A DNA stretch of 64,000 nucleotides, taken from the NCBI RefSeq assembly GCF_002813915.1, contig NZ_CP019335.1:852388-916387 (forward strand). Reading direction: 5' to 3'. Within the stretch, counting starts at the first letter, position 1. The number at the start of each line of letters is the position of its first letter. This DNA comes from Tenacibaculum sp. SZ-18 (lineage in GTDB: Bacteria; Bacteroidota; Bacteroidia; Flavobacteriales; Flavobacteriaceae). Below, piece by piece: positions 1 through 64,000 of this stretch. The notes beneath the pieces are model-generated. The model was given only the letters and a program-made list of their open reading frames with translations. It was not told where the DNA came from and did no database searches. Both the position numbers and the translations under genes were made by a program.

Positions 1-1285
1 GCATAAATCCGTATAAGAAGCAAAAAGAGATGGATGATAAGTAAAAGCTTCTATTAATTTTGTCTTTGTTGTTATTGAAAACTTGAGTTATTCCAAAAAC
101 ACATAAACTTAGTAGAAGTACTATCCAGAAATTGAAATCAGGTTTCATTAAAATACTTATTCCAATAATTGCTATAATTGAAATCGAAATTAAAATCCAT
201 TGAGATATAACAAATGTTTTCTGAAGATTTCTATAGCGAGATTTAAGTTTGATAATAAAGTCAGCAGTAATTATCGCCATAAGCGGGAACACAATATTGG
301 TATAATGTGCTAATTTGAATTTACTTAATGAAAAAACTAAAATTGTTGCTAATGTTCCGAACAAGGTATAATATTCTTCGTTCGTATTTACTGATTTCAG
401 ATTTCTCTTAATCTTTAAGAATGACGTAATATAAAATATAATAGACCAAGGTAAAAACGCCCATAATATTGTATGAACAAAGAAGAAAGGATCTCCGTGA
501 CCTTTGATTGGTCCAGTATTAAAAAATCGACCGAATTGACTATCCCATAAAAAGAATTTTATATCTGAAACATCGGTTTTTCCAAAAACAATTTTTTCCG
601 GATGTATGTCAAACTGCAAGTATAATGTGTAAATCTCAGGAAGAATAAAAACAGATACCAATAGTAATCCTAGAATCCATATCGGGTTTATAATCTCTTT
701 CCATTCTTTTGTGATAATAAAATGGTCTCTTAAAGCGGCAACAATTGGAATCATAGCGAATATTTCGTTTATGATAATAGCAAAAGCACAGACCAAACAA
801 GCCATTACTAAATCAGTCCATTTCTTATTTTGAATATAAAGGTAAAAACAATATAAACTAGCTATGATAAACCCTGTTAAATAAGGTTCCGCCCTAACAT
901 CAAAATTTGAAATTACACTATGTAATGAAGTTGCTAAAATTATTGCGGCTAAAGTTGTCGTTTCTTTATTATAGTTATTTAAAGTGAATTTATAAGTTGC
1001 CCAGATTCCTAATAAAAAGAACAAAACAATAGTTAATCTAAATGCAAAATTGGAGATTCCAAAAATTTTAAAAGATAAAGCTGTTAGCTAGAAAGGTAAG
1101 TGTGGCCTATCAAGCAAATCTTTATCTAAAGAATACAAGTTTACAAAATCATTATTCAATTGCATTTCCTGAGCAATCGAACCATAAAGAGCTGCGTCAG
1201 GCGGCATCATATCTAAAGGAAAACCTAATAATGTGACACAAACTATTAATAATATAATAGTTAACAATGATTTGTTATTACTCAT
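1..1285 (-). pseudogene. ArnT/PMT-like membrane glycosyltransferase, interrupted by a nonsense codon; runs off the left edge
   Basis: The reverse strand reads as a polytopic glycosyltransferase of the GT39/ArnT type, which moves sugars from polyprenyl-phosphate donors at the membrane. The N-terminal 65 codons hold a signal-anchor helix and a DAALYGSIAQEM stretch typical of the first periplasmic loop. They end at TAG (1088-1090) after the residues DRPHLPF. The same frame then continues without stops to base 1 as hydrophobic protein beginning LTALSFKIFGIS. Family members usually have PFW at this point, so a TGG-to-TAG change is the simplest explanation. It overlaps the next gene by 8 bp, suggesting an operon. 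It could be a pseudogene, a suppressed stop or a base error. Confidence 0.75.
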
Positions 1286-2930
1286 TTACAGTAATGCTTT
1301 TAATCGGACTTAATCGTATGTAGTTTATTTCAGGATTAGAAGTGCCAATTAATTGAATTCTACTTGGATTAAATTTTGAATCGGATATGTTGAAGTTAAA
1401 TTCAATTTTATCGTTAATTAACATAGCAGGGAATACTTTTTTAACTCTTCCAACACTTAATGCTACCGCTAGTTTTAATGAATTCAATTTACTTAACATT
1501 TTTCCTGAAGCCAAAACTTCAAAAGAATTATTAGTATTTTTTGTTAAAATTAAATTATCTGAAAAATCTATTTCAATTGAATTGTTTTTACTGTATGAAT
1601 TATTAATGTACTTGTAGTAAATTTTTCCTTTATTCTTTTTAGGTAAAGAATCTGTAGGTGAATTGTTTTTACTAATGCCAACTAAAACAGCATTCTCAAT
1701 TGTATAATTTTTATTGTATGTGTAAAGATCATATTGATTTTTTCTACTGTCCCAAGAGTTTAATTGGTATGGTCTTCTCCCAGAGTAGAACCAATAAAGA
1801 GAGGTGGTTTGATAAGAGTTGTATACTAAAGGTGTTTTATCTTTAATTTTTTCATCCAAAGCTACAATCCATTTTTTGTTTCCATGTATCTCAAATTGTT
1901 TAGGAAATAACCCGTCTGTAGCTATTATTAATCGTAAAAAAGATGAAGCTACTAATGTTACAATCGCTAAAATTTTGAATAGTTTTATGTCTTTTTGGTT
2001 TTCTACTAAGTAGTTAAAAGGAATTACGATTAATGGTATTGATATCGGAACAATCCACTGTGCTTGTGCATGAGTACTGAAGGTACTTATAAAAAAGAAG
2101 CTAATAAATCCTATTACAATGAAGTTCAAAGCTTTTTGAAATAAATCTGTATTTTTAATATTTTTAAAAAATGATTTATACACTATAGGAAATGTGAAAC
2201 CTATGATTGCAATAGAATTTATAATATGCATGTAGGTATTTTCAAATTTATAAACGGCGTTCTCTTTTCTTTCAAATAAATGATACTTAAAAGAAGGAAA
2301 GTCGTTTTCAATTTGCCAAAATAAATGTGGTGAAAATAAAGCAAAAGTTAAAAGAGTAGTCAGCCAAATTTTTCCGTCAAGTAAAACTTTTAAGTTTGAT
2401 AATAATACAAAACTAATAACTAAAATAGCTTGATATTTACTATACATCATACATGCCATTGATATTGCAAGTATTATGTAACTAGTTGTTGATTTTTCTT
2501 TTAAATATTTTTTATATCCAAGTAAAAATAATGCTGTAAAAAGCATCAAAGGCGTATCTGGAACTGTAATAAATCCATATACATTGAATAACGAAGTAGT
2601 TAACGTTAGAAGAATAAATAACCATTTGTAGTTTGATTTTTTTGAGTGGTCAATTAAAAGCCAAACAAAATAAAATGTTATAGGTAGTGTAATAGAGGAG
2701 AAAAAACGAACACTTAATTCTCCTGAGGCAAAGAAAAATTTAGAGATAGAAATCCAAACTGCAACCATTGGAGGATGATCAAAATATCCCCAATTTAATT
2801 CATTGCTATAAGTCCAGTAATAGGCTTCATCCGACAATAATTCTGTAAAATAACTTTGTGTGAGGTTAATTACAAATAAAAGAAAAAAGAATAGTAATAA
2901 TAAGTATTTCGATTGTAGTATTGATTTCAT
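1278..2930 (-). CDS. Dolichyl-phosphate-mannose mannosyltransferase family (GT39/ArnT-like) membrane protein
   Basis: This 550-residue polytopic protein has an N-terminal membrane helix, then a loop with LLSDEAYYWTYSNELNWG and YFDHPPMVAVW. Acidic SDEAYYW plus DHPPM motifs mark the catalytic first loop of GT39/ArnT transferases. About ten further hydrophobic segments and a soluble C-terminal domain follow. The family glycosylates lipid or protein acceptors in the periplasm from a lipid-linked sugar; the substrate cannot be read here. I chose the ATG at 2930 over an upstream TTG. It is followed directly by the interrupted paralogue, so the pair was probably one unit. Confidence 0.8.
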   Translation of the reverse strand: MKSILQSKYLLLLFFFLLFVINLTQSYFTELLSDEAYYWTYSNELNWGYFDHPPMVAVWISISKFFFASGELSVRFFSSITLPITFYFVWLLIDHSKKSNYKWLFILLTLTTSLFNVYGFITVPDTPLMLFTALFLLGYKKYLKEKSTTSYIILAISMACMMYSKYQAILVISFVLLSNLKVLLDGKIWLTTLLTFALFSPHLFWQIENDFPSFKYHLFERKENAVYKFENTYMHIINSIAIIGFTFPIVYKSFFKNIKNTDLFQKALNFIVIGFISFFFISTFSTHAQAQWIVPISIPLIVIPFNYLVENQKDIKLFKILAIVTLVASSFLRLIIATDGLFPKQFEIHGNKKWIVALDEKIKDKTPLVYNSYQTTSLYWFYSGRRPYQLNSWDSRKNQYDLYTYNKNYTIENAVLVGISKNNSPTDSLPKKNKGKIYYKYINNSYSKNNSIEIDFSDNLILTKNTNNSFEVLASGKMLSKLNSLKLAVALSVGRVKKVFPAMLINDKIEFNFNISDSKFNPSRIQLIGTSNPEINYIRLSPIKSITVNE

Positions 2931-2986
2931 AATTGCAAAACTAAACAATTCGCTTTAGCTTTTTAATTAGTTTCCCCTAAAAGAGC

Positions 2987-3946
2987 TTAAAAACCTAAAC
3001 TATCTCTAAGGTAACTATCCTTATTCTTGTTTTTGTTCCAGTAATCAATTTTTATAGATTTAATGAGTTTTGCGGTAGTAATTAATTTTTTTCTTTGGTT
3101 CCCATATCCACTTTTATAACTTTCGGTCCAACTCAAAACTTTATATGGAAATTTAGCTTCAAATGTAATTGATAAAGTTCTGTCTAACGTTGGATATTTA
3201 ATGACATATGTTTTTGAAAAATTATCGCTAGTTGTTGTCGTTTTTGATATGGCTTCGTAAGTTTTCAATTCTTGATGGGTTAAATTCAAAAATGTCATAC
3301 TAGGAATTATTTCTTGCTTTCCTTGAGGAAGTAATTCAGGATTGAGCCTTATTAGTGACCAAAAATCGTCCTCTAGCGTGTTCTTCGTTAGTTTTTTGTT
3401 TTTATAAGAAGCTCCTTCAAAATAAGAGTTTTGACTAAATATTAAGTTGTTTCGGTTGGTCATTTCAGTATATATCATTCCGCACCATTCTTGCATCGAG
3501 AAAGCCATTTTTAATGATGTATTCGTTTTTTCAAAGGGAAAAAAAGTACTCTTCATTATTGAATATGGATAAATTCCAGTGTTGAATTTTTTTGTAGAGT
3601 TTAGTTTTAAAACTGGAATATTAGTTTCTTTAATAAAATCGGCTTTTGTATTAGAGGATTTAGAAAAAGGTTCTGTAACATAAATCAATGAAGCTATTCC
3701 TGTATGAATTTCACCGTATCTAATTTGATTTAATTCATAACTAGAAATTTCAGCTTTTCCATCGAACCAATATTCTTTTGTTTGAGAATTAACTTTTCTG
3801 TCCGAAAAGATTTCAGAACTTTTATCAATATTTGTTTCTTTGAAACTTTCCTTTTCGTTACCTGGGGCGCATGACTGTAAAAGTGTAAATGAAATAAGGA
3901 TCAAAGAAAATATAGAAATAAATTTATGTTTTAAAGTGAGTTTCAT
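2987..3946 (-). CDS. Conserved lipoprotein of unknown function
   Basis: A 319-residue protein with a signal peptide and lipobox ending LLQSC (Cys26), so a lipidated envelope protein. The mature part is rich in Tyr, Trp and beta-prone segments and contains YWFDGKAEISSYEL near residue 60 and a Q-E-W-C-G stretch near residue 150. I know similar flavobacterial lipoproteins, which databases sometimes label 'septum formation inhibitor Maf'; nothing here supports that enzyme. It lies upstream of the two glycosyltransferases on the same strand, about 40 bp away, but no shared function can be deduced. Confidence 0.7.
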   Translation of the reverse strand: MKLTLKHKFISIFSLILISFTLLQSCAPGNEKESFKETNIDKSSEIFSDRKVNSQTKEYWFDGKAEISSYELNQIRYGEIHTGIASLIYVTEPFSKSSNTKADFIKETNIPVLKLNSTKKFNTGIYPYSIMKSTFFPFEKTNTSLKMAFSMQEWCGMIYTEMTNRNNLIFSQNSYFEGASYKNKKLTKNTLEDDFWSLIRLNPELLPQGKQEIIPSMTFLNLTHQELKTYEAISKTTTTSDNFSKTYVIKYPTLDRTLSITFEAKFPYKVLSWTESYKSGYGNQRKKLITTAKLIKSIKIDYWNKNKNKDSYLRDSLGF

Positions 3947-3996
3947 GATTCATTTCATTTTAAATAGAGTGAAATGGTTATATAAATTTAATAATA

Positions 3997-4027
3997 AAAA
4001 ACCCCGAGAAATTCTCAGGGCTTTCGT
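3997..4027. terminator. Hairpin terminator between clpC and the lipoprotein gene
   Basis: CCCCGAGAAATTCTCAGGG forms a strong GC-capped stem flanked by A and T runs. It sits just past the clpC stop codon and can act for clpC on the reverse strand. Confidence 0.75.
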
Positions 4028-4030
4028 TAT

Positions 4031-6592
4031 TTATTCTTCATCAACTTCTGTTCGAGTTTCTGTAGGTTTTTCACCTTTGTCAATTTTTATCGTTAACTCT
4101 TTTGTTTCATCGTTGAGATCCATAAAAATTGAATCTCCCTCGTTTAATTTTGAATTTACAATTTCTTCTGCCAGTGCATCCTCAATAAACTTTTGAATAG
4201 CTCTTTTTAATGGTCTAGCTCCATATTGCTTATCAAAACCTTTGTCTGCGATATAATCTTTTGCTTTTGCTGTTAAGCTTAATTTGTATCCAAGATCAGA
4301 GATTCGATCGAGTAATTTTTTAAGTTCAATATCGATGATTTTATGAATATCATCACGCTCAAGAGAGTTGAAAATAATAACATCATCAATACGATTTAAA
4401 AATTCAGGAGCAAATGATTTCTTTAAGGCGCTTTCTATAATTCCTCTCGCATTTGAATCTTCTTGCTCTTTCTTTGCTTGAGTACCAAAACCAACACCAG
4501 CTCCAAAATCTTTTAACTTACGAACACCAATATTTGATGTCATAATAATTATAGTATTTCTAAAGTCAATTTTTCTTCCTAAACTATCTGTAACATGCCC
4601 ATCATCTAGAATTTGTAATAACATATTGAATACGTCTGGATGAGCCTTTTCGATCTCGTCTAGAAGAATTACAGAATATGGTTTGCGACGAACTTTTTCA
4701 GTTAACTGTCCACCTTCTTCGTATCCAACATATCCTGGAGGCGCTCCAATAAGTCTTGAGATAGCGAATTTTTCCATGTATTCACTCATGTCAATTCTGA
4801 TTAAAGATTCGTCCGAATCAAATAATTCTCGAGCTAATACTTTTGCTAATTGAGTTTTACCAACACCAGTAGATCCTAAGAAAATAAAAGAACCAATTGG
4901 TTTGTTCGGATCTTTTAGACCAACTCTATTACGTTGGATTGCTTTCACAACTTTGGTAACAGCTTCGTCTTGACCAATAACCTTTCCTTGAATCATACTT
5001 GGAAGTTCTGCCAGTCTATGGCTTTCGGCTTCGGCAACTCTATTTACAGGAATTCCAGTCATCATTGAAACTACTTCAGCTACATTATCTTCAGTAACAG
5101 TTTCTCTATGAAGCTTTGAATCTTCTTCCCATTGATTTTGAGCTGAATCTAATGCTGCTTCTATGTTCTTTTCGTCATCACGTAACTTAGCAGCTTCCTC
5201 ATATTTTTGTCCGCTTACAGCTTTTGTTTTGCGTTCTCTAATTTCTTCCAGTTTAGATTCTAATTCTAGGATTTGTTGAGGTACTACTATATTTGTAATG
5301 TGAATTCGTGAACCCGCTTCATCTAAAGCATCAATAGCTTTGTCTGGTAGAAAACGGTCTGTCATATATCGGTTTGTTAATTTCACACATGCTTCGATAG
5401 CTTCATCCGTAAATTCAACATTATGGTGTGCTTCGTATTTACCTTTTATATTGTGTAAAATCTGAATTGTTTCTTCAACAGTTGTAGGATCTACCATTAC
5501 TTTTTGAAAACGACGTTCCAATGCTCCATCTTTTTCGATGTTTGTTCTATATTCATCTAGAGTTGTCGCACCAATACATTGAATTTCTCCACGAGCTAAA
5601 GCTGGTTTTAGCATATTAGATGCGTCTAAAGAACCAGTAGCGCCACCTGCGCCTACGATTGTATGAATTTCGTCAATAAATAGAATGATATCGTCATTTT
5701 TTTCTAATTCATTCATCAAAGCTTTCATTCTTTCTTCGAATTGCCCTCTATACTTTGTACCAGCAACCAAACTTGCCAAATCAAGAGAGATTATTCTTTT
5801 GTCAAAAAGAATTCTTGAAACTTTTCTATTTACAATTCTTAGAGCTAAACCTTCTGCAATTGCTGATTTACCCACACCAGGCTCACCAATAAGCATTGGA
5901 TTGTTTTTCTTTCTTCTACTTAAAATTTGGGAAACACGTTCTATCTCCTTCAATCTTCCGACTACAGGATCGAGTTTTTCATTTTCAGCTAAAGCAGTCA
6001 AATCTCTTCCGAAGTTGTCTAAAACAGGTGTTTTTGATTTTTTATTAGCTTTACTTCTTTGGGAAGATTGTTGTTGGCCGTATGGTCCGGATTTTTCCTC
6101 AGCGAATTCATCATCATTAGTTTCTGCAATAGGATTAATTATGCTGCCACCATCAATGTTTAACTCTTTATACAAAGCTTTTGCCTGATCATAGTCAACA
6201 TCATATTTCTGAAGAAGTTTTGTTGTAGGATCATTCTCATTTCTTAAAATGCATAGTAACAAATGGGCAGTGTCTATAGCGTCACTTTGGTATAATTTAG
6301 CTTCTAAAAATGTAGTTTTTATAGCCTTTTCCGCTTGACGAGTTAAGTGTAAATTTTTCTTTTGATTTGCTTCAATTAGAGATGAGGTAGGGTTTAATCT
6401 TTCTAATTTATTTCTAACTAAATCTAAATCTATATCAAAAGTGGTTAAAATTTCTATCGCTTTTCCGTCTCCCTTTCTTATTAAACCAAGTAAAAGATGC
6501 TCCGTTCCAATAAAGTCGTGTCCTAATCTTAAGGCCTCTTCCTTACTGAAGGTAATTACATCTCTTACGCCAGGTGAAAAATTTTCGTCCAT
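4031..6592 (-). CDS. clpC: ATP-dependent Clp protease ATP-binding subunit ClpC
   Basis: An 853-residue AAA+ unfoldase that feeds substrates to ClpP in the cytoplasm. Order of parts: Clp N-domain repeats (residues 1-145), AAA-1 with Walker A GEPGVGKS and Walker B LFIDEIH, a middle region with a UVR-like motif (QKYEEAAKLRDDE), AAA-2 with GSTGVGKTQ and the LLDEIEKAHPDV box, and the C-terminal small domain ending in an acidic tail. Length fits ClpC. I chose the ATG at 6592 (MDENFSPGVRD), matching the conserved N-domain start, over an upstream in-frame ATG. It is divergent from gyrA across about 300 bp. Confidence 0.95.
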   Translation of the reverse strand: MDENFSPGVRDVITFSKEEALRLGHDFIGTEHLLLGLIRKGDGKAIEILTTFDIDLDLVRNKLERLNPTSSLIEANQKKNLHLTRQAEKAIKTTFLEAKLYQSDAIDTAHLLLCILRNENDPTTKLLQKYDVDYDQAKALYKELNIDGGSIINPIAETNDDEFAEEKSGPYGQQQSSQRSKANKKSKTPVLDNFGRDLTALAENEKLDPVVGRLKEIERVSQILSRRKKNNPMLIGEPGVGKSAIAEGLALRIVNRKVSRILFDKRIISLDLASLVAGTKYRGQFEERMKALMNELEKNDDIILFIDEIHTIVGAGGATGSLDASNMLKPALARGEIQCIGATTLDEYRTNIEKDGALERRFQKVMVDPTTVEETIQILHNIKGKYEAHHNVEFTDEAIEACVKLTNRYMTDRFLPDKAIDALDEAGSRIHITNIVVPQQILELESKLEEIRERKTKAVSGQKYEEAAKLRDDEKNIEAALDSAQNQWEEDSKLHRETVTEDNVAEVVSMMTGIPVNRVAEAESHRLAELPSMIQGKVIGQDEAVTKVVKAIQRNRVGLKDPNKPIGSFIFLGSTGVGKTQLAKVLARELFDSDESLIRIDMSEYMEKFAISRLIGAPPGYVGYEEGGQLTEKVRRKPYSVILLDEIEKAHPDVFNMLLQILDDGHVTDSLGRKIDFRNTIIIMTSNIGVRKLKDFGAGVGFGTQAKKEQEDSNARGIIESALKKSFAPEFLNRIDDVIIFNSLERDDIHKIIDIELKKLLDRISDLGYKLSLTAKAKDYIADKGFDKQYGARPLKRAIQKFIEDALAEEIVNSKLNEGDSIFMDLNDETKELTIKIDKGEKPTETRTEVDEE

Positions 6593-6894
6593 ATATATAT
6601 TCTTGATTTGTAAAGTTAATAAGAATTTTAATGAAAAACACAAAAACGATGCCAGTAAAACAATACGACAAAAAGGCAGTTCAGATGTTAATTAGTTATT
6701 TGTTAGAAAAACCTTCTTTGATTGTTGATAAGTTCAATAAAAACGATTGAGTAAAAGTTTGGAAATAATGGGTAAAAGTCTATCTTGCACTGTTTGTAAA
6801 AAGAAATACAACTTTGTATTTTAAAAAGTGAATTTTATAACATTAAAATTCACTTTTTTGACGAAATGAGTATTAATGATTTAAATTGAGATAT
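6593..6894. promoter_or_regulatory. Divergent intergenic region between clpC and gyrA
   Basis: This 300-bp AT-rich gap must contain promoters for both clpC (left) and gyrA (right). I see a run of TTTTAAAAAGTGAATTTTA-like inverted sequence around 6820-6855 but no certain TAnnTTTG box in a convincing position, so no single promoter is called. Confidence 0.4.
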
Positions 6895-9381
6895 ATGGCA
6901 GACGGGGAAAAGTTAATTCCAATTAATATCGAAGAACAAATGAAATCCGCTTACATTGACTATTCAATGTCAGTAATTGTTTCGAGAGCTTTACCAGATG
7001 TAAGAGATGGTTTAAAGCCTGTACATAGAAGGGTTTTGTACGGAATGCATGAGTTAGGAATTAAATCAACAGGAGCATATAAAAAATCGGCAAGAGTAGT
7101 AGGAGAGGTGTTAGGTAAATATCATCCACATGGAGATACTTCGGTTTATGATTCTATGGTACGTATGGCACAAAACTGGAGCATGCGTTACATGATGATT
7201 GATGGGCAAGGAAACTTTGGTTCTGTTGATGGAGATAGTCCGGCAGCTATGCGTTACACGGAGGTTAGAATGCAAAAAATATCAGAAGAAATGCTTTCTG
7301 ATATTGAGAAAGATACAGTAGATCACAAGTTAAACTTCGATGATACTTTACACGAGCCAACTGTATTACCAACTAGAATTCCGAACTTATTAGTTAACGG
7401 AGCTTCTGGTATTGCGGTAGGTATGGCAACTAATATGGCGCCACACAATTTAACCGAAGTCATCAATGGAACGATTGCCTATATTGATAACCGTGATATT
7501 GAAATCGATGATTTAATGCAGCACATTAAAGCACCAGATTTTCCAACAGGAGGAATTATTTACGGTTATGATGGTGTAAGAGATGCTTTTCACACAGGAC
7601 GTGGACGAATCGTAATGCGCGCAAAAGCTACTATTGAAGAGGTAAAAGGTCGTGAATGTATCATAGTTACTGAAATACCATATCAAGTCAATAAGGCAGA
7701 GATGATTAAGAAAACTGCTGATTTGGTTAACGACAAGAAATTAGAAGGTATTGCAAGTATTCGCGATGAGTCAGACAGAAAGGGTATGCGAATCGTTTAC
7801 GTCTTAAAGCGTGATGCAATCCCTAATATTGTTTTAAATAAATTATTTAAATACACGCAATTGCAAACGTCTTTTAGTGTTAATAATATTGCACTTGTTA
7901 AAGGTCGTCCTCAGCAGTTAAACTTAAAAGAGTTAATTCACTATTTCGTAGAACATAGACATGAAGTAATCGTTAGAAGAACTGAATATGAACTCAAAAA
8001 GGCTGAGGCTAGAGCACATATTTTAGAAGGTTTAATTATTGCTTCAGATAATATTGATGAAGTAATTTCAATTATTAGAGGCTCTGCTAATGCCGATGAA
8101 GCGAGAGAAAGTTTGATAAAAAGATTTGAGTTAACAGAGATTCAAGCCAAAGCTATTGTTGAAATGCGTCTTCGTCAGTTAACTGGACTAGAACAAGACA
8201 AATTAAGAGGTGAATATGATGAAATCATAAAAACAATTGCTGATTTAAAAGATATTTTAGCTAACGAGCCAAGAAGATATCAAATTATCAAGGATGAGTT
8301 GGAATTAATTCGTGATAAATATGGTGATGAGCGTCGTTCAGTTATTGAATATGCGGGAGGAGATATGAGAATTGAAGATATGATTCCAAATTCCAAAGTT
8401 GTTGTTACGATTTCTCATGCCGGATATGTTAAAAGAACCAATCTAGATGAATATAAAGTTCAAAATAGAGGGGGTAGAGGTCAAAAAGGAGTAACTACAC
8501 GTAATGAAGATTTCTTAGAGCATTTATTTGTTGGTACAAACCATCAGCATATGTTGTTCTTTACACAAAAGGGAAAAGTTTTCTGGATGAGAGTATTTGA
8601 AATTCCAGAAGGAGGAAAGAATACTAAAGGTAGAGCAATTCAAAACTTGATCAATATCGAACAGGATGATAAAGTGAAGGCATTCTTGGTTACTGATGAT
8701 TTAAAAGATGAGGATTATATCAACAACCATTATGTAATCATGGCAACTAAGAAGGGTAAGGTTAAGAAAACACCTCTAGAACAATATTCTAGACCAAGAG
8801 CTAATGGTATTAACGCAATTACTATAAAAGAAGGAGATGAATTATTAGAAGCTAAATTAACTACTGGAGATAGTCAAGTTATGCTGGCATTAAGATCTGG
8901 TAAAGCAATTCGTTTTGAAGAAGAGAAAACGAGGCCAATGGGTCGAACAGCTTCTGGTGTTAGAGGTATTACACTGCAGCATGAAGAAGATGAAGTTGTT
9001 GGAATGGTTTCTGTAAATGATATGGAGAGTAATATCTTGGTAGTTTCAGAAAAAGGTTATGGTAAACGATCTAAACTTGAGGATTATCGAATTACAAATC
9101 GTGGAGGAAAAGGTGTCAAAACATTGAATATCTCAGAAAAAACCGGTAATTTGGTCGCCATAAAAAATGTAGATGATTCTAACGATCTAATGATCATCAA
9201 TAAGTCAGGAATCACAATAAGAATGGCTGTTGAGGATTTAAGAGTTATGGGAAGAGCTACGCAAGGTGTAAAATTAATCAATATTAAGAATAGTGATAGT
9301 ATCGCAGCAGTCGCAAAAGTTATGCACGAGGAAGATGAAGAAAATGGCACAGAAATTGAAAACGAAACTAGTGTAAATTAA
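6895..9381 (+). CDS. gyrA: DNA gyrase subunit A
   Basis: An 828-residue type IIA topoisomerase subunit that breaks and rejoins DNA to introduce negative supercoils with GyrB. The start is ATG 6895 ([17 protein letters not shown]), not the TTG three codons upstream. The catalytic tyrosine is Tyr121 in AAMRYTEVR. The quinolone-determining loop is [17 protein letters not shown], with Thr at the position of E. coli Ser83 and Asp at Asp87. The C-terminal beta-pinwheel carries a GyrA-box-like element (NRGGRGQKG) near residue 525, and the protein ends in an acidic tail. Confidence 0.97.
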
Positions 9382-9414
9382 CAATACAGTATAAAATAAC
9401 TAATATTAACTAAG

Positions 9415-10659
9415 ATGAGAAAACAAGTTTTAGCAATTTCTTTAGGTTTACTAACATTAGGTTCTTTTGCTCAAAAAAAAGAGCTTAAATCTATTGAGAA
9501 AGCACTTAAAAATAATGATTTTACTGGAGCTTTGACGATTGTAAATTCACTTGATGCTTCAATTGAAAGTGCAGATGATAAGTATAAATCTAAGTATTAC
9601 TTCTTAAAAGGGCAGGCTTTTGCTGGTAAGAAGGAATATCAAAAGGCAGCTGATGCTTTCAATCAATTATTTGATTTCGAAAAGAAAATAGGGAAAGAAC
9701 GTTATTCGGGTGAGGCTAGACCGAAGCTAGATAAGTTAATCCAATCTGTATCTGAAAGAGCAGTTAATTTATATAATAAAGAGAAGAATTATGATGAGGC
9801 TTCAAAATTCTTTTATTTAACGTATAAATTAAGTCCAAGAGATACTGCTTTTGCATACAACGCAGCTGTAAGTGCAACTCAAGCTAAGAATTACGATGCA
9901 GCAATTAATTATTACAAAGAGTTGATCCAAATTGGTTACACAGGCAAAGAAGTTCAATACTTCGCTATCAATAAGGCGACTGGTAAGGAAGAAAATTTAG
10001 GTAATAAAGTGCAAAGAGATGCGATGGTTAAGTCAGGGAAATATTCTACTCCAACTGAAAAAACGACTGAGGGTAGATCTGCAACAATCATTAAAAACTT
10101 TGGTTTAATTTTAAAAGAGCAAGGTAAAACTGATGAGGCTATCGTTGCTATTTCTAAAGCTAGAAAAGCAAATCCAAAAGACTTAAACCTATTATTGAAT
10201 GAGGCTCAGTTGTATATCGAGTTAGGTAAAATGGATAAGTTTGGAGAATTAATGACGGAGGCTGTTTCATTAGATCCAAATAACCCAACATTGTACTATA
10301 ATTTGGGTGTAGTAAACTTTAACCAAGGTAGAACAGAAGAGGCTGAAAAATACTATAAGAAGGCAATTGAAATTAAGCCAGATTATGCTGATGCTTACAT
10401 GAATTTATCAGTTGTAATTTTAGACAAGGAGAAGGCTATTGTAGAGGAAATGAATAAGAATTTGTCAAACTTTAAGAAGTACGATGAATTAGCTCTTAAG
10501 CAAAAAGAAGTTTACAAAGAAGCTTTACCATATTTAGAAAAGGCAGATAGCTTAAATAGAAGCTTAGATACAGTTAAGTCTTTAATGAGTATCTACGAAG
10601 TTCTTGAAATGGAAGGGAAATCTAAAGAATTTAGAGGCTTATACAAATCAATGAAATAA
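9415..10659 (+). CDS. Secreted tetratricopeptide-repeat protein
   Basis: A 414-residue protein with a cleavable signal peptide (MRKQVLAISLGLLTLGSFAQ) followed by helical TPR repeats. The clearest are PTLYYNLGVVNFNQGRTEEA and YYKKAIEIKPDYADAYMNL near residues 295-335. TPR arrays mediate protein-protein contacts, here in the periplasm. It starts 33 bp after gyrA and ends at a strong terminator, so it may be cotranscribed with gyrA. No partner can be named. Confidence 0.85.
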   Translation: MRKQVLAISLGLLTLGSFAQKKELKSIEKALKNNDFTGALTIVNSLDASIESADDKYKSKYYFLKGQAFAGKKEYQKAADAFNQLFDFEKKIGKERYSGEARPKLDKLIQSVSERAVNLYNKEKNYDEASKFFYLTYKLSPRDTAFAYNAAVSATQAKNYDAAINYYKELIQIGYTGKEVQYFAINKATGKEENLGNKVQRDAMVKSGKYSTPTEKTTEGRSATIIKNFGLILKEQGKTDEAIVAISKARKANPKDLNLLLNEAQLYIELGKMDKFGELMTEAVSLDPNNPTLYYNLGVVNFNQGRTEEAEKYYKKAIEIKPDYADAYMNLSVVILDKEKAIVEEMNKNLSNFKKYDELALKQKEVYKEALPYLEKADSLNRSLDTVKSLMSIYEVLEMEGKSKEFRGLYKSMK

Positions 10660-10682
10660 TTAAAAGAAATTAAAGAATAAAA

Positions 10683-10712
10683 AAGAGAAGCTATTTAGCT
10701 TCTCTTTTTTTA
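10683..10712. terminator. Bidirectional terminator
   Basis: AGAGAAGC-tattta-GCTTCTCT followed by seven T on the plus strand lies between the convergent TPR and NlpC/P60 genes and overlaps the 3' end of the latter. Confidence 0.85.
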
Positions 10713-11477
10713 TATCATCTTTTTAATAACTCTTAATCGATGACTATGTTGTTGTGTATCGATATTGTAAATACCGCTATGATCTAATTTATCAATTCGG
10801 ACTTTACCGTGAGCGTGAATAATATTGTAATCATTCATTATAATGCCCACATGTGTGATTATACCCTCATCATTATCGAAAAAAGCTAAATCTCCTGGTT
10901 CACATTCTTCTATAAAACTTAATACTTCACCTTGAGTGGCTTGTTCCTTGGCATCTCTAAGTAATTTATGTCCACAAATTTTATACACAGTTTGCGTAAA
11001 GCCTGAACAATCGATTCCAAATGGTGTTTTTCCACCCCACAAATATGGAGAATTTAAAAATAAATAAGCTATTTCTACAATAGCGTTTTTACTTAATTTT
11101 TGACCAACTGTCTTTCCTTCATATTTATAAGTAATATTATTTATTTGAAACGAATTATCATTTAAAAATGGAAGTCGTGCTCCAATCGGTATTGTAGTTA
11201 AATTGTTTTCGGAATCTGTAATAAAATCAATTAATTCACCTGAAAAAATAGGGTGTTCATTTTGGAGTTTTACATACAAAGATTCTGTAATCTCTTCATA
11301 TTGTTTATTATCAATAAAACCCTCGTAACTATCAAATGAAAGTTTTATTTTACTCCATTTTTTAGTTTTTTCTAGGATTTCAAAGTGTTCACCAAAAATT
11401 ACTTGACTAACCATTTCTGAAGCATCACTAGCTTCTGACCGTAAGGGAACAATACTTAAATTACAAATTCCGAACAA
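10710..11477 (-). CDS. NlpC/P60 family cell-wall hydrolase with SH3-like N-terminus
   Basis: A 255-residue protein. The N-terminal 65 residues (VPLRSEASDASEMVSQ, FGEHFEIL, WSKIKL) look like a bacterial SH3 domain that binds peptidoglycan. A linker precedes an NlpC/P60 cysteine peptidase domain with Cys157 (GIDCSGF), His209 (THVGII) and His221 (IIHAHG), the expected triad. Such enzymes cut gamma-D-Glu-diaminopimelate bonds in peptidoglycan stems. No clear signal peptide is seen, so it may act in recycling or leave by another route. It is convergent with the TPR gene and downstream of the thiolase on the same strand. Confidence 0.88.
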   Translation of the reverse strand: MFGICNLSIVPLRSEASDASEMVSQVIFGEHFEILEKTKKWSKIKLSFDSYEGFIDNKQYEEITESLYVKLQNEHPIFSGELIDFITDSENNLTTIPIGARLPFLNDNSFQINNITYKYEGKTVGQKLSKNAIVEIAYLFLNSPYLWGGKTPFGIDCSGFTQTVYKICGHKLLRDAKEQATQGEVLSFIEECEPGDLAFFDNDEGIITHVGIIMNDYNIIHAHGKVRIDKLDHSGIYNIDTQQHSHRLRVIKKMI

Positions 11478-11497
11478 ACAATAATGTTTTTAATTGA

Positions 11498-12673
11498 CTA
11501 AATTCTTTCGATCACCATTGCGCTAGCACCACCACCGCCGTTACAAATACCAGCAGCACCAATTTTGGCATCATTTTGTTTTAAAATAGATGTTAAAGCA
11601 ATTATAATTCTTGCTCCAGAAACACCTAATGGATGTCCTAAAGAAACTGCACCACCATTTATATTTACTTTATCTCCCGAAATACCTAATATTTTTGTGT
11701 TAGCTAAACCTACGACAGAAAAAGCTTCATTTAATTCAAAATAATCTACATCCTCAATAGCAACATTTGCTTTAGCTAATGCTTTTGGTAGCGCTTTTGC
11801 TGGAGCTGTGGTAAACCATTTCGGTTCATGAGCAGCATCCGCATAACCTTTAATTTTAGCTAATGGTTTAATTCCTAATTCTTTAGCCTTTTCAGCCGAC
11901 ATTAATACTAACGCAGCCCCACCATCATTAATTGTTGAAGCGTTAGCAGCTGTTACTGTTCCCTCTTTTGTAAACGCAGGACGTAAGGCTGGAATCTTTT
12001 CCATTTTAACGTTTTTATATTCCTCATCTTCAGAAAAGATAATAGGCTCTCCTCTTCTTTGTGGAATTTCAACAGGTACAACTTCTTCAGCAAACTTTCC
12101 TTCGCTCCAAGCTTTAGCAGAACGATTATATGATTCAATAGCGAAAGCGTCTTGATCTTCTCTTGAAAAATTATATTCTACAGCACACTCATCAGCGCAA
12201 ACTCCCATAGCTACTTGTTCGTAGGCATCTACTAGACCGTCTTTCTGCATTCCATCTTCCATTTTTACTGGTCCGAATTTTGTTGCAGATCTTGCATGTT
12301 GATAATGAGGTATCATACTCATATTTTCCATTCCACCAGCAACTACAATATCAGCATCACCTAATGCAATAGATTGTGCAGCTAACATGATTGATTTCAT
12401 ACCAGAAGAACAAACTTTGTTAACTGTAGTACATGGAACTGTGTCTGGAATTCCAGCTAAAATAGCTGCTTGTCTAGCAGGAGCTTGTCCTAAACCAGCA
12501 GAAACAACATTCCCCATAAAAACCTCGTTTACTAATTCTGGTTTTAAGTTGATTTTATCTAAAGCACCTTTAATTGCTACTGCTCCTAATTTTGGAGCCG
12601 GAGTATTTGATAAAGTTCCTAAGAAACTTCCTATCGGAGTTCTTGCTACAGATGCAATTACTACTTCTTTCAT
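11498..12673 (-). CDS. Acetyl-CoA C-acetyltransferase (thiolase)
   Basis: A 391-residue thiolase. Cys88 in NKVCSSGMK is the acyl-accepting nucleophile; NGGAVSLGHPLGVSGARI carries the catalytic His; GICNGGGGASAMV near the C-terminus carries the second Cys. The reaction is reversible condensation of two acetyl-CoA to acetoacetyl-CoA, used in fatty-acid breakdown or mevalonate supply. The ATG at 12673 (MKEVVIASVARTPIG) is the conserved start; an upstream in-frame ATG adds 20 non-conserved residues. It is divergent from the HD-domain gene. Confidence 0.95.
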   Translation of the reverse strand: MKEVVIASVARTPIGSFLGTLSNTPAPKLGAVAIKGALDKINLKPELVNEVFMGNVVSAGLGQAPARQAAILAGIPDTVPCTTVNKVCSSGMKSIMLAAQSIALGDADIVVAGGMENMSMIPHYQHARSATKFGPVKMEDGMQKDGLVDAYEQVAMGVCADECAVEYNFSREDQDAFAIESYNRSAKAWSEGKFAEEVVPVEIPQRRGEPIIFSEDEEYKNVKMEKIPALRPAFTKEGTVTAANASTINDGGAALVLMSAEKAKELGIKPLAKIKGYADAAHEPKWFTTAPAKALPKALAKANVAIEDVDYFELNEAFSVVGLANTKILGISGDKVNINGGAVSLGHPLGVSGARIIIALTSILKQNDAKIGAAGICNGGGGASAMVIERI

Positions 12674-12775
12674 GTTACGTTTGTTTGTTAAATAATGTCT
12701 TGCGAAAATAACCATTTTATGCTTAGAACTCAAATAATACTAAAAGGTTATATTTACGTTTATAAATACATTCAT

Positions 12776-14836
12776 ATGAAGAAATTAATAAGCTACTTAT
12801 ACAGAAACAATTCCATTGTTTACAAGGTGTTATTGTTTTTAAGTACAGCTTTTGCTATTGTTTACTTTTTCCCTAAAGGAGGAAAATTCCGATATGATTT
12901 TTCTCAGGGAAAACCTTGGCAATATGATAATTTATATGCTCCTTTTGATTTTGCTATTCAAAAGTCAGAGGAGGAGGTTTCCGACGAAATTAAGGAATTA
13001 TCATCTTCTTCAAAACAATATTTTCTTTTCAATATTGAAAAAAAGATTTCTATTGAGAGGGAATTTTTAAATAAAATTGATGATTTATCTCCTTCTGATA
13101 GTTTGTCTGTAAAGGAGATTAAAAAGCTTAGAAAAAGTGGTTTAGAACTAATTAAGGATATTTATAGATTTGGTTTTATCGACGATGTTTCTAAGAATAA
13201 GGTAAACAAAAACGCGATTATTATTCTTAGAAAAGGTGAAGTTATTGAGAATATCTCTTTTCAAAACTTAGTTCAATCAAAAGATATACTAAGGAGAATA
13301 AGCGATCAGTTTTCAGATGTTGAAAGTTTAAGTGGAAAGAATTTTGTTTTTGAGATTTTATCGGAACTCATCCAACCGAATGTAAGTTTTGACGCCGAAT
13401 ATACTCAGAAGGAATTAGATGAGATTTTGAATGATATTTCTTATACCAAAGGAATGATTTCTAAAGATGCTTTGATCATTCAAAAGGGTGATATTGTAGA
13501 AGGAGAAAATTTGAATGTTCTTCAATCATTTAAAGAAGCCTCAAAATCTTTGATATGGACAAAGTCGAATTATAATTGGTTAGTATTAGGATATACTTTA
13601 CTTGTGTCTTTAGCATTATTGATGTTGTTGTTGTTTTTAGATCGTTACAGGAAAGAGATATTTGCAGATAATACAAAGGTAACCTTCATTTTTTCCAATG
13701 TGTTATTAATGATTTTCGCACAAACGGTAATGGTGAAATATAATTCTGATTTGTTATATGTAATTCCGTTGAGTATTTTACCAATAGTCTTAAAAGCTTT
13801 TTTTGATGCACGTTTAGGATTATTTACCCATGTTTTAACTATTTTATTACTTGGTTTTATAGTTCCAAATAGTTTCGAGTTTATTTATCTGCATATCATA
13901 GCTGGAATTGTAACTATTTTATCCGTTACTGAATTATATAAAAGAGCAAGTTTATTTATTTCTATCGCTCAAATTACATTAATTTATATGGTGACTTATT
14001 TTGCTTTTTCAATTATTAAGGAAGGGAATATAAGTAATATTAAATGGGAATACTTTGGATTGTTTGCCGTCAATGGGTTATTGTCATTTTTGGCTGTTTT
14101 CTTTATTTATTTTTATGAAAAGGTGTTTGGGTTAGTTTCAGATGTGACTTTACTAGAGTTATCAAATACCAACTCCAAGTTACTACGAGAACTTAATGAG
14201 AAAGCGCCAGGAACTTTTCAACATTCCATGCAAGTTGCTAACTTGGCTGAAGCAGCGGCAAATGAGATAGGTGCGAATTCCATGTTAGTTAGAACAGGAG
14301 CATTGTATCATGATATTGGCAAAATGAAGAATCCTAAATTTTTTACCGAAAATCAAATTACAGGTGTAAATCCGCATAACGATCTAGCTCCAGTAGATAG
14401 TGCACGTATTATTCTAGATCATGTTATGAATGGAATTGAAATAGCGAAGAAAAATAATATCCCAGATCGCATTATTGATTTTATACGCACGCACCATGGA
14501 ACAAGTCTGGTTTATTATTTCTATAAGAAAGAACAAGAGATGAACCCAGAGGAAGAGATAGAGGAGAAGAAGTTTAGATATCAAGGTCCAATTCCGTTTT
14601 CAAAAGAAACTGCTATTTTGATGATTTGTGATGCAGCGGAAGCAGCTTCAAAAAGTTTGCAAAATCCATCTGCACAATCAATCGATGAATTAATTGATAA
14701 AATTGTCGAGGGACAGAAAAATAATGATCAGTTTATAAATTCAAATATTACGTTTCGAGAGATAGAAAAAATAAAAAAAGTTATAAAAGGTAAGTTGATG
14801 AATATCTATCATTTAAGGGTTGAGTATCCAGAATAG
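12776..14836 (+). CDS. 7TM-HD family phosphohydrolase (PgpH-like)
   Basis: A 686-residue membrane protein. An N-terminal helix is followed by a periplasmic 7TMR-HD extracellular domain (about residues 45-265), seven hydrophobic helices (about 270-460) and a cytoplasmic HD domain with GTFQHSMQVANLAE, LYHDIGKM and IRTHHGT metal-binding motifs. Characterised relatives (PgpH) hydrolyse cyclic di-AMP, so a role in c-di-AMP turnover is likely; that is family knowledge, not proven here. The ATG at 12776 starts the first helix properly. The next features downstream are the tRNA genes. Confidence 0.88.
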   Translation: MKKLISYLYRNNSIVYKVLLFLSTAFAIVYFFPKGGKFRYDFSQGKPWQYDNLYAPFDFAIQKSEEEVSDEIKELSSSSKQYFLFNIEKKISIEREFLNKIDDLSPSDSLSVKEIKKLRKSGLELIKDIYRFGFIDDVSKNKVNKNAIIILRKGEVIENISFQNLVQSKDILRRISDQFSDVESLSGKNFVFEILSELIQPNVSFDAEYTQKELDEILNDISYTKGMISKDALIIQKGDIVEGENLNVLQSFKEASKSLIWTKSNYNWLVLGYTLLVSLALLMLLLFLDRYRKEIFADNTKVTFIFSNVLLMIFAQTVMVKYNSDLLYVIPLSILPIVLKAFFDARLGLFTHVLTILLLGFIVPNSFEFIYLHIIAGIVTILSVTELYKRASLFISIAQITLIYMVTYFAFSIIKEGNISNIKWEYFGLFAVNGLLSFLAVFFIYFYEKVFGLVSDVTLLELSNTNSKLLRELNEKAPGTFQHSMQVANLAEAAANEIGANSMLVRTGALYHDIGKMKNPKFFTENQITGVNPHNDLAPVDSARIILDHVMNGIEIAKKNNIPDRIIDFIRTHHGTSLVYYFYKKEQEMNPEEEIEEKKFRYQGPIPFSKETAILMICDAAEAASKSLQNPSAQSIDELIDKIVEGQKNNDQFINSNITFREIEKIKKVIKGKLMNIYHLRVEYPE

Positions 14837-14921
14837 TGAAATTTTTTCTAAAAAATACTTGTGAGAATCCTTTTCTAATGTTACATTTGCACTCGCAATT
14901 TTTCAACTCATTCAAGAGTTA

Positions 14922-15006
14922 CGGAGAGGTGGCAGAGTGGTAATGCAGCAGCCTGCTAAGCTGTCATCGTTTTTCGATGCCCGGGTTCGAATCCCGGTCT
15001 CTCCGC
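14922..15006 (+). tRNA. tRNA-Ser(GCT)
   Basis: Acceptor CGGAGAG pairs with CTCTCCG. The anticodon loop CTGCTAA gives anticodon GCT. A long variable arm (CATCGTTTTTCGATG) is typical of tRNA-Ser, and the T arm contains GGTTCGAATCC. CCA is not encoded. Confidence 0.95.
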
Positions 15007-15029
15007 TAAAAGTTGTAGATAACCATTTT

Positions 15030-15104
15030 CGGGGTGTAGCGTAGCCCGGTTATCGCGCCTGCTTTGGGAGCAGGAGGTCGCAGGTTCGAATCCTGCCACC
15101 CCGA
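15030..15104 (+). tRNA. tRNA-Pro(TGG)
   Basis: Acceptor CGGGGTG pairs with CACCCCG. The anticodon loop TTTGGGA gives TGG, and the T arm contains GGTTCGAATCC. It lies in a cluster with tRNA-Ser and tRNA-Arg. Confidence 0.95.
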
Positions 15105-15120
15105 CAATAAAATAGTTATT

Positions 15121-15194
15121 GGTCGCGTAGCTCAGCTGGATAGAGCATCTGCCTTCTAAGCAGACGGTCACAGGTTCGAATCCTGTCGCGATCA
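15121..15194 (+). tRNA. tRNA-Arg(TCT), integration target
   Basis: Acceptor GGTCGCG pairs with CGCGATC. The anticodon loop CTTCTAA gives anticodon TCT. The sequence from the anticodon stem to the 3' end is repeated exactly at 49461, so the element inserted here while restoring the tRNA. Confidence 0.95.
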
Positions 15195-15212
15195 CAATAA
15201 GCCTTACTAGTT
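15148..15212 (+). repeat. attL-type direct repeat (left end of element 1)
   Basis: These 65 bp, from the anticodon stem of tRNA-Arg through its terminator hairpin, are identical to 49461-49525. The base before differs at each copy (a versus c), so the repeat edge is sharp. This is the core left by site-specific integration into a tRNA gene. Confidence 0.9.
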
Positions 15213-15228
15213 ATAGTAAGGCTTTTTT
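15199..15228 (+). terminator. tRNA operon terminator
   Basis: AAGCCTTACT and AGTAAGGCTT form a 10-bp stem with a six-base loop, followed by a T run. A near-identical copy lies at about 49512-49541. Confidence 0.9.
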
Positions 15229-15409
15229 GTTTGTAACACCTTTATTTACAAGGGTTTTGCTTCTCCTTTGATTTTGTTTTTACTTGTTTTGATGAGTACA
15301 CACATGAAGTGTAAAAAAAAATAATTTACATATATTTGGGTGTATTTTGCTGTATTTTTCCAAAAAAGTGGGCAAAATATGGGAAATTTTTATGTGCAAA
15401 AATTGATAA

Positions 15410-16849
15410 ATGGAAGGAAGAATTTATTTAGATACACGAGAACACCAAAAAAGAAAAAATGGTTATCCTGTTATTTGTCATTTACAGGATAGAAAAAGAC
15501 TTCGATTTTCTTTAAAGATGAATTTCATGAAAAAAGAATGGGATTTTGAGAAAGAGTTGCCTCTAAATGATAAAAGAAAACAATTAATTATAAAAAGGAA
15601 GAAAGGTCTTTTAGCTGATTTAATTACTAAATCTATCGAGGATAGAAATATTACATTAGCTCATGTAAAAGAAGTTTTAACTGGAAATAATAGTTCAAAT
15701 GACAAAGATTTGACTTTTTATGATTTCGTAGATGAATTAGTTGCTAAACAAGAAAAAATACTAGATGATAATGGAGTGCAAAAAAAGGGTAATGCAGGTG
15801 TTTACAGGAATGCAGCTAAACAGCTTTACAAATTCAAACCTAAAATAACCCTTGATGAGATAGATTATACGCTGTTAGATGACTTTAAGCAGTATCAATT
15901 GGAGTTAGGTAATAAGAAAAATACGATACACAGCTATTTAAGGACTTTTAGAGCAGTCTATAATGAAGCAGTAAGAAGAAACATAATAATTGACAAAAAA
16001 CCTTTTAAAGATATATTTAAAGGAATTAGTGTCAAGAAAAACAGAACAAAGAAGAGGCACTTAAGTAAAACATCTTTATATATTTTAGAAAACCTAGAGA
16101 ACCTTGCTGATGGTCAAAAGTTAGCAATAGATTTTTTCTTACTACAATTTTACTTCGGTGGTCAGGATTTTAGAGACATTTATTATTTAAAAAAGAATCA
16201 GTTAAGCAATAACAGGGTTTATTTTACAAGAGGTAAGTTAGATGAGAACGGTTATGAGTTTGATTTAGCTATATCTGCAAAAGCGAAAAAAATTATTGAT
16301 TATTACAAGACAACTGAAAAAGGCGAGTTTTTGTTTCCATTTAGAAAAGATTATAACGGTTATAAGACTTTTATCAGGAGAGTTCAAAAAAATTTGCAAA
16401 TTGTACAAAGTAATTACAATGATCATATTGTTAGAATACTTGAACAAACTGGTGAATCTTTCCAAAAGTTAACTGTAGAACCCCATAATACTCAAATCTC
16501 AACAAAAGTGTCGAGGCATACTTTTGGAACTATTGGTTCCAGGTTATTCATCGAGCCGGATTTATTAAGGGCTTTAATGGGGCATGAGAGAGATGATGTA
16601 GATACTATTTACAAGGACGTTTTTCCTGAAACTATTAGAGATTTAAATCATTTCAAAATTATTAGTACTGAAGAAGTTTCAGAAAGTTCAAATGTAGTTT
16701 TCTTTTCGAAAAAAATAAGTAAAGTAAAAACTAGAACTGGTTTTACCTGGAATAAAGAATTTACGTATTATTTACCTTCTGATTCACAAGCGGACAATCA
16801 ATTGGATGATTCTAACAAAGTATTGATTAAGTTAACATGTGTTTATTAA
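15410..16849 (+). CDS. Tyrosine recombinase/integrase
   Basis: A 479-residue phage-type integrase. It has an N-terminal arm-binding region, a SAM-like core-binding domain (about 100-205) and a C-terminal catalytic domain with SRHTFGT (His, Arg), LMGHERDD (His) and the nucleophile Tyr in DTIYKDVF. It lies immediately inside the attL repeat, as expected for the enzyme that integrated the element into tRNA-Arg. At this length and with this arm region it resembles phage and conjugative-element integrases of Bacteroidota rather than integron integrases (about 320-340 residues with an extra alpha-helix motif). Confidence 0.92.
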   Translation: MEGRIYLDTREHQKRKNGYPVICHLQDRKRLRFSLKMNFMKKEWDFEKELPLNDKRKQLIIKRKKGLLADLITKSIEDRNITLAHVKEVLTGNNSSNDKDLTFYDFVDELVAKQEKILDDNGVQKKGNAGVYRNAAKQLYKFKPKITLDEIDYTLLDDFKQYQLELGNKKNTIHSYLRTFRAVYNEAVRRNIIIDKKPFKDIFKGISVKKNRTKKRHLSKTSLYILENLENLADGQKLAIDFFLLQFYFGGQDFRDIYYLKKNQLSNNRVYFTRGKLDENGYEFDLAISAKAKKIIDYYKTTEKGEFLFPFRKDYNGYKTFIRRVQKNLQIVQSNYNDHIVRILEQTGESFQKLTVEPHNTQISTKVSRHTFGTIGSRLFIEPDLLRALMGHERDDVDTIYKDVFPETIRDLNHFKIISTEEVSESSNVVFFSKKISKVKTRTGFTWNKEFTYYLPSDSQADNQLDDSNKVLIKLTCVY

Positions 16850-17281
16850 TCTACTAATTATAAGAAGATTTGTTAATTTTAGTTACCGACCACAGTTTTT
16901 ATTTGTGGTTACATTGTATTTTATTATTTCTTTGAAATACTTATAAGGGTAAACCCTGACTCTTTAAGGGTAAACCCTGACTTTAAATCAAGGGTGTTTT
17001 TTATTTTACTATTTTAAAATTTCATTTTAATATTGTTTAAAATTTGAGTAGTTAATGATAAGATAGTTTTATGTATTTTTCAACTTTTACATCTTTGAAA
17101 AAAGTTTATTGAAAATAGGATATGATTATTTTTATTTATAAAATTGCTTAAAAATTGTAATTCCCTACAATGTTAAACTTGTTGGCTGTAAAAAAGACAG
17201 TTAGTAACAGTTATCAAAGATTGAACAAGTCGGAGATTTCTGATGGCTTTACTTTTTTGATAATTACGATATAAAGTAAAG
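16850..17281. other. Non-coding gap with a twice-repeated AAGGGTAAACCCTGACT
   Basis: No supported gene in 430 bp. At 16945-16983 the unit AAGGGTAAACCCTGACT occurs twice in tandem; each has an internal AGGGT/ACCCT inverted repeat, and a further AGGGT lies just after. It could be a terminator set for the integrase or binding sites for a regulator. Confidence 0.5.
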
Positions 17282-17458
17282 ATGAAAAAATCAAGTAGAA
17301 GATTATTTTTTATTGCGGTTATAATTAATGGTGTTTTATCATTAAGTAGCTGTACAGATAATAACGAAGAATTAATCAGTGAGGTTGAATATAGTACAAC
17401 ACCAGGGAACAATGGAAAAATTGATACCGAGGAAGAGGAAGAGACTGGGGAAGAATAA
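17282..17458 (+). CDS. Small lipoprotein
   Basis: A 58-residue ORF with a basic N-terminus, a hydrophobic segment and a lipobox-like LSSC (Cys24), then TDNNEELI and a very acidic tail (TEEEEETGEE). It resembles the next gene in plan, SCTD followed by acidic residues. Small phage lipoproteins near the integrase often act in superinfection exclusion; that is inference only. Confidence 0.55.
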   Translation: MKKSSRRLFFIAVIINGVLSLSSCTDNNEELISEVEYSTTPGNNGKIDTEEEEETGEE

Positions 17459-17622
17459 AGTCCTTTGTTCTTTTAACATTTAGATACATTTAAGTCCCTC
17501 TAGTAGTTGACAGCTTTCACTGTTGAAAAATAGGTTAGTAAATGGTTTATTTCTGAGCCTTTAACATCTTTTTTAAAGTTACATTTACTATAAGTTTAAT
17601 TAAAATAAAATTTATAGTCAAA

Positions 17623-17829
17623 ATGAAAAATTTATTAAAGAAGTTTGGTTTAGTATTAGCAGTGTTATTTTTATCTCTAGGATTCAATAGTTGTACTGAT
17701 GATTCAAAAGAATTAGAACAATTACATTCAACACAAATATTAAATGAAAACATTTCAACCATTGAGCCACATAAAGATTGTCCTGAAAACGATAGGAACT
17801 GTAATGGAGTTCCTGACGATGAAGAATAG
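17623..17829 (+). CDS. Small lipoprotein, second of a pair
   Basis: 68 residues: a signal peptide with lipobox FNSC (Cys25), then TDDSKELEQL and a Cys-containing acidic tail (DCPENDRNCNGVPDDEE). The plan matches the previous lipoprotein. The stop overlaps the start of the following membrane gene, so translation is probably coupled. Confidence 0.65.
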   Translation: MKNLLKKFGLVLAVLFLSLGFNSCTDDSKELEQLHSTQILNENISTIEPHKDCPENDRNCNGVPDDEE

Positions 17830-18376
17830 TATTTATTTAACGGTTCTTGTTTATATTGGTACAACAGGTCCTTTGTGGCATGTATTCTATGGGATAAGTG
17901 ACACAAAGGGCCTTTTTGGATATTCTTATATGTCCTCGTTTCTAAATTCATTAGGTACTAGGTTATGCATTTTTTCCGCTGGTCTTCTAATGATTTATTT
18001 TGCAAAAAGTCAACAGGAGGAATATCAAACTGTACTTAGGAAAATTGGTTACATGTTTTCTTTTGTTGGAGCATATTTTTTAATACTAATTTTCTTTCCT
18101 AAAAAAGTTTTGTTGGATTCGTTTGGTATAAGAGATTTTCATAGGATTTTTTATTATGCTTCGATGATTATTTTGTCAGTTTCGTCAGGGTTAATTTTTG
18201 CATCATTGCAAAAAGTATTTATGAAATCCGAGGAGAAATTGAAAAATTTAATTAGAAATCTTTTTGATTTCATTCTTATAGATTCAGTCGAAAAAGACTA
18301 TGTAAAAGATTCAAAAATATCTGAATATAGAGAAGAAAGTCTAGAACTAGTTAAAAATGCTTTAGACAATGAGTAA
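17819..18376 (+). CDS. Four-helix membrane protein, unknown
   Basis: A 185-residue protein with about four transmembrane helices in its first 135 residues and a charged cytoplasmic C-terminus. The ATG at 17819 overlaps the lipoprotein gene by 11 bp and gives a clean first helix (YLTVLVYIGTTGPLW). It sits between the lipoprotein and a small charged protein in a tight + strand group. It could be an exclusion or immunity membrane component; function unknown. Confidence 0.6.
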   Translation: MKNSIYLTVLVYIGTTGPLWHVFYGISDTKGLFGYSYMSSFLNSLGTRLCIFSAGLLMIYFAKSQQEEYQTVLRKIGYMFSFVGAYFLILIFFPKKVLLDSFGIRDFHRIFYYASMIILSVSSGLIFASLQKVFMKSEEKLKNLIRNLFDFILIDSVEKDYVKDSKISEYREESLELVKNALDNE

Positions 18377-18575
18377 GAAAGAGAACTACAAGAAAAAGCT
18401 AAAGAAATCTAGTCTTTTTTCAGATGAAGCGAAAGAGAGAGCAAACGATCTTTTAAACGACATAAAAGAAGTCCATGAGAAAACCGACCAAAAGGAATTG
18501 GTAGAGAAGAAACAATCAATGATTCAAAATGTTGATTTTTTAAAAACCCAATATAATATCAGTTTCTCTTTCTGA
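18369..18575 (+). CDS. Small charged helical protein, unknown
   Basis: 68 residues, Lys/Glu-rich and helical throughout (NDLLNDIKEVHEKTDQ). It overlaps the membrane-protein gene by 8 bp, which implies translational coupling. No family recognised. Confidence 0.5.
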   Translation: MSKKENYKKKLKKSSLFSDEAKERANDLLNDIKEVHEKTDQKELVEKKQSMIQNVDFLKTQYNISFSF

Positions 18576-18588
18576 TTGTTACAACAAT

Positions 18589-18960
18589 TTATTTAAGCTG
18601 GTCTTGAATATTCTTCAATGATTTTAATGTGTTTTCATCTAGGAAAGCTTTAAAATCCTCATTCAATTTAAAAAGTTCAATATTGTCAAGTACAATATCA
18701 ACTACTTTTTGTACTTCGATTTTATTATCACCTTTAACTATAAATTCGTTTTCGGTAATATTATTCATTTCTAAAAAGTATTCAATAGAATATTCTGGAA
18801 ACGATTGGTTAATTTTTTCCGCTAAAGAGAAGCTTATTTTCTTAGTATCTCCTCGAAGTATTTTATAAACACCACTTTTACCAACACCGATTTTTTCAGC
18901 GAAAGCCTCAGGCGTATAATTAATAGAATTAATGAAATGTCGAAACTTATCTTTTGTCAT
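18589..18960 (-). CDS. HTH (Cro/C1-type) regulator, candidate repressor
   Basis: A 123-residue protein. Residues 12-45 (YTPEAFAEKIGVGKSGVYKI, then LRGDTKKIS) form a helix-turn-helix of the XRE/Cro type; the C-terminal half is helical and acidic. It is transcribed away from the early operon across a promoter region with repeated GTGGAAAA and GTCC motifs. That arrangement is typical of a phage lysis/lysogeny switch, so it is probably the element's repressor. Confidence 0.8.
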   Translation of the reverse strand: MTKDKFRHFINSINYTPEAFAEKIGVGKSGVYKILRGDTKKISFSLAEKINQSFPEYSIEYFLEMNNITENEFIVKGDNKIEVQKVVDIVLDNIELFKLNEDFKAFLDENTLKSLKNIQDQLK

Positions 18961-19175
18961 AAAAGTGGAAAAAAGTGGAAAAATATTTTTTAGTGTCCAA
19001 AAATGTCCTATATTTGAAACATAGTTCGAAACAAATATAGAAAAATAGTGTTAAATAAGGTCAACATATTAAAGAATTACAAAACCAATTCGATAGACAA
19101 GAGTCTATTCTTAAACCATTTCCATAGCTCACTGACCTTAGGCTATGGTTTTGGTTTTTTTTAAACCCATTTATT
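18961..19175. promoter_or_regulatory. Divergent switch region with operator repeats, promoter and leader hairpin
   Basis: Just upstream of the regulator, GTGGAAAA occurs twice and GTCC twice. TATATTTG at 19009-19016 fits the Bacteroidota -7 box for a rightward early promoter. The palindrome ATAGACAAGAGTCTAT lies at 19092-19107. CCATAGC and GCTATGG then form a hairpin (about 19121-19148) followed by a T run before the first early gene, which could attenuate transcription. Confidence 0.6.
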
Positions 19176-19466
19176 ATGGAAAATATTAAGGTCAAAAACA
19201 GTCAGTTTGTTGATATTCATTATTCTGAAATACTAAATGAATTCTTCATCAAATTTGAACACAATCAACAGGTTCCGGAATCCTATGAACCATTTTGGTC
19301 AACTCAGTTTGCCAAATTTATATCTTTTAAATCTGACTTGGATTTAAGGTTTTCATCGGGTCCTATTTCATTAAAGAAATTGAATTTTTTTCTAGAGAAT
19401 TTTCTAGGCAAGTCGCCAAGTGTAAGTTCCATAGTTGTCAAGCATTATAATGTTTTTAATAGTTAG
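19176..19466 (+). CDS. Unknown 96-residue early protein
   Basis: First gene of the rightward early region. It is a compact, Phe-rich protein (FIKFEHNQQVPESYEPF) with no motif I recognise. It is preceded by a leader hairpin and followed by another hairpin, so expression may be controlled by RNA structure. Confidence 0.5.
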   Translation: MENIKVKNSQFVDIHYSEILNEFFIKFEHNQQVPESYEPFWSTQFAKFISFKSDLDLRFSSGPISLKKLNFFLENFLGKSPSVSSIVVKHYNVFNS

Positions 19467-19507
19467 TTAATCAAGTGAATCATGAATGTAGGGAATTCAA
19501 GTTCACA

Positions 19508-19535
19508 GTCTGCCCATAGAGATATGGGCGGGCAT
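19508..19535 (+). promoter_or_regulatory. Hairpin before a small early gene
   Basis: GCCCATA-gaga-TATGGGC (about 19512-19529) followed by GGGCATTTT forms a strong stem 25 bp before the next start. It could be a terminator/attenuator. Confidence 0.55.
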
Positions 19536-19552
19536 TTTAATCAGTTTTTACA

Positions 19553-19738
19553 ATGAGAAGAAAAAAAGATAAAGAAGTAGTTAATGGTAATATGGAGTTA
19601 AATCCAAGTTTTCTTAAGAAGAAAGCTTTGAAAGCTCTAGAGATTGCAAAAAGAATAGAAAAAAATCAATTAGATCAAGGTCGTAAATGGGTGAGATTAA
19701 ATTCAAAAACTCAGGTCCTTGTTAACGTAATATCTTAA
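19553..19738 (+). CDS. Small basic protein, unknown
   Basis: 61 residues, strongly basic (RRKKDKEV, KKKALKALEIAKRIEKNQ), helical. The following gene starts 4 bp later. Size, charge and place suggest a DNA-binding accessory protein, but no family is recognised. Confidence 0.5.
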   Translation: MRRKKDKEVVNGNMELNPSFLKKKALKALEIAKRIEKNQLDQGRKWVRLNSKTQVLVNVIS

Positions 19739-19741
19739 GCT

Positions 19742-20053
19742 ATGTCAATTCTCCAAAATATTTCAAATGAACAGATTATAGAAGCTTTTAAAGATCAAGG
19801 TTTTGTTTTGGTTAAGAAAAAAGATTTGTTGGATATGATGGACTCTGTATCATCAAGATTAACTGATTCACGTATTAAATGGATAACTCGATCAGAGGCT
19901 AAAAAAAAGTATGGATTAACTAAATATTGGTTTAAAGATAGCGAGGAAGATCCAGAAACAAAACTAAAAATGGACCCTGGAAAAGGAAAGACTTCCACTA
20001 AAAAATATTCAATTAAAAGTATTGAAGAGGAATTAGATAGGAGAGCTGTATAA
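19742..20053 (+). CDS. Putative small DNA-binding protein (excisionase-like place and size)
   Basis: 103 residues. It begins with a helical segment (QIIEAFKDQGFVLVKKKDLL). A central ITRSEAKKKYGLTKYWFK resembles the 'leave this residue, bind here' helix-turn-helix plus wing of excisionase/MerR-like proteins, followed by a basic stretch. Bacteroidota elements often carry such proteins before the replication gene. Assignment is tentative. Confidence 0.5.
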   Translation: MSILQNISNEQIIEAFKDQGFVLVKKKDLLDMMDSVSSRLTDSRIKWITRSEAKKKYGLTKYWFKDSEEDPETKLKMDPGKGKTSTKKYSIKSIEEELDRRAV

Positions 20054-20055
20054 GA

Positions 20056-20127
20056 ATAAAAAAAAGAGCCAAGGTAAGGTCGGCCCAGACTCTTTTTAAA
20101 CCAATCCGATATAGACAAAAGTCTATA
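20056..20127 (+). promoter_or_regulatory. Terminator-like hairpin and operator palindrome before the replication-like gene
   Basis: AAAAAGAGCC...GGCCCAGACTCTTTTT (about 20059-20097) forms a stem with a T run. It is followed by TATAGACAAAAGTCTATA at 20110-20127. The same TAGAC-N4-GTCTA palindrome occurs at 19092-19107, so both early transcription units probably share one regulator. Confidence 0.6.
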
Positions 20128-20145
20128 ACGAAGAACTTCAAAATT

Positions 20146-21984
20146 ATGAAAATTTTACAAGAAAACCAAGGTAAAATACTAACCGAAATAGGTTTGTATA
20201 ATCACCAGGTAAAGAAATATCTTCAAAAGAATCAGTTAACACCAATAGATCAACAAACTATTAAATTATTTACTGATTCAGCACAAAGACAAAGACTAAA
20301 CCCTAAGAAATATAACAAACTAGTTGAAGAATTTAATTCGAGACATGGGTTTATGATTAAAAAAATGGGGGAAGAATCTATAGCTACTCCTTATTATGAT
20401 TATCTGAATATTCCTGTTTTAATGAAAGAGGATATTGCAAAGGCGATGACAAATTTCAGACAGTTTATGATAGATTATAATAAGGAAGCTGTAGATAAAA
20501 ATGATGAGATAAAGAAATATAATTCAACTGTAAAAGTCTTCCTATCATTATCTGTAAAAGAGAAAAGTATTATCGATGATTTTCGAAGAACTAATTCTAG
20601 TTTACATATTTCAAGGTATAATGAATTAGTTGAAAAAGAAAATCTTAAGAATAATATACACCCTAAGTTAAAATATAGAACTCTCAAACAACAGTATTCT
20701 GATACTTTTCATAGCTTAATATTCTTTTATGCTTCGCAACTCCAGAAGCGTAATCAAAGATTAATTGGTTTGTCAAAACCAACTAGTGTAAAGAAAAATG
20801 AACTTCCTAAGGTAAGAATCAATTACAGGGATTTAGTAACGTTTAAAATAGATGGGGTGAGAAGATTGCAAATATCTAAGAGAACAGCGCAAAATCATGT
20901 CCAGGTATTTGTAGAAGCAGGTTTAATAAATAATTACTGTTTCTTCAGTAAGAATAGACCAGTTTTTGCTGACTTTAACTCTAAAGTTGTAATTCTTTCG
21001 GACTTAAATCCTCCTCAGTCCAAAGCCCCCGTAAAACCTAAAAAAAACACATCTAAAACGAAAGCAGTTCATATTCATAAGTATAATACTAGAACACCAA
21101 ATGGTATATTAAAAGAAGAAAAAATAAAAGAGTGTGCAAATAGCACACAGGGTAAAAAATCCGGTTCGATTTCGGAATCGATGCCTGATTTCTACAAGAA
21201 CACCAATTCGATAGAAAGAAATCAAACAAGGGCCGGCGAAAAAAAGGAAATTTTCAATGGACCATCGCTAAAAAGAAGTAAAAAAGTCCTGGAAATGGAG
21301 GAGAGATTTTTGAATAAAGTTTTGGATGAGAAAAAATTTTCGGAATTGCTTGTCAATAATGAATTCATTAATCATAAAGGACTGAGATACGACTATTTAG
21401 AGACAATTTTAATGTATACAAAAGTTACATCAGATGAATTTAAAAAGGTGGTAATTCAGGATTTTATAAAAATTGCATCGAAAATTTGGAAAAATCATGA
21501 TGTTTTCGAGGGAGAATGGTTAAAAGCTATAAGAATAATCCAAAATAATTTCTTTAAGAACATCAATACTAAAAAGGAAATCATCAAGCATTTAAGACAG
21601 TATAGATGGAAAATTGAATTTGCTCGAAAATGGTTTAATAAAACCGAGGTAAAAGCTTTATATCCGTTTTCATACTTTGATCCAAATAGAACTTTTAAGG
21701 AAGAAATAGGGTTTTATGGACTTCACAGAATTTTTAAAAGCCACATTAGGTTAAAGAATAAGGAAGAAGCTGAAGGGAAACGATTACTACACGAGGCTAA
21801 TAGTCGAAAAAGAAGAATTAAAGAAGAAAGAAGAAAGCTTCAGAATCAGAGGAAATTCAAGGCAGAATATGACAAATTAATCAAAGGAGAGCTAAACATA
21901 GAGCAATTATATATCTACGTTCAGGAAAATCTTCCTGATGAATTTCTTTCAAAATTACAACAACTTGTAAATATCAATTCTTAA
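20146..21984 (+). CDS. Large putative replication-initiation/DNA-binding protein
   Basis: A 612-residue basic protein. A winged-helix-like segment (RRLQISKRTAQNHVQVFVEA, then GLINNY) lies at about 240-265, followed by a low-complexity Lys/Thr/Ser linker (about 285-370) and a helical C-terminal half with many Lys/Arg (NSRKRRIKEERRKLQNQRKF) near 545-565. The place (first large early gene after operators) and DNA-binding plan fit a replication initiator or helicase loader. I do not recognise a catalytic motif. Its stop overlaps the next start (TAATG). Confidence 0.5.
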   Translation: MKILQENQGKILTEIGLYNHQVKKYLQKNQLTPIDQQTIKLFTDSAQRQRLNPKKYNKLVEEFNSRHGFMIKKMGEESIATPYYDYLNIPVLMKEDIAKAMTNFRQFMIDYNKEAVDKNDEIKKYNSTVKVFLSLSVKEKSIIDDFRRTNSSLHISRYNELVEKENLKNNIHPKLKYRTLKQQYSDTFHSLIFFYASQLQKRNQRLIGLSKPTSVKKNELPKVRINYRDLVTFKIDGVRRLQISKRTAQNHVQVFVEAGLINNYCFFSKNRPVFADFNSKVVILSDLNPPQSKAPVKPKKNTSKTKAVHIHKYNTRTPNGILKEEKIKECANSTQGKKSGSISESMPDFYKNTNSIERNQTRAGEKKEIFNGPSLKRSKKVLEMEERFLNKVLDEKKFSELLVNNEFINHKGLRYDYLETILMYTKVTSDEFKKVVIQDFIKIASKIWKNHDVFEGEWLKAIRIIQNNFFKNINTKKEIIKHLRQYRWKIEFARKWFNKTEVKALYPFSYFDPNRTFKEEIGFYGLHRIFKSHIRLKNKEEAEGKRLLHEANSRKRRIKEERRKLQNQRKFKAEYDKLIKGELNIEQLYIYVQENLPDEFLSKLQQLVNINS

Positions 21985-22292
21985 TGGGAACAAATAAATC
22001 AAGCAGATGTTCATGTGGCTCAAACAATAAGATTTTTTGTATTCACTGCAGCAGGATTAAGATGGTAATTCTATTAAAAAATAGGAACAATCACTTAAAG
22101 TTTATTACCCATGACGGAAGATTATTTAATCCTGTCTGGTATTCCATTTTGTCAAAGGATAAAAAACCGTTAGAAAGTTTGATAAATAAGATGATTTCTA
22201 GATACCAAGGGAGTAAATATGAGGGTAAGGCAAATAAGCTAATTTTTTACGATAACATTACTAAACAGCAAATTAGAGAAATAGAATTATGA
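21984..22292 (+). CDS. Zinc-ribbon-like small protein
   Basis: 102 residues. The N-terminus has closely spaced cysteines (SRCSCGSNNKIFCIHCSRIK), consistent with a zinc knuckle. The rest is basic and mixed alpha/beta. It overlaps the replication-like gene by one base and the next gene by 4 bp, so it belongs to the same operon. Confidence 0.6.
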   Translation: MGTNKSSRCSCGSNNKIFCIHCSRIKMVILLKNRNNHLKFITHDGRLFNPVWYSILSKDKKPLESLINKMISRYQGSKYEGKANKLIFYDNITKQQIREIEL

Positions 22293-22618
22293 AGCTTAAA
22301 GTACAATATTATACCATTCAACAAATATGTAATCTCTATGATGCAAAGAAAGATGAACTAGTATATCAAGGTCAAATGATTGAAGCAAACGATCGAAAAT
22401 TTCACCAGGCATTATATGGTTTATTGGATGAAGTAATTGATAAGTTCAAACAATTACTCATAAAACAGAAAGATAAGAAGGATGCGAAACTTACTTTGAA
22501 GAAGTATCAAGCATTTTTTTTAAAGGAGTTTTTACTCAAGAATCATATGGAGTTTACCAATTTATTAGAGCAAACTCTATTAAGAAACTTAGCATTTAAG
22601 ATTGATGAACAGTTGTAA
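22289..22618 (+). CDS. Unknown 109-residue helical protein
   Basis: Starts in the ATGA overlap with the previous stop. Helical and Lys/Leu-rich (DKFKQLLIKQKDKKDAKLTL). No motif recognised; early-operon accessory protein by position. Confidence 0.5.
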   Translation: MKLKVQYYTIQQICNLYDAKKDELVYQGQMIEANDRKFHQALYGLLDEVIDKFKQLLIKQKDKKDAKLTLKKYQAFFLKEFLLKNHMEFTNLLEQTLLRNLAFKIDEQL

Positions 22619-22745
22619 TTGTAAAGGAACTTCCAATTGGTCATTGGTTGTTGTTGAAGCCTTTGATATTTGGGAAATGACGATAGTAAAATGTACAAAT
22701 TGTGGTAAAGAGTTAATTAAAGATGAGCAAAATGAAACTACATAA
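22605..22745 (+). CDS. Tiny zinc-finger protein (46 residues)
   Basis: Starts inside the end of the previous gene and overlaps the next by about 20 bp. The sequence begins MNSCNCKGTSNW and contains KCTNCGKELIKD, two CxC/CxxC pairs forming a likely zinc site. It fits the packed overlapping organisation of this operon. Confidence 0.5.
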   Translation: MNSCNCKGTSNWSLVVVEAFDIWEMTIVKCTNCGKELIKDEQNETT

Positions 22746-23325
22746 TAGAATTACAAGTATTGATAGTATAACAATTTCCATAATTCTATATATGGTGGGT
22801 TATGTAATTAAAATGTCCGCTTTTTTTGATAGTGTTTTGGTAACGAGAATATCAAATTTTGAATCTAGAATAATAGGATCTGTCCTGATCTCTATTACAG
22901 TTTCTCAAATTATCATGTTGGTTAGTGTAGAAACTGAGAAGAAAAGGTTGGCCATGTTTTTGGCTTTTTTGGATTCAATCCTTTTAATGTTTGTTCTTGA
23001 TGCTTTTGCTCTTGAATTATTTTCAATTGAGCAAATTAAAAGAGTTTTCATTGCCTTGTTTTTATCCTTCATTTATTATGAGTTAATCGAGGTTTTTAAG
23101 GGGAAAAAGAGCAGGGAAGAAGCTAAACAAAAGCAAGAAGAAGCGAAGTTAAAGGAAGCTAAAGCAATCGAAAAGCTAAAAGATAAATACCGATGCCCAT
23201 ATTGTGGCAAAAGAGAGCAATTAAATCAGCACCAATTAAATGGTCACCTCAATGGTTGCCAAGAATATAAGAAATACAAAAACAACATAAATAATGAGAA
23301 AGAACGAGTATCTCCACAAGTGTAA
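22723..23325 (+). CDS. Membrane protein with C-terminal zinc finger
   Basis: 200 residues. About four hydrophobic helices (17-127) are followed by a charged coiled-coil (KSREEAKQKQEEAKLKEAKA) and a zinc finger (YRCPYCGKREQLNQHQLNGH plus LNGCQEY). It combines a membrane anchor with a nucleic-acid-binding-type finger, so it may tether element DNA or a replication complex to the membrane; that is inference. Confidence 0.6.
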   Translation: MSKMKLHNRITSIDSITISIILYMVGYVIKMSAFFDSVLVTRISNFESRIIGSVLISITVSQIIMLVSVETEKKRLAMFLAFLDSILLMFVLDAFALELFSIEQIKRVFIALFLSFIYYELIEVFKGKKSREEAKQKQEEAKLKEAKAIEKLKDKYRCPYCGKREQLNQHQLNGHLNGCQEYKKYKNNINNEKERVSPQV

Positions 23326-23470
23326 AAAAAGTGATTGTCGGTTTTACCAAGGTTTAACAAATTCAGGAAATGTTCTTTGTACTGTAGGCCCCCTATTTAT
23401 AAATAATTCTTGTTTGAAATATGCAGTCAAGGTTGTTCCAGGTAGCTCAATAACAGAACAAATTATATAG
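23294..23470 (+). CDS. Small cysteine-rich protein (58 residues)
   Basis: Overlaps the previous gene by 32 bp in another frame. It reads MRKNEYLHKCKKSDCRFYQG, with further cysteines in NVLCTVG and NNSCLKY; the four Cys spacing suggests a metal site. It is short, so confidence is limited. Confidence 0.45.
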   Translation: MRKNEYLHKCKKSDCRFYQGLTNSGNVLCTVGPLFINNSCLKYAVKVVPGSSITEQII

Positions 23471-23519
23471 TCTAATTCAAATTATAATAAACCTTTCTAA
23501 TTAATAGTAACGCTTAAAT

Positions 23520-24152
23520 ATGGTTTTTGGATATGTCAGAGTAAGTACTTCTCATCAAAATTATGACATGCAAATAGATGCATTAGAGTCGTTTGGAGTA
23601 GAGAAGAAAAATATTTTCTTCGATAAAGCATCGGGAGCAAAAGAGGAAAGAAAAGGACTAAACGATTTAATGATGAAGTTAAGAGAGGGAGACTCAATAA
23701 TAGTTTGGAAAATGTGTCGAATAGCCAGAAATACGAAACATATGCTTCATTTGATGGAATTTTTCGAAAGTAATAGAATTGATTTTAAAAGTATTCAAGA
23801 ACCTTTTTTAGATACATCTTCACCTTACGGAAAATTCATTTTCACCCTATTTTCCGCTTTGTATCAAATGGAAAGAGAGATTAATGCTGAAAGAGTAACA
23901 GCTGGGGTCCGTTCTGCTATTAATAGAGGTGTTAAAGTAGGCAGGCCAAAAGGAATGACTGATGAACTAAAGAGAAAAGCAAGAGAGGCTATTATTATGC
24001 ATCGAGATGAAAAAATGTCAATAAAAGGTATATGCAAAGAATTGTCAATTTCTCAAGGGTCTCTTTATAAAATGTTCGACTTCAAAAATTATGATTACAA
24101 GAAAAATCACAAAAACAAAGGCAACAAGAATGCTAAACGTAAAATAAGCTGA
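23520..24152 (+). CDS. Serine recombinase (resolvase/invertase family)
   Basis: 210 residues. It opens MVFGYVRVSTSHQNYDMQID with the catalytic serine in VRVSTSHQN (Ser9). It has conserved RPKG at the start of a C-terminal helix-turn-helix (MSIKGICKELSISQGSLYKM). Such enzymes resolve multimers or invert DNA. It is distinct from the tyrosine integrase; it may resolve element dimers, which is relevant given the tandem copies here. I looked for obvious inverted res-like repeats beside it and found none certain. Confidence 0.88.
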   Translation: MVFGYVRVSTSHQNYDMQIDALESFGVEKKNIFFDKASGAKEERKGLNDLMMKLREGDSIIVWKMCRIARNTKHMLHLMEFFESNRIDFKSIQEPFLDTSSPYGKFIFTLFSALYQMEREINAERVTAGVRSAINRGVKVGRPKGMTDELKRKAREAIIMHRDEKMSIKGICKELSISQGSLYKMFDFKNYDYKKNHKNKGNKNAKRKIS

Positions 24153-24176
24153 ATATTAATTATAAAAAATAAAGGA

Positions 24177-24491
24177 ATGAATATTAAAAACGTAATTGAA
24201 AATATCATTTATATGGTAGTGATGTTTTTAGGTTTAGGAGTCTATACAAGTAAGGTTTTAGAACCTATAATTATTACTTCGATTAACAAGGAAACAACAA
24301 AAATTGAAAATAATATTAAAACGGAGATTAAAAATAAGTTTAAGAAAATCAATGAGCTAAACACAGATTCTCCAGTAAAAATAGATCCCAAATCCGATTT
24401 AATAAAATTAAATTCAGGATGCAAAGAAGGTAATGTTTGCATTCCTGTAAAGAATTTGACTAGGAGACAAAAACGAAGATTAAATCTGTAA
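24177..24491 (+). CDS. Single-helix membrane protein, unknown
   Basis: 104 residues: an N-terminal transmembrane helix (ENIIYMVVMFLGLGVYTS), a charged helical stretch (TTKIENNIKTEIKNKFKKIN) and a Cys pair (GCKEGNVCIPV) before a basic C-terminus. No family recognised. Confidence 0.5.
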   Translation: MNIKNVIENIIYMVVMFLGLGVYTSKVLEPIIITSINKETTKIENNIKTEIKNKFKKINELNTDSPVKIDPKSDLIKLNSGCKEGNVCIPVKNLTRRQKRRLNL

Positions 24492-24495
24492 TAAA

Positions 24496-24687
24496 ATGAA
24501 TACAACACAAAATTTAAAAGCTGGGGATATAATCACAATTAGTGGCTATTATTTCGATTGGACTGTAAAGTTTGGATATTCTCGAGTTTTGGATAAAAAA
24601 GGATTTTATGCAATAGCACAAGGAGGGCTTATTCATTCGGATTTGGAAGGAAGCACCATTTTAACAATTAACGGGAAAAAACTGTAG
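24496..24687 (+). CDS. Small beta-rich protein, unknown
   Basis: 63 residues starting MNTTQNLKAGDIITISGYYF; a small barrel-like protein. The stop codon TAG is immediately followed by TTA, the reverse-strand stop of the next gene, giving the recurring TAGTTA join of this region. Confidence 0.5.
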   Translation: MNTTQNLKAGDIITISGYYFDWTVKFGYSRVLDKKGFYAIAQGGLIHSDLEGSTILTINGKKL

Positions 24688-24891
24688 TTACTTCTTTGCG
24701 CTGAAACTAAACTTAAAAAGAAAAAAACATAGGACAAATAAAACTAAAGTACCCGAAAGATAACCTGCTTTGTAACCTATTCCATTAGGTGAAGATAAGA
24801 TGATAAGATTTTCTGGGAGTTGAGCTAAATTTACTATTAAAATTATAAAAGCAATTAATCCGGAAATAATTTTTAGAATTTTCTTAATCAT
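24688..24891 (-). CDS. Small membrane protein with two hydrophobic helices
   Basis: 67 residues from the internal ATG (MIKKILKIISGLIAFIILIV). Two hydrophobic helices are separated by a short loop, with a basic C-terminus (FSAKK). The longer upstream start would overlap the opposite-strand gene at 24932. Convergent with the preceding gene, stops abutting. Confidence 0.5.
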   Translation of the reverse strand: MIKKILKIISGLIAFIILIVNLAQLPENLIILSSPNGIGYKAGYLSGTLVLFVLCFFLFKFSFSAKK

Positions 24892-24931
24892 AGAGTAAAT
24901 ATAGTAAACAAAATGAATTAAAAGAGTAGTT

Positions 24932-25111
24932 ATGAAAAAATCACCAAATCCTAAAGAAGTTGCCAAAACTATGATTGAGGAGAGAGTTGTTACTCGGGAA
25001 ATGGCAAAAGAGTCTTCAATTAAATGGATTGAATCGGGAATTAAAAAAGGAGGTTATCCAAGTGAGGTAGTATCGTTTTGGAGGGAAGTAGTAATTGAAT
25101 TAAAACATTAG
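24932..25111 (+). CDS. Small helical protein (59 residues)
   Basis: Starts after a TAGTTATG join and reads MKKSPNPKEVAKTMIEERVV, ending in a helical KWIESGIKKGGYP... stretch. The next ATG follows 2 bp after its stop (TAGTTATG). Unknown function. Confidence 0.5.
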   Translation: MKKSPNPKEVAKTMIEERVVTREMAKESSIKWIESGIKKGGYPSEVVSFWREVVIELKH

Positions 25112-25113
25112 TT

Positions 25114-25467
25114 ATGAGGAAATTATCAAATACAATTCCTAAAGAAGAATTAGAATTAATTCGTGAAGCAGACCTAGCTTATGAGAATTTTAAAAGAAAA
25201 GAGGCGATAAAGCAACTTTTCATAAAATCAAGTTTTGATTTTGAGTTCTTCGATTATAACATATATCAAAGATGCTTTTTATGGTTTAAGACATTTATAT
25301 GTCTTGTTTTAAAAAGGACGAATGCCTCATACTTAGATAAAAATACATTTTGCATTCTTTCTTACAATGAGTCTTCAGATATGTGTGGAATGAATTGGGA
25401 AGCTTGCTGGGTTAGTACGGATTTATTCTGTGGTTGGAATGTATGTGTAGGATCAGATGGAACTTAA
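25114..25467 (+). CDS. Unknown 117-residue protein
   Basis: N-terminus is helical and charged (KEELELIREADLAYENFKRK); the C-terminus is Cys/Trp-rich (CGMNWEACWVSTDLFCGWN). Possible metal or disulfide site. It is convergent with the small gene at 25477. Confidence 0.5.
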   Translation: MRKLSNTIPKEELELIREADLAYENFKRKEAIKQLFIKSSFDFEFFDYNIYQRCFLWFKTFICLVLKRTNASYLDKNTFCILSYNESSDMCGMNWEACWVSTDLFCGWNVCVGSDGT

Positions 25468-25476
25468 AAACAGTAG

Positions 25477-25686
25477 TTAAAAAGGAGTTATAGATGGGAT
25501 TTCTTTCACAAGGCAGAATATAAATTCGTCAATAGAATTATCTGTTTGACCTCCAACTTTATCAACTGTAATAATAAAATGATCTGAGTCATGTCCATTT
25601 ATTCTCACAATAATTGGAGTAGTGTATTTATCATGAATCAATTTAAAAAGATCTAGATCTGCTCTTCTTATAAGGAATTTTTTCAT
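25477..25686 (-). CDS. Unknown 69-residue protein
   Basis: Reads MKKFLIRRADLDLFKLIHDK, then a beta-rich centre (TPIIVRINGHDSDHFIITVD). Its stop directly abuts the recurring GTAGTTA motif. No family recognised. Confidence 0.5.
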   Translation of the reverse strand: MKKFLIRRADLDLFKLIHDKYTTPIIVRINGHDSDHFIITVDKVGGQTDNSIDEFIFCLVKEIPSITPF

Positions 25687-25754
25687 GAGTTAAAATTAAA
25701 GAATTTAAGATAAACGAATTATAAAATTAGAGTAGAATTATGAATATAGAAATA

Positions 25755-25795
25755 AAAAAAGCGAACCGAAGTCCGCTAATTGGTTTTTATCAAAT
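25755..25795. terminator. Weak hairpin downstream of the GG-leader peptide gene
   Basis: AGCGaaccgaagtcCGCT flanked by A-rich and T-rich runs lies past the reverse-strand stop at 25812 and is a plausible terminator for that gene. Confidence 0.4.
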
Positions 25796-25811
25796 TGATA
25801 ATGTTGCTTTT

Positions 25812-26048
25812 CTAATCTGGAACATCATCTACTATTCTAGGCATTCCTCCATCGTTTCCGCCATTATGAGGCGGTGCAACAGCTAATTGATTCGGGTCAT
25901 TATTGTCACAAAATGTTCCTCCGTTTGGGTTGTGATAACAGATTTGGTCACCATAACAACTACCGTATGAACAACCGGATCCTCCGAAAATTAATTGTTG
26001 CGATTTTTTAGGAATCGGTGTTCCTAAATTTAAGATTGATTTTTTCAT
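25812..26048 (-). CDS. Double-glycine-leader peptide (bacteriocin/secreted-peptide type)
   Basis: 78 residues. The leader MKKSILNLGTPIPKKSQQLI ending in FGGS closely follows the Bacteroidota peptide-export leader pattern (K-x-I/L-LNLG...L-x-x-x-x-Q-x-x-I-x-GG) cleaved by C39 peptidase ABC transporters. The mature part has four cysteines (GCSYGSCYGDQICYHNP and TFCDNN) and a Gly/Asp/Pro-rich tail. No transporter is encoded nearby, so a host exporter would be needed. It could be a bacteriocin or a signalling peptide. Confidence 0.65.
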   Translation of the reverse strand: MKKSILNLGTPIPKKSQQLIFGGSGCSYGSCYGDQICYHNPNGGTFCDNNDPNQLAVAPPHNGGNDGGMPRIVDDVPD

Positions 26049-26119
26049 AGAATAAATGTTTTAAAATTTTAAATCAGTCTAAAAATACAAAAACAAAATA
26101 AATAAAAAGTGTAGAAATC

Positions 26120-26260
26120 GTGAGCAGAGAAAAAGCCATTAAAATCTTAAATAAAGTTAGAGAGCATTATATGAATACTCTTGTAATTGATGATACAGAT
26201 AAGGAAGATTTAAAAGAAGTTGAAGAAGCTCTTCAATGGGCTAAAGCTAAAAAACAGTAG
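26120..26260 (+). CDS. Tiny helical protein (46 residues, GTG start)
   Basis: Reads (V)SREKAIKILNKVREHY, then an acidic helix (DKEDLKEVEEALQWAKAKKQ). The stop TAG is directly followed by the reverse-strand stop TTA of the next small gene. An upstream stretch AAAATAAATAAAAAGTGTAG resembles other starts in this cluster. Confidence 0.45.
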   Translation: MSREKAIKILNKVREHYMNTLVIDDTDKEDLKEVEEALQWAKAKKQ

Positions 26261-26395
26261 TTAATCAAAAATATCAACATCATCAGGACCTGATGTAGGG
26301 CCATTTCCCCCTCCTAGTTTATAGATGACAAAAGTTATTAGGAATAACATAACAATAACAAACCAAATACTTACTTCTGTTTCTTTTTGAGCCAT
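26261..26395 (-). CDS. Tiny single-helix membrane protein (44 residues)
   Basis: Reads MAQKETEVSIWFVIVMLFLI, continuing TFVIYKLGGGN and a Gly/Pro/Asp tail (GPTSGPDDVDIFD). One transmembrane helix. It is convergent with the 46-residue gene, their stops touching. Confidence 0.5.
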   Translation of the reverse strand: MAQKETEVSIWFVIVMLFLITFVIYKLGGGNGPTSGPDDVDIFD

Positions 26396-26444
26396 GAAGT
26401 AAAACTAGTAAAAACAAAATAAATTAAAAGAGTAGTTAAAACAA

Positions 26445-27761
26445 ATGCAAAAACTCGAATTATTTAGCGGAACAATGGGGTTTAGTAAGGGCTTTGAAGA
26501 AGCTGGATTTAAATTTGATAAAGTTTACTACAGTGAAATAGATAAACACGCAATTGCTAATTCAAAATACAACAGACCTAATGCAGAACACATCGGATCA
26601 GTTAAACATTTTCAGCAATGGAAAGGTAAACTCGGTAGAATTAACGTACTCACCTTCGGATCGCCTTGCCAAAATTTTTCGTTGGCTGGTAATAGAAAAG
26701 GGCTTAAAGGAAGGAGTAGTTCACTCATCCACTATGCCATTATGGCTATCGAGTGGTTTAGACCTGATATTTTTATTTGGGAAAACGTTAAAGGAGCTTA
26801 CTCCAGCAACAAAGGCCAAGATTTTCAAGCAATCTTTGAAAGGCTTGCCAACATTGATGGTTACAGACTCGAAAAACAACTGCTTAATACAAGCTGGTTT
26901 CTACCCCAAAATAGAGAGCGAATATATCTTATTGGACATCTTACAGGAAGAAGTAAGCCAGGAGTATTTCCTTTCGGAGAAGATGACCAAATATTTATTA
27001 AGCCGGAAAGATCAAAAGAAAGACAATCACAAACCAAACATTGTACAACACTTAAATCAAGTGGAGCAATGAAAGCTGATGATACTTATGTTCAAATGCC
27101 TTCGAAATCAGGATGTATAAGCGGAGGAGGAAACTCAGGAGGATTACATAGTGACATGACTGTAATTCCTGTATTAACACCGAATAGAAGAGAAAAAAGA
27201 CAAAATGGACGAAGATTTAAAGAAGATGGAGAACCAGCATTTACTCTGAACTGTCAAGATCAACATGGAATATTTATAACTTCTAATACTAAAAAGGGTT
27301 ATGAAATTGCTACTACTAAAGATACTATAAATTTTAGCCAGCCTAATAGCCAGCCTAATAGCCAGACTCGTAGAGGACGAGTAGGAAAAGGTAAAGCTCA
27401 GACTTTAGACACTGCTTGTAATCAAGGGATTTTAGTTCAAAAAGAAGTAACTAGAGGGAATTCGCAAGGCGCACGAATTTACGAAACCTCTGGAACATCT
27501 TCTTGTCTAAACTCAGGAGGTGGTGGTTTAGGAGCAAAAACTGGCTTATATGATGTAGATAATAAAATCAGAAGATTGACAGAGATCGAGTGTGAAAGAC
27601 TTCAAGGGTTTCCGGATGATTGGACAAAATTTGGAGTCTATGATGGTGTTTTGAAAGAAATCAGTAAAACTCAACGATACAAAATGCTTGGTAATGCAGT
27701 AAGTGTTCCAGTAGTAAAAGAAATCGCAGAAAGATTAAAACGAATTATAAAATTAGAGTAG
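26445..27761 (+). CDS. C5-cytosine DNA methyltransferase
   Basis: 438 residues with the ordered Dcm-family motifs: I (LELFSGTMGFSKGFEEAG, 4-21), IV with catalytic Cys75 (FGSPCQNFS), VI (WENVKGA, 112-118), VIII (PQNRERIYLIG), then a long target-recognition region (about 165-380) with a short SQPNSQPNSQ repeat, and IX-X (RRLTEIECERLQGF and KMLGNAVSVPV). It makes 5-methylcytosine; the target is not readable. No partner nuclease is adjacent, so it is probably an orphan protecting element DNA from host restriction. Confidence 0.95.
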   Translation: MQKLELFSGTMGFSKGFEEAGFKFDKVYYSEIDKHAIANSKYNRPNAEHIGSVKHFQQWKGKLGRINVLTFGSPCQNFSLAGNRKGLKGRSSSLIHYAIMAIEWFRPDIFIWENVKGAYSSNKGQDFQAIFERLANIDGYRLEKQLLNTSWFLPQNRERIYLIGHLTGRSKPGVFPFGEDDQIFIKPERSKERQSQTKHCTTLKSSGAMKADDTYVQMPSKSGCISGGGNSGGLHSDMTVIPVLTPNRREKRQNGRRFKEDGEPAFTLNCQDQHGIFITSNTKKGYEIATTKDTINFSQPNSQPNSQTRRGRVGKGKAQTLDTACNQGILVQKEVTRGNSQGARIYETSGTSSCLNSGGGGLGAKTGLYDVDNKIRRLTEIECERLQGFPDDWTKFGVYDGVLKEISKTQRYKMLGNAVSVPVVKEIAERLKRIIKLE

Positions 27762-27766
27762 TTAAG

Positions 27767-27988
27767 ATGAAATTAGAACCAGTAACAAAGATAGATCAGA
27801 TTAGTGAGAATGACACTTTAATCATAACTGGTCATACCTTAAAAAACGAACCAGTTAAAGCTGAAATTGTAAAAGTATCGAAAGACGGTATTGAAATCAT
27901 TTTTGATAAAAAGATGAATAGATATTTTAATCTAGGAATGTTTCTCCAGGGGAAATCTTGGGTTAAGGAATTAGCAATAATAAAATAA
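27767..27988 (+). CDS. Small beta-rich protein, unknown
   Basis: 73 residues starting MKLEPVTKIDQISENDTLII, 5 bp after the methyltransferase stop and its TAGTTAAG join. It has alternating beta strands and resembles in size and plan the 63-residue protein at 24496. Function unknown. Confidence 0.45.
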   Translation: MKLEPVTKIDQISENDTLIITGHTLKNEPVKAEIVKVSKDGIEIIFDKKMNRYFNLGMFLQGKSWVKELAIIK

Positions 27989-27994
27989 GTGTAG

Positions 27995-28084
27995 TTAATC
28001 AGGATTTCTAAATTCTCCGAAATATTTATTCATGAAGTAAATTATTAAGATAAATACGATAATCCCCGAGGCTTGTTCAAACAT
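27995..28084 (-). CDS. Tiny membrane peptide (29 residues)
   Basis: Reads MFEQASGIIVFILIIYFMNK then a short polar tail. It has one helix and its stop is in the GTAGTTA join. Such short ORFs are uncertain, but the pattern repeats four times in this cluster. Confidence 0.4.
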   Translation of the reverse strand: MFEQASGIIVFILIIYFMNKYFGEFRNPD

Positions 28085-28121
28085 AAATCAAAAATATAAA
28101 AACTAAAAGTATAGTAGTCTT

Positions 28122-28217
28122 ATGAAAGATACAAATTTAAACGAAGATCAATTACAAGGTTTGGTAGAAGAGCAATACTACTATGACCAATTTGAATACG
28201 GAGGTTTAACAGATTAA
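28122..28217 (+). CDS. Tiny acidic protein (31 residues)
   Basis: Reads MKDTNLNEDQLQGLVEEQYY then YDQFEYGGLTD. Acidic and Tyr-rich. Preceded by the AAAAGTATAGTAGTCTTATG version of the cluster's start motif. Low certainty because of length. Confidence 0.35.
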   Translation: MKDTNLNEDQLQGLVEEQYYYDQFEYGGLTD

Positions 28218-28228
28218 AACTGTAGTTA

Positions 28229-28324
28229 TCAGAATCTATTGCCTCCATTAGAATTTGGGAAAAACAATAATAAAACACACTTGAGATTGTAAATGAAGAT
28301 TCTATAAGTTCTATTCTTTTTCAT
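28229..28324 (-). CDS. Tiny hydrophobic peptide (31 residues)
   Basis: Reads MKKNRTYRIFIYNLKCVLLL then FFPNSNGGNRF: a basic start, one hydrophobic segment and an Asn/Gly tail. It is convergent with the preceding tiny gene at a GTAGTTA join. Confidence 0.35.
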   Translation of the reverse strand: MKKNRTYRIFIYNLKCVLLLFFPNSNGGNRF

Positions 28325-28396
28325 TCTCAAATATAATAAAAACAAGCTTGTAATATTTATTATCGAGTTTATTAACCAAAAATTAAAAACACATAA

Positions 28397-28564
28397 ATGA
28401 ATAATCTAGTAATAACAATAGTCACATTAGCAATTCTAGCATGTTTTCTGATGTATAAGCTATATCTGAATGAACAACAATACAGAAAGTATTATCAACA
28501 AGAGTTGGAAAAGGAGAAGTATATTAACAAAGAGATGTTGAATGAGCTAATTAATAAGCTTTGA
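28397..28564 (+). CDS. Small membrane protein with charged helix (55 residues)
   Basis: Reads MNNLVITIVTLAILACFLMY, then a charged helical tail (NEQQYRKYYQQELEKEKYIN). One transmembrane helix plus coiled coil, as in several other small proteins of the element. Confidence 0.5.
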   Translation: MNNLVITIVTLAILACFLMYKLYLNEQQYRKYYQQELEKEKYINKEMLNELINKL

Positions 28565-28951
28565 TTCATTTATAAAAAAAGAAACCCACTCAAAGATTGA
28601 GCGGGAAAATTGCTATGAAAAAGAAACTTAGGACGTCTCCTAAGATGATACGAAATTAGTCATTAAAATATCAATAGCATAATTAATTGAAGATAAATAA
28701 CAAATCAACAACAGTTGTTTGTTTTATCAACAAATAGAATTATCAGTTAAAAGAGAATTAAAAATAAGAAGGTAGTAGGCAAGTATGTAGGTTCGATTCC
28801 TACAATGAATGGTTCTATGACGGTAGTCACTTGGAGGTTCGACTCCTCTTACCTTCACAAAAAAGTAAGGTCTATGTGTATCCAAAGAAACATAAATCAA
28901 CAACTGTTGTTGATTTGTTGTTGTAAAGTATAAAAAATTAATAACAATCAA
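28565..28951 (+). ncRNA. Structured non-coding region with palindromes and a tRNA-like domain
   Basis: It holds, in order, a hairpin CCCACTCAAagaTTGAGcGGG (28585-28605), the palindrome CTTAGGACGTCTCCTAAG (28627-28644), CAACAACAGTTGTT (about 28706), a tRNA-like block (28768-28857) and CAACAACTGTTGTTG (about 28898). In the block, GAAGGTA and TACCTTC form a perfect 7-bp acceptor stem. GGAGG-TTCGACT-CCTCT is a perfect T arm next to it, and an internal GTAGG-TTCGATT-CCTAC is a second T-arm- or anticodon-like hairpin. No D arm is visible, so this is not a normal tRNA. It may be a decayed phage tRNA or a tRNA-mimic RNA. Confidence 0.4.
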
Positions 28952-29155
28952 ATGAAAGTAGAACAAACATCTTATGTAGCCACCAAGAAACAGTTGTTTA
29001 GACTATATCATAAACTTCCAGAGGATTTTTTAAGGGAGACTATTAATGATATAATATCTAAATGCAGGAATAAGAAATTGGAGGAGATTAAGAATGTTAG
29101 AAATATAACTCCTAATGAATTCAGAGAGTTTGTAAAAGAAGTAGGCCAAGTGTAA
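28952..29155 (+). CDS. Unknown 67-residue helical protein
   Basis: Reads MKVEQTSYVATKKQLFRLYH, basic and helical, ending RNITPNEFREFVKEVGQV. It lies between the structured region and the iteron-like repeats upstream of the late operon, a typical place for a late-gene activator or replication accessory protein. No motif recognised. Confidence 0.5.
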   Translation: MKVEQTSYVATKKQLFRLYHKLPEDFLRETINDIISKCRNKKLEEIKNVRNITPNEFREFVKEVGQV

Positions 29156-29160
29156 ACTCA

Positions 29161-29230
29161 GTTAAAGTAGGTTAAAGTCGGCTAACTTCTTTTAAAATAG
29201 CTTAACCTAGCTTAAAGTCGGCTAAGGTAG
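29161..29230 (+). repeat. Iteron-like repeats upstream of the late operon
   Basis: The unit GTTAAAGTCGGCTAA and its variants occur four times in 70 bp (29161, 29171, 29200 in altered form, 29210). They sit directly before the late operon, so they are candidate activator sites or an origin. Confidence 0.55.
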
Positions 29231-29281
29231 TTTCCTCTTTGAAAACAGTTTGATATTTGCCTTGTATTTCAGTTTTAACAA

Positions 29282-30730
29282 ATGAGCATACAGGCAATAA
29301 ATCAATTATTATATAGACCGATAAGTCGTACTAAAAAATATGACAAGTACTTTCCAAAAGTATCTTGTCAATCTACATTTTTGAAAGAAGCGACTACTAC
29401 TGGAGGATTGGAGTTAATGAAACAATGGTCTAAAAAATATGCTCATCAAACCGAAAAGATTGCCAAGAAATTACAAGGCAAAACACTTCCTGAAACCATA
29501 AACAACATATACAATTGGCTTTATAATCATCTACAGTATGATGCCGATGGTTACGAACAGAAATTAAAATCTCCAGCTTGTAGTTATTTCATGCGATTTG
29601 AAGGAATTGATTGTAAATCGTATTCACTTTTTGCTTCATCAATACTATCAAATTTAGGGATCGCTCATAAGTTTCGAAAAGTCGTGCAACCTTCCGATCC
29701 AAACAGATGGAGTCACGTATATGTTGTTGTTCCATATAAAAATCAAGAATTGATTATCGACGCCACCAAGTCAATTAATACAGAAGTAAATAAAGTTAAA
29801 GAGTTTGACATGAGTGTTATAGATGTAAAGTTACCTTATTATGGTATGAATGCCTCAATGGGTAGTCCACGAAAAGATATAAGTAAAGCAGTTCAAAATT
29901 TTGTTGCTTTTTTAGGTGATTTAAATAAAAGAGGTGTCTCAAAGTTAACGACAAATTCAATTAAGCAAGATGTTCGTTCTTTTATTGATAAAGGAATTGA
30001 ACCTAAGGTTACCATCACGAATAAATATTTTCAAGTTAACGGAAAAAGACATTATTATACTGTTTCATCCGCTTCGGGATTAGGGTTTGTTTCCTTTGAT
30101 GGTATTTCTTCTTTAGTAGATAATATTGGTATTGGTAAAATCTTTGATCGTGGTTTTGGTCAGGTTTTCGATAACGGCTTTGATTTTAGTTGTTGGGGAG
30201 CATCATTTCCTCCTTCTTTAGCGGAACCACAAACCAACCAAAAAGTAAAAGACATATTTACTAAATACGATCTTCTGAATGTTGTTAAATCGAGAAATTT
30301 AAATGCTACTAAAAATGTGGTAAATGAAGTAATTGCTCAATTAACATTTGGTCGAAATGATCGTAAGGCTAATATTGATAACACCCAAGATTGCACTAAA
30401 AAAGGTGAAGAATTATCTTATAAAATCTTCAATCAAGCCTTAGAGGATTTATACACTGCTTTAAATGGCGATTTTAATGTTCAATATAAAACTCATAGCA
30501 GAGCGATTAGTTTTGAATTTAGAGGCGGGAGCTGGACCAGAACTTATTCTGTAAAAGATATTGCAACAATTCAGTTTAAAAATGCAGCACCAGGAAGCGG
30601 AGGCGGAACTTCAAATCCTTCACCTGGTCCTGTTGATCATTCAAATACCATACCACCAAAGAAAAATAATAAAGGAGTATTAGCGGTTCTTGGAACTGCT
30701 TTAACCGGAGGCTATTTATTATTTGCTTAA
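29282..30730 (+). CDS. Transglutaminase-like (papain-fold) protein with C-terminal membrane helix
   Basis: 482 residues, first gene of the late operon. The triad is visible: Cys111 (GIDCKSYS), His145 (RWSHVYVVV), Asp160 (ELIIDATKS). A long domain follows with little homology I can name, then a Gly/Pro/Ser-rich linker and a final hydrophobic helix (GVLAVLGTALTGGYLLF). Papain-fold proteins of this type act as peptidases or cross-linkers; in a virion one might process or cross-link structural proteins. The anchor suggests membrane association. Confidence 0.7.
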   Translation: MSIQAINQLLYRPISRTKKYDKYFPKVSCQSTFLKEATTTGGLELMKQWSKKYAHQTEKIAKKLQGKTLPETINNIYNWLYNHLQYDADGYEQKLKSPACSYFMRFEGIDCKSYSLFASSILSNLGIAHKFRKVVQPSDPNRWSHVYVVVPYKNQELIIDATKSINTEVNKVKEFDMSVIDVKLPYYGMNASMGSPRKDISKAVQNFVAFLGDLNKRGVSKLTTNSIKQDVRSFIDKGIEPKVTITNKYFQVNGKRHYYTVSSASGLGFVSFDGISSLVDNIGIGKIFDRGFGQVFDNGFDFSCWGASFPPSLAEPQTNQKVKDIFTKYDLLNVVKSRNLNATKNVVNEVIAQLTFGRNDRKANIDNTQDCTKKGEELSYKIFNQALEDLYTALNGDFNVQYKTHSRAISFEFRGGSWTRTYSVKDIATIQFKNAAPGSGGGTSNPSPGPVDHSNTIPPKKNNKGVLAVLGTALTGGYLLFA

Positions 30731-30755
30731 TACATAAATAATTAGAATTAGAAAT

Positions 30756-31196
30756 ATGAAATTAAAATTCAATAAGAATAGTATGCAGGATACTGCTACT
30801 GTTGGAGTGGGAACAATTGCGGGAACGTATGGCTCACGAGCTTTAATGGCTATCGCTCCGAGTGAGTTTAACGAGCCATTAATCAGAGGAGTTTTAGGAA
30901 TTGGAGGTTTTGCTGTTGGTGGAGCTTTACAAGGCAAAGGACTAGGAGTAAACCTTGTGAAAGGTTTTTTAATGGGTGTTGGATTAGACAATACGCTTGG
31001 TGCAGTAAATGAGCTTGTAGCTCCATCTTTACCAGCGGATTCAGGTACTCAAAGTCAAAAGATTATGAGAGCAATGTTTGGTATGAATTCTCCAGGGGAA
31101 ATAAAATATACACCGACCTTAATGATTCCAGATGCTTCTTCATGGGGTGAAAATGCTCAATTATCAGAGCAGAAATTCAACTTTAAGGTTGCTTAA
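30756..31196 (+). CDS. Glycine-rich membrane protein, candidate virion membrane component
   Basis: 146 residues with two or three Gly/Ala-rich hydrophobic helices (TATVGVGTIAGTYGSRALMA, LIRGVLGIGGFAVGGALQG, LVKGFLMGVGLDN) and a polar C-terminus containing FGMNSPGE. It lies just before the proposed capsid gene. Small Gly-rich membrane proteins are common in membrane-containing tailless phages; this is an analogy only. Confidence 0.5.
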   Translation: MKLKFNKNSMQDTATVGVGTIAGTYGSRALMAIAPSEFNEPLIRGVLGIGGFAVGGALQGKGLGVNLVKGFLMGVGLDNTLGAVNELVAPSLPADSGTQSQKIMRAMFGMNSPGEIKYTPTLMIPDASSWGENAQLSEQKFNFKVA

Positions 31197-31235
31197 TTAA
31201 GTAAAGTATCAACGAAAAAAATAAAATATAGAAAA

Positions 31236-31826
31236 ATGAGAGACTTAAGCTCAAAACGTGTATTAGTAGAAATTTTAGAAGAGAATGGTAAAAGATTAAC
31301 CAGTCAAATGGTTGAATCTGCAACCCAAGGAAATATACGTTTTTTAGATAGTGATCACTATTTAAGAAAGGCAGTAGTTGGTGGTTCAAACCAACAGTTA
31401 ATTGATTCAGAAACAAGAATGATAGATGGTGTTTCTACATTTAAAGGAACCCAATTTCAACATGATAGAGTGGAGATTATCGACAAAATCAAAATTGGTT
31501 ATGATTCTAATGCTAATGAGAATCATGAAGGATTTGCAACCTATCAAAAAGCGCTTCCTGGTATTTTTAGAAACGCTAGATTAAAGATATCTCAAGGAAG
31601 TAAATTATTAGGGGATTTTCCATTATACCGATTAGGGAATAAATATACTGGGAATTCCATTGAAGATGATTTTAGAGTTTTAACTCAACCAATTGTAATT
31701 GTTGGTGGTGTGGACTTTGAATTGGAGTTAATTTTTCCAAAAGGATATAAGAGTAATGTTACGGATTACGAATATTTAGAGATAGCAACTTCGGGTATTA
31801 GTGTATTTAGAAAGGATTCTGTGTAA
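31236..31826 (+). CDS. Beta-rich protein, candidate major capsid protein
   Basis: 196 residues predicted as mainly beta strands. They include RVEIIDKIKIGYDSNANENH, KALPGIFRNARLKISQGSKL and LTQPIVIVGGVDFELELIFP, as in a single jelly roll. No signal or membrane helix. It is the only late gene followed at once by a strong terminator (31853-31884), typical for the most abundant virion protein. Position after a Gly-rich membrane protein and before a second small beta protein also fits. I recognise no sequence family, so this stays a structural guess. Confidence 0.4.
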   Translation: MRDLSSKRVLVEILEENGKRLTSQMVESATQGNIRFLDSDHYLRKAVVGGSNQQLIDSETRMIDGVSTFKGTQFQHDRVEIIDKIKIGYDSNANENHEGFATYQKALPGIFRNARLKISQGSKLLGDFPLYRLGNKYTGNSIEDDFRVLTQPIVIVGGVDFELELIFPKGYKSNVTDYEYLEIATSGISVFRKDSV

Positions 31827-31852
31827 TTCCTTTAAAGGTTGATTTTTAACAC

Positions 31853-31884
31853 AAAAGCTCATAAGCTTCCTTATGAGCTTTTTT
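31853..31884 (+). terminator. Strong internal terminator in the late operon
   Basis: AAAAGCTCATAAG and CTTATGAGCTTTTTT form a long stem with T run right after the candidate capsid gene; the next gene begins just beyond, implying partial read-through. Confidence 0.85.
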
Positions 31885-31896
31885 AACACATTTTTT

Positions 31897-32244
31897 ATGA
31901 TAAAGTTAAAACATACGGTTGTCAATTTGACGATTCCTTCAGGAGATAGCGTTGATGATGCTACTCTTAAATTAGAAGAGGGTAATGTTGTTGCTTGCGC
32001 CTTATTTAAGAATAATGATCCGAGTTCAAATGTGAACGTTAAGATAGAAGCTAGTAACTCAGATGAGTTACATCCTTTTGTCTCTTACCAAGAATATCAG
32101 CCAACAAATGGTAATCATTTTGACAGTAGAAAAAGACTTTATTTTTCTGGAGGAAGAGAAATTAGAATTTTCGCTAAATCTAATACTCCTTTAACAGATG
32201 AGTTTACTTTTCAAATGATTTTTTATATCGATCAATCTAAATAA
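31897..32244 (+). CDS. Small beta-sandwich protein, candidate minor capsid or penton
   Basis: 115 residues from ATG 31897, the first start beyond the terminator hairpin. It is all beta-like (KHTVVNLTIPSGDSVDDATL, KRLYFSGGREIRIFAKSN, EFTFQMIFYI). Together with the previous gene it could form a two-protein capsid lattice, as in phages with two single-jelly-roll proteins; this needs structure prediction. Confidence 0.45.
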   Translation: MIKLKHTVVNLTIPSGDSVDDATLKLEEGNVVACALFKNNDPSSNVNVKIEASNSDELHPFVSYQEYQPTNGNHFDSRKRLYFSGGREIRIFAKSNTPLTDEFTFQMIFYIDQSK

Positions 32245-32246
32245 CA

Positions 32247-32522
32247 ATGGAATTGCAAGGAAGTTTAATTGAAAGAGTTATCAAAAACGATGAATCAATT
32301 TCGTTAGAAGGTTTGAGAGATGTGTACTTCAAAAACCTTGAATCAACACCTGTTGATATTGGTTTATTAAAGTTGCTTGGTTATGAAGATACTTCCTTTG
32401 CCTCAAATGTTACTCTTGATCAAAAGAATTTGCAAATCAGTTTTGATACTACAAAGGGAAACAAGAAAAAACTATACCTAAGAGCTATTAAAGTTACTGG
32501 ATGCATTTGTAGAGAAGAATAA
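32247..32522 (+). CDS. Unknown 91-residue late protein
   Basis: Starts 2 bp after the previous stop. Mixed alpha/beta, ending in a Cys pair (GCICREE). It is translationally close to the structural genes, so probably a minor virion or assembly protein. Confidence 0.45.
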   Translation: MELQGSLIERVIKNDESISLEGLRDVYFKNLESTPVDIGLLKLLGYEDTSFASNVTLDQKNLQISFDTTKGNKKKLYLRAIKVTGCICREE

Positions 32523-32538
32523 AACCACCACCTTAATT

Positions 32539-33441
32539 ATGAATATACAAGATATAGAAAGCATAAAATACTTTTTAAAGAGTAACCCTAAACATTCCAT
32601 TGATGTTATAGATTATGAACTAAACAAAGCTTTAGAGAAAAAACTAAAGTATGCTGATTTACTTTCAAAATACGGTTCTTTAGAAGAATTAATATCACTG
32701 TATAGATCAAAAGGTGTATCAAGATTATTCATTCAAAAGTTTAAACCTAACGGAACTTCAAATCTACGTGTTGACAAACCTAGGCAAGTTGCTTTAGAGA
32801 ATACTAAAAATTTGGTGGTTAATGAAACAGCAACAAATGGTGCTATAGTAGAACCTACTTTAGCACCAGCTGTTTCTACTTATCCAACATCTGTTGTTAA
32901 TCAACAACAAATGTTGGGCATGAATGGTTCATTTGGAATGAATGCATCTGAATTAATTTCATTACACACCAAGGCAAGAATATTGCAAGAGCTTGAGAAG
33001 CAAAATGAAGAGTTAAAAGAAACATCTAAAAAGTTAATTCGTAAGAATGAAGAGCTGGTCGATGAAAATAGAAAACTTCAGACTGAATTGATGTTTTCTA
33101 AGGAGCGAAACGAATTAGAGATTTTAAAATTAAAGCTTGAAGATAAACCAGCTATAGAACCAGAGACATTAAAGGCTCTTTTAGATGTAGGAAAAAACAT
33201 TGTTCCAGCGATAATACAAAAGCAATCAGCTAGTGCATCGGTTACTCCTGGTATGAACGCTTCATATGTAAACTTATCAGAAATTAAGCAAGGATTAATC
33301 TCAATGGTAAGTTCTAAAGAGTTTACGGATCAACAGACCAATGATTTGGTATTGTTGGCAATTGGACAACAACATAATACTGAATTCGCAAAAGAATTAA
33401 GCGATTTAGTTGTAAAGTATAATTTAAAAGAATTGATATAA
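32539..33441 (+). CDS. Coiled-coil late protein
   Basis: 300 residues. An N-terminal helical region (residues 1-70) is followed by a Thr/Ala/Pro/Val-rich linker, GMNGSFGMNASELISL, and a long coiled coil (about 150-215; KQNEELKETSKKLIRKNEEL). The C-terminal half is helical. FGMN/GMNAS strings also occur in two neighbouring late proteins, perhaps a processing or interaction tag. Likely structural or scaffold. Its stop overlaps the next start. Confidence 0.55.
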   Translation: MNIQDIESIKYFLKSNPKHSIDVIDYELNKALEKKLKYADLLSKYGSLEELISLYRSKGVSRLFIQKFKPNGTSNLRVDKPRQVALENTKNLVVNETATNGAIVEPTLAPAVSTYPTSVVNQQQMLGMNGSFGMNASELISLHTKARILQELEKQNEELKETSKKLIRKNEELVDENRKLQTELMFSKERNELEILKLKLEDKPAIEPETLKALLDVGKNIVPAIIQKQSASASVTPGMNASYVNLSEIKQGLISMVSSKEFTDQQTNDLVLLAIGQQHNTEFAKELSDLVVKYNLKELI

Positions 33442-33629
33442 TGCCGTTTCAAATAGAAATTGATGGTAAAAACATCGCAGATAAACATAACAGGAAAAAA
33501 GCAATAGAAACTATTCTTTCAAAAACAGATACGGAAGGATTACAAATGTTTGCTAACTTTTTAGAGAATCCAAAGGCATTGGGTGCATTTAAAGAAAACT
33601 ACAGTTTCTTAAAATCTTTTGTTTCCTAA
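33441..33629 (+). CDS. Unknown 62-residue late protein
   Basis: Start overlaps the previous stop (TAATG). Small, mixed alpha/beta (MPFQIEIDGKNIADKHNRKK). No family recognised. Confidence 0.5.
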   Translation: MPFQIEIDGKNIADKHNRKKAIETILSKTDTEGLQMFANFLENPKALGAFKENYSFLKSFVS

Positions 33630-33631
33630 TT

Positions 33632-34405
33632 ATGGGTAATGCAAAACAAGGTTTAAAGGGCGTACCCGTAGCATTAGTTGCTAATGAAATAGCAAATTCT
33701 GATGAAGGGAAAAAAACTATTGGTCAATCAATTAATGCAGCTAAAATGATACTCGTTTTTCTAGGTTCTTTGGCGGCTGTTCGTTATGGAGTGTCAAAGT
33801 TTAAGGACCTTAGAGCAGATCGTTTTGCTCGTGAAAATGTTGGGAATCCAAATTTAACTGCTGCCGCTGTTATTTATGAGTCCTTTACAAGAGTAGGTTT
33901 TCCAGATTCTAGTGTATTAAGTTATTTGATTCCATCGATTAATATTTCTACCGATGAATCTGCTTTATTTAGTATTGCTAGTCAAGTCACTAGTGTAAAA
34001 GATGTATCGGAAGCATATTCCATTCTCTTTAGAAGAAATCTTTTTACTGATATCAGAAAAGGGCTTGATACAGATGAGCTGAAAACATTTTGGAATATTA
34101 TTAACTCTCCTTCCGATAATCAAAATCAGCAGTTATTGTATCCATTAGGAACGGATTTGTATTCGGCTTCAAAAAGTATGATCACTGTAAATAAAGCTGT
34201 ACAAGATGCCAATGGTAATTGGCAAGGAACAGGAGAATTGTATGGCACTTTTGAATTTAGAGAAGATGTAGGTGAAGTTATTGCTCATGGTGTTTGGGCT
34301 TCTAATGATGGTAGAAAAGAAAACTACTATATCATAGAAAGAGGATGGTTTATGAAAGATCAAGGTGTTGTCTTACAGCATCAAGTAACAAATAAAAAAA
34401 TTTAA
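33632..34405 (+). CDS. Membrane-anchored late protein, unknown
   Basis: 257 residues. One hydrophobic helix near residues 38-58 (AAKMILVFLGSLAAVRYGVS) precedes a soluble domain whose C-terminal part is beta-rich (WQGTGELYGTFEFREDVGE). It starts 2 bp after the previous gene and ends 3 bp before the next, so it is part of the late operon. Possibly a virion membrane protein. Confidence 0.5.
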   Translation: MGNAKQGLKGVPVALVANEIANSDEGKKTIGQSINAAKMILVFLGSLAAVRYGVSKFKDLRADRFARENVGNPNLTAAAVIYESFTRVGFPDSSVLSYLIPSINISTDESALFSIASQVTSVKDVSEAYSILFRRNLFTDIRKGLDTDELKTFWNIINSPSDNQNQQLLYPLGTDLYSASKSMITVNKAVQDANGNWQGTGELYGTFEFREDVGEVIAHGVWASNDGRKENYYIIERGWFMKDQGVVLQHQVTNKKI

Positions 34406-34408
34406 AAG

Positions 34409-34768
34409 ATGGCTATTAGAGTTGCAAGAATAATTGATGATTTAGGAACACCAATTCCAGATGTTCATCTAGTTAATACCACAACAAGGCAAGGAGCATT
34501 TACCAATTTCGATGGAGAATTTAAGATAGAAGCCTCAGATAATGATATTATTGAGATTTCTCATATTGGGCAATCAGGTAAAAAACTCAAAGGGAGTGAA
34601 TTAACAGGAACTATCACCTTGTTATCATCGGATGAATTTCTAGACGAAATTGTAATCACTTCAAAAAAGAAAAAGAATGGATTATTTGCCCTAGGAATTA
34701 TTGGTTTGATTGCAGGGGGAATTTATTTAGCGAGTAGAAATAATAACGTTGAGAAGGTAACCTTGTAA
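34409..34768 (+). CDS. Carboxypeptidase-regulatory-like beta domain with C-terminal membrane helix
   Basis: 119 residues. Residues 5-90 match the CarboxypepD_reg-like fold found at the N-terminus of Bacteroidota TonB-dependent receptors (DDLGTPIPDVHLVNTTTRQG, FTNFDGEFKI, DEIVITSKK). A transmembrane helix (LFALGIIGLIAGGIYLASR) follows. In a phage context such a domain may be a virion or receptor-interacting protein derived from host outer-membrane proteins. Overlaps the lysozyme start by one base. Confidence 0.6.
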   Translation: MAIRVARIIDDLGTPIPDVHLVNTTTRQGAFTNFDGEFKIEASDNDIIEISHIGQSGKKLKGSELTGTITLLSSDEFLDEIVITSKKKKNGLFALGIIGLIAGGIYLASRNNNVEKVTL

Positions 34769-35343
34769 TGGCTGATTTTAATCTATACAAACAAACTGCT
34801 TTAAAGTTTGAAGGAGGATATCAAAAGCTTTCTTCTGATCCTGGTAATTATAATTCCAGAGGTGATCTTGTAGGTACTAATATGGGAATAGCTGCTACGA
34901 CCTACGAAAAATGGTTGAATAGACCTCCTACGGTAGAGGATATGAAATCAATCACCGTAAGTATTGCTTCAGAGATTTATAAATCATGGTATTGGGATAC
35001 TGTAAGAGCTTCAGAAATTAATTCGCAAGCTGTAGCCGAGAACATTGTGGATCATGCTATTAATGCTGGACCAAGAACTATTGCAAAAATAGTACAAGGG
35101 ATATTGAATAAATATTACAAGAAAAACCTTGTGGTTGATGGAGCCATTGGAGCAAACACAATAAAAGCTATAAACGCTGTTGCTCCAACTAAGCTATTTC
35201 AAAAAATAAGTCAGTACAGATTGGAATATTACAATTCTTTGAATAATAGTGATTGGATTTCTATCTGGCATAAAAGAGTAAAATCTTTAGCCGATAAGTT
35301 TGGGATCCTCATTGAAAAAAAAAAGTACTTGGAGCATTTGTAG
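34768..35343 (+). CDS. GH108 lysozyme (N-acetylmuramidase) with possible frameshifted membrane tail
   Basis: 191 residues. The GH108 signature is visible: KFEGGYQK with catalytic Glu15, then a PG-binding C-terminal region (VVDGAIGANTIKAINAV, about 130-150). It cleaves the glycan backbone of peptidoglycan for lysis or genome entry. At 35319-35325 the zero frame reads A-AAA-AAG, a strong -1 slippery heptamer within A10. A -1 shift would replace YLEHL-stop by a 28-residue tail with a membrane helix (VLGAFVVISIASLIFIKTR). See findings. Confidence 0.88.
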   Translation: MADFNLYKQTALKFEGGYQKLSSDPGNYNSRGDLVGTNMGIAATTYEKWLNRPPTVEDMKSITVSIASEIYKSWYWDTVRASEINSQAVAENIVDHAINAGPRTIAKIVQGILNKYYKKNLVVDGAIGANTIKAINAVAPTKLFQKISQYRLEYYNSLNNSDWISIWHKRVKSLADKFGILIEKKKYLEHL

Positions 35344-35411
35344 TTATTTCTATAGCCTCGTTAATTTTTATAAAAACAAGACCAAAAAAAAATGAAACAA
35401 TACCTAATTGA
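35319..35411 (+). other. Candidate -1 frameshift site and membrane-tail extension
   Basis: The slippery A-AAA-AAG (35319-35325) lies in frame near the lysozyme end. The -1 frame stays open to TGA at 35409-35411 and encodes a hydrophobic helix plus basic tail, overlapping the start of the next gene. Homopolymer sequencing error is an alternative explanation. Confidence 0.45.
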
Positions 35412-35679
35412 ACATTTAGATCATGTTTTTGCATATCTATTTGGTGCTGGTGGTCTTTTATCTGTTTGGATAGAAAGGAAAAAGAAAAAGACAGATGCAT
35501 TATCAGGAATGCAAGCAGCCTATGATAAGTATGTAGAGGATTCCGATCAAAAGTTTGAAGCAATGAAATCCGAGGTTCTTACTTTAAAAGAGAAGTTAGA
35601 AGAAGTAGAAGCTTATTGGAAGCAAAAATATAGTTCTCTTAAAAAAGAGTTTGATACCTACAAAAGAACACATCCATAA
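35392..35679 (+). CDS. Membrane/coiled-coil protein, holin- or spanin-like
   Basis: 95 residues: a short hydrophobic segment (HVFAYLFGAGGLLSVWI) then a basic patch and a coiled coil (MKSEVLTLKEKLEEVEAYWK). The place after lysozyme suggests a lysis accessory (holin or spanin) or a virion membrane protein. No family recognised. Confidence 0.5.
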   Translation: MKQYLIEHLDHVFAYLFGAGGLLSVWIERKKKKTDALSGMQAAYDKYVEDSDQKFEAMKSEVLTLKEKLEEVEAYWKQKYSSLKKEFDTYKRTHP

Positions 35680-35700
35680 TAACCGGTAATTATATAAGTA

Positions 35701-36201
35701 ATGGAAGAAAAGAAAAACGAAAAACCAGAAGCATCAAATAAATATGGTGGTCTTTTTTTATTTGGAACTATTGTAGCTGTGAAAACAGTTTTTAAAAGAA
35801 AAAAGTTAATTGAATTTATTGATACAGTTAAGTTCAACTTAAGAATTAAGCAAGTAGCTAAAGGGAGAGCTATTTTAAACATTATGCCATTAACTTCCCT
35901 TAATGTTCCCTATCCGATCAAATCAATTGATATTATTTACAATAAGGAAAGTTTAGCCGCAACAAATTCTAGTTGTGATTTGAATAACCGAATTGTTGCT
36001 AATTCGAATATCGATATTCTCTTTAACGTACTTTCTCCTGATGTTACAGAAAGTATTCTCGAAAATTCAGAGTTAGCTATTACTTATAGCTTGTACGGAT
36101 TCAGTTTTAAAAGGTTATACAAACCTGTTAATATCTTAAAAAACAACAATTCAACAACAGTTGTTGATACTGTATCAACATGTGGTTGTTCTAAGAAATA
36201 A
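35701..36201 (+). CDS. Membrane-anchored beta-rich late protein (paralogue of the 37852 gene?)
   Basis: 166 residues. A transmembrane helix (GGLFLFGTIVAVKTVF) precedes a beta-rich domain (IDTVKFNLRIKQVAKGRAIL ... PIKSIDIIYN). The layout (basic N-terminus, one helix, KVKI/RIK-type strand) matches the gene at 37852, suggesting an LEA14-like fold in both. Near the end the DNA contains the CAACAACAGTTGTTG palindrome, translated as NSTTVVD. Confidence 0.5.
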   Translation: MEEKKNEKPEASNKYGGLFLFGTIVAVKTVFKRKKLIEFIDTVKFNLRIKQVAKGRAILNIMPLTSLNVPYPIKSIDIIYNKESLAATNSSCDLNNRIVANSNIDILFNVLSPDVTESILENSELAITYSLYGFSFKRLYKPVNILKNNNSTTVVDTVSTCGCSKK

Positions 36202-36203
36202 AT

Positions 36204-37202
36204 ATGGGTAGGCAGATAAGTATTGAGTTAATTAATGGTGTTACAGTAGTTACATATGTGAAAGATGGTAAAACATCTGTTCAGTCCACGGCTAAGTCAA
36301 GGGATATTATCGCAATTAACGGAGGTATTCAGATAATGCCGGATAAGGATGAAACTAGCTTTAACAATGAGAAAATATTAATCAGTGAACTAACGGATAA
36401 TTTTGGTACTTCAAATGGTGCAGAACTCGTTAAAAAGTTTGCTGAGTTGGGTTTTTTTAAACAAGGAGGTGGTGGGGTGAGTGAAATAGATGAAGGTTGT
36501 TTTCATCTAAAGGATAACACTTTAAAAATGTGTAATCTTAGTACTAGTTTTAATAATACTCCATTAGGAATGCCAAATGGGTTTTTACCGAATCGAGTAA
36601 TTGCTTTTGTAGAATTACCTGAGTATCCTATTTGTAATATTCGTTGTGTTGTACATGTTGGGTTTACGAAATTATTCCAAAATAATACTAGTACCATTGT
36701 ATCTCCATTTAAAGCGATCATTAATAGTACAATCATCAATAAAGATGAATGGTTAGCCTTAACTCATAAAACAGATACTTACAATTTTGAAACTGTCAGT
36801 TATAGTGATGTGAGTTCAGATTTAGAAAATAGTCCTTTAAATTTTCTGGAAAAACTAAAGAACAATGATTTGCTAGATACTCCAGAAACATTAGTAACTG
36901 ATATTGGTGTCGTTTATCCTAATTCAGAGCCTTTGGAAGTTAAGACTGGTTTTCTTCCAGATGGTAGAAAAGGAATATTCTTATATCTCCCAAAAACAGT
37001 TTTTGTAGGAATCTCAAATTCCATGTTTGTAAACTTATCAGAACTAGAAATTACGTTTGACAACATGGAAGGTTTTGATAAAAAATTGTATAAAAATTTT
37101 CCGCAGATAATTTTGAGTGATGAAGTTTCCTTAGGACAATTTGAAAATAGAGAAATAACACATTTTTCAACAGTTGTTGTTGGTCCACCTATCGGTTTTT
37201 AA
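36204..37202 (+). CDS. Unknown 332-residue late protein
   Basis: Starts 2 bp after the previous stop. The N-terminal 100 residues include a Gly-rich turn (FFKQGGGGVSEIDEG). The middle and C-terminal parts are beta-rich with FLPDGRKGIFLYLPKTVFVG. No signal peptide. Probably a structural or receptor-binding component given its place next to the spike-like gene. Its end also carries a CAACAGTTGTTGTTG palindrome copy. Confidence 0.5.
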   Translation: MGRQISIELINGVTVVTYVKDGKTSVQSTAKSRDIIAINGGIQIMPDKDETSFNNEKILISELTDNFGTSNGAELVKKFAELGFFKQGGGGVSEIDEGCFHLKDNTLKMCNLSTSFNNTPLGMPNGFLPNRVIAFVELPEYPICNIRCVVHVGFTKLFQNNTSTIVSPFKAIINSTIINKDEWLALTHKTDTYNFETVSYSDVSSDLENSPLNFLEKLKNNDLLDTPETLVTDIGVVYPNSEPLEVKTGFLPDGRKGIFLYLPKTVFVGISNSMFVNLSELEITFDNMEGFDKKLYKNFPQIILSDEVSLGQFENREITHFSTVVVGPPIGF

Positions 37203-37232
37203 AAGTTAACTGGTTCAGAAAAAAAAGCTACA

Positions 37233-37844
37233 ATGAAAATTAATTTAGATTTTAAGATTTTAAAATATCTACTAAGCAAAACAAAAGTAGATTTAAACTA
37301 CAAGAAAGAAACAAGAGAAGTTGAAAACACTTCTGGGAATAATGCAGTTTTACCATATCCTACAGCAACTACCGCTGGTCTTTTACAAAGAAATGATCGA
37401 AGAAATTTTAATCCGACATTACGAGATGCAGGAGGTACAGGAACGTATTCCTTTACCAATGCTGGATCTTTTTACGAGAGAGTCGGTAATCTAGTATATT
37501 TTCACATTATCCTTACCAATATTAATCAAACAGGAACACCGAGTAATACCCTATACATTGGAGGTTTACCTTTCTCAGTTACAAGTACTTTATCATACCC
37601 TTTTTCAATCGGTGGATTTACAAGATCGAATGTTAATTTTCACAATTTAATAGCACGTTCAAGAGGCGGTAATGCACCTGGTTTTGATAAAAAAGATATT
37701 GTATTTGAATATTCTGATTCCTTATCTGATTCTATAGGTCAAGGCTCTAACAACTTTATGAAATCAGTATCATTTACCAATGGGATTATAAATGTTTCAG
37801 GCTGGTATCCGATAACTTTTGGAAGTAGTGATTATGTAAACTAA
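37233..37844 (+). CDS. Spike/fibre-like beta protein
   Basis: 203 residues, Asn/Gly/Thr/Ser-rich and beta-type. Segments such as GGTGTYSFTNAGSFYERVGN and LVYFHIILTNINQTGTPS and the final VSGWYPITFG resemble C-terminal domains of phage tail fibres and spikes, where 'FYERVGNLVYF' is a common phrase. No tail genes are present, so it may be a receptor-binding vertex spike. Confidence 0.6.
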   Translation: MKINLDFKILKYLLSKTKVDLNYKKETREVENTSGNNAVLPYPTATTAGLLQRNDRRNFNPTLRDAGGTGTYSFTNAGSFYERVGNLVYFHIILTNINQTGTPSNTLYIGGLPFSVTSTLSYPFSIGGFTRSNVNFHNLIARSRGGNAPGFDKKDIVFEYSDSLSDSIGQGSNNFMKSVSFTNGIINVSGWYPITFGSSDYVN

Positions 37845-37851
37845 AATCAGA

Positions 37852-38322
37852 ATGAAGAAAATATTAATAGGAAGTGCCATTGCACTGACAACCTTTACCG
37901 TTAATAAAGCCAAGAAAACAAAACAGATCATTAATAGTCTTAAAGTTAAAATTACCAAGTTGAGAGTTGGAAGTCTTGCTTTGAGCATGATTAAGTTATC
38001 CTTGGATTTAACAATCACTAATGAGAGTAGTCATGATTTAGGATTAACCACCTTTAAGCTTTTGAAAATAAAAGAGATTAGATTCTTCAATAGAAAGAAC
38101 AATCAGTTTTTGGCAACTGCTTTTGTTGACGTGCATGATTTGAAAATTAATGCGAATGATTCCTTAACACTATATAATATTCCTGTTGAACTCGAAACAA
38201 AAAATGTTTTTGAGAATTTATCCATTTTCAAAGGTGACCTGCAAGAAAACATAAAGATTGTTTTGATTCTAGATACAATGGGGAAACAATACGAACTTAA
38301 TACCGAAAACTTTATATCCTAA
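37852..38322 (+). CDS. LEA14-like membrane-anchored protein
   Basis: 156 residues: N-terminal hydrophobic helix (KILIGSAIALTTFTV), then a basic region and a WHy/LEA-2-like beta sandwich (LSLDLTITNESSHDLGLTTF ... LTLYNIPVEL). Such domains occur in stress proteins and also in phage membrane proteins. Its stop overlaps the start of the polyvalent gene (TAATG). Confidence 0.5.
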   Translation: MKKILIGSAIALTTFTVNKAKKTKQIINSLKVKITKLRVGSLALSMIKLSLDLTITNESSHDLGLTTFKLLKIKEIRFFNRKNNQFLATAFVDVHDLKINANDSLTLYNIPVELETKNVFENLSIFKGDLQENIKIVLILDTMGKQYELNTENFIS

Positions 38323-40832
38323 TGGTAGCAGATTTTATCAATCAATACAACGCACTCGATAAAACAACTGTTGAGAGAGCAAAATTAGTTGCTATAAATT
38401 CTAAAGCAGAATTACTTTCTTCTGTTTCTCCAACAATCCAAGAACTATTTACTAAAACCAAAACGATTCTTGAAAATTCTGATGCTGAGAAGTTTGAAAT
38501 CAACATATCAAGTAAATTGTTGAAAGAAAAGATTTCACTTGATGATTCAGAAATCAAAGGGCTTGGTATTCCGTTGATTGATTTGCCTGAAGATATCGGT
38601 TTAAATGGAAAAGTGTCTCAGTCTGATATTTACCAAATGATTACGGATCAAATGATTCAGATGATTGAAGAGGCTTCAGGTAAAAACTGGGTACAAAGTT
38701 GGAAGGCAAATCCTTTTATTACACCACTCAATTTTATTTCTAAGAAGCCATACAGAGGAATTAATCACAATCTACTAACCATATTTGGGTTTCGTACTTT
38801 TAAGAATCCGTACTTTTTAACTTTCAAACAAATTGAAAAACTAAAAGGACGATTAAAGAAAGGAAGTAAGGGATATCCAGTGATTTATTATACCAGATTA
38901 TTCATCTATGAATCTGTTGAGGAAGGATTAAAATTTGCTACTTATGATGTCAGGAAATTTATTATTTTCTTAAAAGCCAATAAAAGTAAAATTCGACTGT
39001 TACGTGAATCAAAGTTTAGTATTGAAGAATTGGTAGGGCAATCATACATTCCAATTATGAAATACTATAAAATCTTCAATGGCGAAGATGTAGAAAATAT
39101 TGATTTTAAACTGGAAGAGCTAAGAAAAAGTATGGTGCGAAATGATGGTGAAAAGTTACAAGTTGCTGAGGCTATTATTAAAAACTTTCCGGCACCAATT
39201 CCTGAACTAAAACATGGTGGTGATAGAGCATTTTATACTCCTGGGAAAGATTACGTGCAAATGCCAAAAATTGAAAGGTTTGATACAGAATTAGATTATT
39301 ACAGAACCCTTTTTCATGAGTACATTCATGCTACGGGCCATGAAGAAAGATTGGATAGAAAATTATCAATGGATCAGGAACAATATGCTAAAGAAGAATT
39401 AGTTGCTGAATTCGGAGCTGTGTTTTTAAGTGCTGAAGCTGGAATTATTTGGAGAACAAATAAAAATCATGCTGAGTATTTAAAAGGATGGAGAAATGCT
39501 TTAAAAGACATAAAGAAAGATAATAAGTTAATTTTAAGAGCTTCTTCATTAGCCCAAAAAGCAACGGATTATATCTTGCAACGAGACAAAGAAGGAACTC
39601 CGTTGTACTTAAAGAAAATGAAAAAAGAACTCTCTAAAAAAGAGTTTGATTTTTCATTTAAAAAGTTAATCTCTGAGAAAACAATTTTCTCACATGTAAA
39701 CAAAGGCTATAATCTAGAAAAGATTAGTGATGCTCTATTATCAAAAGCCTATGCGTATAGTTTACTAGCAAAACATATTCTTAGCAATAGTAGAAATTAT
39801 CCTCATTATAAAAAATCATCATTATTAACAGAAGCAGGAAAAACTTCTTTAATTAAAAAGATGAAAACAGAAATTGAAAAACGACACTTAAAAATTGCGG
39901 TAAACTTTTCCATTCCGAAACAACAAAGGAAACCAAGACAATTGGAATTAGGATTAAAAGGAGCGGGTGATGTTCTTTTGGATCTAGAAACCAACAACCA
40001 ACCAACAATAGCAACAACTGTTGTTGCTCCTGTTGTTATAAAGGAAGAAGAAACTAAGGTACAAAACAACAATTTAGAAACTACTGATGAAAATATTTCA
40101 TCTACTCCGGTTATAGACATAACAAAGAATGAAGAATTAAGTGAATACGAAAAGAAGATGCAAAAGCTTGGTTATGTAAAAGCTACTTCGGCTCCAAAAC
40201 AAGCATCTGGAATTTATAGATTACCAGGAGAAATTGGAAAATTCTTACAGAATATCCAACCGTATAAAGAACTGATCATTATCAAAGGAAATAAACACTC
40301 CAGTAAAAGTCAATTAGCTATGCAAATAGCAAATGGTTTTGGAGAACTGAACAAGAAAGTTGTTTATATCGATTATGAACAAGGAGGAATGGAATGTAAG
40401 GACACTATCGATTCTTTAAACCGAAATACAACTCCCCAGGGAAAAAGAAATATTTTAGTTAAAGGTTATGTTGAAAAACCACTGCAAGAGCTAAAGGCGA
40501 TTAGTCAAATTAACGATGTTATTGTTGCCGATTCCGTTACCGATTTAAAGATTACAGCAGATCAATTAAATGAGTTAAGGAATCAATTTCCAGAAGTGAT
40601 TTGGGTTTTCATTTCTCAGGTAAAAGAGAATGGTAGAATGTACGGAGGAAATAAAATGGCGCATAATCCAACTAAAATCATTTATTGCCATAGCAATAAA
40701 AACTACGAAAAACGTTTTGCCGAACTAGAAAAAAATAGAGGTAATAGTTTGGAGGTTACCTACAACATCTTTGAAAAGAAAACAACTTTACCTGAAGAAG
40801 AAAGTGGGGATGATATAATTATCGATTTGTAA
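38322..40832 (+). CDS. Polyvalent protein: ArdC-like N-domain, zincin metallopeptidase, RecA-like ATPase
   Basis: 836 residues. Residues 105-215 match the ArdC ssDNA-binding/antirestriction domain (GKNWVQSWKANPFITPLNFI, KGYPVIYYTRL). Around 325-380 a zincin motif HEYIHATGHEERL plus AKEELVAEFGA gives the metal ligands. A low-complexity linker leads to a C-terminal RecA/RadA-like ATPase (about 625-815; Walker A variant KGNKHSSKSQLA, Walker B VIVADSV). Known multi-domain polyvalent proteins travel with element DNA and protect it on entry. A near copy of residues 212-836 lies in element 2, always right before the cassette array. Confidence 0.85.
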   Translation: MVADFINQYNALDKTTVERAKLVAINSKAELLSSVSPTIQELFTKTKTILENSDAEKFEINISSKLLKEKISLDDSEIKGLGIPLIDLPEDIGLNGKVSQSDIYQMITDQMIQMIEEASGKNWVQSWKANPFITPLNFISKKPYRGINHNLLTIFGFRTFKNPYFLTFKQIEKLKGRLKKGSKGYPVIYYTRLFIYESVEEGLKFATYDVRKFIIFLKANKSKIRLLRESKFSIEELVGQSYIPIMKYYKIFNGEDVENIDFKLEELRKSMVRNDGEKLQVAEAIIKNFPAPIPELKHGGDRAFYTPGKDYVQMPKIERFDTELDYYRTLFHEYIHATGHEERLDRKLSMDQEQYAKEELVAEFGAVFLSAEAGIIWRTNKNHAEYLKGWRNALKDIKKDNKLILRASSLAQKATDYILQRDKEGTPLYLKKMKKELSKKEFDFSFKKLISEKTIFSHVNKGYNLEKISDALLSKAYAYSLLAKHILSNSRNYPHYKKSSLLTEAGKTSLIKKMKTEIEKRHLKIAVNFSIPKQQRKPRQLELGLKGAGDVLLDLETNNQPTIATTVVAPVVIKEEETKVQNNNLETTDENISSTPVIDITKNEELSEYEKKMQKLGYVKATSAPKQASGIYRLPGEIGKFLQNIQPYKELIIIKGNKHSSKSQLAMQIANGFGELNKKVVYIDYEQGGMECKDTIDSLNRNTTPQGKRNILVKGYVEKPLQELKAISQINDVIVADSVTDLKITADQLNELRNQFPEVIWVFISQVKENGRMYGGNKMAHNPTKIIYCHSNKNYEKRFAELEKNRGNSLEVTYNIFEKKTTLPEEESGDDIIIDL

Positions 40833-40856
40833 ACTTTGTCTTTGTTTTGTTCATTA

Positions 40857-40893
40857 TAACACCCTATTGAGAATTTCTGTGGGGTGTTTTTTT
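40857..40893 (+). terminator. Terminator after the polyvalent gene
   Basis: AACACCC and GGGTGTT bracket a loop and are followed by a T run. It isolates the late operon from the array promoter downstream. The copy near 51699-51733 is conserved but has GGGTATT. Confidence 0.7.
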
Positions 40894-40909
40894 GTGTTTT
40901 AAAAAACTA

Positions 40910-40940
40910 TTTGGAGTTAATTAAATTTTCAATACTTTTG
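40910..40940 (+). promoter_or_regulatory. Array promoter 1 (Pc-like)
   Basis: TTTG (40910-40913), 19 bp, then TACTTTTG (40933-40940) matches the Bacteroidota TTTG-N19-TAnnTTTG promoter exactly. It points into the first cassette, as the Pc promoter does in integrons. The same promoter with identical spacing is at 51751-51781. Confidence 0.75.
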
Positions 40941-40984
40941 AAAAAACACCCCGATAAATAGAAACACTAAAAAAACACAATAGT

Positions 40985-41045
40985 TCCTGTTATCCGGAAT
41001 ATTTAATCGATAAATAGGAATATTTTTACTGATATAACGAGTTGC
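40985..41045 (+). other. attI-like recombination site 1
   Basis: Conserved between both elements up to ATAACGAG, after which the sequences diverge at the first cassette. It contains GGAATATTT twice, 23 bp apart, bracketing ATCGAT. The junction ACGAG|TTGCC places a G before the cassette's TT, as in G|TTRRRY integron crossover sites. Confidence 0.65.
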
Positions 41046-41056
41046 CATTAATTTGA

Positions 41057-41731
41057 ATGAAACTAACTGACCAAATAAAAATCCGAGAGCTTAAATTCAA
41101 ACCAAAGGTTGAAATTTTAGAAAATATTGTTGAATTGAACGACATCGGAATTTCGATTTCAAAACCTAACGGATTTACAATTGATGACGGCGGAATTTTT
41201 GAAAGTTTTAAAACGGATTATATTTTTCCAGAAAACTCGGAATTTTCAAAAAAAGACAGAGAAGACTTTGAAAACCGGATTTACCCACCTGTTTTCACAC
41301 TCAAAAAAAATAATGGAAGACCAATCATTGCGTGCTACTTATTTGACATTAAAGCATTGAAAGGTGGAAGAAACCTGAACATCCGGAGTATAAACAAGTT
41401 TGAGTTAATGTGGACACCATATTTAGCAAAAAAGACAAACGAAGTTCCAATGAATGCCAAAAGAATTTTGAAAAACGACTTGACTGGAGCACTTTCGACC
41501 GAATACGGATTTGAATATAAAATCAAAAATGGAACTGAACCAATTCCTTCGAGATTAAGAATATTGACTTACGAAGTTGGGAATTTTGTATTGACTTTTT
41601 ATTTAGTTTATGACAATGCGAATGACCTCAAACAGACCGAATTGGATTCTTTCATTGACGGAATAAAAACTAATGGCAACAATGGCTATAATTCATTGTG
41701 GCAAAAAGCTAAATCGATGTTTAATCTATAA
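41057..41731 (+). CDS. Cassette 1 protein, unknown
   Basis: 224 residues, mixed alpha/beta, no signal peptide (MKLTDQIKIRELKFKPKVEI). The last 19 residues (NGNNGYNSLWQKAKSMFNL) are encoded by the left half of the attC site, so they are probably acquired and not functional. It starts 15 bp after the recombination point. No family recognised. Confidence 0.6.
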   Translation: MKLTDQIKIRELKFKPKVEILENIVELNDIGISISKPNGFTIDDGGIFESFKTDYIFPENSEFSKKDREDFENRIYPPVFTLKKNNGRPIIACYLFDIKALKGGRNLNIRSINKFELMWTPYLAKKTNEVPMNAKRILKNDLTGALSTEYGFEYKIKNGTEPIPSRLRILTYEVGNFVLTFYLVYDNANDLKQTELDSFIDGIKTNGNNGYNSLWQKAKSMFNL

Positions 41732-41803
41732 ATCTAACGGAGAATTTTAGTGGAATAATCCTACTGATGATTCCACAACGAAATCATAGCCGAAACGTTG
41801 TGG
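41674..41803 (+). repeat. attC-like site 1 (130 bp)
   Basis: TGGCAACAATGGCTAT at the left pairs imperfectly with ATAGCCGAAACGTTG at the right; inside, ATTCATTGTGG pairs with CCACAACGAAAT. Bulged bases interrupt both stems, as in attC folds. Confidence 0.8.
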
Positions 41804-41847
41804 TGCATTTACTCAACAAACTCAATAAGACTGAAATTAAAGAAAAT

Positions 41848-42252
41848 ATGGAATCAAATTTTGTAAAAATTGTTGAGTGTTATATTATCACAGGAGTTGG
41901 AATTTTAATAGAGCTACAACATAGGGAAAATGGAATTCCGCCAAATACTGAAATAATTGACTCGACTTCTAACGAAACTTGGATTATCAAAAAAAGAGTT
42001 CATAACGGAATTTTAATTTTAGACAAATCCGAAAAGTATTTTGAATGTGAAACTGAGTCTATGCACGTAGACAGTGTTTTCAATACTCTAACAGAAAGAA
42101 GAATAGGAGTGGAAACAGAATTGGATAAGCGAAGAAATGGTATTTATATGTATTTAATAAAGCCTAAGAAGAAAAAACAGAAATTAAAACCTGAAATTGG
42201 AACTGAATTAAAAATAAAAACGACATCACAACCAAGAGTAAAGTGTATTTAA
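41848..42252 (+). CDS. Cassette 2 first protein, small beta protein
   Basis: 134 residues from ATG 41848. An in-frame ATG at 41767 lies within the upstream attC and would belong to the neighbouring cassette, so it is rejected. The protein is beta-rich (IVECYIITGVGILIELQHRE, IPPNTEIIDSTSNETWIIKK), like a small barrel, with a very basic C-terminus. Unknown function; it shares a two-gene cassette with the next gene. Confidence 0.55.
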   Translation: MESNFVKIVECYIITGVGILIELQHRENGIPPNTEIIDSTSNETWIIKKRVHNGILILDKSEKYFECETESMHVDSVFNTLTERRIGVETELDKRRNGIYMYLIKPKKKKQKLKPEIGTELKIKTTSQPRVKCI

Positions 42253-42278
42253 ATAAGATGTTAAGAAGATTATAATAG

Positions 42279-42785
42279 ATGAGAACTTATCCAGAAAACA
42301 CCGAAGAACTAGAAAAAAAACACAGTTTTAGTTTTCCTCTAGATAACAAAAAATTAGAGCTTATTCATAATAATGTTATTTTACGTAATGATATTGCATA
42401 CGTATTTTTAAAATCTAGAATCTTAAATTCACTGAAAATGCGAAATCTATTTGAAAACGAATTATTCAGTGAATCTTTTTTGGACAAAAAATTTAACCAA
42501 ACGGATAGACTTAAAATTTATAAAGCAATAAAAAATCAGCTTCCTATGCCAGTTAGTGAGAGGAATAAATTGAGCTTATCTTCTTTCTTTCAGTTAAATG
42601 AAAAACCAAAAGTCGATTCAAGAGTATTAACAATTAAAGACTTAATTTTTGATTTAATTAAGCAGCACAGATTGACTATCAAGGGAGATTTTGAAACATT
42701 TTTTAAACATGAGCTTGATAACTTAAAATACAAAAACGACACCACAACAATATGTAAAAATGCATTGAAACGCATTTTACATTAA
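42279..42785 (+). CDS. Cassette 2 second protein, unknown
   Basis: 168 residues, helical and basic (FLDKKFNQTDRLKIYKAIKN). Its last dozen codons (TICKNALKRILH) lie in the short attC, so the cassette border forms the C-terminus. It may work with the preceding protein, since two genes share one mobile unit. No motif recognised. Confidence 0.55.
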   Translation: MRTYPENTEELEKKHSFSFPLDNKKLELIHNNVILRNDIAYVFLKSRILNSLKMRNLFENELFSESFLDKKFNQTDRLKIYKAIKNQLPMPVSERNKLSLSSFFQLNEKPKVDSRVLTIKDLIFDLIKQHRLTIKGDFETFFKHELDNLKYKNDTTTICKNALKRILH

Positions 42786-42794
42786 CCGTTGTAT
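42742..42794 (+). repeat. attC-like site 2 (short, 53 bp)
   Basis: CCACAACAATATGTAAAAATGC pairs in part with GCATTTTACATTAACCGTTG; one nine-base hairpin arm and flanking cores. The entering bases ACACCACAAC mirror the cassette's own start GTTGTGGTG. Confidence 0.8.
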
Positions 42795-42820
42795 GCAAGC
42801 TTAGGAAATGACAGTGCAAG

Positions 42821-43642
42821 ATGAAAACAAAAGATATAATAGAAGGAAGTCCAGCAATTAAATCGACTACGATTGCTCATTCTGATAATTTCATAATGAC
42901 GACTGGTGGGGTTGTAAATATTTACGAAAATCTGATTGACTCTGATTGTGACTTAATTCTAAATACTAAGAAGATTAAACAAATTCAGTTTGCTGATAAA
43001 TTCAAAGTAACCGAAAAGACTTATGATTTAATCAACCATAGATTATTGACAGATAGCTCCAAACCAACTTTAAGGTTAGTGCTAAACGGATTCGGATTTG
43101 TGGACAATTTGGATTGCTTGGAATTCTTGACTAATACAAAATCACTTACGGTAGATATGTTCAAGAATAAGCAGATTGAAAATATAAATAAATACTTACG
43201 ACTTGAGCATCTTGGAATTGGAGGACAAGGATTGTCAATTAAACCAATTTCGGAGCAAAGCGAATTGATTAGTTTGTTTGTTTTTGACAAATTGAAAGAT
43301 GTTGAAACGATTGGAGAGCTGACTAATTTAAGAAAACTGACTGTTTCAAAACTAACGCTTAAAAACCTTGACTTCTTAACGACTTTAAATCAATTAGCGG
43401 AACTTAATTTTATGTTAGGTAGTGCGACTGATTACGGAAAACTACCTGAAATTGGAGTGATAGAAAAGATGTCATTTACACGAGTGAGACAATTGACAAA
43501 AGAACATTTAATGATTCTTAATGAAATGAAATATCTAAAAGAATTGACCATTGATACTCAAGCAAATATTTTCGATTTAGATTGGTTGTCAGATAAGTCG
43601 ATTAAGACAGAAGTATTTAATTGTAAGAACTTTAATGAATAA
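42821..43642 (+). CDS. Cassette 3 leucine-rich-repeat-like protein
   Basis: 273 residues, no signal peptide. From about residue 85 there are repeated LxxLxLxxxxLxxL units (LECLEFLTNTKSLTV type; ETIGELTNLRKLTVSKLTLK; NLDFLTTLNQLAELNF), i.e. a short internalin-like LRR. LRR proteins bind other proteins; partner unknown. It begins 32 bp after the cassette start. Confidence 0.6.
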   Translation: MKTKDIIEGSPAIKSTTIAHSDNFIMTTGGVVNIYENLIDSDCDLILNTKKIKQIQFADKFKVTEKTYDLINHRLLTDSSKPTLRLVLNGFGFVDNLDCLEFLTNTKSLTVDMFKNKQIENINKYLRLEHLGIGGQGLSIKPISEQSELISLFVFDKLKDVETIGELTNLRKLTVSKLTLKNLDFLTTLNQLAELNFMLGSATDYGKLPEIGVIEKMSFTRVRQLTKEHLMILNEMKYLKELTIDTQANIFDLDWLSDKSIKTEVFNCKNFNE

Positions 43643-43648
43643 AAGTTA

Positions 43649-43780
43649 GCATACAACAATGTATATACAAAATAGGCGAAATAGTAGTAAATTCAGGGGC
43701 TGTAGCCCGCTTCAACATCGTATCGGTTTGATAAGTTTGAAGCACGCAATCGCCTACTTTGCATATACTCACAGTTGGCA
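43649..43780 (+). repeat. attC-like site 3 (130 bp)
   Basis: GCATACAACAATGTATATAC at the left and GCATATACTCACAGTTGGCA at the right frame an inner pair AAATAGGCG / CGCCTACTTT. GCATACAAC mirrors the start of cassette 3 (GTTGTATGC). Confidence 0.8.
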
Positions 43781-43824
43781 GTAATTAAAAAATAGAACAA
43801 CAAAATATAAAATATTTAAGTACA

Positions 43825-45687
43825 GTGAATAGATTTGAAATAATAGAAAAAATCGGTGCTCAACACCATACTGGAAATACAGAATCAGGTGAATTTAGTT
43901 ATCCTACTGCACTTAAATCTATAGGAAAAAACATAAAGGATTATCAGAAAGGAAATAGTGGAAAAAATCACCAATATTTAGATATACGATTTGAAAATGA
44001 ACGCCTAGCAATATTAGTAGAAACAAAAAATAAGTTTAGTAAGTGGGGCAAGGCTAAAATTCAAAAACAACTACAAGATTATGTACGCTATGAAAAAGCT
44101 TATTCTGATAAAAGGATTGTTGCAATTTTAGCAGAAACTGACGGTGATGACGTATGGGTATGGTATGGTCAATCTGTTATAATTGATGATGACCATAAAA
44201 TAGAAGAGGAAACAATACTTAAATCTTTTGAAGAATACGAAGAAATTTGTTTTGGTAAAGTAAATGATAAAATAAAAGTAATTGACTCTATAAAAACACT
44301 GAATGAAAAATTACATTCAGACGGTGTACACGAGAAACTCAGAAGTCAATTTGTTGGTACTTGTTTATTGGCTTTAAAAAATGGATTGGTTTACGAAAAT
44401 GTTAAAGAAACATTAAACCCAAAGACAGGTAAAAACATCAAGCCAGAAGGTGTTGTAATAAATAGTATAAAAGATATTTTAGAGGGTTTACTAACTAAAG
44501 GTGGAAGCATTAACAAGGCAAGTAAATTAGCTATTTTAAACAACAAAGTTCTAGATGACCAAGACGTTCAAAGTTTAACATACAAAGAATTGTCAGATAT
44601 TTTAAAATATATTGACATTAACATTGTACCATATATTAACGATAAGAATACAGCTGGGCAGGATTTACTAAATCTCTTCTTTACAACATTTAATAAGTAT
44701 GTAGGAAAATCGGACAAAAACCAAGCATTTACTCCTGACCATATATGTGGTTTTATGAGTAAAGTAGTTGGTGTAAATAAAAACTCAAGAGTTCTTGACC
44801 CTTGTTGTGGTAGTGGTGCTTTTCTAGTTAGAGCAATGACAGATGCAATGGATGATTGCGAAACTGAGGACGAAAGAGAAAAAGTAAAACAAGAGCAAAT
44901 TTTTGGTATTGAATATGAAGAAGGAGCATTTGGTTTATCCTCAACTAATATGCTTATTCATGGAGACGGTAACTCAAATGTTGTTCAAGACTCGATATTT
45001 AATAGAGGGAAATGGGTTGAGGACAGTAATATTAATGTAGTATTGATGAACCCCCCATACAATGCAACAAAAAAATTCTGTGATCCTAATTACACTAAAA
45101 ATTGGAAGGGTAATAAAAAAGAAGATCCATCTAAAGGATTTCATTTCGTAGAATGGGTTGCTAGTCGCGTTTCTCCTATGTGTAAAATGGCTGTTTTACT
45201 TCCTATGCAAGCTGCGATTGGTACAAGTGCTGATGTAAAGGAGTTCAAGAAAAAAATGCTTGATAAGTACACTTTAGACGCAGTTTTTTCACTACCCGTT
45301 GAAATTTTCTATCCGGGTGCAGCTGCAGTTGCTGTATGTATGATTTTCGATTTGTCACAAAAACACTCTAAAGCAAATAAAGAAACATTTTTTGGATACT
45401 ACAGAGATGATAAGTTTACCAAAAGAAAAGGTTTAGGTCGTATAGAAATGACTGACGAAAATGGTGCCAGTTTATGGGTGAAAACTGAAGAAGAATGGCT
45501 TGATTTATACAAAAACAGGAAAGTAGTACCAGGTTTGTCAGTAATGAAAAAAATTGACCACAAAGATGAGTGGTTAGCAGAAGCTTTTATGGAAACAGAT
45601 TATAGCAATCTAACTCAAATGGACTTTGAACAAACCGTAAGAGATTATTATTCATACATTATTAAAGATGGAGAGGAAAATGCTTAA
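43825..45687 (+). CDS. Fused nuclease-N6-adenine methyltransferase of a restriction-modification system
   Basis: 620 residues, GTG start. Residues 50-70 hold a PD-(D/E)xK nuclease signature (LDIRFENERLAILVETKNK: Asp53, Glu67, Lys69), as in HsdR-N domains. From about 285 an N6-methyltransferase follows with motif I (VLDPCCGSGAFLVRA, about 324-338) and motif IV NPPY (about 408). A C-terminal helical part resembles HsdM. This is a type IIG-like layout: one chain cuts and methylates, while the next gene provides specificity. It overlaps that gene by 8 bp. Confidence 0.85.
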   Translation: MNRFEIIEKIGAQHHTGNTESGEFSYPTALKSIGKNIKDYQKGNSGKNHQYLDIRFENERLAILVETKNKFSKWGKAKIQKQLQDYVRYEKAYSDKRIVAILAETDGDDVWVWYGQSVIIDDDHKIEEETILKSFEEYEEICFGKVNDKIKVIDSIKTLNEKLHSDGVHEKLRSQFVGTCLLALKNGLVYENVKETLNPKTGKNIKPEGVVINSIKDILEGLLTKGGSINKASKLAILNNKVLDDQDVQSLTYKELSDILKYIDINIVPYINDKNTAGQDLLNLFFTTFNKYVGKSDKNQAFTPDHICGFMSKVVGVNKNSRVLDPCCGSGAFLVRAMTDAMDDCETEDEREKVKQEQIFGIEYEEGAFGLSSTNMLIHGDGNSNVVQDSIFNRGKWVEDSNINVVLMNPPYNATKKFCDPNYTKNWKGNKKEDPSKGFHFVEWVASRVSPMCKMAVLLPMQAAIGTSADVKEFKKKMLDKYTLDAVFSLPVEIFYPGAAAVAVCMIFDLSQKHSKANKETFFGYYRDDKFTKRKGLGRIEMTDENGASLWVKTEEEWLDLYKNRKVVPGLSVMKKIDHKDEWLAEAFMETDYSNLTQMDFEQTVRDYYSYIIKDGEENA

Positions 45688-46795
45688 TACTAATGACTGG
45701 GCAGATTTTTGTCTGAATGATTTATTTGAAATTAGCGCAGGCAAATACTACTACGCTGATGAATACGAAAGCGGTGTCACACCTTATATAACAGCTTCAG
45801 CAATTAATAATGGTATTGCAAAAAGAATAAATCTTCAACCTGATTTTAAAGGTAATGCAATCACTACAGGTAAAGTTGGGTGTACAGCATTTTACCAGAA
45901 AGAGGCTTTCTGCGCCACTAGTGACGTAAATATTTTTGTTGCCAAAAAATTTAAAATGACCCCTAATATTGGAGTTTTTATTACTTCAATAATAAACTTC
46001 TCTGAAAATTATAAATGGACTTATGGCAGACAATGTCGTCAACAAAATAGTAAAAGAATAATTATTAAGCTACCGAAAGCTCTTGATGAAAACGGTAATC
46101 CACTTTTAAATATAAATTCAAATTACAATCCCCATGGCTATGTTCCAGATTTTCAATTTATGGAAGACTACATGGCTATTATTTTAAATGATAATGAAAA
46201 CAGCTCCATTGGCAGGACTTTAAAAACTAAAAACATTTCTGGGAATCAAAAGATAGAAACATCTGATTGGCAGGAGTTTTACCTTCACAAATTATTTGAT
46301 ATTACCATGGGTAACGGTATAGATTCAAATAAAACAACAGATTTTGACCCTAAAATCAATTATGTATCGAGAGATAGTAAAGGTAATGGTGTTGTTGGTT
46401 TTATAGACAAAATGGAGGGTGAAGAAACATTTCCAGCTGGTGCAATGACAGTTGCCTTAGGTGGTAGTTTTCTAGGCTCTTGTTTTATTCAAAAGAAACC
46501 ATTTTATACAGCACAAAACGTAGCTGTTATGAAAGAAAAAGTAACACTATCTATTTTTACCAAGCTTTTTATTTCTTCCCTCGTAAGACATGAATGCAAA
46601 GTTAAATACCTTGCTTTTGGCCGTGAATTGAATTCACATATAAGAAAAGATTTTACCATTAAATTACCTGTGATTAAAGATGAAAATGGTTTTGTAAGAG
46701 ATGAAGAAAAGGTATTTTCTGAAGATGGATATTTACCTGATTGGCAATTAATGGAGTCTATTGTAACAGATTTACCTTATGGTGATAGAATATAA
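45680..46795 (+). CDS. HsdS-like specificity subunit with two target-recognition domains
   Basis: 371 residues from ATG 45680. Two half-repeats each start with a DW..F.L..LF.I motif (NDWADFCLNDLFEISAGKYY at residue 4; SDWQEFYLHKLFDITMGNG near 198) and end with LPDWQ/VPDFQ followed by ME. This is the usual two-TRD layout that reads a bipartite DNA target. It partners with the nuclease-methylase, and both sit in one cassette, so the complete system moves as a unit. Confidence 0.85.
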   Translation: MLNTNDWADFCLNDLFEISAGKYYYADEYESGVTPYITASAINNGIAKRINLQPDFKGNAITTGKVGCTAFYQKEAFCATSDVNIFVAKKFKMTPNIGVFITSIINFSENYKWTYGRQCRQQNSKRIIIKLPKALDENGNPLLNINSNYNPHGYVPDFQFMEDYMAIILNDNENSSIGRTLKTKNISGNQKIETSDWQEFYLHKLFDITMGNGIDSNKTTDFDPKINYVSRDSKGNGVVGFIDKMEGEETFPAGAMTVALGGSFLGSCFIQKKPFYTAQNVAVMKEKVTLSIFTKLFISSLVRHECKVKYLAFGRELNSHIRKDFTIKLPVIKDENGFVRDEEKVFSEDGYLPDWQLMESIVTDLPYGDRI

Positions 46796-46799
46796 AACT

Positions 46800-46843
46800 A
46801 CTGCCAACAAAGAACTGAGGTAAAAACCAACAATAATCTATTT
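46800..46843 (+). repeat. Truncated attC-like site at the end of array 1
   Basis: ACTGCCAAC mirrors cassette 4's start (GTTGGCAGT), then AAAGAACTGAGGTAAAAACC runs into unrelated sequence with no right half. The same string ends array 2 at 63788, so it marks a shared array terminus. Confidence 0.65.
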
Positions 46844-46848
46844 AAAAT

Positions 46849-47424
46849 ATGAACATTCGACTATTAATTACAAGTCTTTTAATTTCAACTATTTCATTTT
46901 CTCAAGTTTCGGAAAGTACTGGAATATATTTTGCAAAAGAATTTAGCAAAGAACAAGCTCTTTATAAAGCAAAAGATTACGTTATGACAAATGTAATCGG
47001 AATTGAAAAAAAATTGATAAAATTTGACATTGACCCATTAGCAGCAGCAGCATCTGGAGAATTGACTTCTCTCGTTTACAGTTGTGAAGAAAAGAATTTA
47101 AGCGGACTCGTTTTAGGTTTTTATGGTAGTCGTTGGAATGATACAGGAGTACTCTATCAAGCATATGCGTTTAAAAACCTTCCTCAAAAAAATGCATTGG
47201 AAATTCTATCAAAGTTAGATAAATACATTGACGACGAATCAAAATATCTTTCAGTAAATTCGGATAGCAATAATATGTTTTTCCAATATGATGATATGAC
47301 TTTTTTAATCTATCGTGACGGAAATGTAATAATAAGAGTATTTTGGAATGGCTTTGATTCAGAATGGGAATCCACAGCTTTTAGAAGAACAAAAAGACGA
47401 TTTGAACGTAAAATAAAAGACTAA
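46849..47424 (+). CDS. Secreted protein, unknown
   Basis: 191 residues with a signal peptide (MNIRLLITSLLISTISFSQ) and a mixed alpha/beta mature domain (NMFFQYDDMTFLIYRDGNVI). It is not enclosed by complete attC sites and lies between the array-1 terminus and an attI-like remnant. No family recognised. Confidence 0.6.
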   Translation: MNIRLLITSLLISTISFSQVSESTGIYFAKEFSKEQALYKAKDYVMTNVIGIEKKLIKFDIDPLAAAASGELTSLVYSCEEKNLSGLVLGFYGSRWNDTGVLYQAYAFKNLPQKNALEILSKLDKYIDDESKYLSVNSDSNNMFFQYDDMTFLIYRDGNVIIRVFWNGFDSEWESTAFRRTKRRFERKIKD

Positions 47425-47484
47425 TATCGATCAAGTTTTGACATACCAATGCTTCAATAAAATAATACTGAATTTGATTATTCT

Positions 47485-47545
47485 CGTTATTTGGAATCTT
47501 TAATGAATAAACATGAATATTTATACCGATTTAACTAGTTAGAAG
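47485..47545 (+). other. Degenerate attI-like copy
   Basis: CGTTATTTGGAATCTTTAAT and GAATATTTATACCGAT, then TTAACTAGTTAGAAG, follow the conserved attI-like sequence base by base with about a dozen changes. The box ends ACTAG|TTAG, where the intact sites have ACGAG|T. It suggests an older array start. Confidence 0.5.
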
Positions 47546-47596
47546 TAATTTAACTTGCTATAACAATCTCACAAATTATTTAAACAAGCCTATACT

Positions 47597-48202
47597 ATGA
47601 AAAAGAGTAAACTAAATGTTAAAACTCTGACTGAAAATAAAATTTCAGAAATAATAAAATCTGAAATATTTGAGAATAAATTGAATTTTCTAAATGAAAA
47701 CTATTCAAATCAAAAACAAGAATTATTGATAAGGAATATAATTTTAGAGGAATTGAATAAATATTTCATTGAAAATAATCACGAAAATTTAAAAGCATTT
47801 GCGGAACTTAGATTTGGTAAAACAAGAATTGACTTATCAGTAGTTAATTCAGATAACCTTGATAATCCGATTCGTATTGAATTAAAGTATCAATTTACAA
47901 ATGACTTTAAAAAATTATTAAACTACGAGGAAGTTATTCGAAAAGATTTTGAGGACCGTAAAAGTGATATGTTTATCTTAATCATTTCAAACTGGAAAAA
48001 AGAAGACAAAAAAGTATTTGATAAAAAGTGGAAGATTTCACCAAATTTATCTCAATACATAACAAGTGATGAAATATGGAAAGAGAACATTGAAACCACG
48101 TTGAATACCTTTCAAAAGGCTGACTTGGAGGTTTTTGATAAAATATTAATTGATAAACCTTATCCAACAGAATATTACATCTATAATTTAAAACGGAGAT
48201 AA
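47597..48202 (+). CDS. PD-(D/E)xK nuclease-like protein
   Basis: 201 residues. The core AELRFGKTRIDLSVVN ... PIRIELKYQF gives Asp79 and Glu95-x-Lys97, spaced as in PD-(D/E)xK nucleases, with helical flanks. It may be a restriction- or defence-related nuclease; no methylase is adjacent. It starts about 50 bp after the attI-like remnant, where a first cassette gene would be, and its right border is not recognisable. Confidence 0.55.
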   Translation: MKKSKLNVKTLTENKISEIIKSEIFENKLNFLNENYSNQKQELLIRNIILEELNKYFIENNHENLKAFAELRFGKTRIDLSVVNSDNLDNPIRIELKYQFTNDFKKLLNYEEVIRKDFEDRKSDMFILIISNWKKEDKKVFDKKWKISPNLSQYITSDEIWKENIETTLNTFQKADLEVFDKILIDKPYPTEYYIYNLKRR

Positions 48203-48253
48203 CCCCCCCTTATTACAAAGGATATAATTAATTATGACTGAATTTCAACCATG

Positions 48254-48571
48254 TTAATAAGATAATTCTATCATCTCCTGTAGTAATTCTTCAGGAGATA
48301 GTTTTTTAGTAAGTCTTTCCAAGTTCTTTTCAGCTTTAGAAACATGACCAAATAAAGAGTGAGATACTCCAATCTTTTTTATAAGATTAATAAAATATTC
48401 TAATGCTATTATGTTCTGATAGCGAACAAACTGATCAGCGTTTAAGTGTGGCACACCTTGACTTTTAACTACGTTGGAGAAATACTTTGAATACATATTG
48501 TAAAGTTCGTTATAATTTGTAGCATTGATTGCTTGATTTTGTAGCATGTTAATAAGTCTTTTCAAATTCAA
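48254..48571 (-). CDS. Conserved right-end helical protein
   Basis: 105 residues, helical (LINMLQNQAINATNYNELYN, ELLQEMIELSY). A near-identical copy starts at 63870 in element 2, so it is backbone, not cargo. It is divergent from the SRAP gene with overlapping upstream regions. Unknown function. Confidence 0.65.
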   Translation of the reverse strand: MNLKRLINMLQNQAINATNYNELYNMYSKYFSNVVKSQGVPHLNADQFVRYQNIIALEYFINLIKKIGVSHSLFGHVSKAEKNLERLTKKLSPEELLQEMIELSY

Positions 48572-48605
48572 ACTAAATAGTAACTTTACAGCTATTATTA
48601 TTACT

Positions 48606-49325
48606 ATGTGCTTTACTAAGTCAAATACAAAATCAGTAGAAAAAAACGAGAAAAGATTTAACGCAAGTTTTATTACACCAGAAGTATATCAGCCATACTA
48701 CGCAAGATCTGGTTATTCTACTGATTATTTGTACATCATAAAGCAAAACGAAAGTGAAATTATTAACCCAGCATATTGGGGATTACTTCCAGAAAATATA
48801 ACTATTGATAAGAGGCAAGAATATTTAAGTCAATATCGAACCTATAATGCCAGAGTAGATAAAATACTTAACAATCAAAATAGAGCTGCAAATTTTATAA
48901 AGAGTCAACGCTGCATAATTCTAGCAGATGGAATATTTGAACCACATTACAGATCAGATATAAGTTATCCTCATTATATAAAACATCACGATCATGGTTT
49001 GTTTGCATTAGCAGGAGTTTATACGGAACTGGATGATGGTTTGTATACTACTACAATTATAACTAGAGAAGCTAATCCTTATTTTGCAGAGATACACAAT
49101 AAGAAAAAGCAAGGAACCTTCAGAATGCCTCTAATATTAAATCAGGAGGATGAATCAAATTGGTTATCGAATGATTTAAATACAAGTGATATAACGGAAT
49201 TACTAAATAGCTTTACTAGTAAAAAGTTCGTTGATTATCCAGTAAGAAAGAGTAGTGGTCACCCTATAAATAAAGCTGAAGGAATTCAACCTTTTTTCTA
49301 CCCCGAACAACAATCGTTGTTTTAA
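48606..49325 (+). CDS. SRAP/HMCES-family protein (YedK-like)
   Basis: 239 residues from ATG 48606, which places Cys2 right after Met as the family requires (MCFTKS). Other conserved elements: YWGLLP (58-62), NARVD (81-85, family NARAE), DGIFEPHY with Glu112, and His164 before FRMPLIL. Known members form a thiazolidine link to abasic sites in ssDNA and shield them. In mobile elements they may protect single-stranded element DNA. Last gene before the right att repeat. Confidence 0.85.
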   Translation: MCFTKSNTKSVEKNEKRFNASFITPEVYQPYYARSGYSTDYLYIIKQNESEIINPAYWGLLPENITIDKRQEYLSQYRTYNARVDKILNNQNRAANFIKSQRCIILADGIFEPHYRSDISYPHYIKHHDHGLFALAGVYTELDDGLYTTTIITREANPYFAEIHNKKKQGTFRMPLILNQEDESNWLSNDLNTSDITELLNSFTSKKFVDYPVRKSSGHPINKAEGIQPFFYPEQQSLF

Positions 49326-49460
49326 TAATCGATAAGGAAACTCAATTATTTCAATAGTTCATAATTATTTAATTTCTTTTTTATGTGTGCAATTTCTGGG
49401 AAATTTTTTACATTAAATTTAGTAACTTATTGATAATAAGAGTCTTAAGATAAAAGTTCC

Positions 49461-49525
49461 TCTGCCTTCTAAGCAGACGGTCACAGGTTCGAATCCTGTC
49501 GCGATCACAATAAGCCTTACTAGTT
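49461..49525 (+). repeat. Central att repeat: right end of element 1, left end of element 2
   Basis: Identical over 65 bp to 15148-15212. It carries the tRNA-Arg 3' part from the anticodon stem but lacks the tRNA 5' half, so it is an att site and not a tRNA gene. The homology to element 1 then continues with mismatches for about 150 bp. Confidence 0.9.
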
Positions 49526-49673
49526 TTAGTAAGGCTTTTTTGTTGTTAATACTCTAGTTTATAAGGGTTTTACTTCTATTTTGATTTTGTTTTTACGTGT
49601 TTTGATGAGTACACACATGAAGTATAAAAAAAATAATTTACATATATTTGAGTGTGTTTTGCTGTATTTTTTT
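49526..49673 (+). repeat. Copy of element 1 left-end sequence
   Basis: Matches 15213-15357 with scattered changes, including GATGAGTACACACATGAAGT and AATAATTTACATATATTTG. No integrase follows. It contains the terminator copy just after the att repeat. Confidence 0.85.
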
Positions 49674-49765
49674 AAAAATCCGTGAAAAATCCGTGAAAAA
49701 TCCGTGAAAAATCCGTGAAAAATCCGTGAAAAATCCGTAAAAAATCCGTGAAAAATCCGTGAAAT
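49674..49765 (+). repeat. 11-bp tandem repeat (AAAAATCCGTG) x about 8
   Basis: Eight near-perfect units in direct tandem, one with CCGTA. They lie exactly at the deletion junction of element 2 and have no counterpart at 15358 in element 1. Confidence 0.9.
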
Positions 49766-49780
49766 TTTTTAACTCCAAAA

Positions 49781-51673
49781 TTGTTTTATGTAAGGAAATT
49801 TATCATTTTCTTAAAAGCCAATAAAAGTAAAATTCGACTGTTACGTGAATCAAAGTTTAGTATTGAAGAATTGGTAGGGCAATCATACATTCCAATTATG
49901 AAATACTATAAAATCTTCAATGGCGAAGATGTAGAAAATATTGATTTTAAACTGGAAGAGCTAAGAAAAAGTATGGTGCGAAATGATGGTGAAAAGTTAC
50001 AAGTTGCTGAGGCTATTATTAAAAACTTTCCGGCACCAATTCCTGAACTAAAACATGGTGGTGATAGAGCATTTTATACTCCTGGGAAAGATTACGTGCA
50101 AATGCCAAAAATTGAAAGGTTTGATACAGAATTCGATTATTACAGAACCCTTTTTCATGAGTACATTCATGCTACGGGCCATGAAGAAAGATTGGATAGA
50201 AAATTATCAATGGATCAGGAGCAATATGCTAAAGAAGAGTTAGTTGCTGAATTCGGAGCTGTGTTTTTAAGTGCTGAAGCTGGAATTATTTGGAGAACAA
50301 ATAAAAATCATGCTGAGTATTTAAAAGGATGGAGAAATGCTTTAAAAGACATAAAGAAAGATAATAAGTTAATTTTAAGAGCCTCTTCATTAGCGCAAAA
50401 AGCAACGGATTATATCTTACAACGAGACAAAGAAGGAACTCCGTTGTACTTAAAGAAAATGAAAAAAGAACTCTCTAAAAAAGAGTTTGATTTTTCATTT
50501 AAAAAGTTAATCTCTGAGAAAACAATTTTCTCACATGTAAACAAAGGCTATAATCTAGAAAAGATTAGTGATGCTCTATTATCAAAAGCCTATGCGTATA
50601 GTTTACTAGCAAAACATATTCTTAGCAATAGTAGAAATTACCCTAATTATAAAAAATCATCATTATTAACAGAAGCAGGAAAAACTTCTTTAATTAAAAA
50701 GATGAAAACAGAAATTGAAAAACGACACTTAAAAATTGCGGTAAACTTTTCCATTCCGAAGCAACAAAGAAAATCAAGACAATTGGAATTAGGATTAAAA
50801 GGAGCGGGTGATGTTCTTTTGAATCTAGAAACCAACAACCAACCAACAATAGCAACAACTGTTGTTGCTCCTGTTGTTATCAAGGAAGAAGAAACTCAGG
50901 TACAAAACAACAAATTAGCAACTACTGTTGACAATATTTCATCTACTCCAGTTATAGACATAACAAAGAATGAAGAGTTAAGTGAATACGAAAAGAAGAT
51001 GCAAAAACTTGGTTATATAAAAGCTACTTCGGCTCCAAAACAAGCATCTGGAATTTATAGATTACCAGGAGAAATTGGAAAATTTCTACAGAATATCCAA
51101 CCGTATAAAGAACTGATCATTATCAAAGGAAATAAACACTCCAGTAAAAGTCAATTAGCTATGCAAATAGCAAATGGCTTTGGAGAACTGAACAAGAAAG
51201 TAGTTTATATTGACTATGAACAGGGAGGAATGGAATGTAAGGACACTATCGATTCTTTAAACCGAAATACAACTCCCCAGGGAAAAAGAAATATTTTAGT
51301 TAAAGGTTATGTTGAAAAACCAATGGAAGAGCTAAAGGCGATTAGTCAAATTAACGATGTTATTGTTGCTGATTCCGTTACCGATTTAAAGATTACCGCA
51401 GATCAATTAAATGAGTTAAGGAATCAATTTCCAGAAGTGATTTGGGTTTTTATTTCTCAGGTAAAAGAGAATGGCAGAATGTACGGAGGAAATAAAATGG
51501 CGCATAACCCGACTAAAATCATTTATTGCCATAGCAATAAAAACTACGAAAAACGTTTTGCCGAATTAGAAAAAAATAGAGGTAATAGTTTGGAGGTTAC
51601 CTATAATATTTTTGAAAAGAAAGCAACTTTACCTGAAGAAGAAAGTGGGGATGATATAATTATCGATTTGTAA
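49781..51673 (+). pseudogene. 5'-truncated copy of the polyvalent protein gene
   Basis: It matches codons 212-836 of the 38322 gene at roughly 97 percent by eye. It lacks the first 210 residues (the ArdC-like domain) but keeps the HEYIHATGHEERL zincin and the RecA-like ATPase. The only start giving full length is TTG 49781 (FYVRKFIIF). It may be a silent remnant, although the frame is intact and differences are mostly conservative, which could mean the shortened protein is still made. Confidence 0.8.
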
Positions 51674-51750
51674 ATTTTGTCTTTCTTTTATTCATTAAAA
51701 CACCCTATTGAGAATTTCTGTGGGGTATTTTTTTGTGTTTAAAAAAACTA

Positions 51751-51781
51751 TTTGGAGTTAATTAAATTTTCAATACTTTTG
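51751..51781 (+). promoter_or_regulatory. Array promoter 2 (Pc-like)
   Basis: TTTG (51751-51754), 19 bp, TACTTTTG (51774-51781). Same boxes and spacing as array promoter 1, pointing into array 2. Confidence 0.75.
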
Positions 51782-51825
51782 AAAAAACACCCCGATAAAT
51801 AGAAACACTAAAAAAACACAAAAGT

Positions 51826-51887
51826 TCCTGTTATCCGGAATATTTAATCGATAAATAGGAATATTTATACAGATATAACGAGTCAGC
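51826..51887 (+). other. attI-like recombination site 2
   Basis: Same as site 1 with three base changes, ending ATAACGAG|TCAGCGGC. The cassette side (TCAGCGGC) differs from copy 1 (TTGCCATT), locating the crossover after the G at 51882. Confidence 0.65.
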
Positions 51888-51891
51888 GGCA

Positions 51892-53046
51892 ATGATGAAG
51901 AAACTTTTATACATATTATTTATTTTCGGATTTTCGACTTCAGTTTGCGCTCAAAACAAACAACTGAAATTTGAAAAACAGCTCGTGGATTATTTTCAGA
52001 AACAAAGTTGGGATGAAATAACAATCACTCGCGATAGTCTCTACACAAGTCCATTTAAGGAAAAATTCAATGTTTCTGTCAGTAAAAATTTTATAGAATT
52101 CGACACAACTCACATTGTCGTTAAAAATCCCTATTTCGCAGACAAATATGAAGAAGCTGAAGAAGACAAGGATTACGTTAAAAATTTCCCCAAATCATTT
52201 TCAGTAATCTATGAAAATTCACTCGTTTCCCTTTTCGAGAATGGAAAGTTCACTTGTCTTAAGCTAGACAGTTTTGAAAGAGACACAAAACTTGAGAATA
52301 AACTAAATACTAAAAAATTCAAATATCATTGGATAATCGACAAACAATTAGGCGCATTATCTGGTAATTCAATTTATAGATGGAATGGAAATAAATGGAT
52401 AAGATATAAAGACTATTTTCCTTTAAATAATCAACCTAAACTATTTGAAGACGATGAATTTATCGTTTATGGAGATTGTCACGGTGAATGGGGTGGAACA
52501 GTTTATTTCTTCGAAAAACAATCCTCAAAATCATTTTTTACCGAATCCACTTGCGCCAATTCAGTTATTAAGGACAAAAATGGATATAATGTATTGGCTC
52601 ATTTGGGACACGGTGGAGGTTCGACTGAAATAAAAACTATAGCTGACCCGAGAAAATTGACCTTGGCAAAACCAATTGAAATTGGAAAAACATTAAATGG
52701 AGAGGCTTTAGGATATGTTGACAAATCAAATGCTTACAAGAAAAAGCTTGATTTTTATGGAGTTCAAATATTCTCATCTTTTAAATACCAAGACAAAGAG
52801 TTATTTATAGTTCATCTTTCTGACTTAACTTTTCTTGCAGAAATAAAAGGCAACGAAATTGAGATAGTACATCCTTTATTTTTTAGTGATTTATATACTC
52901 ACGACCCAATTACCAACCAATATGGGAATTACATTTTGATGAGTTTAGACCATTATGGAACAGGACTTTATAGAGAGATATCAGTTTTAATAATAAACGG
53001 AAATAAAATATTAAAAGTGGACTGGAATGAAAATCACAGCCGCTAA
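51892..53046 (+). CDS. Secreted protein, unknown (first cassette of array 2)
   Basis: 384 residues with signal peptide (MMKKLLYILFIFGFSTSVCA, mature from Q). The mature part is beta-rich with a Gly/His-rich stretch (VLAHLGHGGGSTEI) and FIVYGDCHGEWGGTVYFF, perhaps propeller-like. ATG 51892 starts 9 bp into the cassette, immediately behind the array promoter, so it is probably the best expressed gene of array 2. Confidence 0.65.
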   Translation: MMKKLLYILFIFGFSTSVCAQNKQLKFEKQLVDYFQKQSWDEITITRDSLYTSPFKEKFNVSVSKNFIEFDTTHIVVKNPYFADKYEEAEEDKDYVKNFPKSFSVIYENSLVSLFENGKFTCLKLDSFERDTKLENKLNTKKFKYHWIIDKQLGALSGNSIYRWNGNKWIRYKDYFPLNNQPKLFEDDEFIVYGDCHGEWGGTVYFFEKQSSKSFFTESTCANSVIKDKNGYNVLAHLGHGGGSTEIKTIADPRKLTLAKPIEIGKTLNGEALGYVDKSNAYKKKLDFYGVQIFSSFKYQDKELFIVHLSDLTFLAEIKGNEIEIVHPLFFSDLYTHDPITNQYGNYILMSLDHYGTGLYREISVLIINGNKILKVDWNENHSR

Positions 53047-53171
53047 CAACGTATATAAAAAATAGCGGTTTATTCGCTTAAACAAAAGAAAATGAAATAA
53101 ATTAAAGGTCATTGTAAACCTGAAAAATTAATGCATTAATCCGCTACTTTTCATATACAAGGCCGTTGTAC
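53039..53171 (+). repeat. attC-like site a (130 bp)
   Basis: GCCGCTAACAACGTATATAA at left; CATATACAAGGCCGTTGTAC at right; inner arms AATAGCGG / CCGCTA. GCCGCTAAC mirrors the cassette start GTCAGCGGC with one mismatch. Confidence 0.75.
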
Positions 53172-53183
53172 CTCATTTACGAA

Positions 53184-53768
53184 ATGACGAACAGAACAGA
53201 GACCATAAGAGAAAATGAATTGAATAAGCAAAAGCTTCACCAGAAGGCAATTGCCAGTTTATGTTCCAAATTGGGAGTTCCGGATTTAAGAGCTGGAAAT
53301 ATTACAATCCGAGACGAACGAAATTGGAGAACTAATGAAATCTATATCGATTACAGTTGGTTAGTTAATATCGCACAGTCGTATAAAGGATGGTGTTGGT
53401 TGTTTTCTATAAAATTTAATAAAACTGAATTTAGAGAATTTAAAAATCCTGAAAAATTAATTCAAGGACTTTTCACAATAGACAACCAAGGAAAAATAAA
53501 TGAATTTTATATGATTACGAAAACTAACGAATTCGAGGATAAGATTAGAAATCTGACATCTTATGATATGTTTGATGCAAATCTTGGAATCACGTTAGAT
53601 GGAGTTGGATATGAATATTTAATATTTGCACCAAATACTGAAATAAGGATGACTCTTAATAATCCAAATTCGGAAAGTTGGAAAATATGGGAAAAAGAGA
53701 TTTGGACGATTAGCAAGAAATTAGCTCAAGACTCTGAAATTGAAGAATTGAATAAAATATTTGAATAA
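53184..53768 (+). CDS. Cassette protein, unknown cytosolic
   Basis: 194 residues from ATG 53184; a TTG exactly on the cassette border would add six residues. Mixed alpha/beta, Trp-rich (YKGWCWLFSIKFNKTEFREF). No signal or motif; the size and single-domain look resemble immunity-type proteins, but that is only an impression. Confidence 0.6.
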   Translation: MTNRTETIRENELNKQKLHQKAIASLCSKLGVPDLRAGNITIRDERNWRTNEIYIDYSWLVNIAQSYKGWCWLFSIKFNKTEFREFKNPEKLIQGLFTIDNQGKINEFYMITKTNEFEDKIRNLTSYDMFDANLGITLDGVGYEYLIFAPNTEIRMTLNNPNSESWKIWEKEIWTISKKLAQDSEIEELNKIFE

Positions 53769-53773
53769 AAAAC

Positions 53774-53828
53774 GAGGTACAACAAAACCTAAACTGCATT
53801 AAAACGCAGCTTAGCCGAAACGTTGTGC
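53774..53828 (+). repeat. attC-like site b (short)
   Basis: GAGGTACAAC core, then CTAAACTGC-attaaaac-GCAGCTTAG hairpin and CGTTG core. Nearly the same hairpin occurs at sites k and n. Confidence 0.8.
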
Positions 53829-53849
53829 ATAATTTGATCAAACAAAAAC

Positions 53850-54242
53850 GTGAAAAAAATATTCATCTTGACTTTACTCTCATTTTTCGGTTGCAAAAAC
53901 GAACCAATATGTACTGTAAATGAAAATAACGCTGGAAAAGAAATATATGATTTGGACGAGGCGACTTGTTTCATTGCATTAAAGCTGAAAAAGAAAAAAT
54001 CTGACTTGAATTTGATTCATGACGCTCTACTTGCAGAAATGAATTATATGGAGAAAACTGGACTGACTTCTGACATTCCAAATCCTGAAAGCGAACCTGA
54101 ATCGAATGTCGAACTGAATATTAACCAAATGGTGGAATACGCTCTGAATGAAGAGAAAGTTGACCTGACTAAAGAGGAATTATTAGAAGTCTATGATACC
54201 GAAATTGAATATTTAATATTTATCGGAGTCGTAGATGAATAA
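53850..54242 (+). CDS. Small lipoprotein, unknown
   Basis: 130 residues, GTG start. N-terminus KKIFILTLLSFFGC is a short signal with lipobox (Cys15), then an acidic helical domain (NINQMVEYALNEEKVDLTKE). No family recognised. Confidence 0.6.
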   Translation: MKKIFILTLLSFFGCKNEPICTVNENNAGKEIYDLDEATCFIALKLKKKKSDLNLIHDALLAEMNYMEKTGLTSDIPNPESEPESNVELNINQMVEYALNEEKVDLTKEELLEVYDTEIEYLIFIGVVDE

Positions 54243-54247
54243 AAAAC

Positions 54248-54383
54248 TATGCACAACAATGTATAACCGCAATTACGGCGGATTCGACTACGTCCGAATC
54301 CACTCGGAATTGCAAACGTCAGTGCTTGAACGAAAAATAGTAACTTTAAACCCGTAACTGACGGTTATACGAGACCGTTGTGA
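54248..54383 (+). repeat. attC-like site c (130 bp)
   Basis: TATGCACAACAATGTATAAC at left and GGTTATACGAGACCGTTG at right; inner arms CGGATTCG / CGAATCC. Sites c, d and o share one sequence family. Confidence 0.8.
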
Positions 54384-54388
54384 GCAAT

Positions 54389-54913
54389 ATGAAAAAACTC
54401 TTTGCATTATTAATTTTGACCATTATTTCAGCTTGCGTTAGAATGAAAAAAAATTGCGTGAATGCAAATAAAATTGAAAAAAAATCGACCGAGTATTTAG
54501 TTTCAAAATCAGATAGTATTTTTGCAATTAGAGAAAGTGAGCGGGAACAAAAAGCAGAATTAGAAAAGCAAGGAATTATAAGTGATATTAATTTTGAGAG
54601 TAATATTTACTTCAACCAGAATTGCTTTACAACAGAGAAGTTAGAATTTGCTTATTGCGCAATTGGAGCTATGCTTAAAAACGAGAATTTAAGAATTCGG
54701 ATAATTGGTAACTTGGATAAATTTGAATTAAAAAACAATCCTGAATTATCACTCAAGCGGGCTGAATTTGTTCAGATGATTATGATTAAGAATGGAATTA
54801 AAAAAAATCGGATTGAAATACTTGATGTTAAAAACGACCGACCAAACGCTCCTTTAAATGAAAAAGGGAGAAAAGAAAATCGTCGAACTGATTTTGAAAT
54901 TATTAATGAATAA
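54389..54913 (+). CDS. OmpA-like lipoprotein
   Basis: 174 residues from ATG 54389; a GTG 9 bp upstream is the alternative. Signal with lipobox IISAC. The C-terminal half fits the OmpA peptidoglycan-binding fold (NNPELSLKRAEFVQMIMIKN, then GIKKNRIEI and RKENRRTDFEI). Length is short for an OmpA protein, and the expected TDxxGxxxxN loop is only partly kept, so binding is uncertain. An envelope protein carried as a single cassette. Confidence 0.65.
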   Translation: MKKLFALLILTIISACVRMKKNCVNANKIEKKSTEYLVSKSDSIFAIRESEREQKAELEKQGIISDINFESNIYFNQNCFTTEKLEFAYCAIGAMLKNENLRIRIIGNLDKFELKNNPELSLKRAEFVQMIMIKNGIKKNRIEILDVKNDRPNAPLNEKGRKENRRTDFEIINE

Positions 54914-54919
54914 AATACT

Positions 54920-55053
54920 TCTCACAACAATGTATAACCGCAATTACGGCGGATTCGATTTCGCCAGAATCCACTCAGAATTGTTAACGTTTCTGCTTAA
55001 CCGAAAAATAGTAACTTTAATCCCGTAACTGACGGTTATACGAACCGTTAACT
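54920..55053 (+). repeat. attC-like site d
   Basis: CTCACAACAATGTATAACCG at left, GGTTATACGAACCGTTAAC at right. Same family as c. CTCACAAC mirrors cassette start GTTGTGAG. Confidence 0.8.
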
Positions 55054-55260
55054 ATCATTGTCGAGAATTATGTGAAGTTCTCCTTTTGATAAATCAAAGT
55101 AAGTTGTAAAACTGTACTTTTCAAGAGTAATTCCAGCTTTGTCCTTTTTTTAGAGAACTAAACGTTTGATGGTTTGGCTCATTTGCCAATCTCATTATTT
55201 CTTGATTGTCGGTTCTTGTTTTGTGTTTGACAAGTCTATGGCTCGTTCCGATAACTAAGC
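55048..55260 (-). pseudogene. Decayed reverse-strand ORF in cassette e
   Basis: On the minus strand a reading ends with KDKAGITLEKYSFTTYFDLS and GELHIILDNDS, its stop codon being the first three bases of the cassette. Upstream the same frame shows three in-frame stops. The remaining 390 bp of the cassette before its attC holds nothing I can support. Confidence 0.45.
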
Positions 55261-55647
55261 TTACTTTTTATTTTTGAGTAGAACCTCATCGTATTTTTAG
55301 CCAATTCTCGCTGAACGTTCTGATCCGTTCTTTTTCTAAAAAAAGGCTTTATACAAATCTTAAAATACGCAAACTAAATGCAAGTAAGGCTTGTGACTAT
55401 TTATCTTTTATTGGCTGACAATTGTTCTTGTTTGAAAACGTTTAGTTTTGCATTCTGTCTCGTTTGCTTTCAGTGTAAAATTTTCTAAACGCTTTGAATT
55501 TTGGCTAGTGTTCTCCAACATTAGTTAACAGCGTGTATAAAAAATTGCTTCTTTCTCTATAAATCAAAAATTATATTTACTTTTAAATCATGAAAATGAA
55601 TGAAAAATTGTTACTAAAATCATCGCAACTTTTCATACACAATTACG
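55048..55647 (+). repeat. Cassette e, first of a tandem duplicated pair without intact gene
   Basis: 600 bp, about 93 percent identical by eye to 55648-56249. It includes its own attC (55523-55653), GTTAACAGCGTGTATAA / CATACACAATTACGTTAAC. Both cassettes start GTTAACTATCATTGTCG. Confidence 0.85.
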
Positions 55648-55860
55648 TTAACTATCATTGTCGAGAATTATGTGAAGTTCTCTTTTTGATAAATCAAAGT
55701 CAGTTGCAAAATTGTACTTTTCAACAATAATTCCAGCTTTGTCCTTTTTTTAGAGAACTAAACGTTTGATGGCTTGGATCATTTGCCAATCTCCTAATTT
55801 CTTGATTGTCGGTTCTTGTTTTGTGTTTGAAAAGTCTCTGACTCGTTCCGATAACTTAGC
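55648..55860 (-). pseudogene. Decayed reverse-strand ORF in cassette f
   Basis: Same reading as in cassette e but with one in-frame stop only: AKLSERVRDFSNTKQEPTIK ... QAIKRLVL-stop-KKDKAGIIVEKYNFATDFDLS. Less decayed than e, so f may be the parent copy. Confidence 0.45.
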
Positions 55861-56249
55861 TTACTTTTCACTTTTAAGTAGAACCTCATCGTATTTTTAG
55901 CCAATTCTCGCTGAACGTTCTGCTCCGTTCTTTTTCTAAAAAAAGGCTTTTTACAACAATCAAATTACGCAAACTAAATGCAAGTAAGGCTTTTAACTAT
56001 TTATCTTTTATTGGCTGACAATTGTGCTTGTTTGTAAACATTTAGAGTTGCATTCTGTCTCGTTTGCTTTCAGTGTAAAATTTTCTAAACGCTTTGAATT
56101 TTGGCTAGTGTTCTCCAACATTAGTTAACAGCGTGTATAAAAAATTGCTGCATTCTCTATAAATCAAAAATTATATTTACTTTTAAATCATGAAAAACGA
56201 ATGAAAAATTGCTGCTAAAAATCATCGCAACTTTTCATACACAATTACG
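55648..56249 (+). repeat. Cassette f, second of the duplicated pair
   Basis: 602 bp with attC at 56123-56255. Differences from cassette e are spread along the length, so the duplication is not recent. Confidence 0.85.
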
Positions 56250-56277
56250 TTGCCAGTAATTTAAAAACATCGAACAA

Positions 56278-56502
56278 ATGAATAAAACCACATCTGAAAT
56301 TATTATGCTCGCAGGAACTGGAGCTAGTATTATTGTAGATGCAAATAGTAAGACTACTAGCGAATTAATAATGATAATTGGAAGCATTGGAAAAAAAAAC
56401 GGCCATATAACAATTAGAAATTGTAATTCGAAAACGACATCTGAATTACTGATGATATGTAGAAATTATCCTGATAAAATAACTTTAGACTTAACTCAAT
56501 AA
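56278..56502 (+). CDS. Small internal-repeat protein
   Basis: 74 residues with three copies of NKTTSE(I/L)(I/L)M (residues 2-10, 23-32, 49-58), each followed by a hydrophobic or Gly stretch; a solenoid-like repeat. It starts 28 bp into a two-gene cassette; the partner membrane protein begins 1 bp after its stop. Likely functional partners. Confidence 0.6.
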   Translation: MNKTTSEIIMLAGTGASIIVDANSKTTSELIMIIGSIGKKNGHITIRNCNSKTTSELLMICRNYPDKITLDLTQ

Positions 56503-56503
56503 G

Positions 56504-57124
56504 ATGAAAAAAATTACAGGATTCTTTATAATATTAGTTGTTCTTTTTTTTCTTGCAGGTTACGTTTTAGTTGTATTTGACATTTTAGAACAAACTCTTT
56601 ATAACCAAATTGCAACAATTTTGGGAGGTTTAGCTTCTACCGTTGGTTTATTGGCTTTTGTTCTGCCAAGTTTAAGAACCTCTGACATTAAAAATATAGA
56701 ACTTGACACATTAAAAAGTTTAGCTAAAACAGCCGAAGAGATTCAGAAAAAAGAAGCCGAATTAAAAACTAGGGAAAGTGATATTTCGAGACTGGAATTA
56801 CAAAAAGAGGAACTTGAATTTTTAGTTAAAAAAGCAAGTCTAAATCTATTTTTTAAAGAACAGCTAGAGCGGTACTATGAGACTTTAGATAAGCAGATTT
56901 CTAATAATAAGGAAATAACTAGAACGTTAAACGAAATTCGAGAATTGGAATTTAAAGTAAGCGAATTAGATATAGAAATAGATGAAAACCCAAACACGGA
57001 ATATATTATAGAAATTATCAAAAAGGCACGTAAATACAGACGAACTGAAATTGAAATAAAAACACCTCTTGATGTTTTTTTCAAATCTATGGATAACGTA
57101 GCTAGGGCAATCATCGGAAAATAA
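56504..57124 (+). CDS. Membrane coiled-coil protein
   Basis: 206 residues: two N-terminal transmembrane helices (about 5-25 and 32-55), then a long coiled coil (about 65-165; KEAELKTRESDISRLELQKE). It shares one cassette with the repeat protein, so the two probably act together. Membrane plus repeat-protein pairs occur in defence systems, but nothing specific is recognised. Confidence 0.6.
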   Translation: MKKITGFFIILVVLFFLAGYVLVVFDILEQTLYNQIATILGGLASTVGLLAFVLPSLRTSDIKNIELDTLKSLAKTAEEIQKKEAELKTRESDISRLELQKEELEFLVKKASLNLFFKEQLERYYETLDKQISNNKEITRTLNEIRELEFKVSELDIEIDENPNTEYIIEIIKKARKYRRTEIEIKTPLDVFFKSMDNVARAIIGK

Positions 57125-57129
57125 AAAAC

Positions 57130-57263
57130 TACTGGCAACAATGGCTATAAGTAATTGCTTGGTCTCACCTACTTCTGAAAATCCTCGCGGATATTCAGTT
57201 TGGTGTATACTTGCTAAGTTAAGTGTTAATCCACGCAACTACTCATAGCCGAGACCGTTAGCT
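57130..57263 (+). repeat. attC-like site g
   Basis: CTACTGGCAACAATGGCTAT at left, CATAGCCGAGACCGTTAGC at right. ACTGGCAAC mirrors the cassette start GTTGCCAGT. Confidence 0.8.
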
Positions 57264-57272
57264 GCCATTGCT

Positions 57273-57746
57273 ATGAACAAAATCTATATTCAAAATAACT
57301 TAATAACTTATGAAAGTGAGCTCAATGGAAGACATAGAGCTGGGTATTGGACCACGCATAAAGACCAATCTTGGGTTTTAGATTTAGAAAAAGTAATCTC
57401 AATCGCAGGAATAAACTGTATGGATGGAGATAATGATAGTTATTTTCTTGGATTTATTGATATAGATTTAAAGAAATACTTTCTAAATGTTACATGGGAA
57501 ATTGACGGATTTGAAATACTCAAACCACTGATTGAGGAAAAATTTAAAATAGAATTAACACAATGGCGGATTGACTTTTATGATGATGTAAAAATTCTTT
57601 ATCCTGAATCTTTAAAAAACGAAAGATTATACAAAAACTCATTATGGAAAAGCATAAGAAAGTTAATGCTTTTTGATCACGTAGCAGATGGAAAATTAAA
57701 TGATAATATTTTTAAAAAAACGTCAGCTAACAATGCGCATAATTAA
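57273..57746 (+). CDS. Cassette protein, unknown (immunity-like look)
   Basis: 157 residues, acidic, mixed alpha/beta (MNKIYIQNNLITYESELNGR). The final residues (TSANNAHN) are encoded by the attC. No motif recognised; short acidic cytosolic proteins like this are often immunity proteins, stated as impression only. Confidence 0.55.
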   Translation: MNKIYIQNNLITYESELNGRHRAGYWTTHKDQSWVLDLEKVISIAGINCMDGDNDSYFLGFIDIDLKKYFLNVTWEIDGFEILKPLIEEKFKIELTQWRIDFYDDVKILYPESLKNERLYKNSLWKSIRKLMLFDHVADGKLNDNIFKKTSANNAHN

Positions 57747-57858
57747 TTGCGGCTGAATTTCCTCAGCGGAAATTCAATCTTATTAATTATCTTTCCGCAA
57801 CATCGGAAAATGACTCGCGTCTTTTTCCCGCAAAAAATCATACACAAATACGTTACCA
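57725..57858 (+). repeat. attC-like site h
   Basis: CAGCTAACAATGCGCATAAT at left, CATACACAAATACGTTACC at right; inner arms TTGCGGCTGAATTTCC / GGAAATTCAA. Same family as l and m. Confidence 0.75.
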
Positions 57859-57869
57859 TACATATCACA

Positions 57870-58394
57870 ATGACGCACAAACAACGAAAAATATTCTATC
57901 CGATTATTTTCTTTTTAGGAATAATTTTGATGTATTTTCAAATACAAATTTTTCGGAATACAATAATAAACTGGATAATTCCTGCGTCATTAATAATTGC
58001 AGTTGGAATAATAGCTTATCTGCTAGATTATAAGAATTATAAAGAAACTTATTTTCATTATGGAACAACGAAATTATATGCGACATTAAATTATTTAGTC
58101 GGATACGGATTTATAGCGTGTTCAATCTTTATGTTTACGAATTACTATTTTGCTGACCAAAACGTGAAAACAGAATCTTATAAAATTATTGACCGAACTT
58201 CAATACGTGGAACAAAAAAATCTGGAATTGGAAAGGAACAACCTGTATTTACAATAAAATACAAAGGACAAAATAAAGAGTTAGTTTTCGCTAACGAATA
58301 TTATGCAAAAATGAACTTTTATAAATCTATCAAATTTAAATCAAGAAAAGGTTTTTTTGGATTTGATATTGTAGAAAACAAAATACTGAATTAA
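57870..58394 (+). CDS. Membrane protein with three helices, DUF3592-like
   Basis: 174 residues from ATG 57870, the first start inside the cassette; an earlier in-frame ATG lies in the previous attC. Three hydrophobic helices, then a beta-type C-terminal domain (ESYKIIDRTSIRGTKKSGIG, EQPVFTIKYKG). It resembles DUF3592-type proteins. Function unknown. Confidence 0.6.
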   Translation: MTHKQRKIFYPIIFFLGIILMYFQIQIFRNTIINWIIPASLIIAVGIIAYLLDYKNYKETYFHYGTTKLYATLNYLVGYGFIACSIFMFTNYYFADQNVKTESYKIIDRTSIRGTKKSGIGKEQPVFTIKYKGQNKELVFANEYYAKMNFYKSIKFKSRKGFFGFDIVENKILN

Positions 58395-58413
58395 CAAATA
58401 GCGGAATAAAATA

Positions 58414-58552
58414 CGTATGGTAACACCGTGTATAATTAATTGCTTTGGCAGGTGCTTATTTGGAAAATTCCTTCGGAATTTTCTCGGGTTCGTATTTGTT
58501 TACTAATTTAGTTGCTTAAACACGCAACTAACCATACACAATTCCGTTGTAG
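58414..58552 (+). repeat. attC-like site i
   Basis: GTATGGTAACACCGTGTATA at left, CCATACACAATTCCGTTG at right; inner GGAAAATTCC. GTATGGTAAC mirrors the cassette start GTTACCATAC. Confidence 0.8.
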
Positions 58553-58558
58553 TTCATT

Positions 58559-59098
58559 ATGAAAAAGAAGCTAACCATAGTATTAATTGTCCTTGGAGTT
58601 TTAGGTATTGGAATTTATTTCGTTATGAACTTTTTATGTGAAGTTGGTGTCAAATGCAAAAATTGCACTCAGACTTCAAATACTAAAGAACAGTCTCAAC
58701 AGAATGGATTTTATCTAATGGAATATGAACCATTAAAACAAGAGGTCGATTTAAAAAATCATGATGAAAAAATAACTTTTAAGGACGTGTGGGTTGAGTC
58801 ACAGTGGTTCTATAACTCTGATAATTGTCTAAACACAAAACTTGAAAAGCGAAGCGGATACAATATTGTTTTTGAATTTGACAAATCTAATGAAGGCACA
58901 TTTCTTTTTAGCTTAAGTCCAGTAATAAACGGCAGCATTAACAAGACCAATGGTGGAATAATGGAAACGAAAAAAGAAATTAGATTAAGCGCATTGACTG
59001 ATACTTTATGGTTGCAAATCCATGAAAAAAATCCCAAGGACGGGGTTGGATGGAAAGAAAAATTGGACGGAGAATTAATCGGATTCGTAAAAAAATAA
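58559..59098 (+). CDS. Single-helix envelope protein, unknown
   Basis: 179 residues. An N-terminal helix (KLTIVLIVLGVLGIGIYFVM) is followed by a Cys-containing segment (CEVGVKCKNC) and a beta-rich domain. ATG lies 12 bp into the cassette. No family recognised. Confidence 0.6.
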   Translation: MKKKLTIVLIVLGVLGIGIYFVMNFLCEVGVKCKNCTQTSNTKEQSQQNGFYLMEYEPLKQEVDLKNHDEKITFKDVWVESQWFYNSDNCLNTKLEKRSGYNIVFEFDKSNEGTFLFSLSPVINGSINKTNGGIMETKKEIRLSALTDTLWLQIHEKNPKDGVGWKEKLDGELIGFVKK

Positions 59099-59100
59099 AC

Positions 59101-59296
59101 GAACTACAACACTGTATATAGCAAATAGGGCGTTCGGTAGTTTAAGAAAGTTTGTGCTATGTACAAACACCGCCAAATCGTTGATTTGGCTTTTAAAATG
59201 AATAAATTAAAAACAAAATACAACGCTTTGGCTCAGTGCAAATCCGAAAGTCTATCGCTTTCTACTGCCCTACTTGCCATATACTAACCGTTGTAC
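59101..59296 (+). repeat. attC-like site j (long, about 193 bp)
   Basis: GAACTACAACACTGTATATA at left, CCATATACTAACCGTTGTAC at right; inner arms AAATAGGGC / GCCCTACTT. GAACTACAAC mirrors the cassette start GTTGTAGTTC. Confidence 0.75.
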
Positions 59297-59308
59297 GCAA
59301 GTTGACCA

Positions 59309-59674
59309 ATGAAACGTAAAAAGAAAATATTAATCGGAATTGGAATTCTACTATTCGGAATTTTACTATGGAGTTTTGGATTTGTCAATAGATATAATTT
59401 TTTGACTGCAAAAATTGATGTTATGAATGGGAATCCTAAAATAGTTACTGTTGGACTTCCAATCTTTTCGAACACTGAGTTGAATTTAATTACAGAAAAA
59501 TATGGATTTAAAAATGTGAATTTTGGTTGTATGGTAACCCAATCTGAATTAAACGGAATTGACGCTTACAACGCCGTAATGGAAAGATATTTGGAGAAAA
59601 AAAACGGAATGAATTGGCGAAAGAAGTATGAAAAAAAAATCGATTCGTTTATTAAAATAAAACGTCTGAATTAA
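59309..59674 (+). CDS. Small membrane-anchored protein, unknown
   Basis: 121 residues: basic start and one helix (KKKILIGIGILLFGILLWSF), then a soluble domain with FGCMVTQSELNGIDAYNAVM. Extracytoplasmic by plan. No family recognised. Confidence 0.6.
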   Translation: MKRKKKILIGIGILLFGILLWSFGFVNRYNFLTAKIDVMNGNPKIVTVGLPIFSNTELNLITEKYGFKNVNFGCMVTQSELNGIDAYNAVMERYLEKKNGMNWRKKYEKKIDSFIKIKRLN

Positions 59675-59678
59675 AACC

Positions 59679-59733
59679 AGCGTACAACACCACCTAAGCT
59701 GCATTAAAACGCAGCTTAGCCAAACCGTTGTAC
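59679..59733 (+). repeat. attC-like site k (short)
   Basis: GCGTACAAC core, CTAAGCTGC-attaaaac-GCAGCTTAG perfect 9-bp hairpin, CCGTTGTAC core. The best short attC-like fold in the window. Confidence 0.85.
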
Positions 59734-59745
59734 AAAATTTAAATA

Positions 59746-60297
59746 ATGAAAAAGAATCTAAAACTCGCGACAATAATTTTAATGATTTTTGTTGAATCAA
59801 TCTCGGCGCAACATTCTGAAAACTTTAAAAGAGTAACAGCAAATTTTAAACCGTCAGATACTACTCTCATAAATACAAAACATAAAAATGGAAATAAAAA
59901 GGAATTTGGTTTTTATTACACTTATACTTCAGATAATTATAAATATGAGAGATCTGCAGGGAAGCACACAAGATATTATTATAGTGGAGGAATAATGACT
60001 GAATCTTATTATGACAATTTTGGAATACTTCTTAAATGGAAACACTACAATAGCTTTGGAGTTCTAATGGAAGAGATACAAACATTAAGTATCGACACAA
60101 ATGAGAAAGATTTAGACACCTTTTTAAATAGTGATAAATCTTATGACATCATAATACTTGAAAAAAAGTATGAATTCTCTCCCAAGATTTGTGGTTGGTT
60201 TTTATTTAAAGAAGGTAAGCGAAAAAACGGAAAAAAAATTGGAAAATGGATTAAGTATGACCCGTATGGAGATATAAAAAAAATAAAAGAACATTAA
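59746..60297 (+). CDS. Secreted protein, unknown
   Basis: 183 residues with a signal peptide (MKKNLKLATIILMIFVESIS, cleaved near SAQ). The centre has short Tyr/Gly repeats (YYTYTSDNYKYERS, RYYYSGGIMTESYYDNFG, VLMEE) like MORN/toxin-immunity type beta hairpins. It ends with FKEGKRKNGKKIGKWIKYD, a MORN-like GKKxGxW phrase. Function unknown. Confidence 0.6.
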   Translation: MKKNLKLATIILMIFVESISAQHSENFKRVTANFKPSDTTLINTKHKNGNKKEFGFYYTYTSDNYKYERSAGKHTRYYYSGGIMTESYYDNFGILLKWKHYNSFGVLMEEIQTLSIDTNEKDLDTFLNSDKSYDIIILEKKYEFSPKICGWFLFKEGKRKNGKKIGKWIKYDPYGDIKKIKEH

Positions 60298-60299
60298 AC

Positions 60300-60436
60300 A
60301 TTGTACAACACCGTGTATAATCAATTGCGGCTGAATTTCCTCAACGGAAATTCAATCTTATTAATTATCTTTCCGCAACATCGGAAAACGACTCGCGTCC
60401 TTTTCCCGCAAAAAATCATACACAAATACGTTGGTA
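60300..60436 (+). repeat. attC-like site l
   Basis: TTGTACAACACCGTGTATAA at left, CATACACAAATACGTTGG at right. Its centre is nearly identical to site h. Confidence 0.8.
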
Positions 60437-60452
60437 ATAATTTAAAAAAACT

Positions 60453-61025
60453 ATGAAAAAATTTATTATTTTAACCTCTATTTTATTCATTCAACTATCT
60501 TTTTCTCAAGACAATAGAGGACAAGATCTAGTTGGCAAAGAATTTGGAGATTTCGTTTTTGAGGATATTAACGGAATCAGCTATAACTTTAAAGAAAACA
60601 AAAAGCCCAAAATAGTTGTAGTATCTGCTTCCTGGTGTGGTCCATGTGTATACCTAAAAGAAGCAGTAAATAAGAATGTAGAAAAATATTTTAATCAAAT
60701 TGACTTTATCTATCTCTTTTGGGATTCTAAAAAAGAATTGGTTAAAATAAAGGATCAATATAATTCAAAAGTTATTTTAATTCCATCAAAAAAAAGAAAA
60801 GATGATATTGCATGTATAGAAATAGGAGAATTTGAAAATTGTTTTGGATTCCCCACAGTTTATTCAATAAATACTGAAAATAGAATTCAAAAAATTGAAA
60901 TAGGAGCAGCTGTAGAAATGAATGATGTACTTGTAAAAGGAGAATTGTATAGTATGTCAATAGAAGAAGCTCATAACCAGAACTATAAAAAAATCGAAAG
61001 ATTAATCATACAATTGATAAAATAA
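60453..61025 (+). CDS. Thioredoxin-like (TlpA/AhpC family) secreted protein
   Basis: 190 residues with signal peptide (MKKFIILTSILFIQLSFS). The thioredoxin fold motif is VVVSASWCGPCVYLKE with Cys62 and Cys65, followed by the expected FGFPTVYSIN cis-Pro segment. Periplasmic disulfide or redox function is likely, as in TlpA-type reductases. A single-gene cassette with recognised enzymology. Confidence 0.8.
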   Translation: MKKFIILTSILFIQLSFSQDNRGQDLVGKEFGDFVFEDINGISYNFKENKKPKIVVVSASWCGPCVYLKEAVNKNVEKYFNQIDFIYLFWDSKKELVKIKDQYNSKVILIPSKKRKDDIACIEIGEFENCFGFPTVYSINTENRIQKIEIGAAVEMNDVLVKGELYSMSIEEAHNQNYKKIERLIIQLIK

Positions 61026-61026
61026 C

Positions 61027-61159
61027 TATTACCAACAATGCGTAAAATTAATTGCGGCGAACTTCCTCTTCGGTAATTCGCGCAAATTAATTAACTTAGT
61101 GTTGTAGCAAAAAATCTTGCTGATTTTCCCGCAAAAAATCATACACAAATACGTTATTA
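61027..61159 (+). repeat. attC-like site m
   Basis: TATTACCAACAATGCGTAAA at left, CATACACAAATACGTTATT at right. TATTACCAAC mirrors the cassette start GTTGGTAATA. Confidence 0.8.
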
Positions 61160-61171
61160 TAAAAACCACTA

Positions 61172-61909
61172 ATGAAGAATACAAGAAATTATATATTAAA
61201 CTCTTATGTGCCTAACTATAACAGGGTCATTTCTTCTCTGTCGACAAATGATTTTGGTTTAGATAAATCGAAAAAAGCTTTTCTGGAATTGTGTGAATCC
61301 ATAAAAGCTCTGATTGAATATCTGTGTATCGAGAAGGGATCAGAGATAATTAAAGAGTATGGCTTTGAAACAAACAAAAAAGCAAAAAAACTCCACAATC
61401 AGTTAATTGACAAACTAAAAGAATCTAATTCTAACATTCATGCCCTATGTAATTTAGCAGATGCATATAAGCACAAGGAAATAGACAGAGCTGGTAGAGT
61501 AATCAACTCTACAGATCAACTAGTTGAAATGCCAACCATCGTAAGATTTGAAGATGACTCTGGTTATTATTACAGTTGGATGAAAGTTTTAGAAATTAGA
61601 AAAAATAATGGAGTAAGGCTTCTAGCTATTAATGAAATGCTAACATCCTCTCGCCAAGTATTGAGACAATGTATTAAGTTTGGAGTTATTGATAAACTAC
61701 CTGAATCTGAGCCTTATTGCCCTTTTATTCATCGAGAAGACTGCACTTCGGAATACTTGTATGAGACTTATGAAGGAGAGGATCTTGAAATTGAACACAA
61801 TGAAGGAATTTTTGATAAAAATGAGAATACGCTAAGAAATGTTTTAGCTAGTGATGAATTCAATGCAGAATTGAATATAAAATTGATTGTCAAACCAAGG
61901 ATTATTTAA
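61172..61909 (+). CDS. Cassette protein, unknown (helical, HEPN-like look)
   Basis: 245 residues, mostly helical, cytosolic (MKNTRNYILNSYVPNYNRVI). A helical N-terminal half with NIHALCNLADAYKHKEIDRA recalls HEPN or MazG-like bundles, but I cannot place catalytic residues. Not confidently assignable. Confidence 0.55.
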   Translation: MKNTRNYILNSYVPNYNRVISSLSTNDFGLDKSKKAFLELCESIKALIEYLCIEKGSEIIKEYGFETNKKAKKLHNQLIDKLKESNSNIHALCNLADAYKHKEIDRAGRVINSTDQLVEMPTIVRFEDDSGYYYSWMKVLEIRKNNGVRLLAINEMLTSSRQVLRQCIKFGVIDKLPESEPYCPFIHREDCTSEYLYETYEGEDLEIEHNEGIFDKNENTLRNVLASDEFNAELNIKLIVKPRII

Positions 61910-61913
61910 CAAC

Positions 61914-61965
61914 TTACAACAAAACCTAAACTGCATTAAAACGCAGTTTAGCCAAAACGTTGCCA
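61914..61965 (+). repeat. attC-like site n (short)
   Basis: CTTACAAC core, CTAAACTGC-attaaaac-GCAGTTTAG perfect hairpin, ACGTTG core. Its entering bases do not mirror the start of cassette n, one of two exceptions to the rule. Confidence 0.75.
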
Positions 61966-62559
61966 ACAATTAAAGAAACCCGAACTGAATTGAAAAATCT
62001 GAACTTTGAAACGATACTAAAAGATGCGGAAAAATTCGTTCTGACGGAGAATGATTCATACATCCGAACTTATCCAGAATTTCTAAAATACTTTGCTAAT
62101 ATTGACCAAATTGAGGAACATCATTTGGTAATTTCAAGTCATTTTGTTTATGGTTGGATGCCGACAATCATTCAACTAAATCTGGAACAAAAAAATAAAG
62201 TACTGTTTTTATTAAACGCTGCGAAAAATGGACACATTTTGAACAAATCAGAATTGGAAATTCTAAAAAACTCGATAAATAATTCACTTGTTGGACTTTC
62301 AAAACTGTTGCATTTTATCAACCCAAGAGATTATGCCATTTGGGACAGTCGGATTTTTAGATACTTAACCGAAAAGAAAAGCAGTTACGGAATTGATAAA
62401 CCCGAAAACTATCTCGAATATTTAAACGGACTTAAAATTATTGCGGAACATATAGATTACGGAAAATTACACTACATTATTGCTCGGAATTTTGATTATG
62501 AAATCCATCCGAATAGAGCTATTGAAATCACAATGTTTGAGACTGACAGAAATAGATAA
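61960..62559 (+). CDS. Cassette protein with TTG start on the recombination point
   Basis: 199 residues. No ATG is available near the N-terminus; TTG 61960 is the first base triplet of the cassette itself. The protein has an INPRDYAIWDSRIFRYLTEK motif seen in a family of uncharacterised proteins, after a helical part. Using a start codon supplied by the crossover site means recombination always restores it. Function unknown. Confidence 0.55.
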   Translation: MPTIKETRTELKNLNFETILKDAEKFVLTENDSYIRTYPEFLKYFANIDQIEEHHLVISSHFVYGWMPTIIQLNLEQKNKVLFLLNAAKNGHILNKSELEILKNSINNSLVGLSKLLHFINPRDYAIWDSRIFRYLTEKKSSYGIDKPENYLEYLNGLKIIAEHIDYGKLHYIIARNFDYEIHPNRAIEITMFETDRNR

Positions 62560-62612
62560 CAACGGAATAAAAAGTTTATTGTGAAAACAACAAAAGGAAT
62601 AGAAAAAATAAC

Positions 62613-62750
62613 TGTGGGCAACAATGTATAACCGCAATTACCGCGGATTCGACTATGTTGGAATCCACCCGGTAATTACTAACACTAGTTTTTTAACAAA
62701 TTATGTAACTTTAATCCCGTAACAACAGTTATACAAATACATTTTAACAC
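62613..62750 (+). repeat. attC-like site o (right core degenerate)
   Basis: GGGCAACAATGTATAACCGC at left, AACAGTTATACAAATACATT at right, where the final CGTTG is missing. Same family as c and d. Probably a decayed or rearranged junction. Confidence 0.65.
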
Positions 62751-62760
62751 ATATACAAAA

Positions 62761-63783
62761 ATGACAGAGAAAGAAAATAGCCAAATTGAAGACTATGGGA
62801 ACATTGTACTAAAGTTGTTTCTTAAAAATTCGTGGATTCTAATAATTGTATTAGGAACAAGCTTTATGCCCTATCTGATTACCAGAAACTCAATTTTATT
62901 ATCTCTGGGTACACCTGAAGAAGTAGCAAATATTATAAATGGTTTAACAGCACCCTTTATAGGCTTTACTGTTGCAGTTTTAACTTTCCTTGCTTTTCAT
63001 ATCCAATATAAAGCAAATCAAAAAATTCAAGATCAAGTAAATTTTCAAAGCTTTGAAACTAAATTTTTACACATTTTAGAAAACTTTAGCAGCATTCAAT
63101 CTCAAATTCAAGAACGGGAAGTAGATTTTCACAAAGCAATTCAAATTTTCGAAAATATTTATCACATTACTTGGCAGGCGAATTTGACTATTCATAATAG
63201 GCATGCATTATCTATGGCTGTCTCTATTTTTATGGAAGGCTATACAACAGATATTATGTATGGATTTTCAAAAGAAAAAAAGAAATTATATGAATCAGAT
63301 CCCCTGTCAAGTAGTTTAGAACGTTTAGACCCAAAAGATGACTTACTTCATGATGCATTCCTCTATTTTAAAAGTGGAAGATACCCGTTAGGATATAAGG
63401 AAAAAATATACTTCGATAATATTAAAATTGATCTTTTGGTAAAACTAGGTATGGTGCTTGGCGAAAGTCCAGAAATAAATAAAACAAAGGCTGAAATTAC
63501 AAAAGGATACAGGAAGGATTTTGAAAGATATTTTAAAGCATTTCATGTTATTGTCAATGAACTTGACAGTTTTACTAATAATCCTAATTTGAAAAGTTAT
63601 GACGATAAGTTAACTTCATATTATTCTATTTTAGACAGCTATCTTATAGACGAAGAACTAGACTTATTCCTTCTCTATGTTACCGGTTCTGGTAGTTTAG
63701 AGTCTAATAAAATCGACTTTTTAAAGAAAACCTTCAATAAAAACGGTCATGAATGTAAAGATGGCACAATAATTAAATACTAA
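62761..63783 (+). CDS. Putative abortive-infection membrane protein (putAbiC-like)
   Basis: 340 residues. Two N-terminal membrane helices (about 24-44 and 61-82), then a soluble domain opening with QSFETKFLHILENFSSIQSQ. This plan and phrase resemble the 'putative phage abortive infection protein' family, in which two helices precede an F-E-T/N-x-F motif. I infer an anti-phage role; the match is from memory of the family and moderate. Last cassette of array 2. Confidence 0.5.
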   Translation: MTEKENSQIEDYGNIVLKLFLKNSWILIIVLGTSFMPYLITRNSILLSLGTPEEVANIINGLTAPFIGFTVAVLTFLAFHIQYKANQKIQDQVNFQSFETKFLHILENFSSIQSQIQEREVDFHKAIQIFENIYHITWQANLTIHNRHALSMAVSIFMEGYTTDIMYGFSKEKKKLYESDPLSSSLERLDPKDDLLHDAFLYFKSGRYPLGYKEKIYFDNIKIDLLVKLGMVLGESPEINKTKAEITKGYRKDFERYFKAFHVIVNELDSFTNNPNLKSYDDKLTSYYSILDSYLIDEELDLFLLYVTGSGSLESNKIDFLKKTFNKNGHECKDGTIIKY

Positions 63784-63787
63784 GCCC

Positions 63788-63828
63788 AACAAAGAACTGA
63801 GGTAAAAACCAACAACAATCTATTTAAC
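63788..63828 (+). repeat. Truncated attC-like site at the end of array 2
   Basis: CCCAACAAAGAACTGAGGTA, then the AAACCAACAA / AATCTATTTAA string as at 46804. It is the shared right terminus of both arrays. Confidence 0.65.
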
Positions 63829-63869
63829 TTAAGAAAGTTATAATTAATTACGTCTGAATAGCAACTATG

Positions 63870-64000
63870 TTAATAAGACAATTCTATCATCTCCTGTAGT
63901 AATTCCTCAGGAGATAGTTTTTTAGTAAGTCTTTCCAAGTTCTTTTCAGCTTTAGAAACATGACCAAATAAGGAGTGCGATACTCCAATCTTTTTTATAA
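63870..64000 (-). CDS. Copy 2 of the conserved right-end protein (partial)
   Basis: Matches the C-terminal part of the 48254 gene with a few silent changes; its start is outside the window. Its presence shows that element 2 keeps the same right-hand backbone, so an SRAP gene and a third att repeat are expected just beyond. Confidence 0.8.
   Translation of the reverse strand, partial: IKKIGVSHSLFGHVSKAEKNLERLTKKLSPEELLQEMIELSY

Follow-up and report, generated by a model that had tools for sequence, protein, structure and literature searches.

Integron-like cassette arrays led by attI on mobile-element sequence of Tenacibaculum and a candidate Xer-type recombinase elsewhere in the genome

The 64,000-nucleotide stretch of the Tenacibaculum sp. 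SZ-18 genome analyzed here (hereafter, the window) very probably contains two integron-like arrays of gene cassettes, each led by a copy of one attI docking site and without a local integron-type integrase. We predict that the cassettes are inserted and excised in trans by a Xer-type tyrosine recombinase encoded 1.7 Mb from the window (hereafter, IntX).

Array 1 holds 4 cassettes and array 2 holds 16, about 20 in total, in agreement with the preliminary description of this DNA, which had reported 20 cassettes divided by imperfect palindromes. We delimited 18 folded attC-like sites between them, besides two truncated cassette ends near 46805 and 63786. The span from R'' to R' is 44-45 bp in four of the sites, 122-127 bp in 13 and 185 bp in one. 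Crossovers, placed earlier after a G and before TT, are indeed G|TT, save two altered borders (G|TC at 51882 and ATT at 62741). The + strand carries every ORF assigned to a cassette, as had been claimed for all intact genes, and no ORF of at least 60 aa was found in cassettes 55048-55647 and 55648-56249.

In array 1, cassette 1 (41042..41797, +; 224-aa ORF) ends in an attC at 41678-41799, cassette 2 (41798..42788, +; two ORFs) in a short attC at 42746-42790, and cassette 3 (42789..43774, +; 273-aa ORF) in an attC at 43655-43776, with matches to their own starts of 10, 9, and 9 nt, respectively. A restriction-modification cassette (43775..46850, +) follows and encodes a 620-aa protein of the N6-MTase type and a 375-aa specificity protein; its R'' near 46805 is complementary to its own start over 10 nt (by eye) and is followed by a truncated end, the 'term' motif at 46796-46850. 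Array 2 has 15 complete cassettes (51883..62741, +), with attC sites (from AAC to GTT) at 53045-53167, 53781-53824, 54255-54379, 54926-55049, 55527-55649, 56127-56251, 57137-57259, 57729-57854, 58422-58548, 59108-59292, 59686-59729, 60307-60432, 61034-61155, 61918-61961, and 62620-62743. Its last cassette (62742..63830, +) ends in a 'term' motif, next to which lies a SRAP end region. Cassettes are common to different loci, and 4 of the 20 window cassettes are also present in full elsewhere. The OmpA-like cassette (54378..55047, +) recurs in full in a Tenacibaculum MAG (95%) with both borders no more than 3 nt off, and its second copy in the same genome (99%) has its right border no more than 2 nt off and the preceding attC end in common too.

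For 15 of the 18 window sites, the cassette end is complementary to the start of its own cassette over 8-10 nt (the other three fail the 8-nt criterion); complementarity to the start of the next cassette, over 8 nt, was seen in a single one, which is a tandem near-duplicate. A match to the cassette's own start and not to that of its neighbor is as expected of units that were once circular. Across 44 other loci with IntX, own-start matches of at least 9 nt were detected in 32, vs 81 of 1892 swapped controls, with no clear match in the remaining 12. A covariance model (R1), built from 8 of the 18 window sites that are all of the 122-127 bp kind, and under-detecting short sites, reported 144 sites in the 4.02-Mb chromosome, with only 150 candidates scored and nearly all sites in a few array clusters; two phages that carry canonical integrons gave it no match at E values of 1 or below. 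A simple count of R/L-box stems gave 16 sites vs 4-11 in five shuffles and did not tell the arrays from shuffled sequence. Given this near-background result, these attC-like sites are not recognized by simple stem counting, but they are by own-start complementarity and by R1.

The conserved non-cassette site that had been described ahead of the arrays is attI, which includes a conserved TTATCC segment. Copy 1 (40961..41044, +; crossover after G41041) is 85% identical over 68 bp to the attI at the intX 3' end, and copy 2 (51802..51885, +) has its crossover after G51882, where the next letters are TC, not TT. A degenerate copy (47481..47549, +; 80% over 55 bp) lies as a direct repeat downstream of the first 'term' motif. 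Each of the 13 attI copies examined in the genome has its own distinct sequence past the crossover, and six copies away from IntX are preceded by mobile-element (ArdC) sequence. The promoter, also claimed earlier, is present as TTTG-N19-TACTTTTG in the leaders of array 1 (40910..40940, +) and array 2 (51751..51781, +), and is assigned to the Bacteroidota type by what we take to be the promoter consensus of that phylum. A scan of the array 1 leader for sigma-70-type promoters found none. Promoters of the form TTTG-N17-22-TAnnTTTG occur in 7 of 9 leaders examined. In 35 of 68 attIs the -7 box TAnnTTTG precedes the crossover by exactly 22 nt; a random stretch of 45 nt would contain any such box with a probability of 3%.

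The absence of a visible integrase, noted in the preliminary description, holds for the window, in which the IntI model TIGR02249 had no match at E up to 10; it does not extend to the host genome, where the best match of this model is IntX (378 aa, reading frame intact). The search for a host recombinase with the integron-specific helix, proposed at the same time, yields a candidate, from which the integron-specific domain is nonetheless absent. This absence, the location of IntX outside the window, and the presence of other tyrosine recombinases in the genome (19 PF00589 matches in all) speak against IntX as the enzyme. The intX 3' end overlaps an attI of the same type as the window copies, with a large array next to it, and in this genome and most IntX loci intX has the orientation of the array and reaches into attI with its 3' end. 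IntX is below the curated IntI cut-off (206.7 vs 265 bits) and just above that of NF040815 (224.8 vs 220 bits), a model named 'site-specific tyrosine recombinase/integron integrase'. The flanking motifs, located (in a looser form) in 79 of 80 IntX loci, are 58 residues apart in 78 of the 79 relatives read and 59 in the other, vs 99-101 residues in 25 of 27 IntI loci; the short spacing indicates that the integron-specific domain is missing from IntX, which is therefore not an IntI. In a quick tree with long branches, 18 IntI rows formed one clade apart from IntX. An additional N-terminal domain of ~75 residues is seen in a structure model whose overall confidence is low (pTM 0.49), and the best solved relatives are XerA-type enzymes, the fold matches adding little beyond the sequence result. 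Relatives in viral contigs were only distant ones (24-39% identity).

IntX-attI-array loci recur in Flavobacteriaceae. Of 78 testable loci, 68 have the attI motif behind the IntX stop codon, against a background of 0.011 per 120 nt, and 10 lack it near the stop. R1 matched attC sites in 49 of 52 IntX loci of other genomes and none in the other 3; of these 236 sites, 235 are on the strand of the recombinase gene, and 234 are both on that strand and downstream of IntX. Of 80 loci, 28 reach a contig end no more than 1 kb past the IntX match and 2 do so on its upstream side; such downstream breaks are what repeat arrays would cause. It is unlikely that a canonical IntI, acquired or transient, built the arrays and that IntX is a Xer-type enzyme adjoining one of them by chance. 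Of 296 genomes sampled from the phylum, 85 have canonical IntI above the cut-off (54 have the attC-like site type). Polaribacter phage P12002L contains sites of the type described here, and one site of this phage recombined with IntI1 x attI1 (PMC9892861). However, no IntI above the cut-off was found in this genome, and of the 86 phylum genomes with an IntI match none is from the same family and one is from the same class. No R1 sites were found near canonical IntI genes from the phylum (six stretches of 8-20 kb), and the attI recurring behind intX (68 of 78 loci) likewise counts against this reading.

The mobile element that carries array 1 is integrated at a tRNA gene, as had been proposed. 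It lies at the 3' end of tRNA-Arg (15121-15195), in a group of tRNA-Ser, tRNA-Pro, and tRNA-Arg genes (14923..15195, +), and is bounded by a left repeat of the tRNA-Arg 3' end and following bases (15148..15239, +) and a right repeat of the tRNA-Arg 3' end (49461..49552, +) that are 96% identical. Only one of the two arrays is cargo of this element as originally stated: array 1 is inside, whereas array 2 belongs to a truncated unit of this kind located past the right repeat. The element encodes a tyrosine integrase (479 aa; 15410..16849, +; PF13102, phrog_1), which is not the proposed cassette recombinase, a GH108 endolysin (34768..35343, +; PF05838, phrog_315), and, as the final backbone gene before array 1, an ArdC-like anti-restriction protein/ATPase (38322..40832, +; PF18818, PF08401, phrog_7245). 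Its right backbone end (48213..49325, +), with a small antisense ORF and a SRAP gene (48546-49325; PF02586), recurs behind other arrays, and a second, 5'-truncated ArdC copy (49781..51673, +) is 98% identical. In a comparison of 20 element proteins with PHROGs, the integrase, the endolysin, the anti-restriction protein, and one weak tail match lend weak support to the phage-like nature assumed earlier; no capsid or terminase match was found. In viral contigs, ArdC had one partial match, with no attI in the 700 bases after its stop codon, and the transglutaminase-like protein had no match; a protein search with a 332-aa element protein returned 7 proteins including itself, none informatively named. 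Relatives of the ArdC gene were detected in 7 of 58 genomes of the genus including its own, the other six at 43-50%.

The notion of a variable cargo bay is borne out by a second element copy, whose sequence is 97% identical up to a point shortly beyond the attI crossover and once more behind the cassettes, which differ between the two copies. R1 had no match in these cassettes even at E up to 10, and two attC sites of the short kind were found by eye. Several element copies and near-identical repeated cassettes would also be seen if arrays once made by site-specific recombination now varied only via homologous recombination between repeats and element movement, and the decayed ArdC and SRAP copies, truncated 'term' ends, and degenerate attI at 47481 fit this as well. 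We consider it very unlikely, since the intX frame is intact and its relatives are widespread, the 13 attI copies lead into different sequences, and one cassette is 95% identical in an IntX-led array of another genome. Cassette recombination by IntX may be active at present.

The hairpins differ between their two strands. Among 2847 cells of 150 sites from this genome, A.C or C.A pairs numbered 306 vs 2 G.T pairs, and among 2849 cells of 150 sites from 43 other loci, A.C numbered 358 vs 4 G.T. With exceptions mostly A.C and hardly ever G.T, pairing is kept on the bottom strand only. Folding of both strands, a check suggested in the preliminary description, favored the bottom strand in 18 of 18 re-joined attCs, with a difference below 2 kcal/mol for 3 of the 18 window sites; in a related site of phage P12002L the top strand folded slightly better (-10.1 vs -9.7). 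It is barely tenable that the palindromes are non-recombinational dispersed repeats (REP or MITE-like, or terminators) between ordinary genes, as their strength, recurring families, AT-rich intergenic position, and near-background simple stem counts might suggest, because repeat insertion would not make the end of a unit complementary to its own start, the pairing exceptions are strand-specific, and the copy of a cassette in another genome deviates from the cassette borders by 3 nt at most on both sides. Site anatomy, the own-start test, and the attI copies instead support an attC/attI-type cassette system, as first claimed.

In common with sedentary chromosomal integrons (e.g., Vibrio type), this system has a tyrosine recombinase gene next to attI, attC hairpins with a G|TT crossover and a favored bottom strand, and long arrays in which most genes are unnamed and some cassettes have no ORF. 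It differs from them in that IntX is without the integron-specific domain of their recombinase, intX and the array point the same way here and in most IntX loci with the intX 3' end inside attI, and pairing of the cassette-end arm extends over ~14 nt, where position 11 is a conserved A.C. A bulged base in the L arm was found in 7 of 9 canonical sites (seven of the nine from one phage) vs 4 of 18 window sites (3 of the 4 on the opposite side), and 17 of the 18 have an L-arm A.C mismatch in place of the canonical bulged bases. Of the features that define an IntI-type integron, we find a G|TT border and attC sites with R and L boxes at cassette ends, and attI beside the recombinase gene in the 68 of 78 loci, with copies that diverge at the crossover, where they would receive cassettes; the integrase is without the additional IntI domain, and the extrahelical bases that set strand choice in canonical attC are absent from most window sites. 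The window also has the at least two attC sites without a neighboring integron integrase that define a CALIN. Like the CALINs and phage integrons of PMC9892861, these are cassette arrays in mobile elements without a local integrase, and Polaribacter phage P12002L carries attC-like sites of the present type; unlike them, many attI-led arrays are here on element sequence of one genome, and the one intact recombinase gene, which belongs to another family, is elsewhere. IntX shares with XerA/Xer recombinases (NF040815) the passing of that model and its XerA-type solved relatives, and differs by the extra ~75-residue N-terminal domain and its association with cassette arrays. The pdif modules of Acinetobacter are likewise mobile gene modules linked to Xer-type recombinases, but their sites are short, double-stranded, and dif-like, whereas the present sites are 45-185 bp hairpins with attI.

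Mechanistically, we propose that the bottom strand, either of a circular cassette or of an array, would fold into an attC hairpin, in which the conserved top-strand A.C mismatches would become G.T pairs. IntX would recombine this single-stranded, folded attC with double-stranded attI (TATAACNNG|TT), crossing over at G|TT. The newest cassettes would be transcribed and expressed from a promoter located either in attI or in the element leader. It is fairly likely that this represents a Bacteroidota integron lineage of its own, with a XerA-like recombinase without the integron domain and strand choice set by G.T pairs, not bulges, in which attI was copied onto mobile elements to give integrase-free carriers served in trans by the host.

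By its title, a study by Messier and Roy (2001) reportedly found the additional IntI domain necessary for cassette recombination. The domain is likewise held necessary in PMC8138268. A literature search, with preprints outside its scope, found no description of a cassette system whose recombinase is without the integron domain, or of the present site type in Flavobacteriaceae. The earlier remark that such arrays are little described is thus apt for this site type in the literature searched, but not for canonical integrons and attC clusters in phages, which have been published (PMC9892861). The system would be an integron whose recombinase is of another kind than IntI. If true, recombination of folded strands would have fewer requirements than assumed or would have arisen twice, and engineering would gain another pair of enzyme and site. 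A large, mostly unread cassette pool would open, the present site type being frequent vs the one complete integron named in Bacteroidetes proper by the IntegronFinder 2.0 survey (PMC9024848), and mobile elements would have a route to hold cassettes without an enzyme of their own.

The bases before the inner AAC (R'') of every attC-like site in the window (G000:C1:852388-916387, on a complete chromosome of 4.02 Mb) were checked for complementarity to the start of the same cassette and to that of the next. The cassette's own start was complementary over 8-10 nt in 15 of 18 sites, whereas the next start gave an 8-nt match once, at a tandem near-duplicate, and 0-7 nt otherwise. At 53045, one of the three misses, the own start begins with GTC and shows a single mismatch by eye; the other two gave 3 nt (61918) and 6 nt (62620). 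The restriction-modification unit, with R'' read by eye near 46805, also passes. Such own-start matches cannot arise from a linear repeat family, but they are produced by circular units with both halves of one site. The same comparison was made in other genomes for the first cassette of 44 loci of the candidate recombinase IntX, each with the docking site attI and 800 nt or more of sequence downstream; the cassette start was matched over 9 nt or more in 32 of them, versus 81 of 1892 swapped controls.

An 84-bp sequence, attI, ends at the crossover of both window arrays. Leader and attI together have 13 matches in the genome, 12 of which reach the attI part, and the 13 attI copies compared (these 12 and a degenerate window copy) each continue differently after the crossover; several are degenerate. 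The 3' end of intX (L028:780-1916), which encodes 378 aa, runs into one of the copies, and behind this copy come a cassette with its attC and then a long array. Among 80 IntX loci, 78 were long enough to be tested, and in 68 of them an attI motif lies within 110 nt past the IntX stop codon or just over it. The motif has eight spellings, and 66 of the 68 fit TATAACNNGTT. The own-start matches, the single crossover and the attI copies with differing continuations support the attC/attI-type system proposed in the preliminary description.

That description saw no integrase. No IntI above the model cut-off was found, but a candidate recombinase is encoded elsewhere in the genome: the proposed host search with an integron integrase model gave IntX, a Xer-type tyrosine recombinase, as its top score, yet under the cut-off and without the integron-specific region. 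A Tenacibaculum MAG and a metagenome cluster each contain a protein with 90-91% identity to IntX. Relatives were sought by scanning named genomes, and the best 80 of 379 loci were kept; the contig ends less than 1 kb downstream of the match in 28 of the 80 and upstream in 2. A covariance model of the present site type (R1), built from 8 window sites, was run at E up to 0.01 on 52 of the 80 loci, picked by length of downstream sequence. It found 236 sites, with at least one in 49 of the 52 loci; 235 were on the IntX strand, 234 of these also downstream. The association extends to two loci outside the family: in L224, R1 sites follow the gene of an IntX relative (37% identity), and L223 (G132:C4) has a shorter relative without the N-terminal domain and R1 sites on the opposite strand, which is the divergent layout of classical integrons. 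Judged from these sequence associations, IntX is likely the enzyme acting on the cassettes. At its N-terminus IntX has an additional domain (residues 1-75; strands and two helices in the structure model), which the 14 aligned relatives share. This domain might recognise the conserved TTATCC stretch of attI.

When the re-joined sites were folded on both strands, as had been suggested, the bottom strand was the more stable one in 18 of 18, by a mean of 3.9 kcal/mol (less than 2 in three). The arms are backed by covariation, with 83.6% of cells paired versus 25-38% when slid. In the own genome (best 150 of 246 R1-aligned rows, among them the training sites), 2450 of 2847 pair cells were Watson-Crick, 306 were A.C or C.A and 2 were G.T; sites of other genomes (best 150 of 180, from 43 loci) gave 2460 of 2849, 358 and 4, respectively. 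Two fixed positions, both part of R1 training, account for most A.C cells, but 64 of the 306 and 75 of the 358 lie off them, still against 2 and 4 G.T. A third fixed A.C, at position 11 of the cassette-end arm and outside the model, was found in 27 of 32 loci. An A.C on the top strand is a G.T on the bottom strand, and changes are therefore tolerated where the bottom strand still pairs. Canonical attC sites of two phages instead have a bulged base in 7 of 9.

Polaribacter phage P12002L carries sites of the present type. PMC9892861 reports that one of two tested P12002L sites recombined with IntI1 x attI1 via the bottom strand, with zero top-strand recombinants, and that the second failed. We infer that the site that recombined is of the present type. 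At P12002L 30002-30062, folding slightly favours the top strand.

The element in the window spans from tRNA-Arg (15148-15239) to a 96% repeat of it at 49461-49552. To the left of its array lie an ArdC-like gene, then a leader containing a Bacteroidota-type promoter, and attI; a short motif ('term') and a SRAP gene form the right boundary. This layout, whole or as a remnant, occurs near 85-100, 197, 229-241, 893-901, 904-917, 2232-2238, 2713-2799 and 3467-3524 kb of the chromosome, and ArdC sequence directly precedes six attI copies. A second copy of the element matches window 29250-41057 at 96.9% identity; this match ends 16 bases past the crossover and identity returns at 'term' and the SRAP end, with different genes, on the plus strand, between. 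In its first cassette the own-start match is 10 nt long and the attC is short; the second also has a short attC, read by eye, and four long ORFs follow. R1 gave no match in this stretch. Over 443 kb of the chromosome R1 gave 246 rows, or ~218 distinct sites once opposite-strand echoes and one split site are subtracted. The second copy supports the variable cargo bay of the preliminary description, and the tRNA-Arg repeats support its tRNA integration. Clear PHROGs matches among 20 element proteins were an integrase, an endolysin and an anti-restriction protein; a phage origin is no more than possible.

The 'term' motif (CCAACAAAGAACTGAGGTAAAAACCAAC; 35-55 bp) closes arrays at window 46796-46850 and 63777-63830 and was seen at eight places in the stretches examined. 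It resembles an attC with the second half replaced and is possibly the fixed right end of the cargo bay. The last unit before it is restriction-modification-like in two element copies, named by Pfam at window 43775-46850 and type I-like by eye only at G000:C1 89.2-99.2 kb (ORFs of 782, 441, 1055 and 1017 aa). Tandem 11-bp repeats (AAAAATCCGTG) lie at window 49674-49760, just inside the second element unit. Just past the window, a 402-aa tyrosine integrase (G000:C1:917404-917931, minus strand) sits between the last SRAP gene and apparent host genes. An adjacent tyrosine recombinase pair (313-324 and 296 aa), present in four copies at G000:C1 790.4-798.6 and 3573.9-3582.7 kb, is possibly a transposon.

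Compared with the other arrays examined, 4 of the 20 window cassettes recur at full length. For cassette 54378-55047, a Tenacibaculum MAG has a 95% identical copy in its IntX-led array (L054:12102-12769), each end lying no more than 3 nt from the cassette border; another copy in the own chromosome is 99% identical, with the right border within 2 nt and the preceding attC end also in common. Cassette 57853-58546 is likewise 99% identical elsewhere in the chromosome (right border within 2 nt). Two ORF-less cassettes of ~600 bp each (55048-56249) have at least six full-length matches each in other arrays, their copies across arrays of the own genome being 93-96% identical; their content could be a promoter, an RNA or only a site. 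Cassette 57258-57852 shows 92% identity to two others across 83% of its length and then a different attC, as if swapping of attC ends were possible. The remaining 15 had no full-length match in these arrays. Pfam, run on 20 of the cassette-region proteins, named the restriction-modification pair; a thioredoxin-like match was close to the cut-off, and an OmpA-like match fell slightly short of it. PADLOC, on 10 proteins, gave the restriction pair and one marginal match.

Of 296 genomes sampled across the phylum, 54 have R1 sites at E up to 1e-5, including 18 from the bacterium's family; no more than 11 candidates were scored per genome, and a single genome served to train the model. A search of 59 genomes gave IntX relatives (E up to 1e-60) in 28, the own genome among them. 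Canonical IntI was above cut-off in 85 of the 296, nearly all outside the bacterium's class; the 86 genomes with any match include none from its family and one from its class. R1 sites were absent from six stretches around canonical IntI genes. IntI and R1 sites occur together in some sampled genomes, e.g., G105, G116 and G132.

Aligned to the Vibrio integrase structure 2a3v, IntX lacks the integron-specific region, with a gap between its residues 260 and 276 and integrase residues 180 and 239. The flanking motifs, located in 79 of the 80 IntX loci, are spaced by 58 (78 rows) or 59 (one row), versus 99-101 in 25 of 27 IntI loci. A quick tree built from 65 rows places all 18 IntI rows in one clade apart from IntX. 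Its branches are long, and IntX may either have lost the domain or never have had it. With attI, attC, one crossover point, cassette units and a strand bias, the cassette system behaves like an integron; by its likely enzyme it stands outside the IntI family, and strand choice is encoded differently in its sites.
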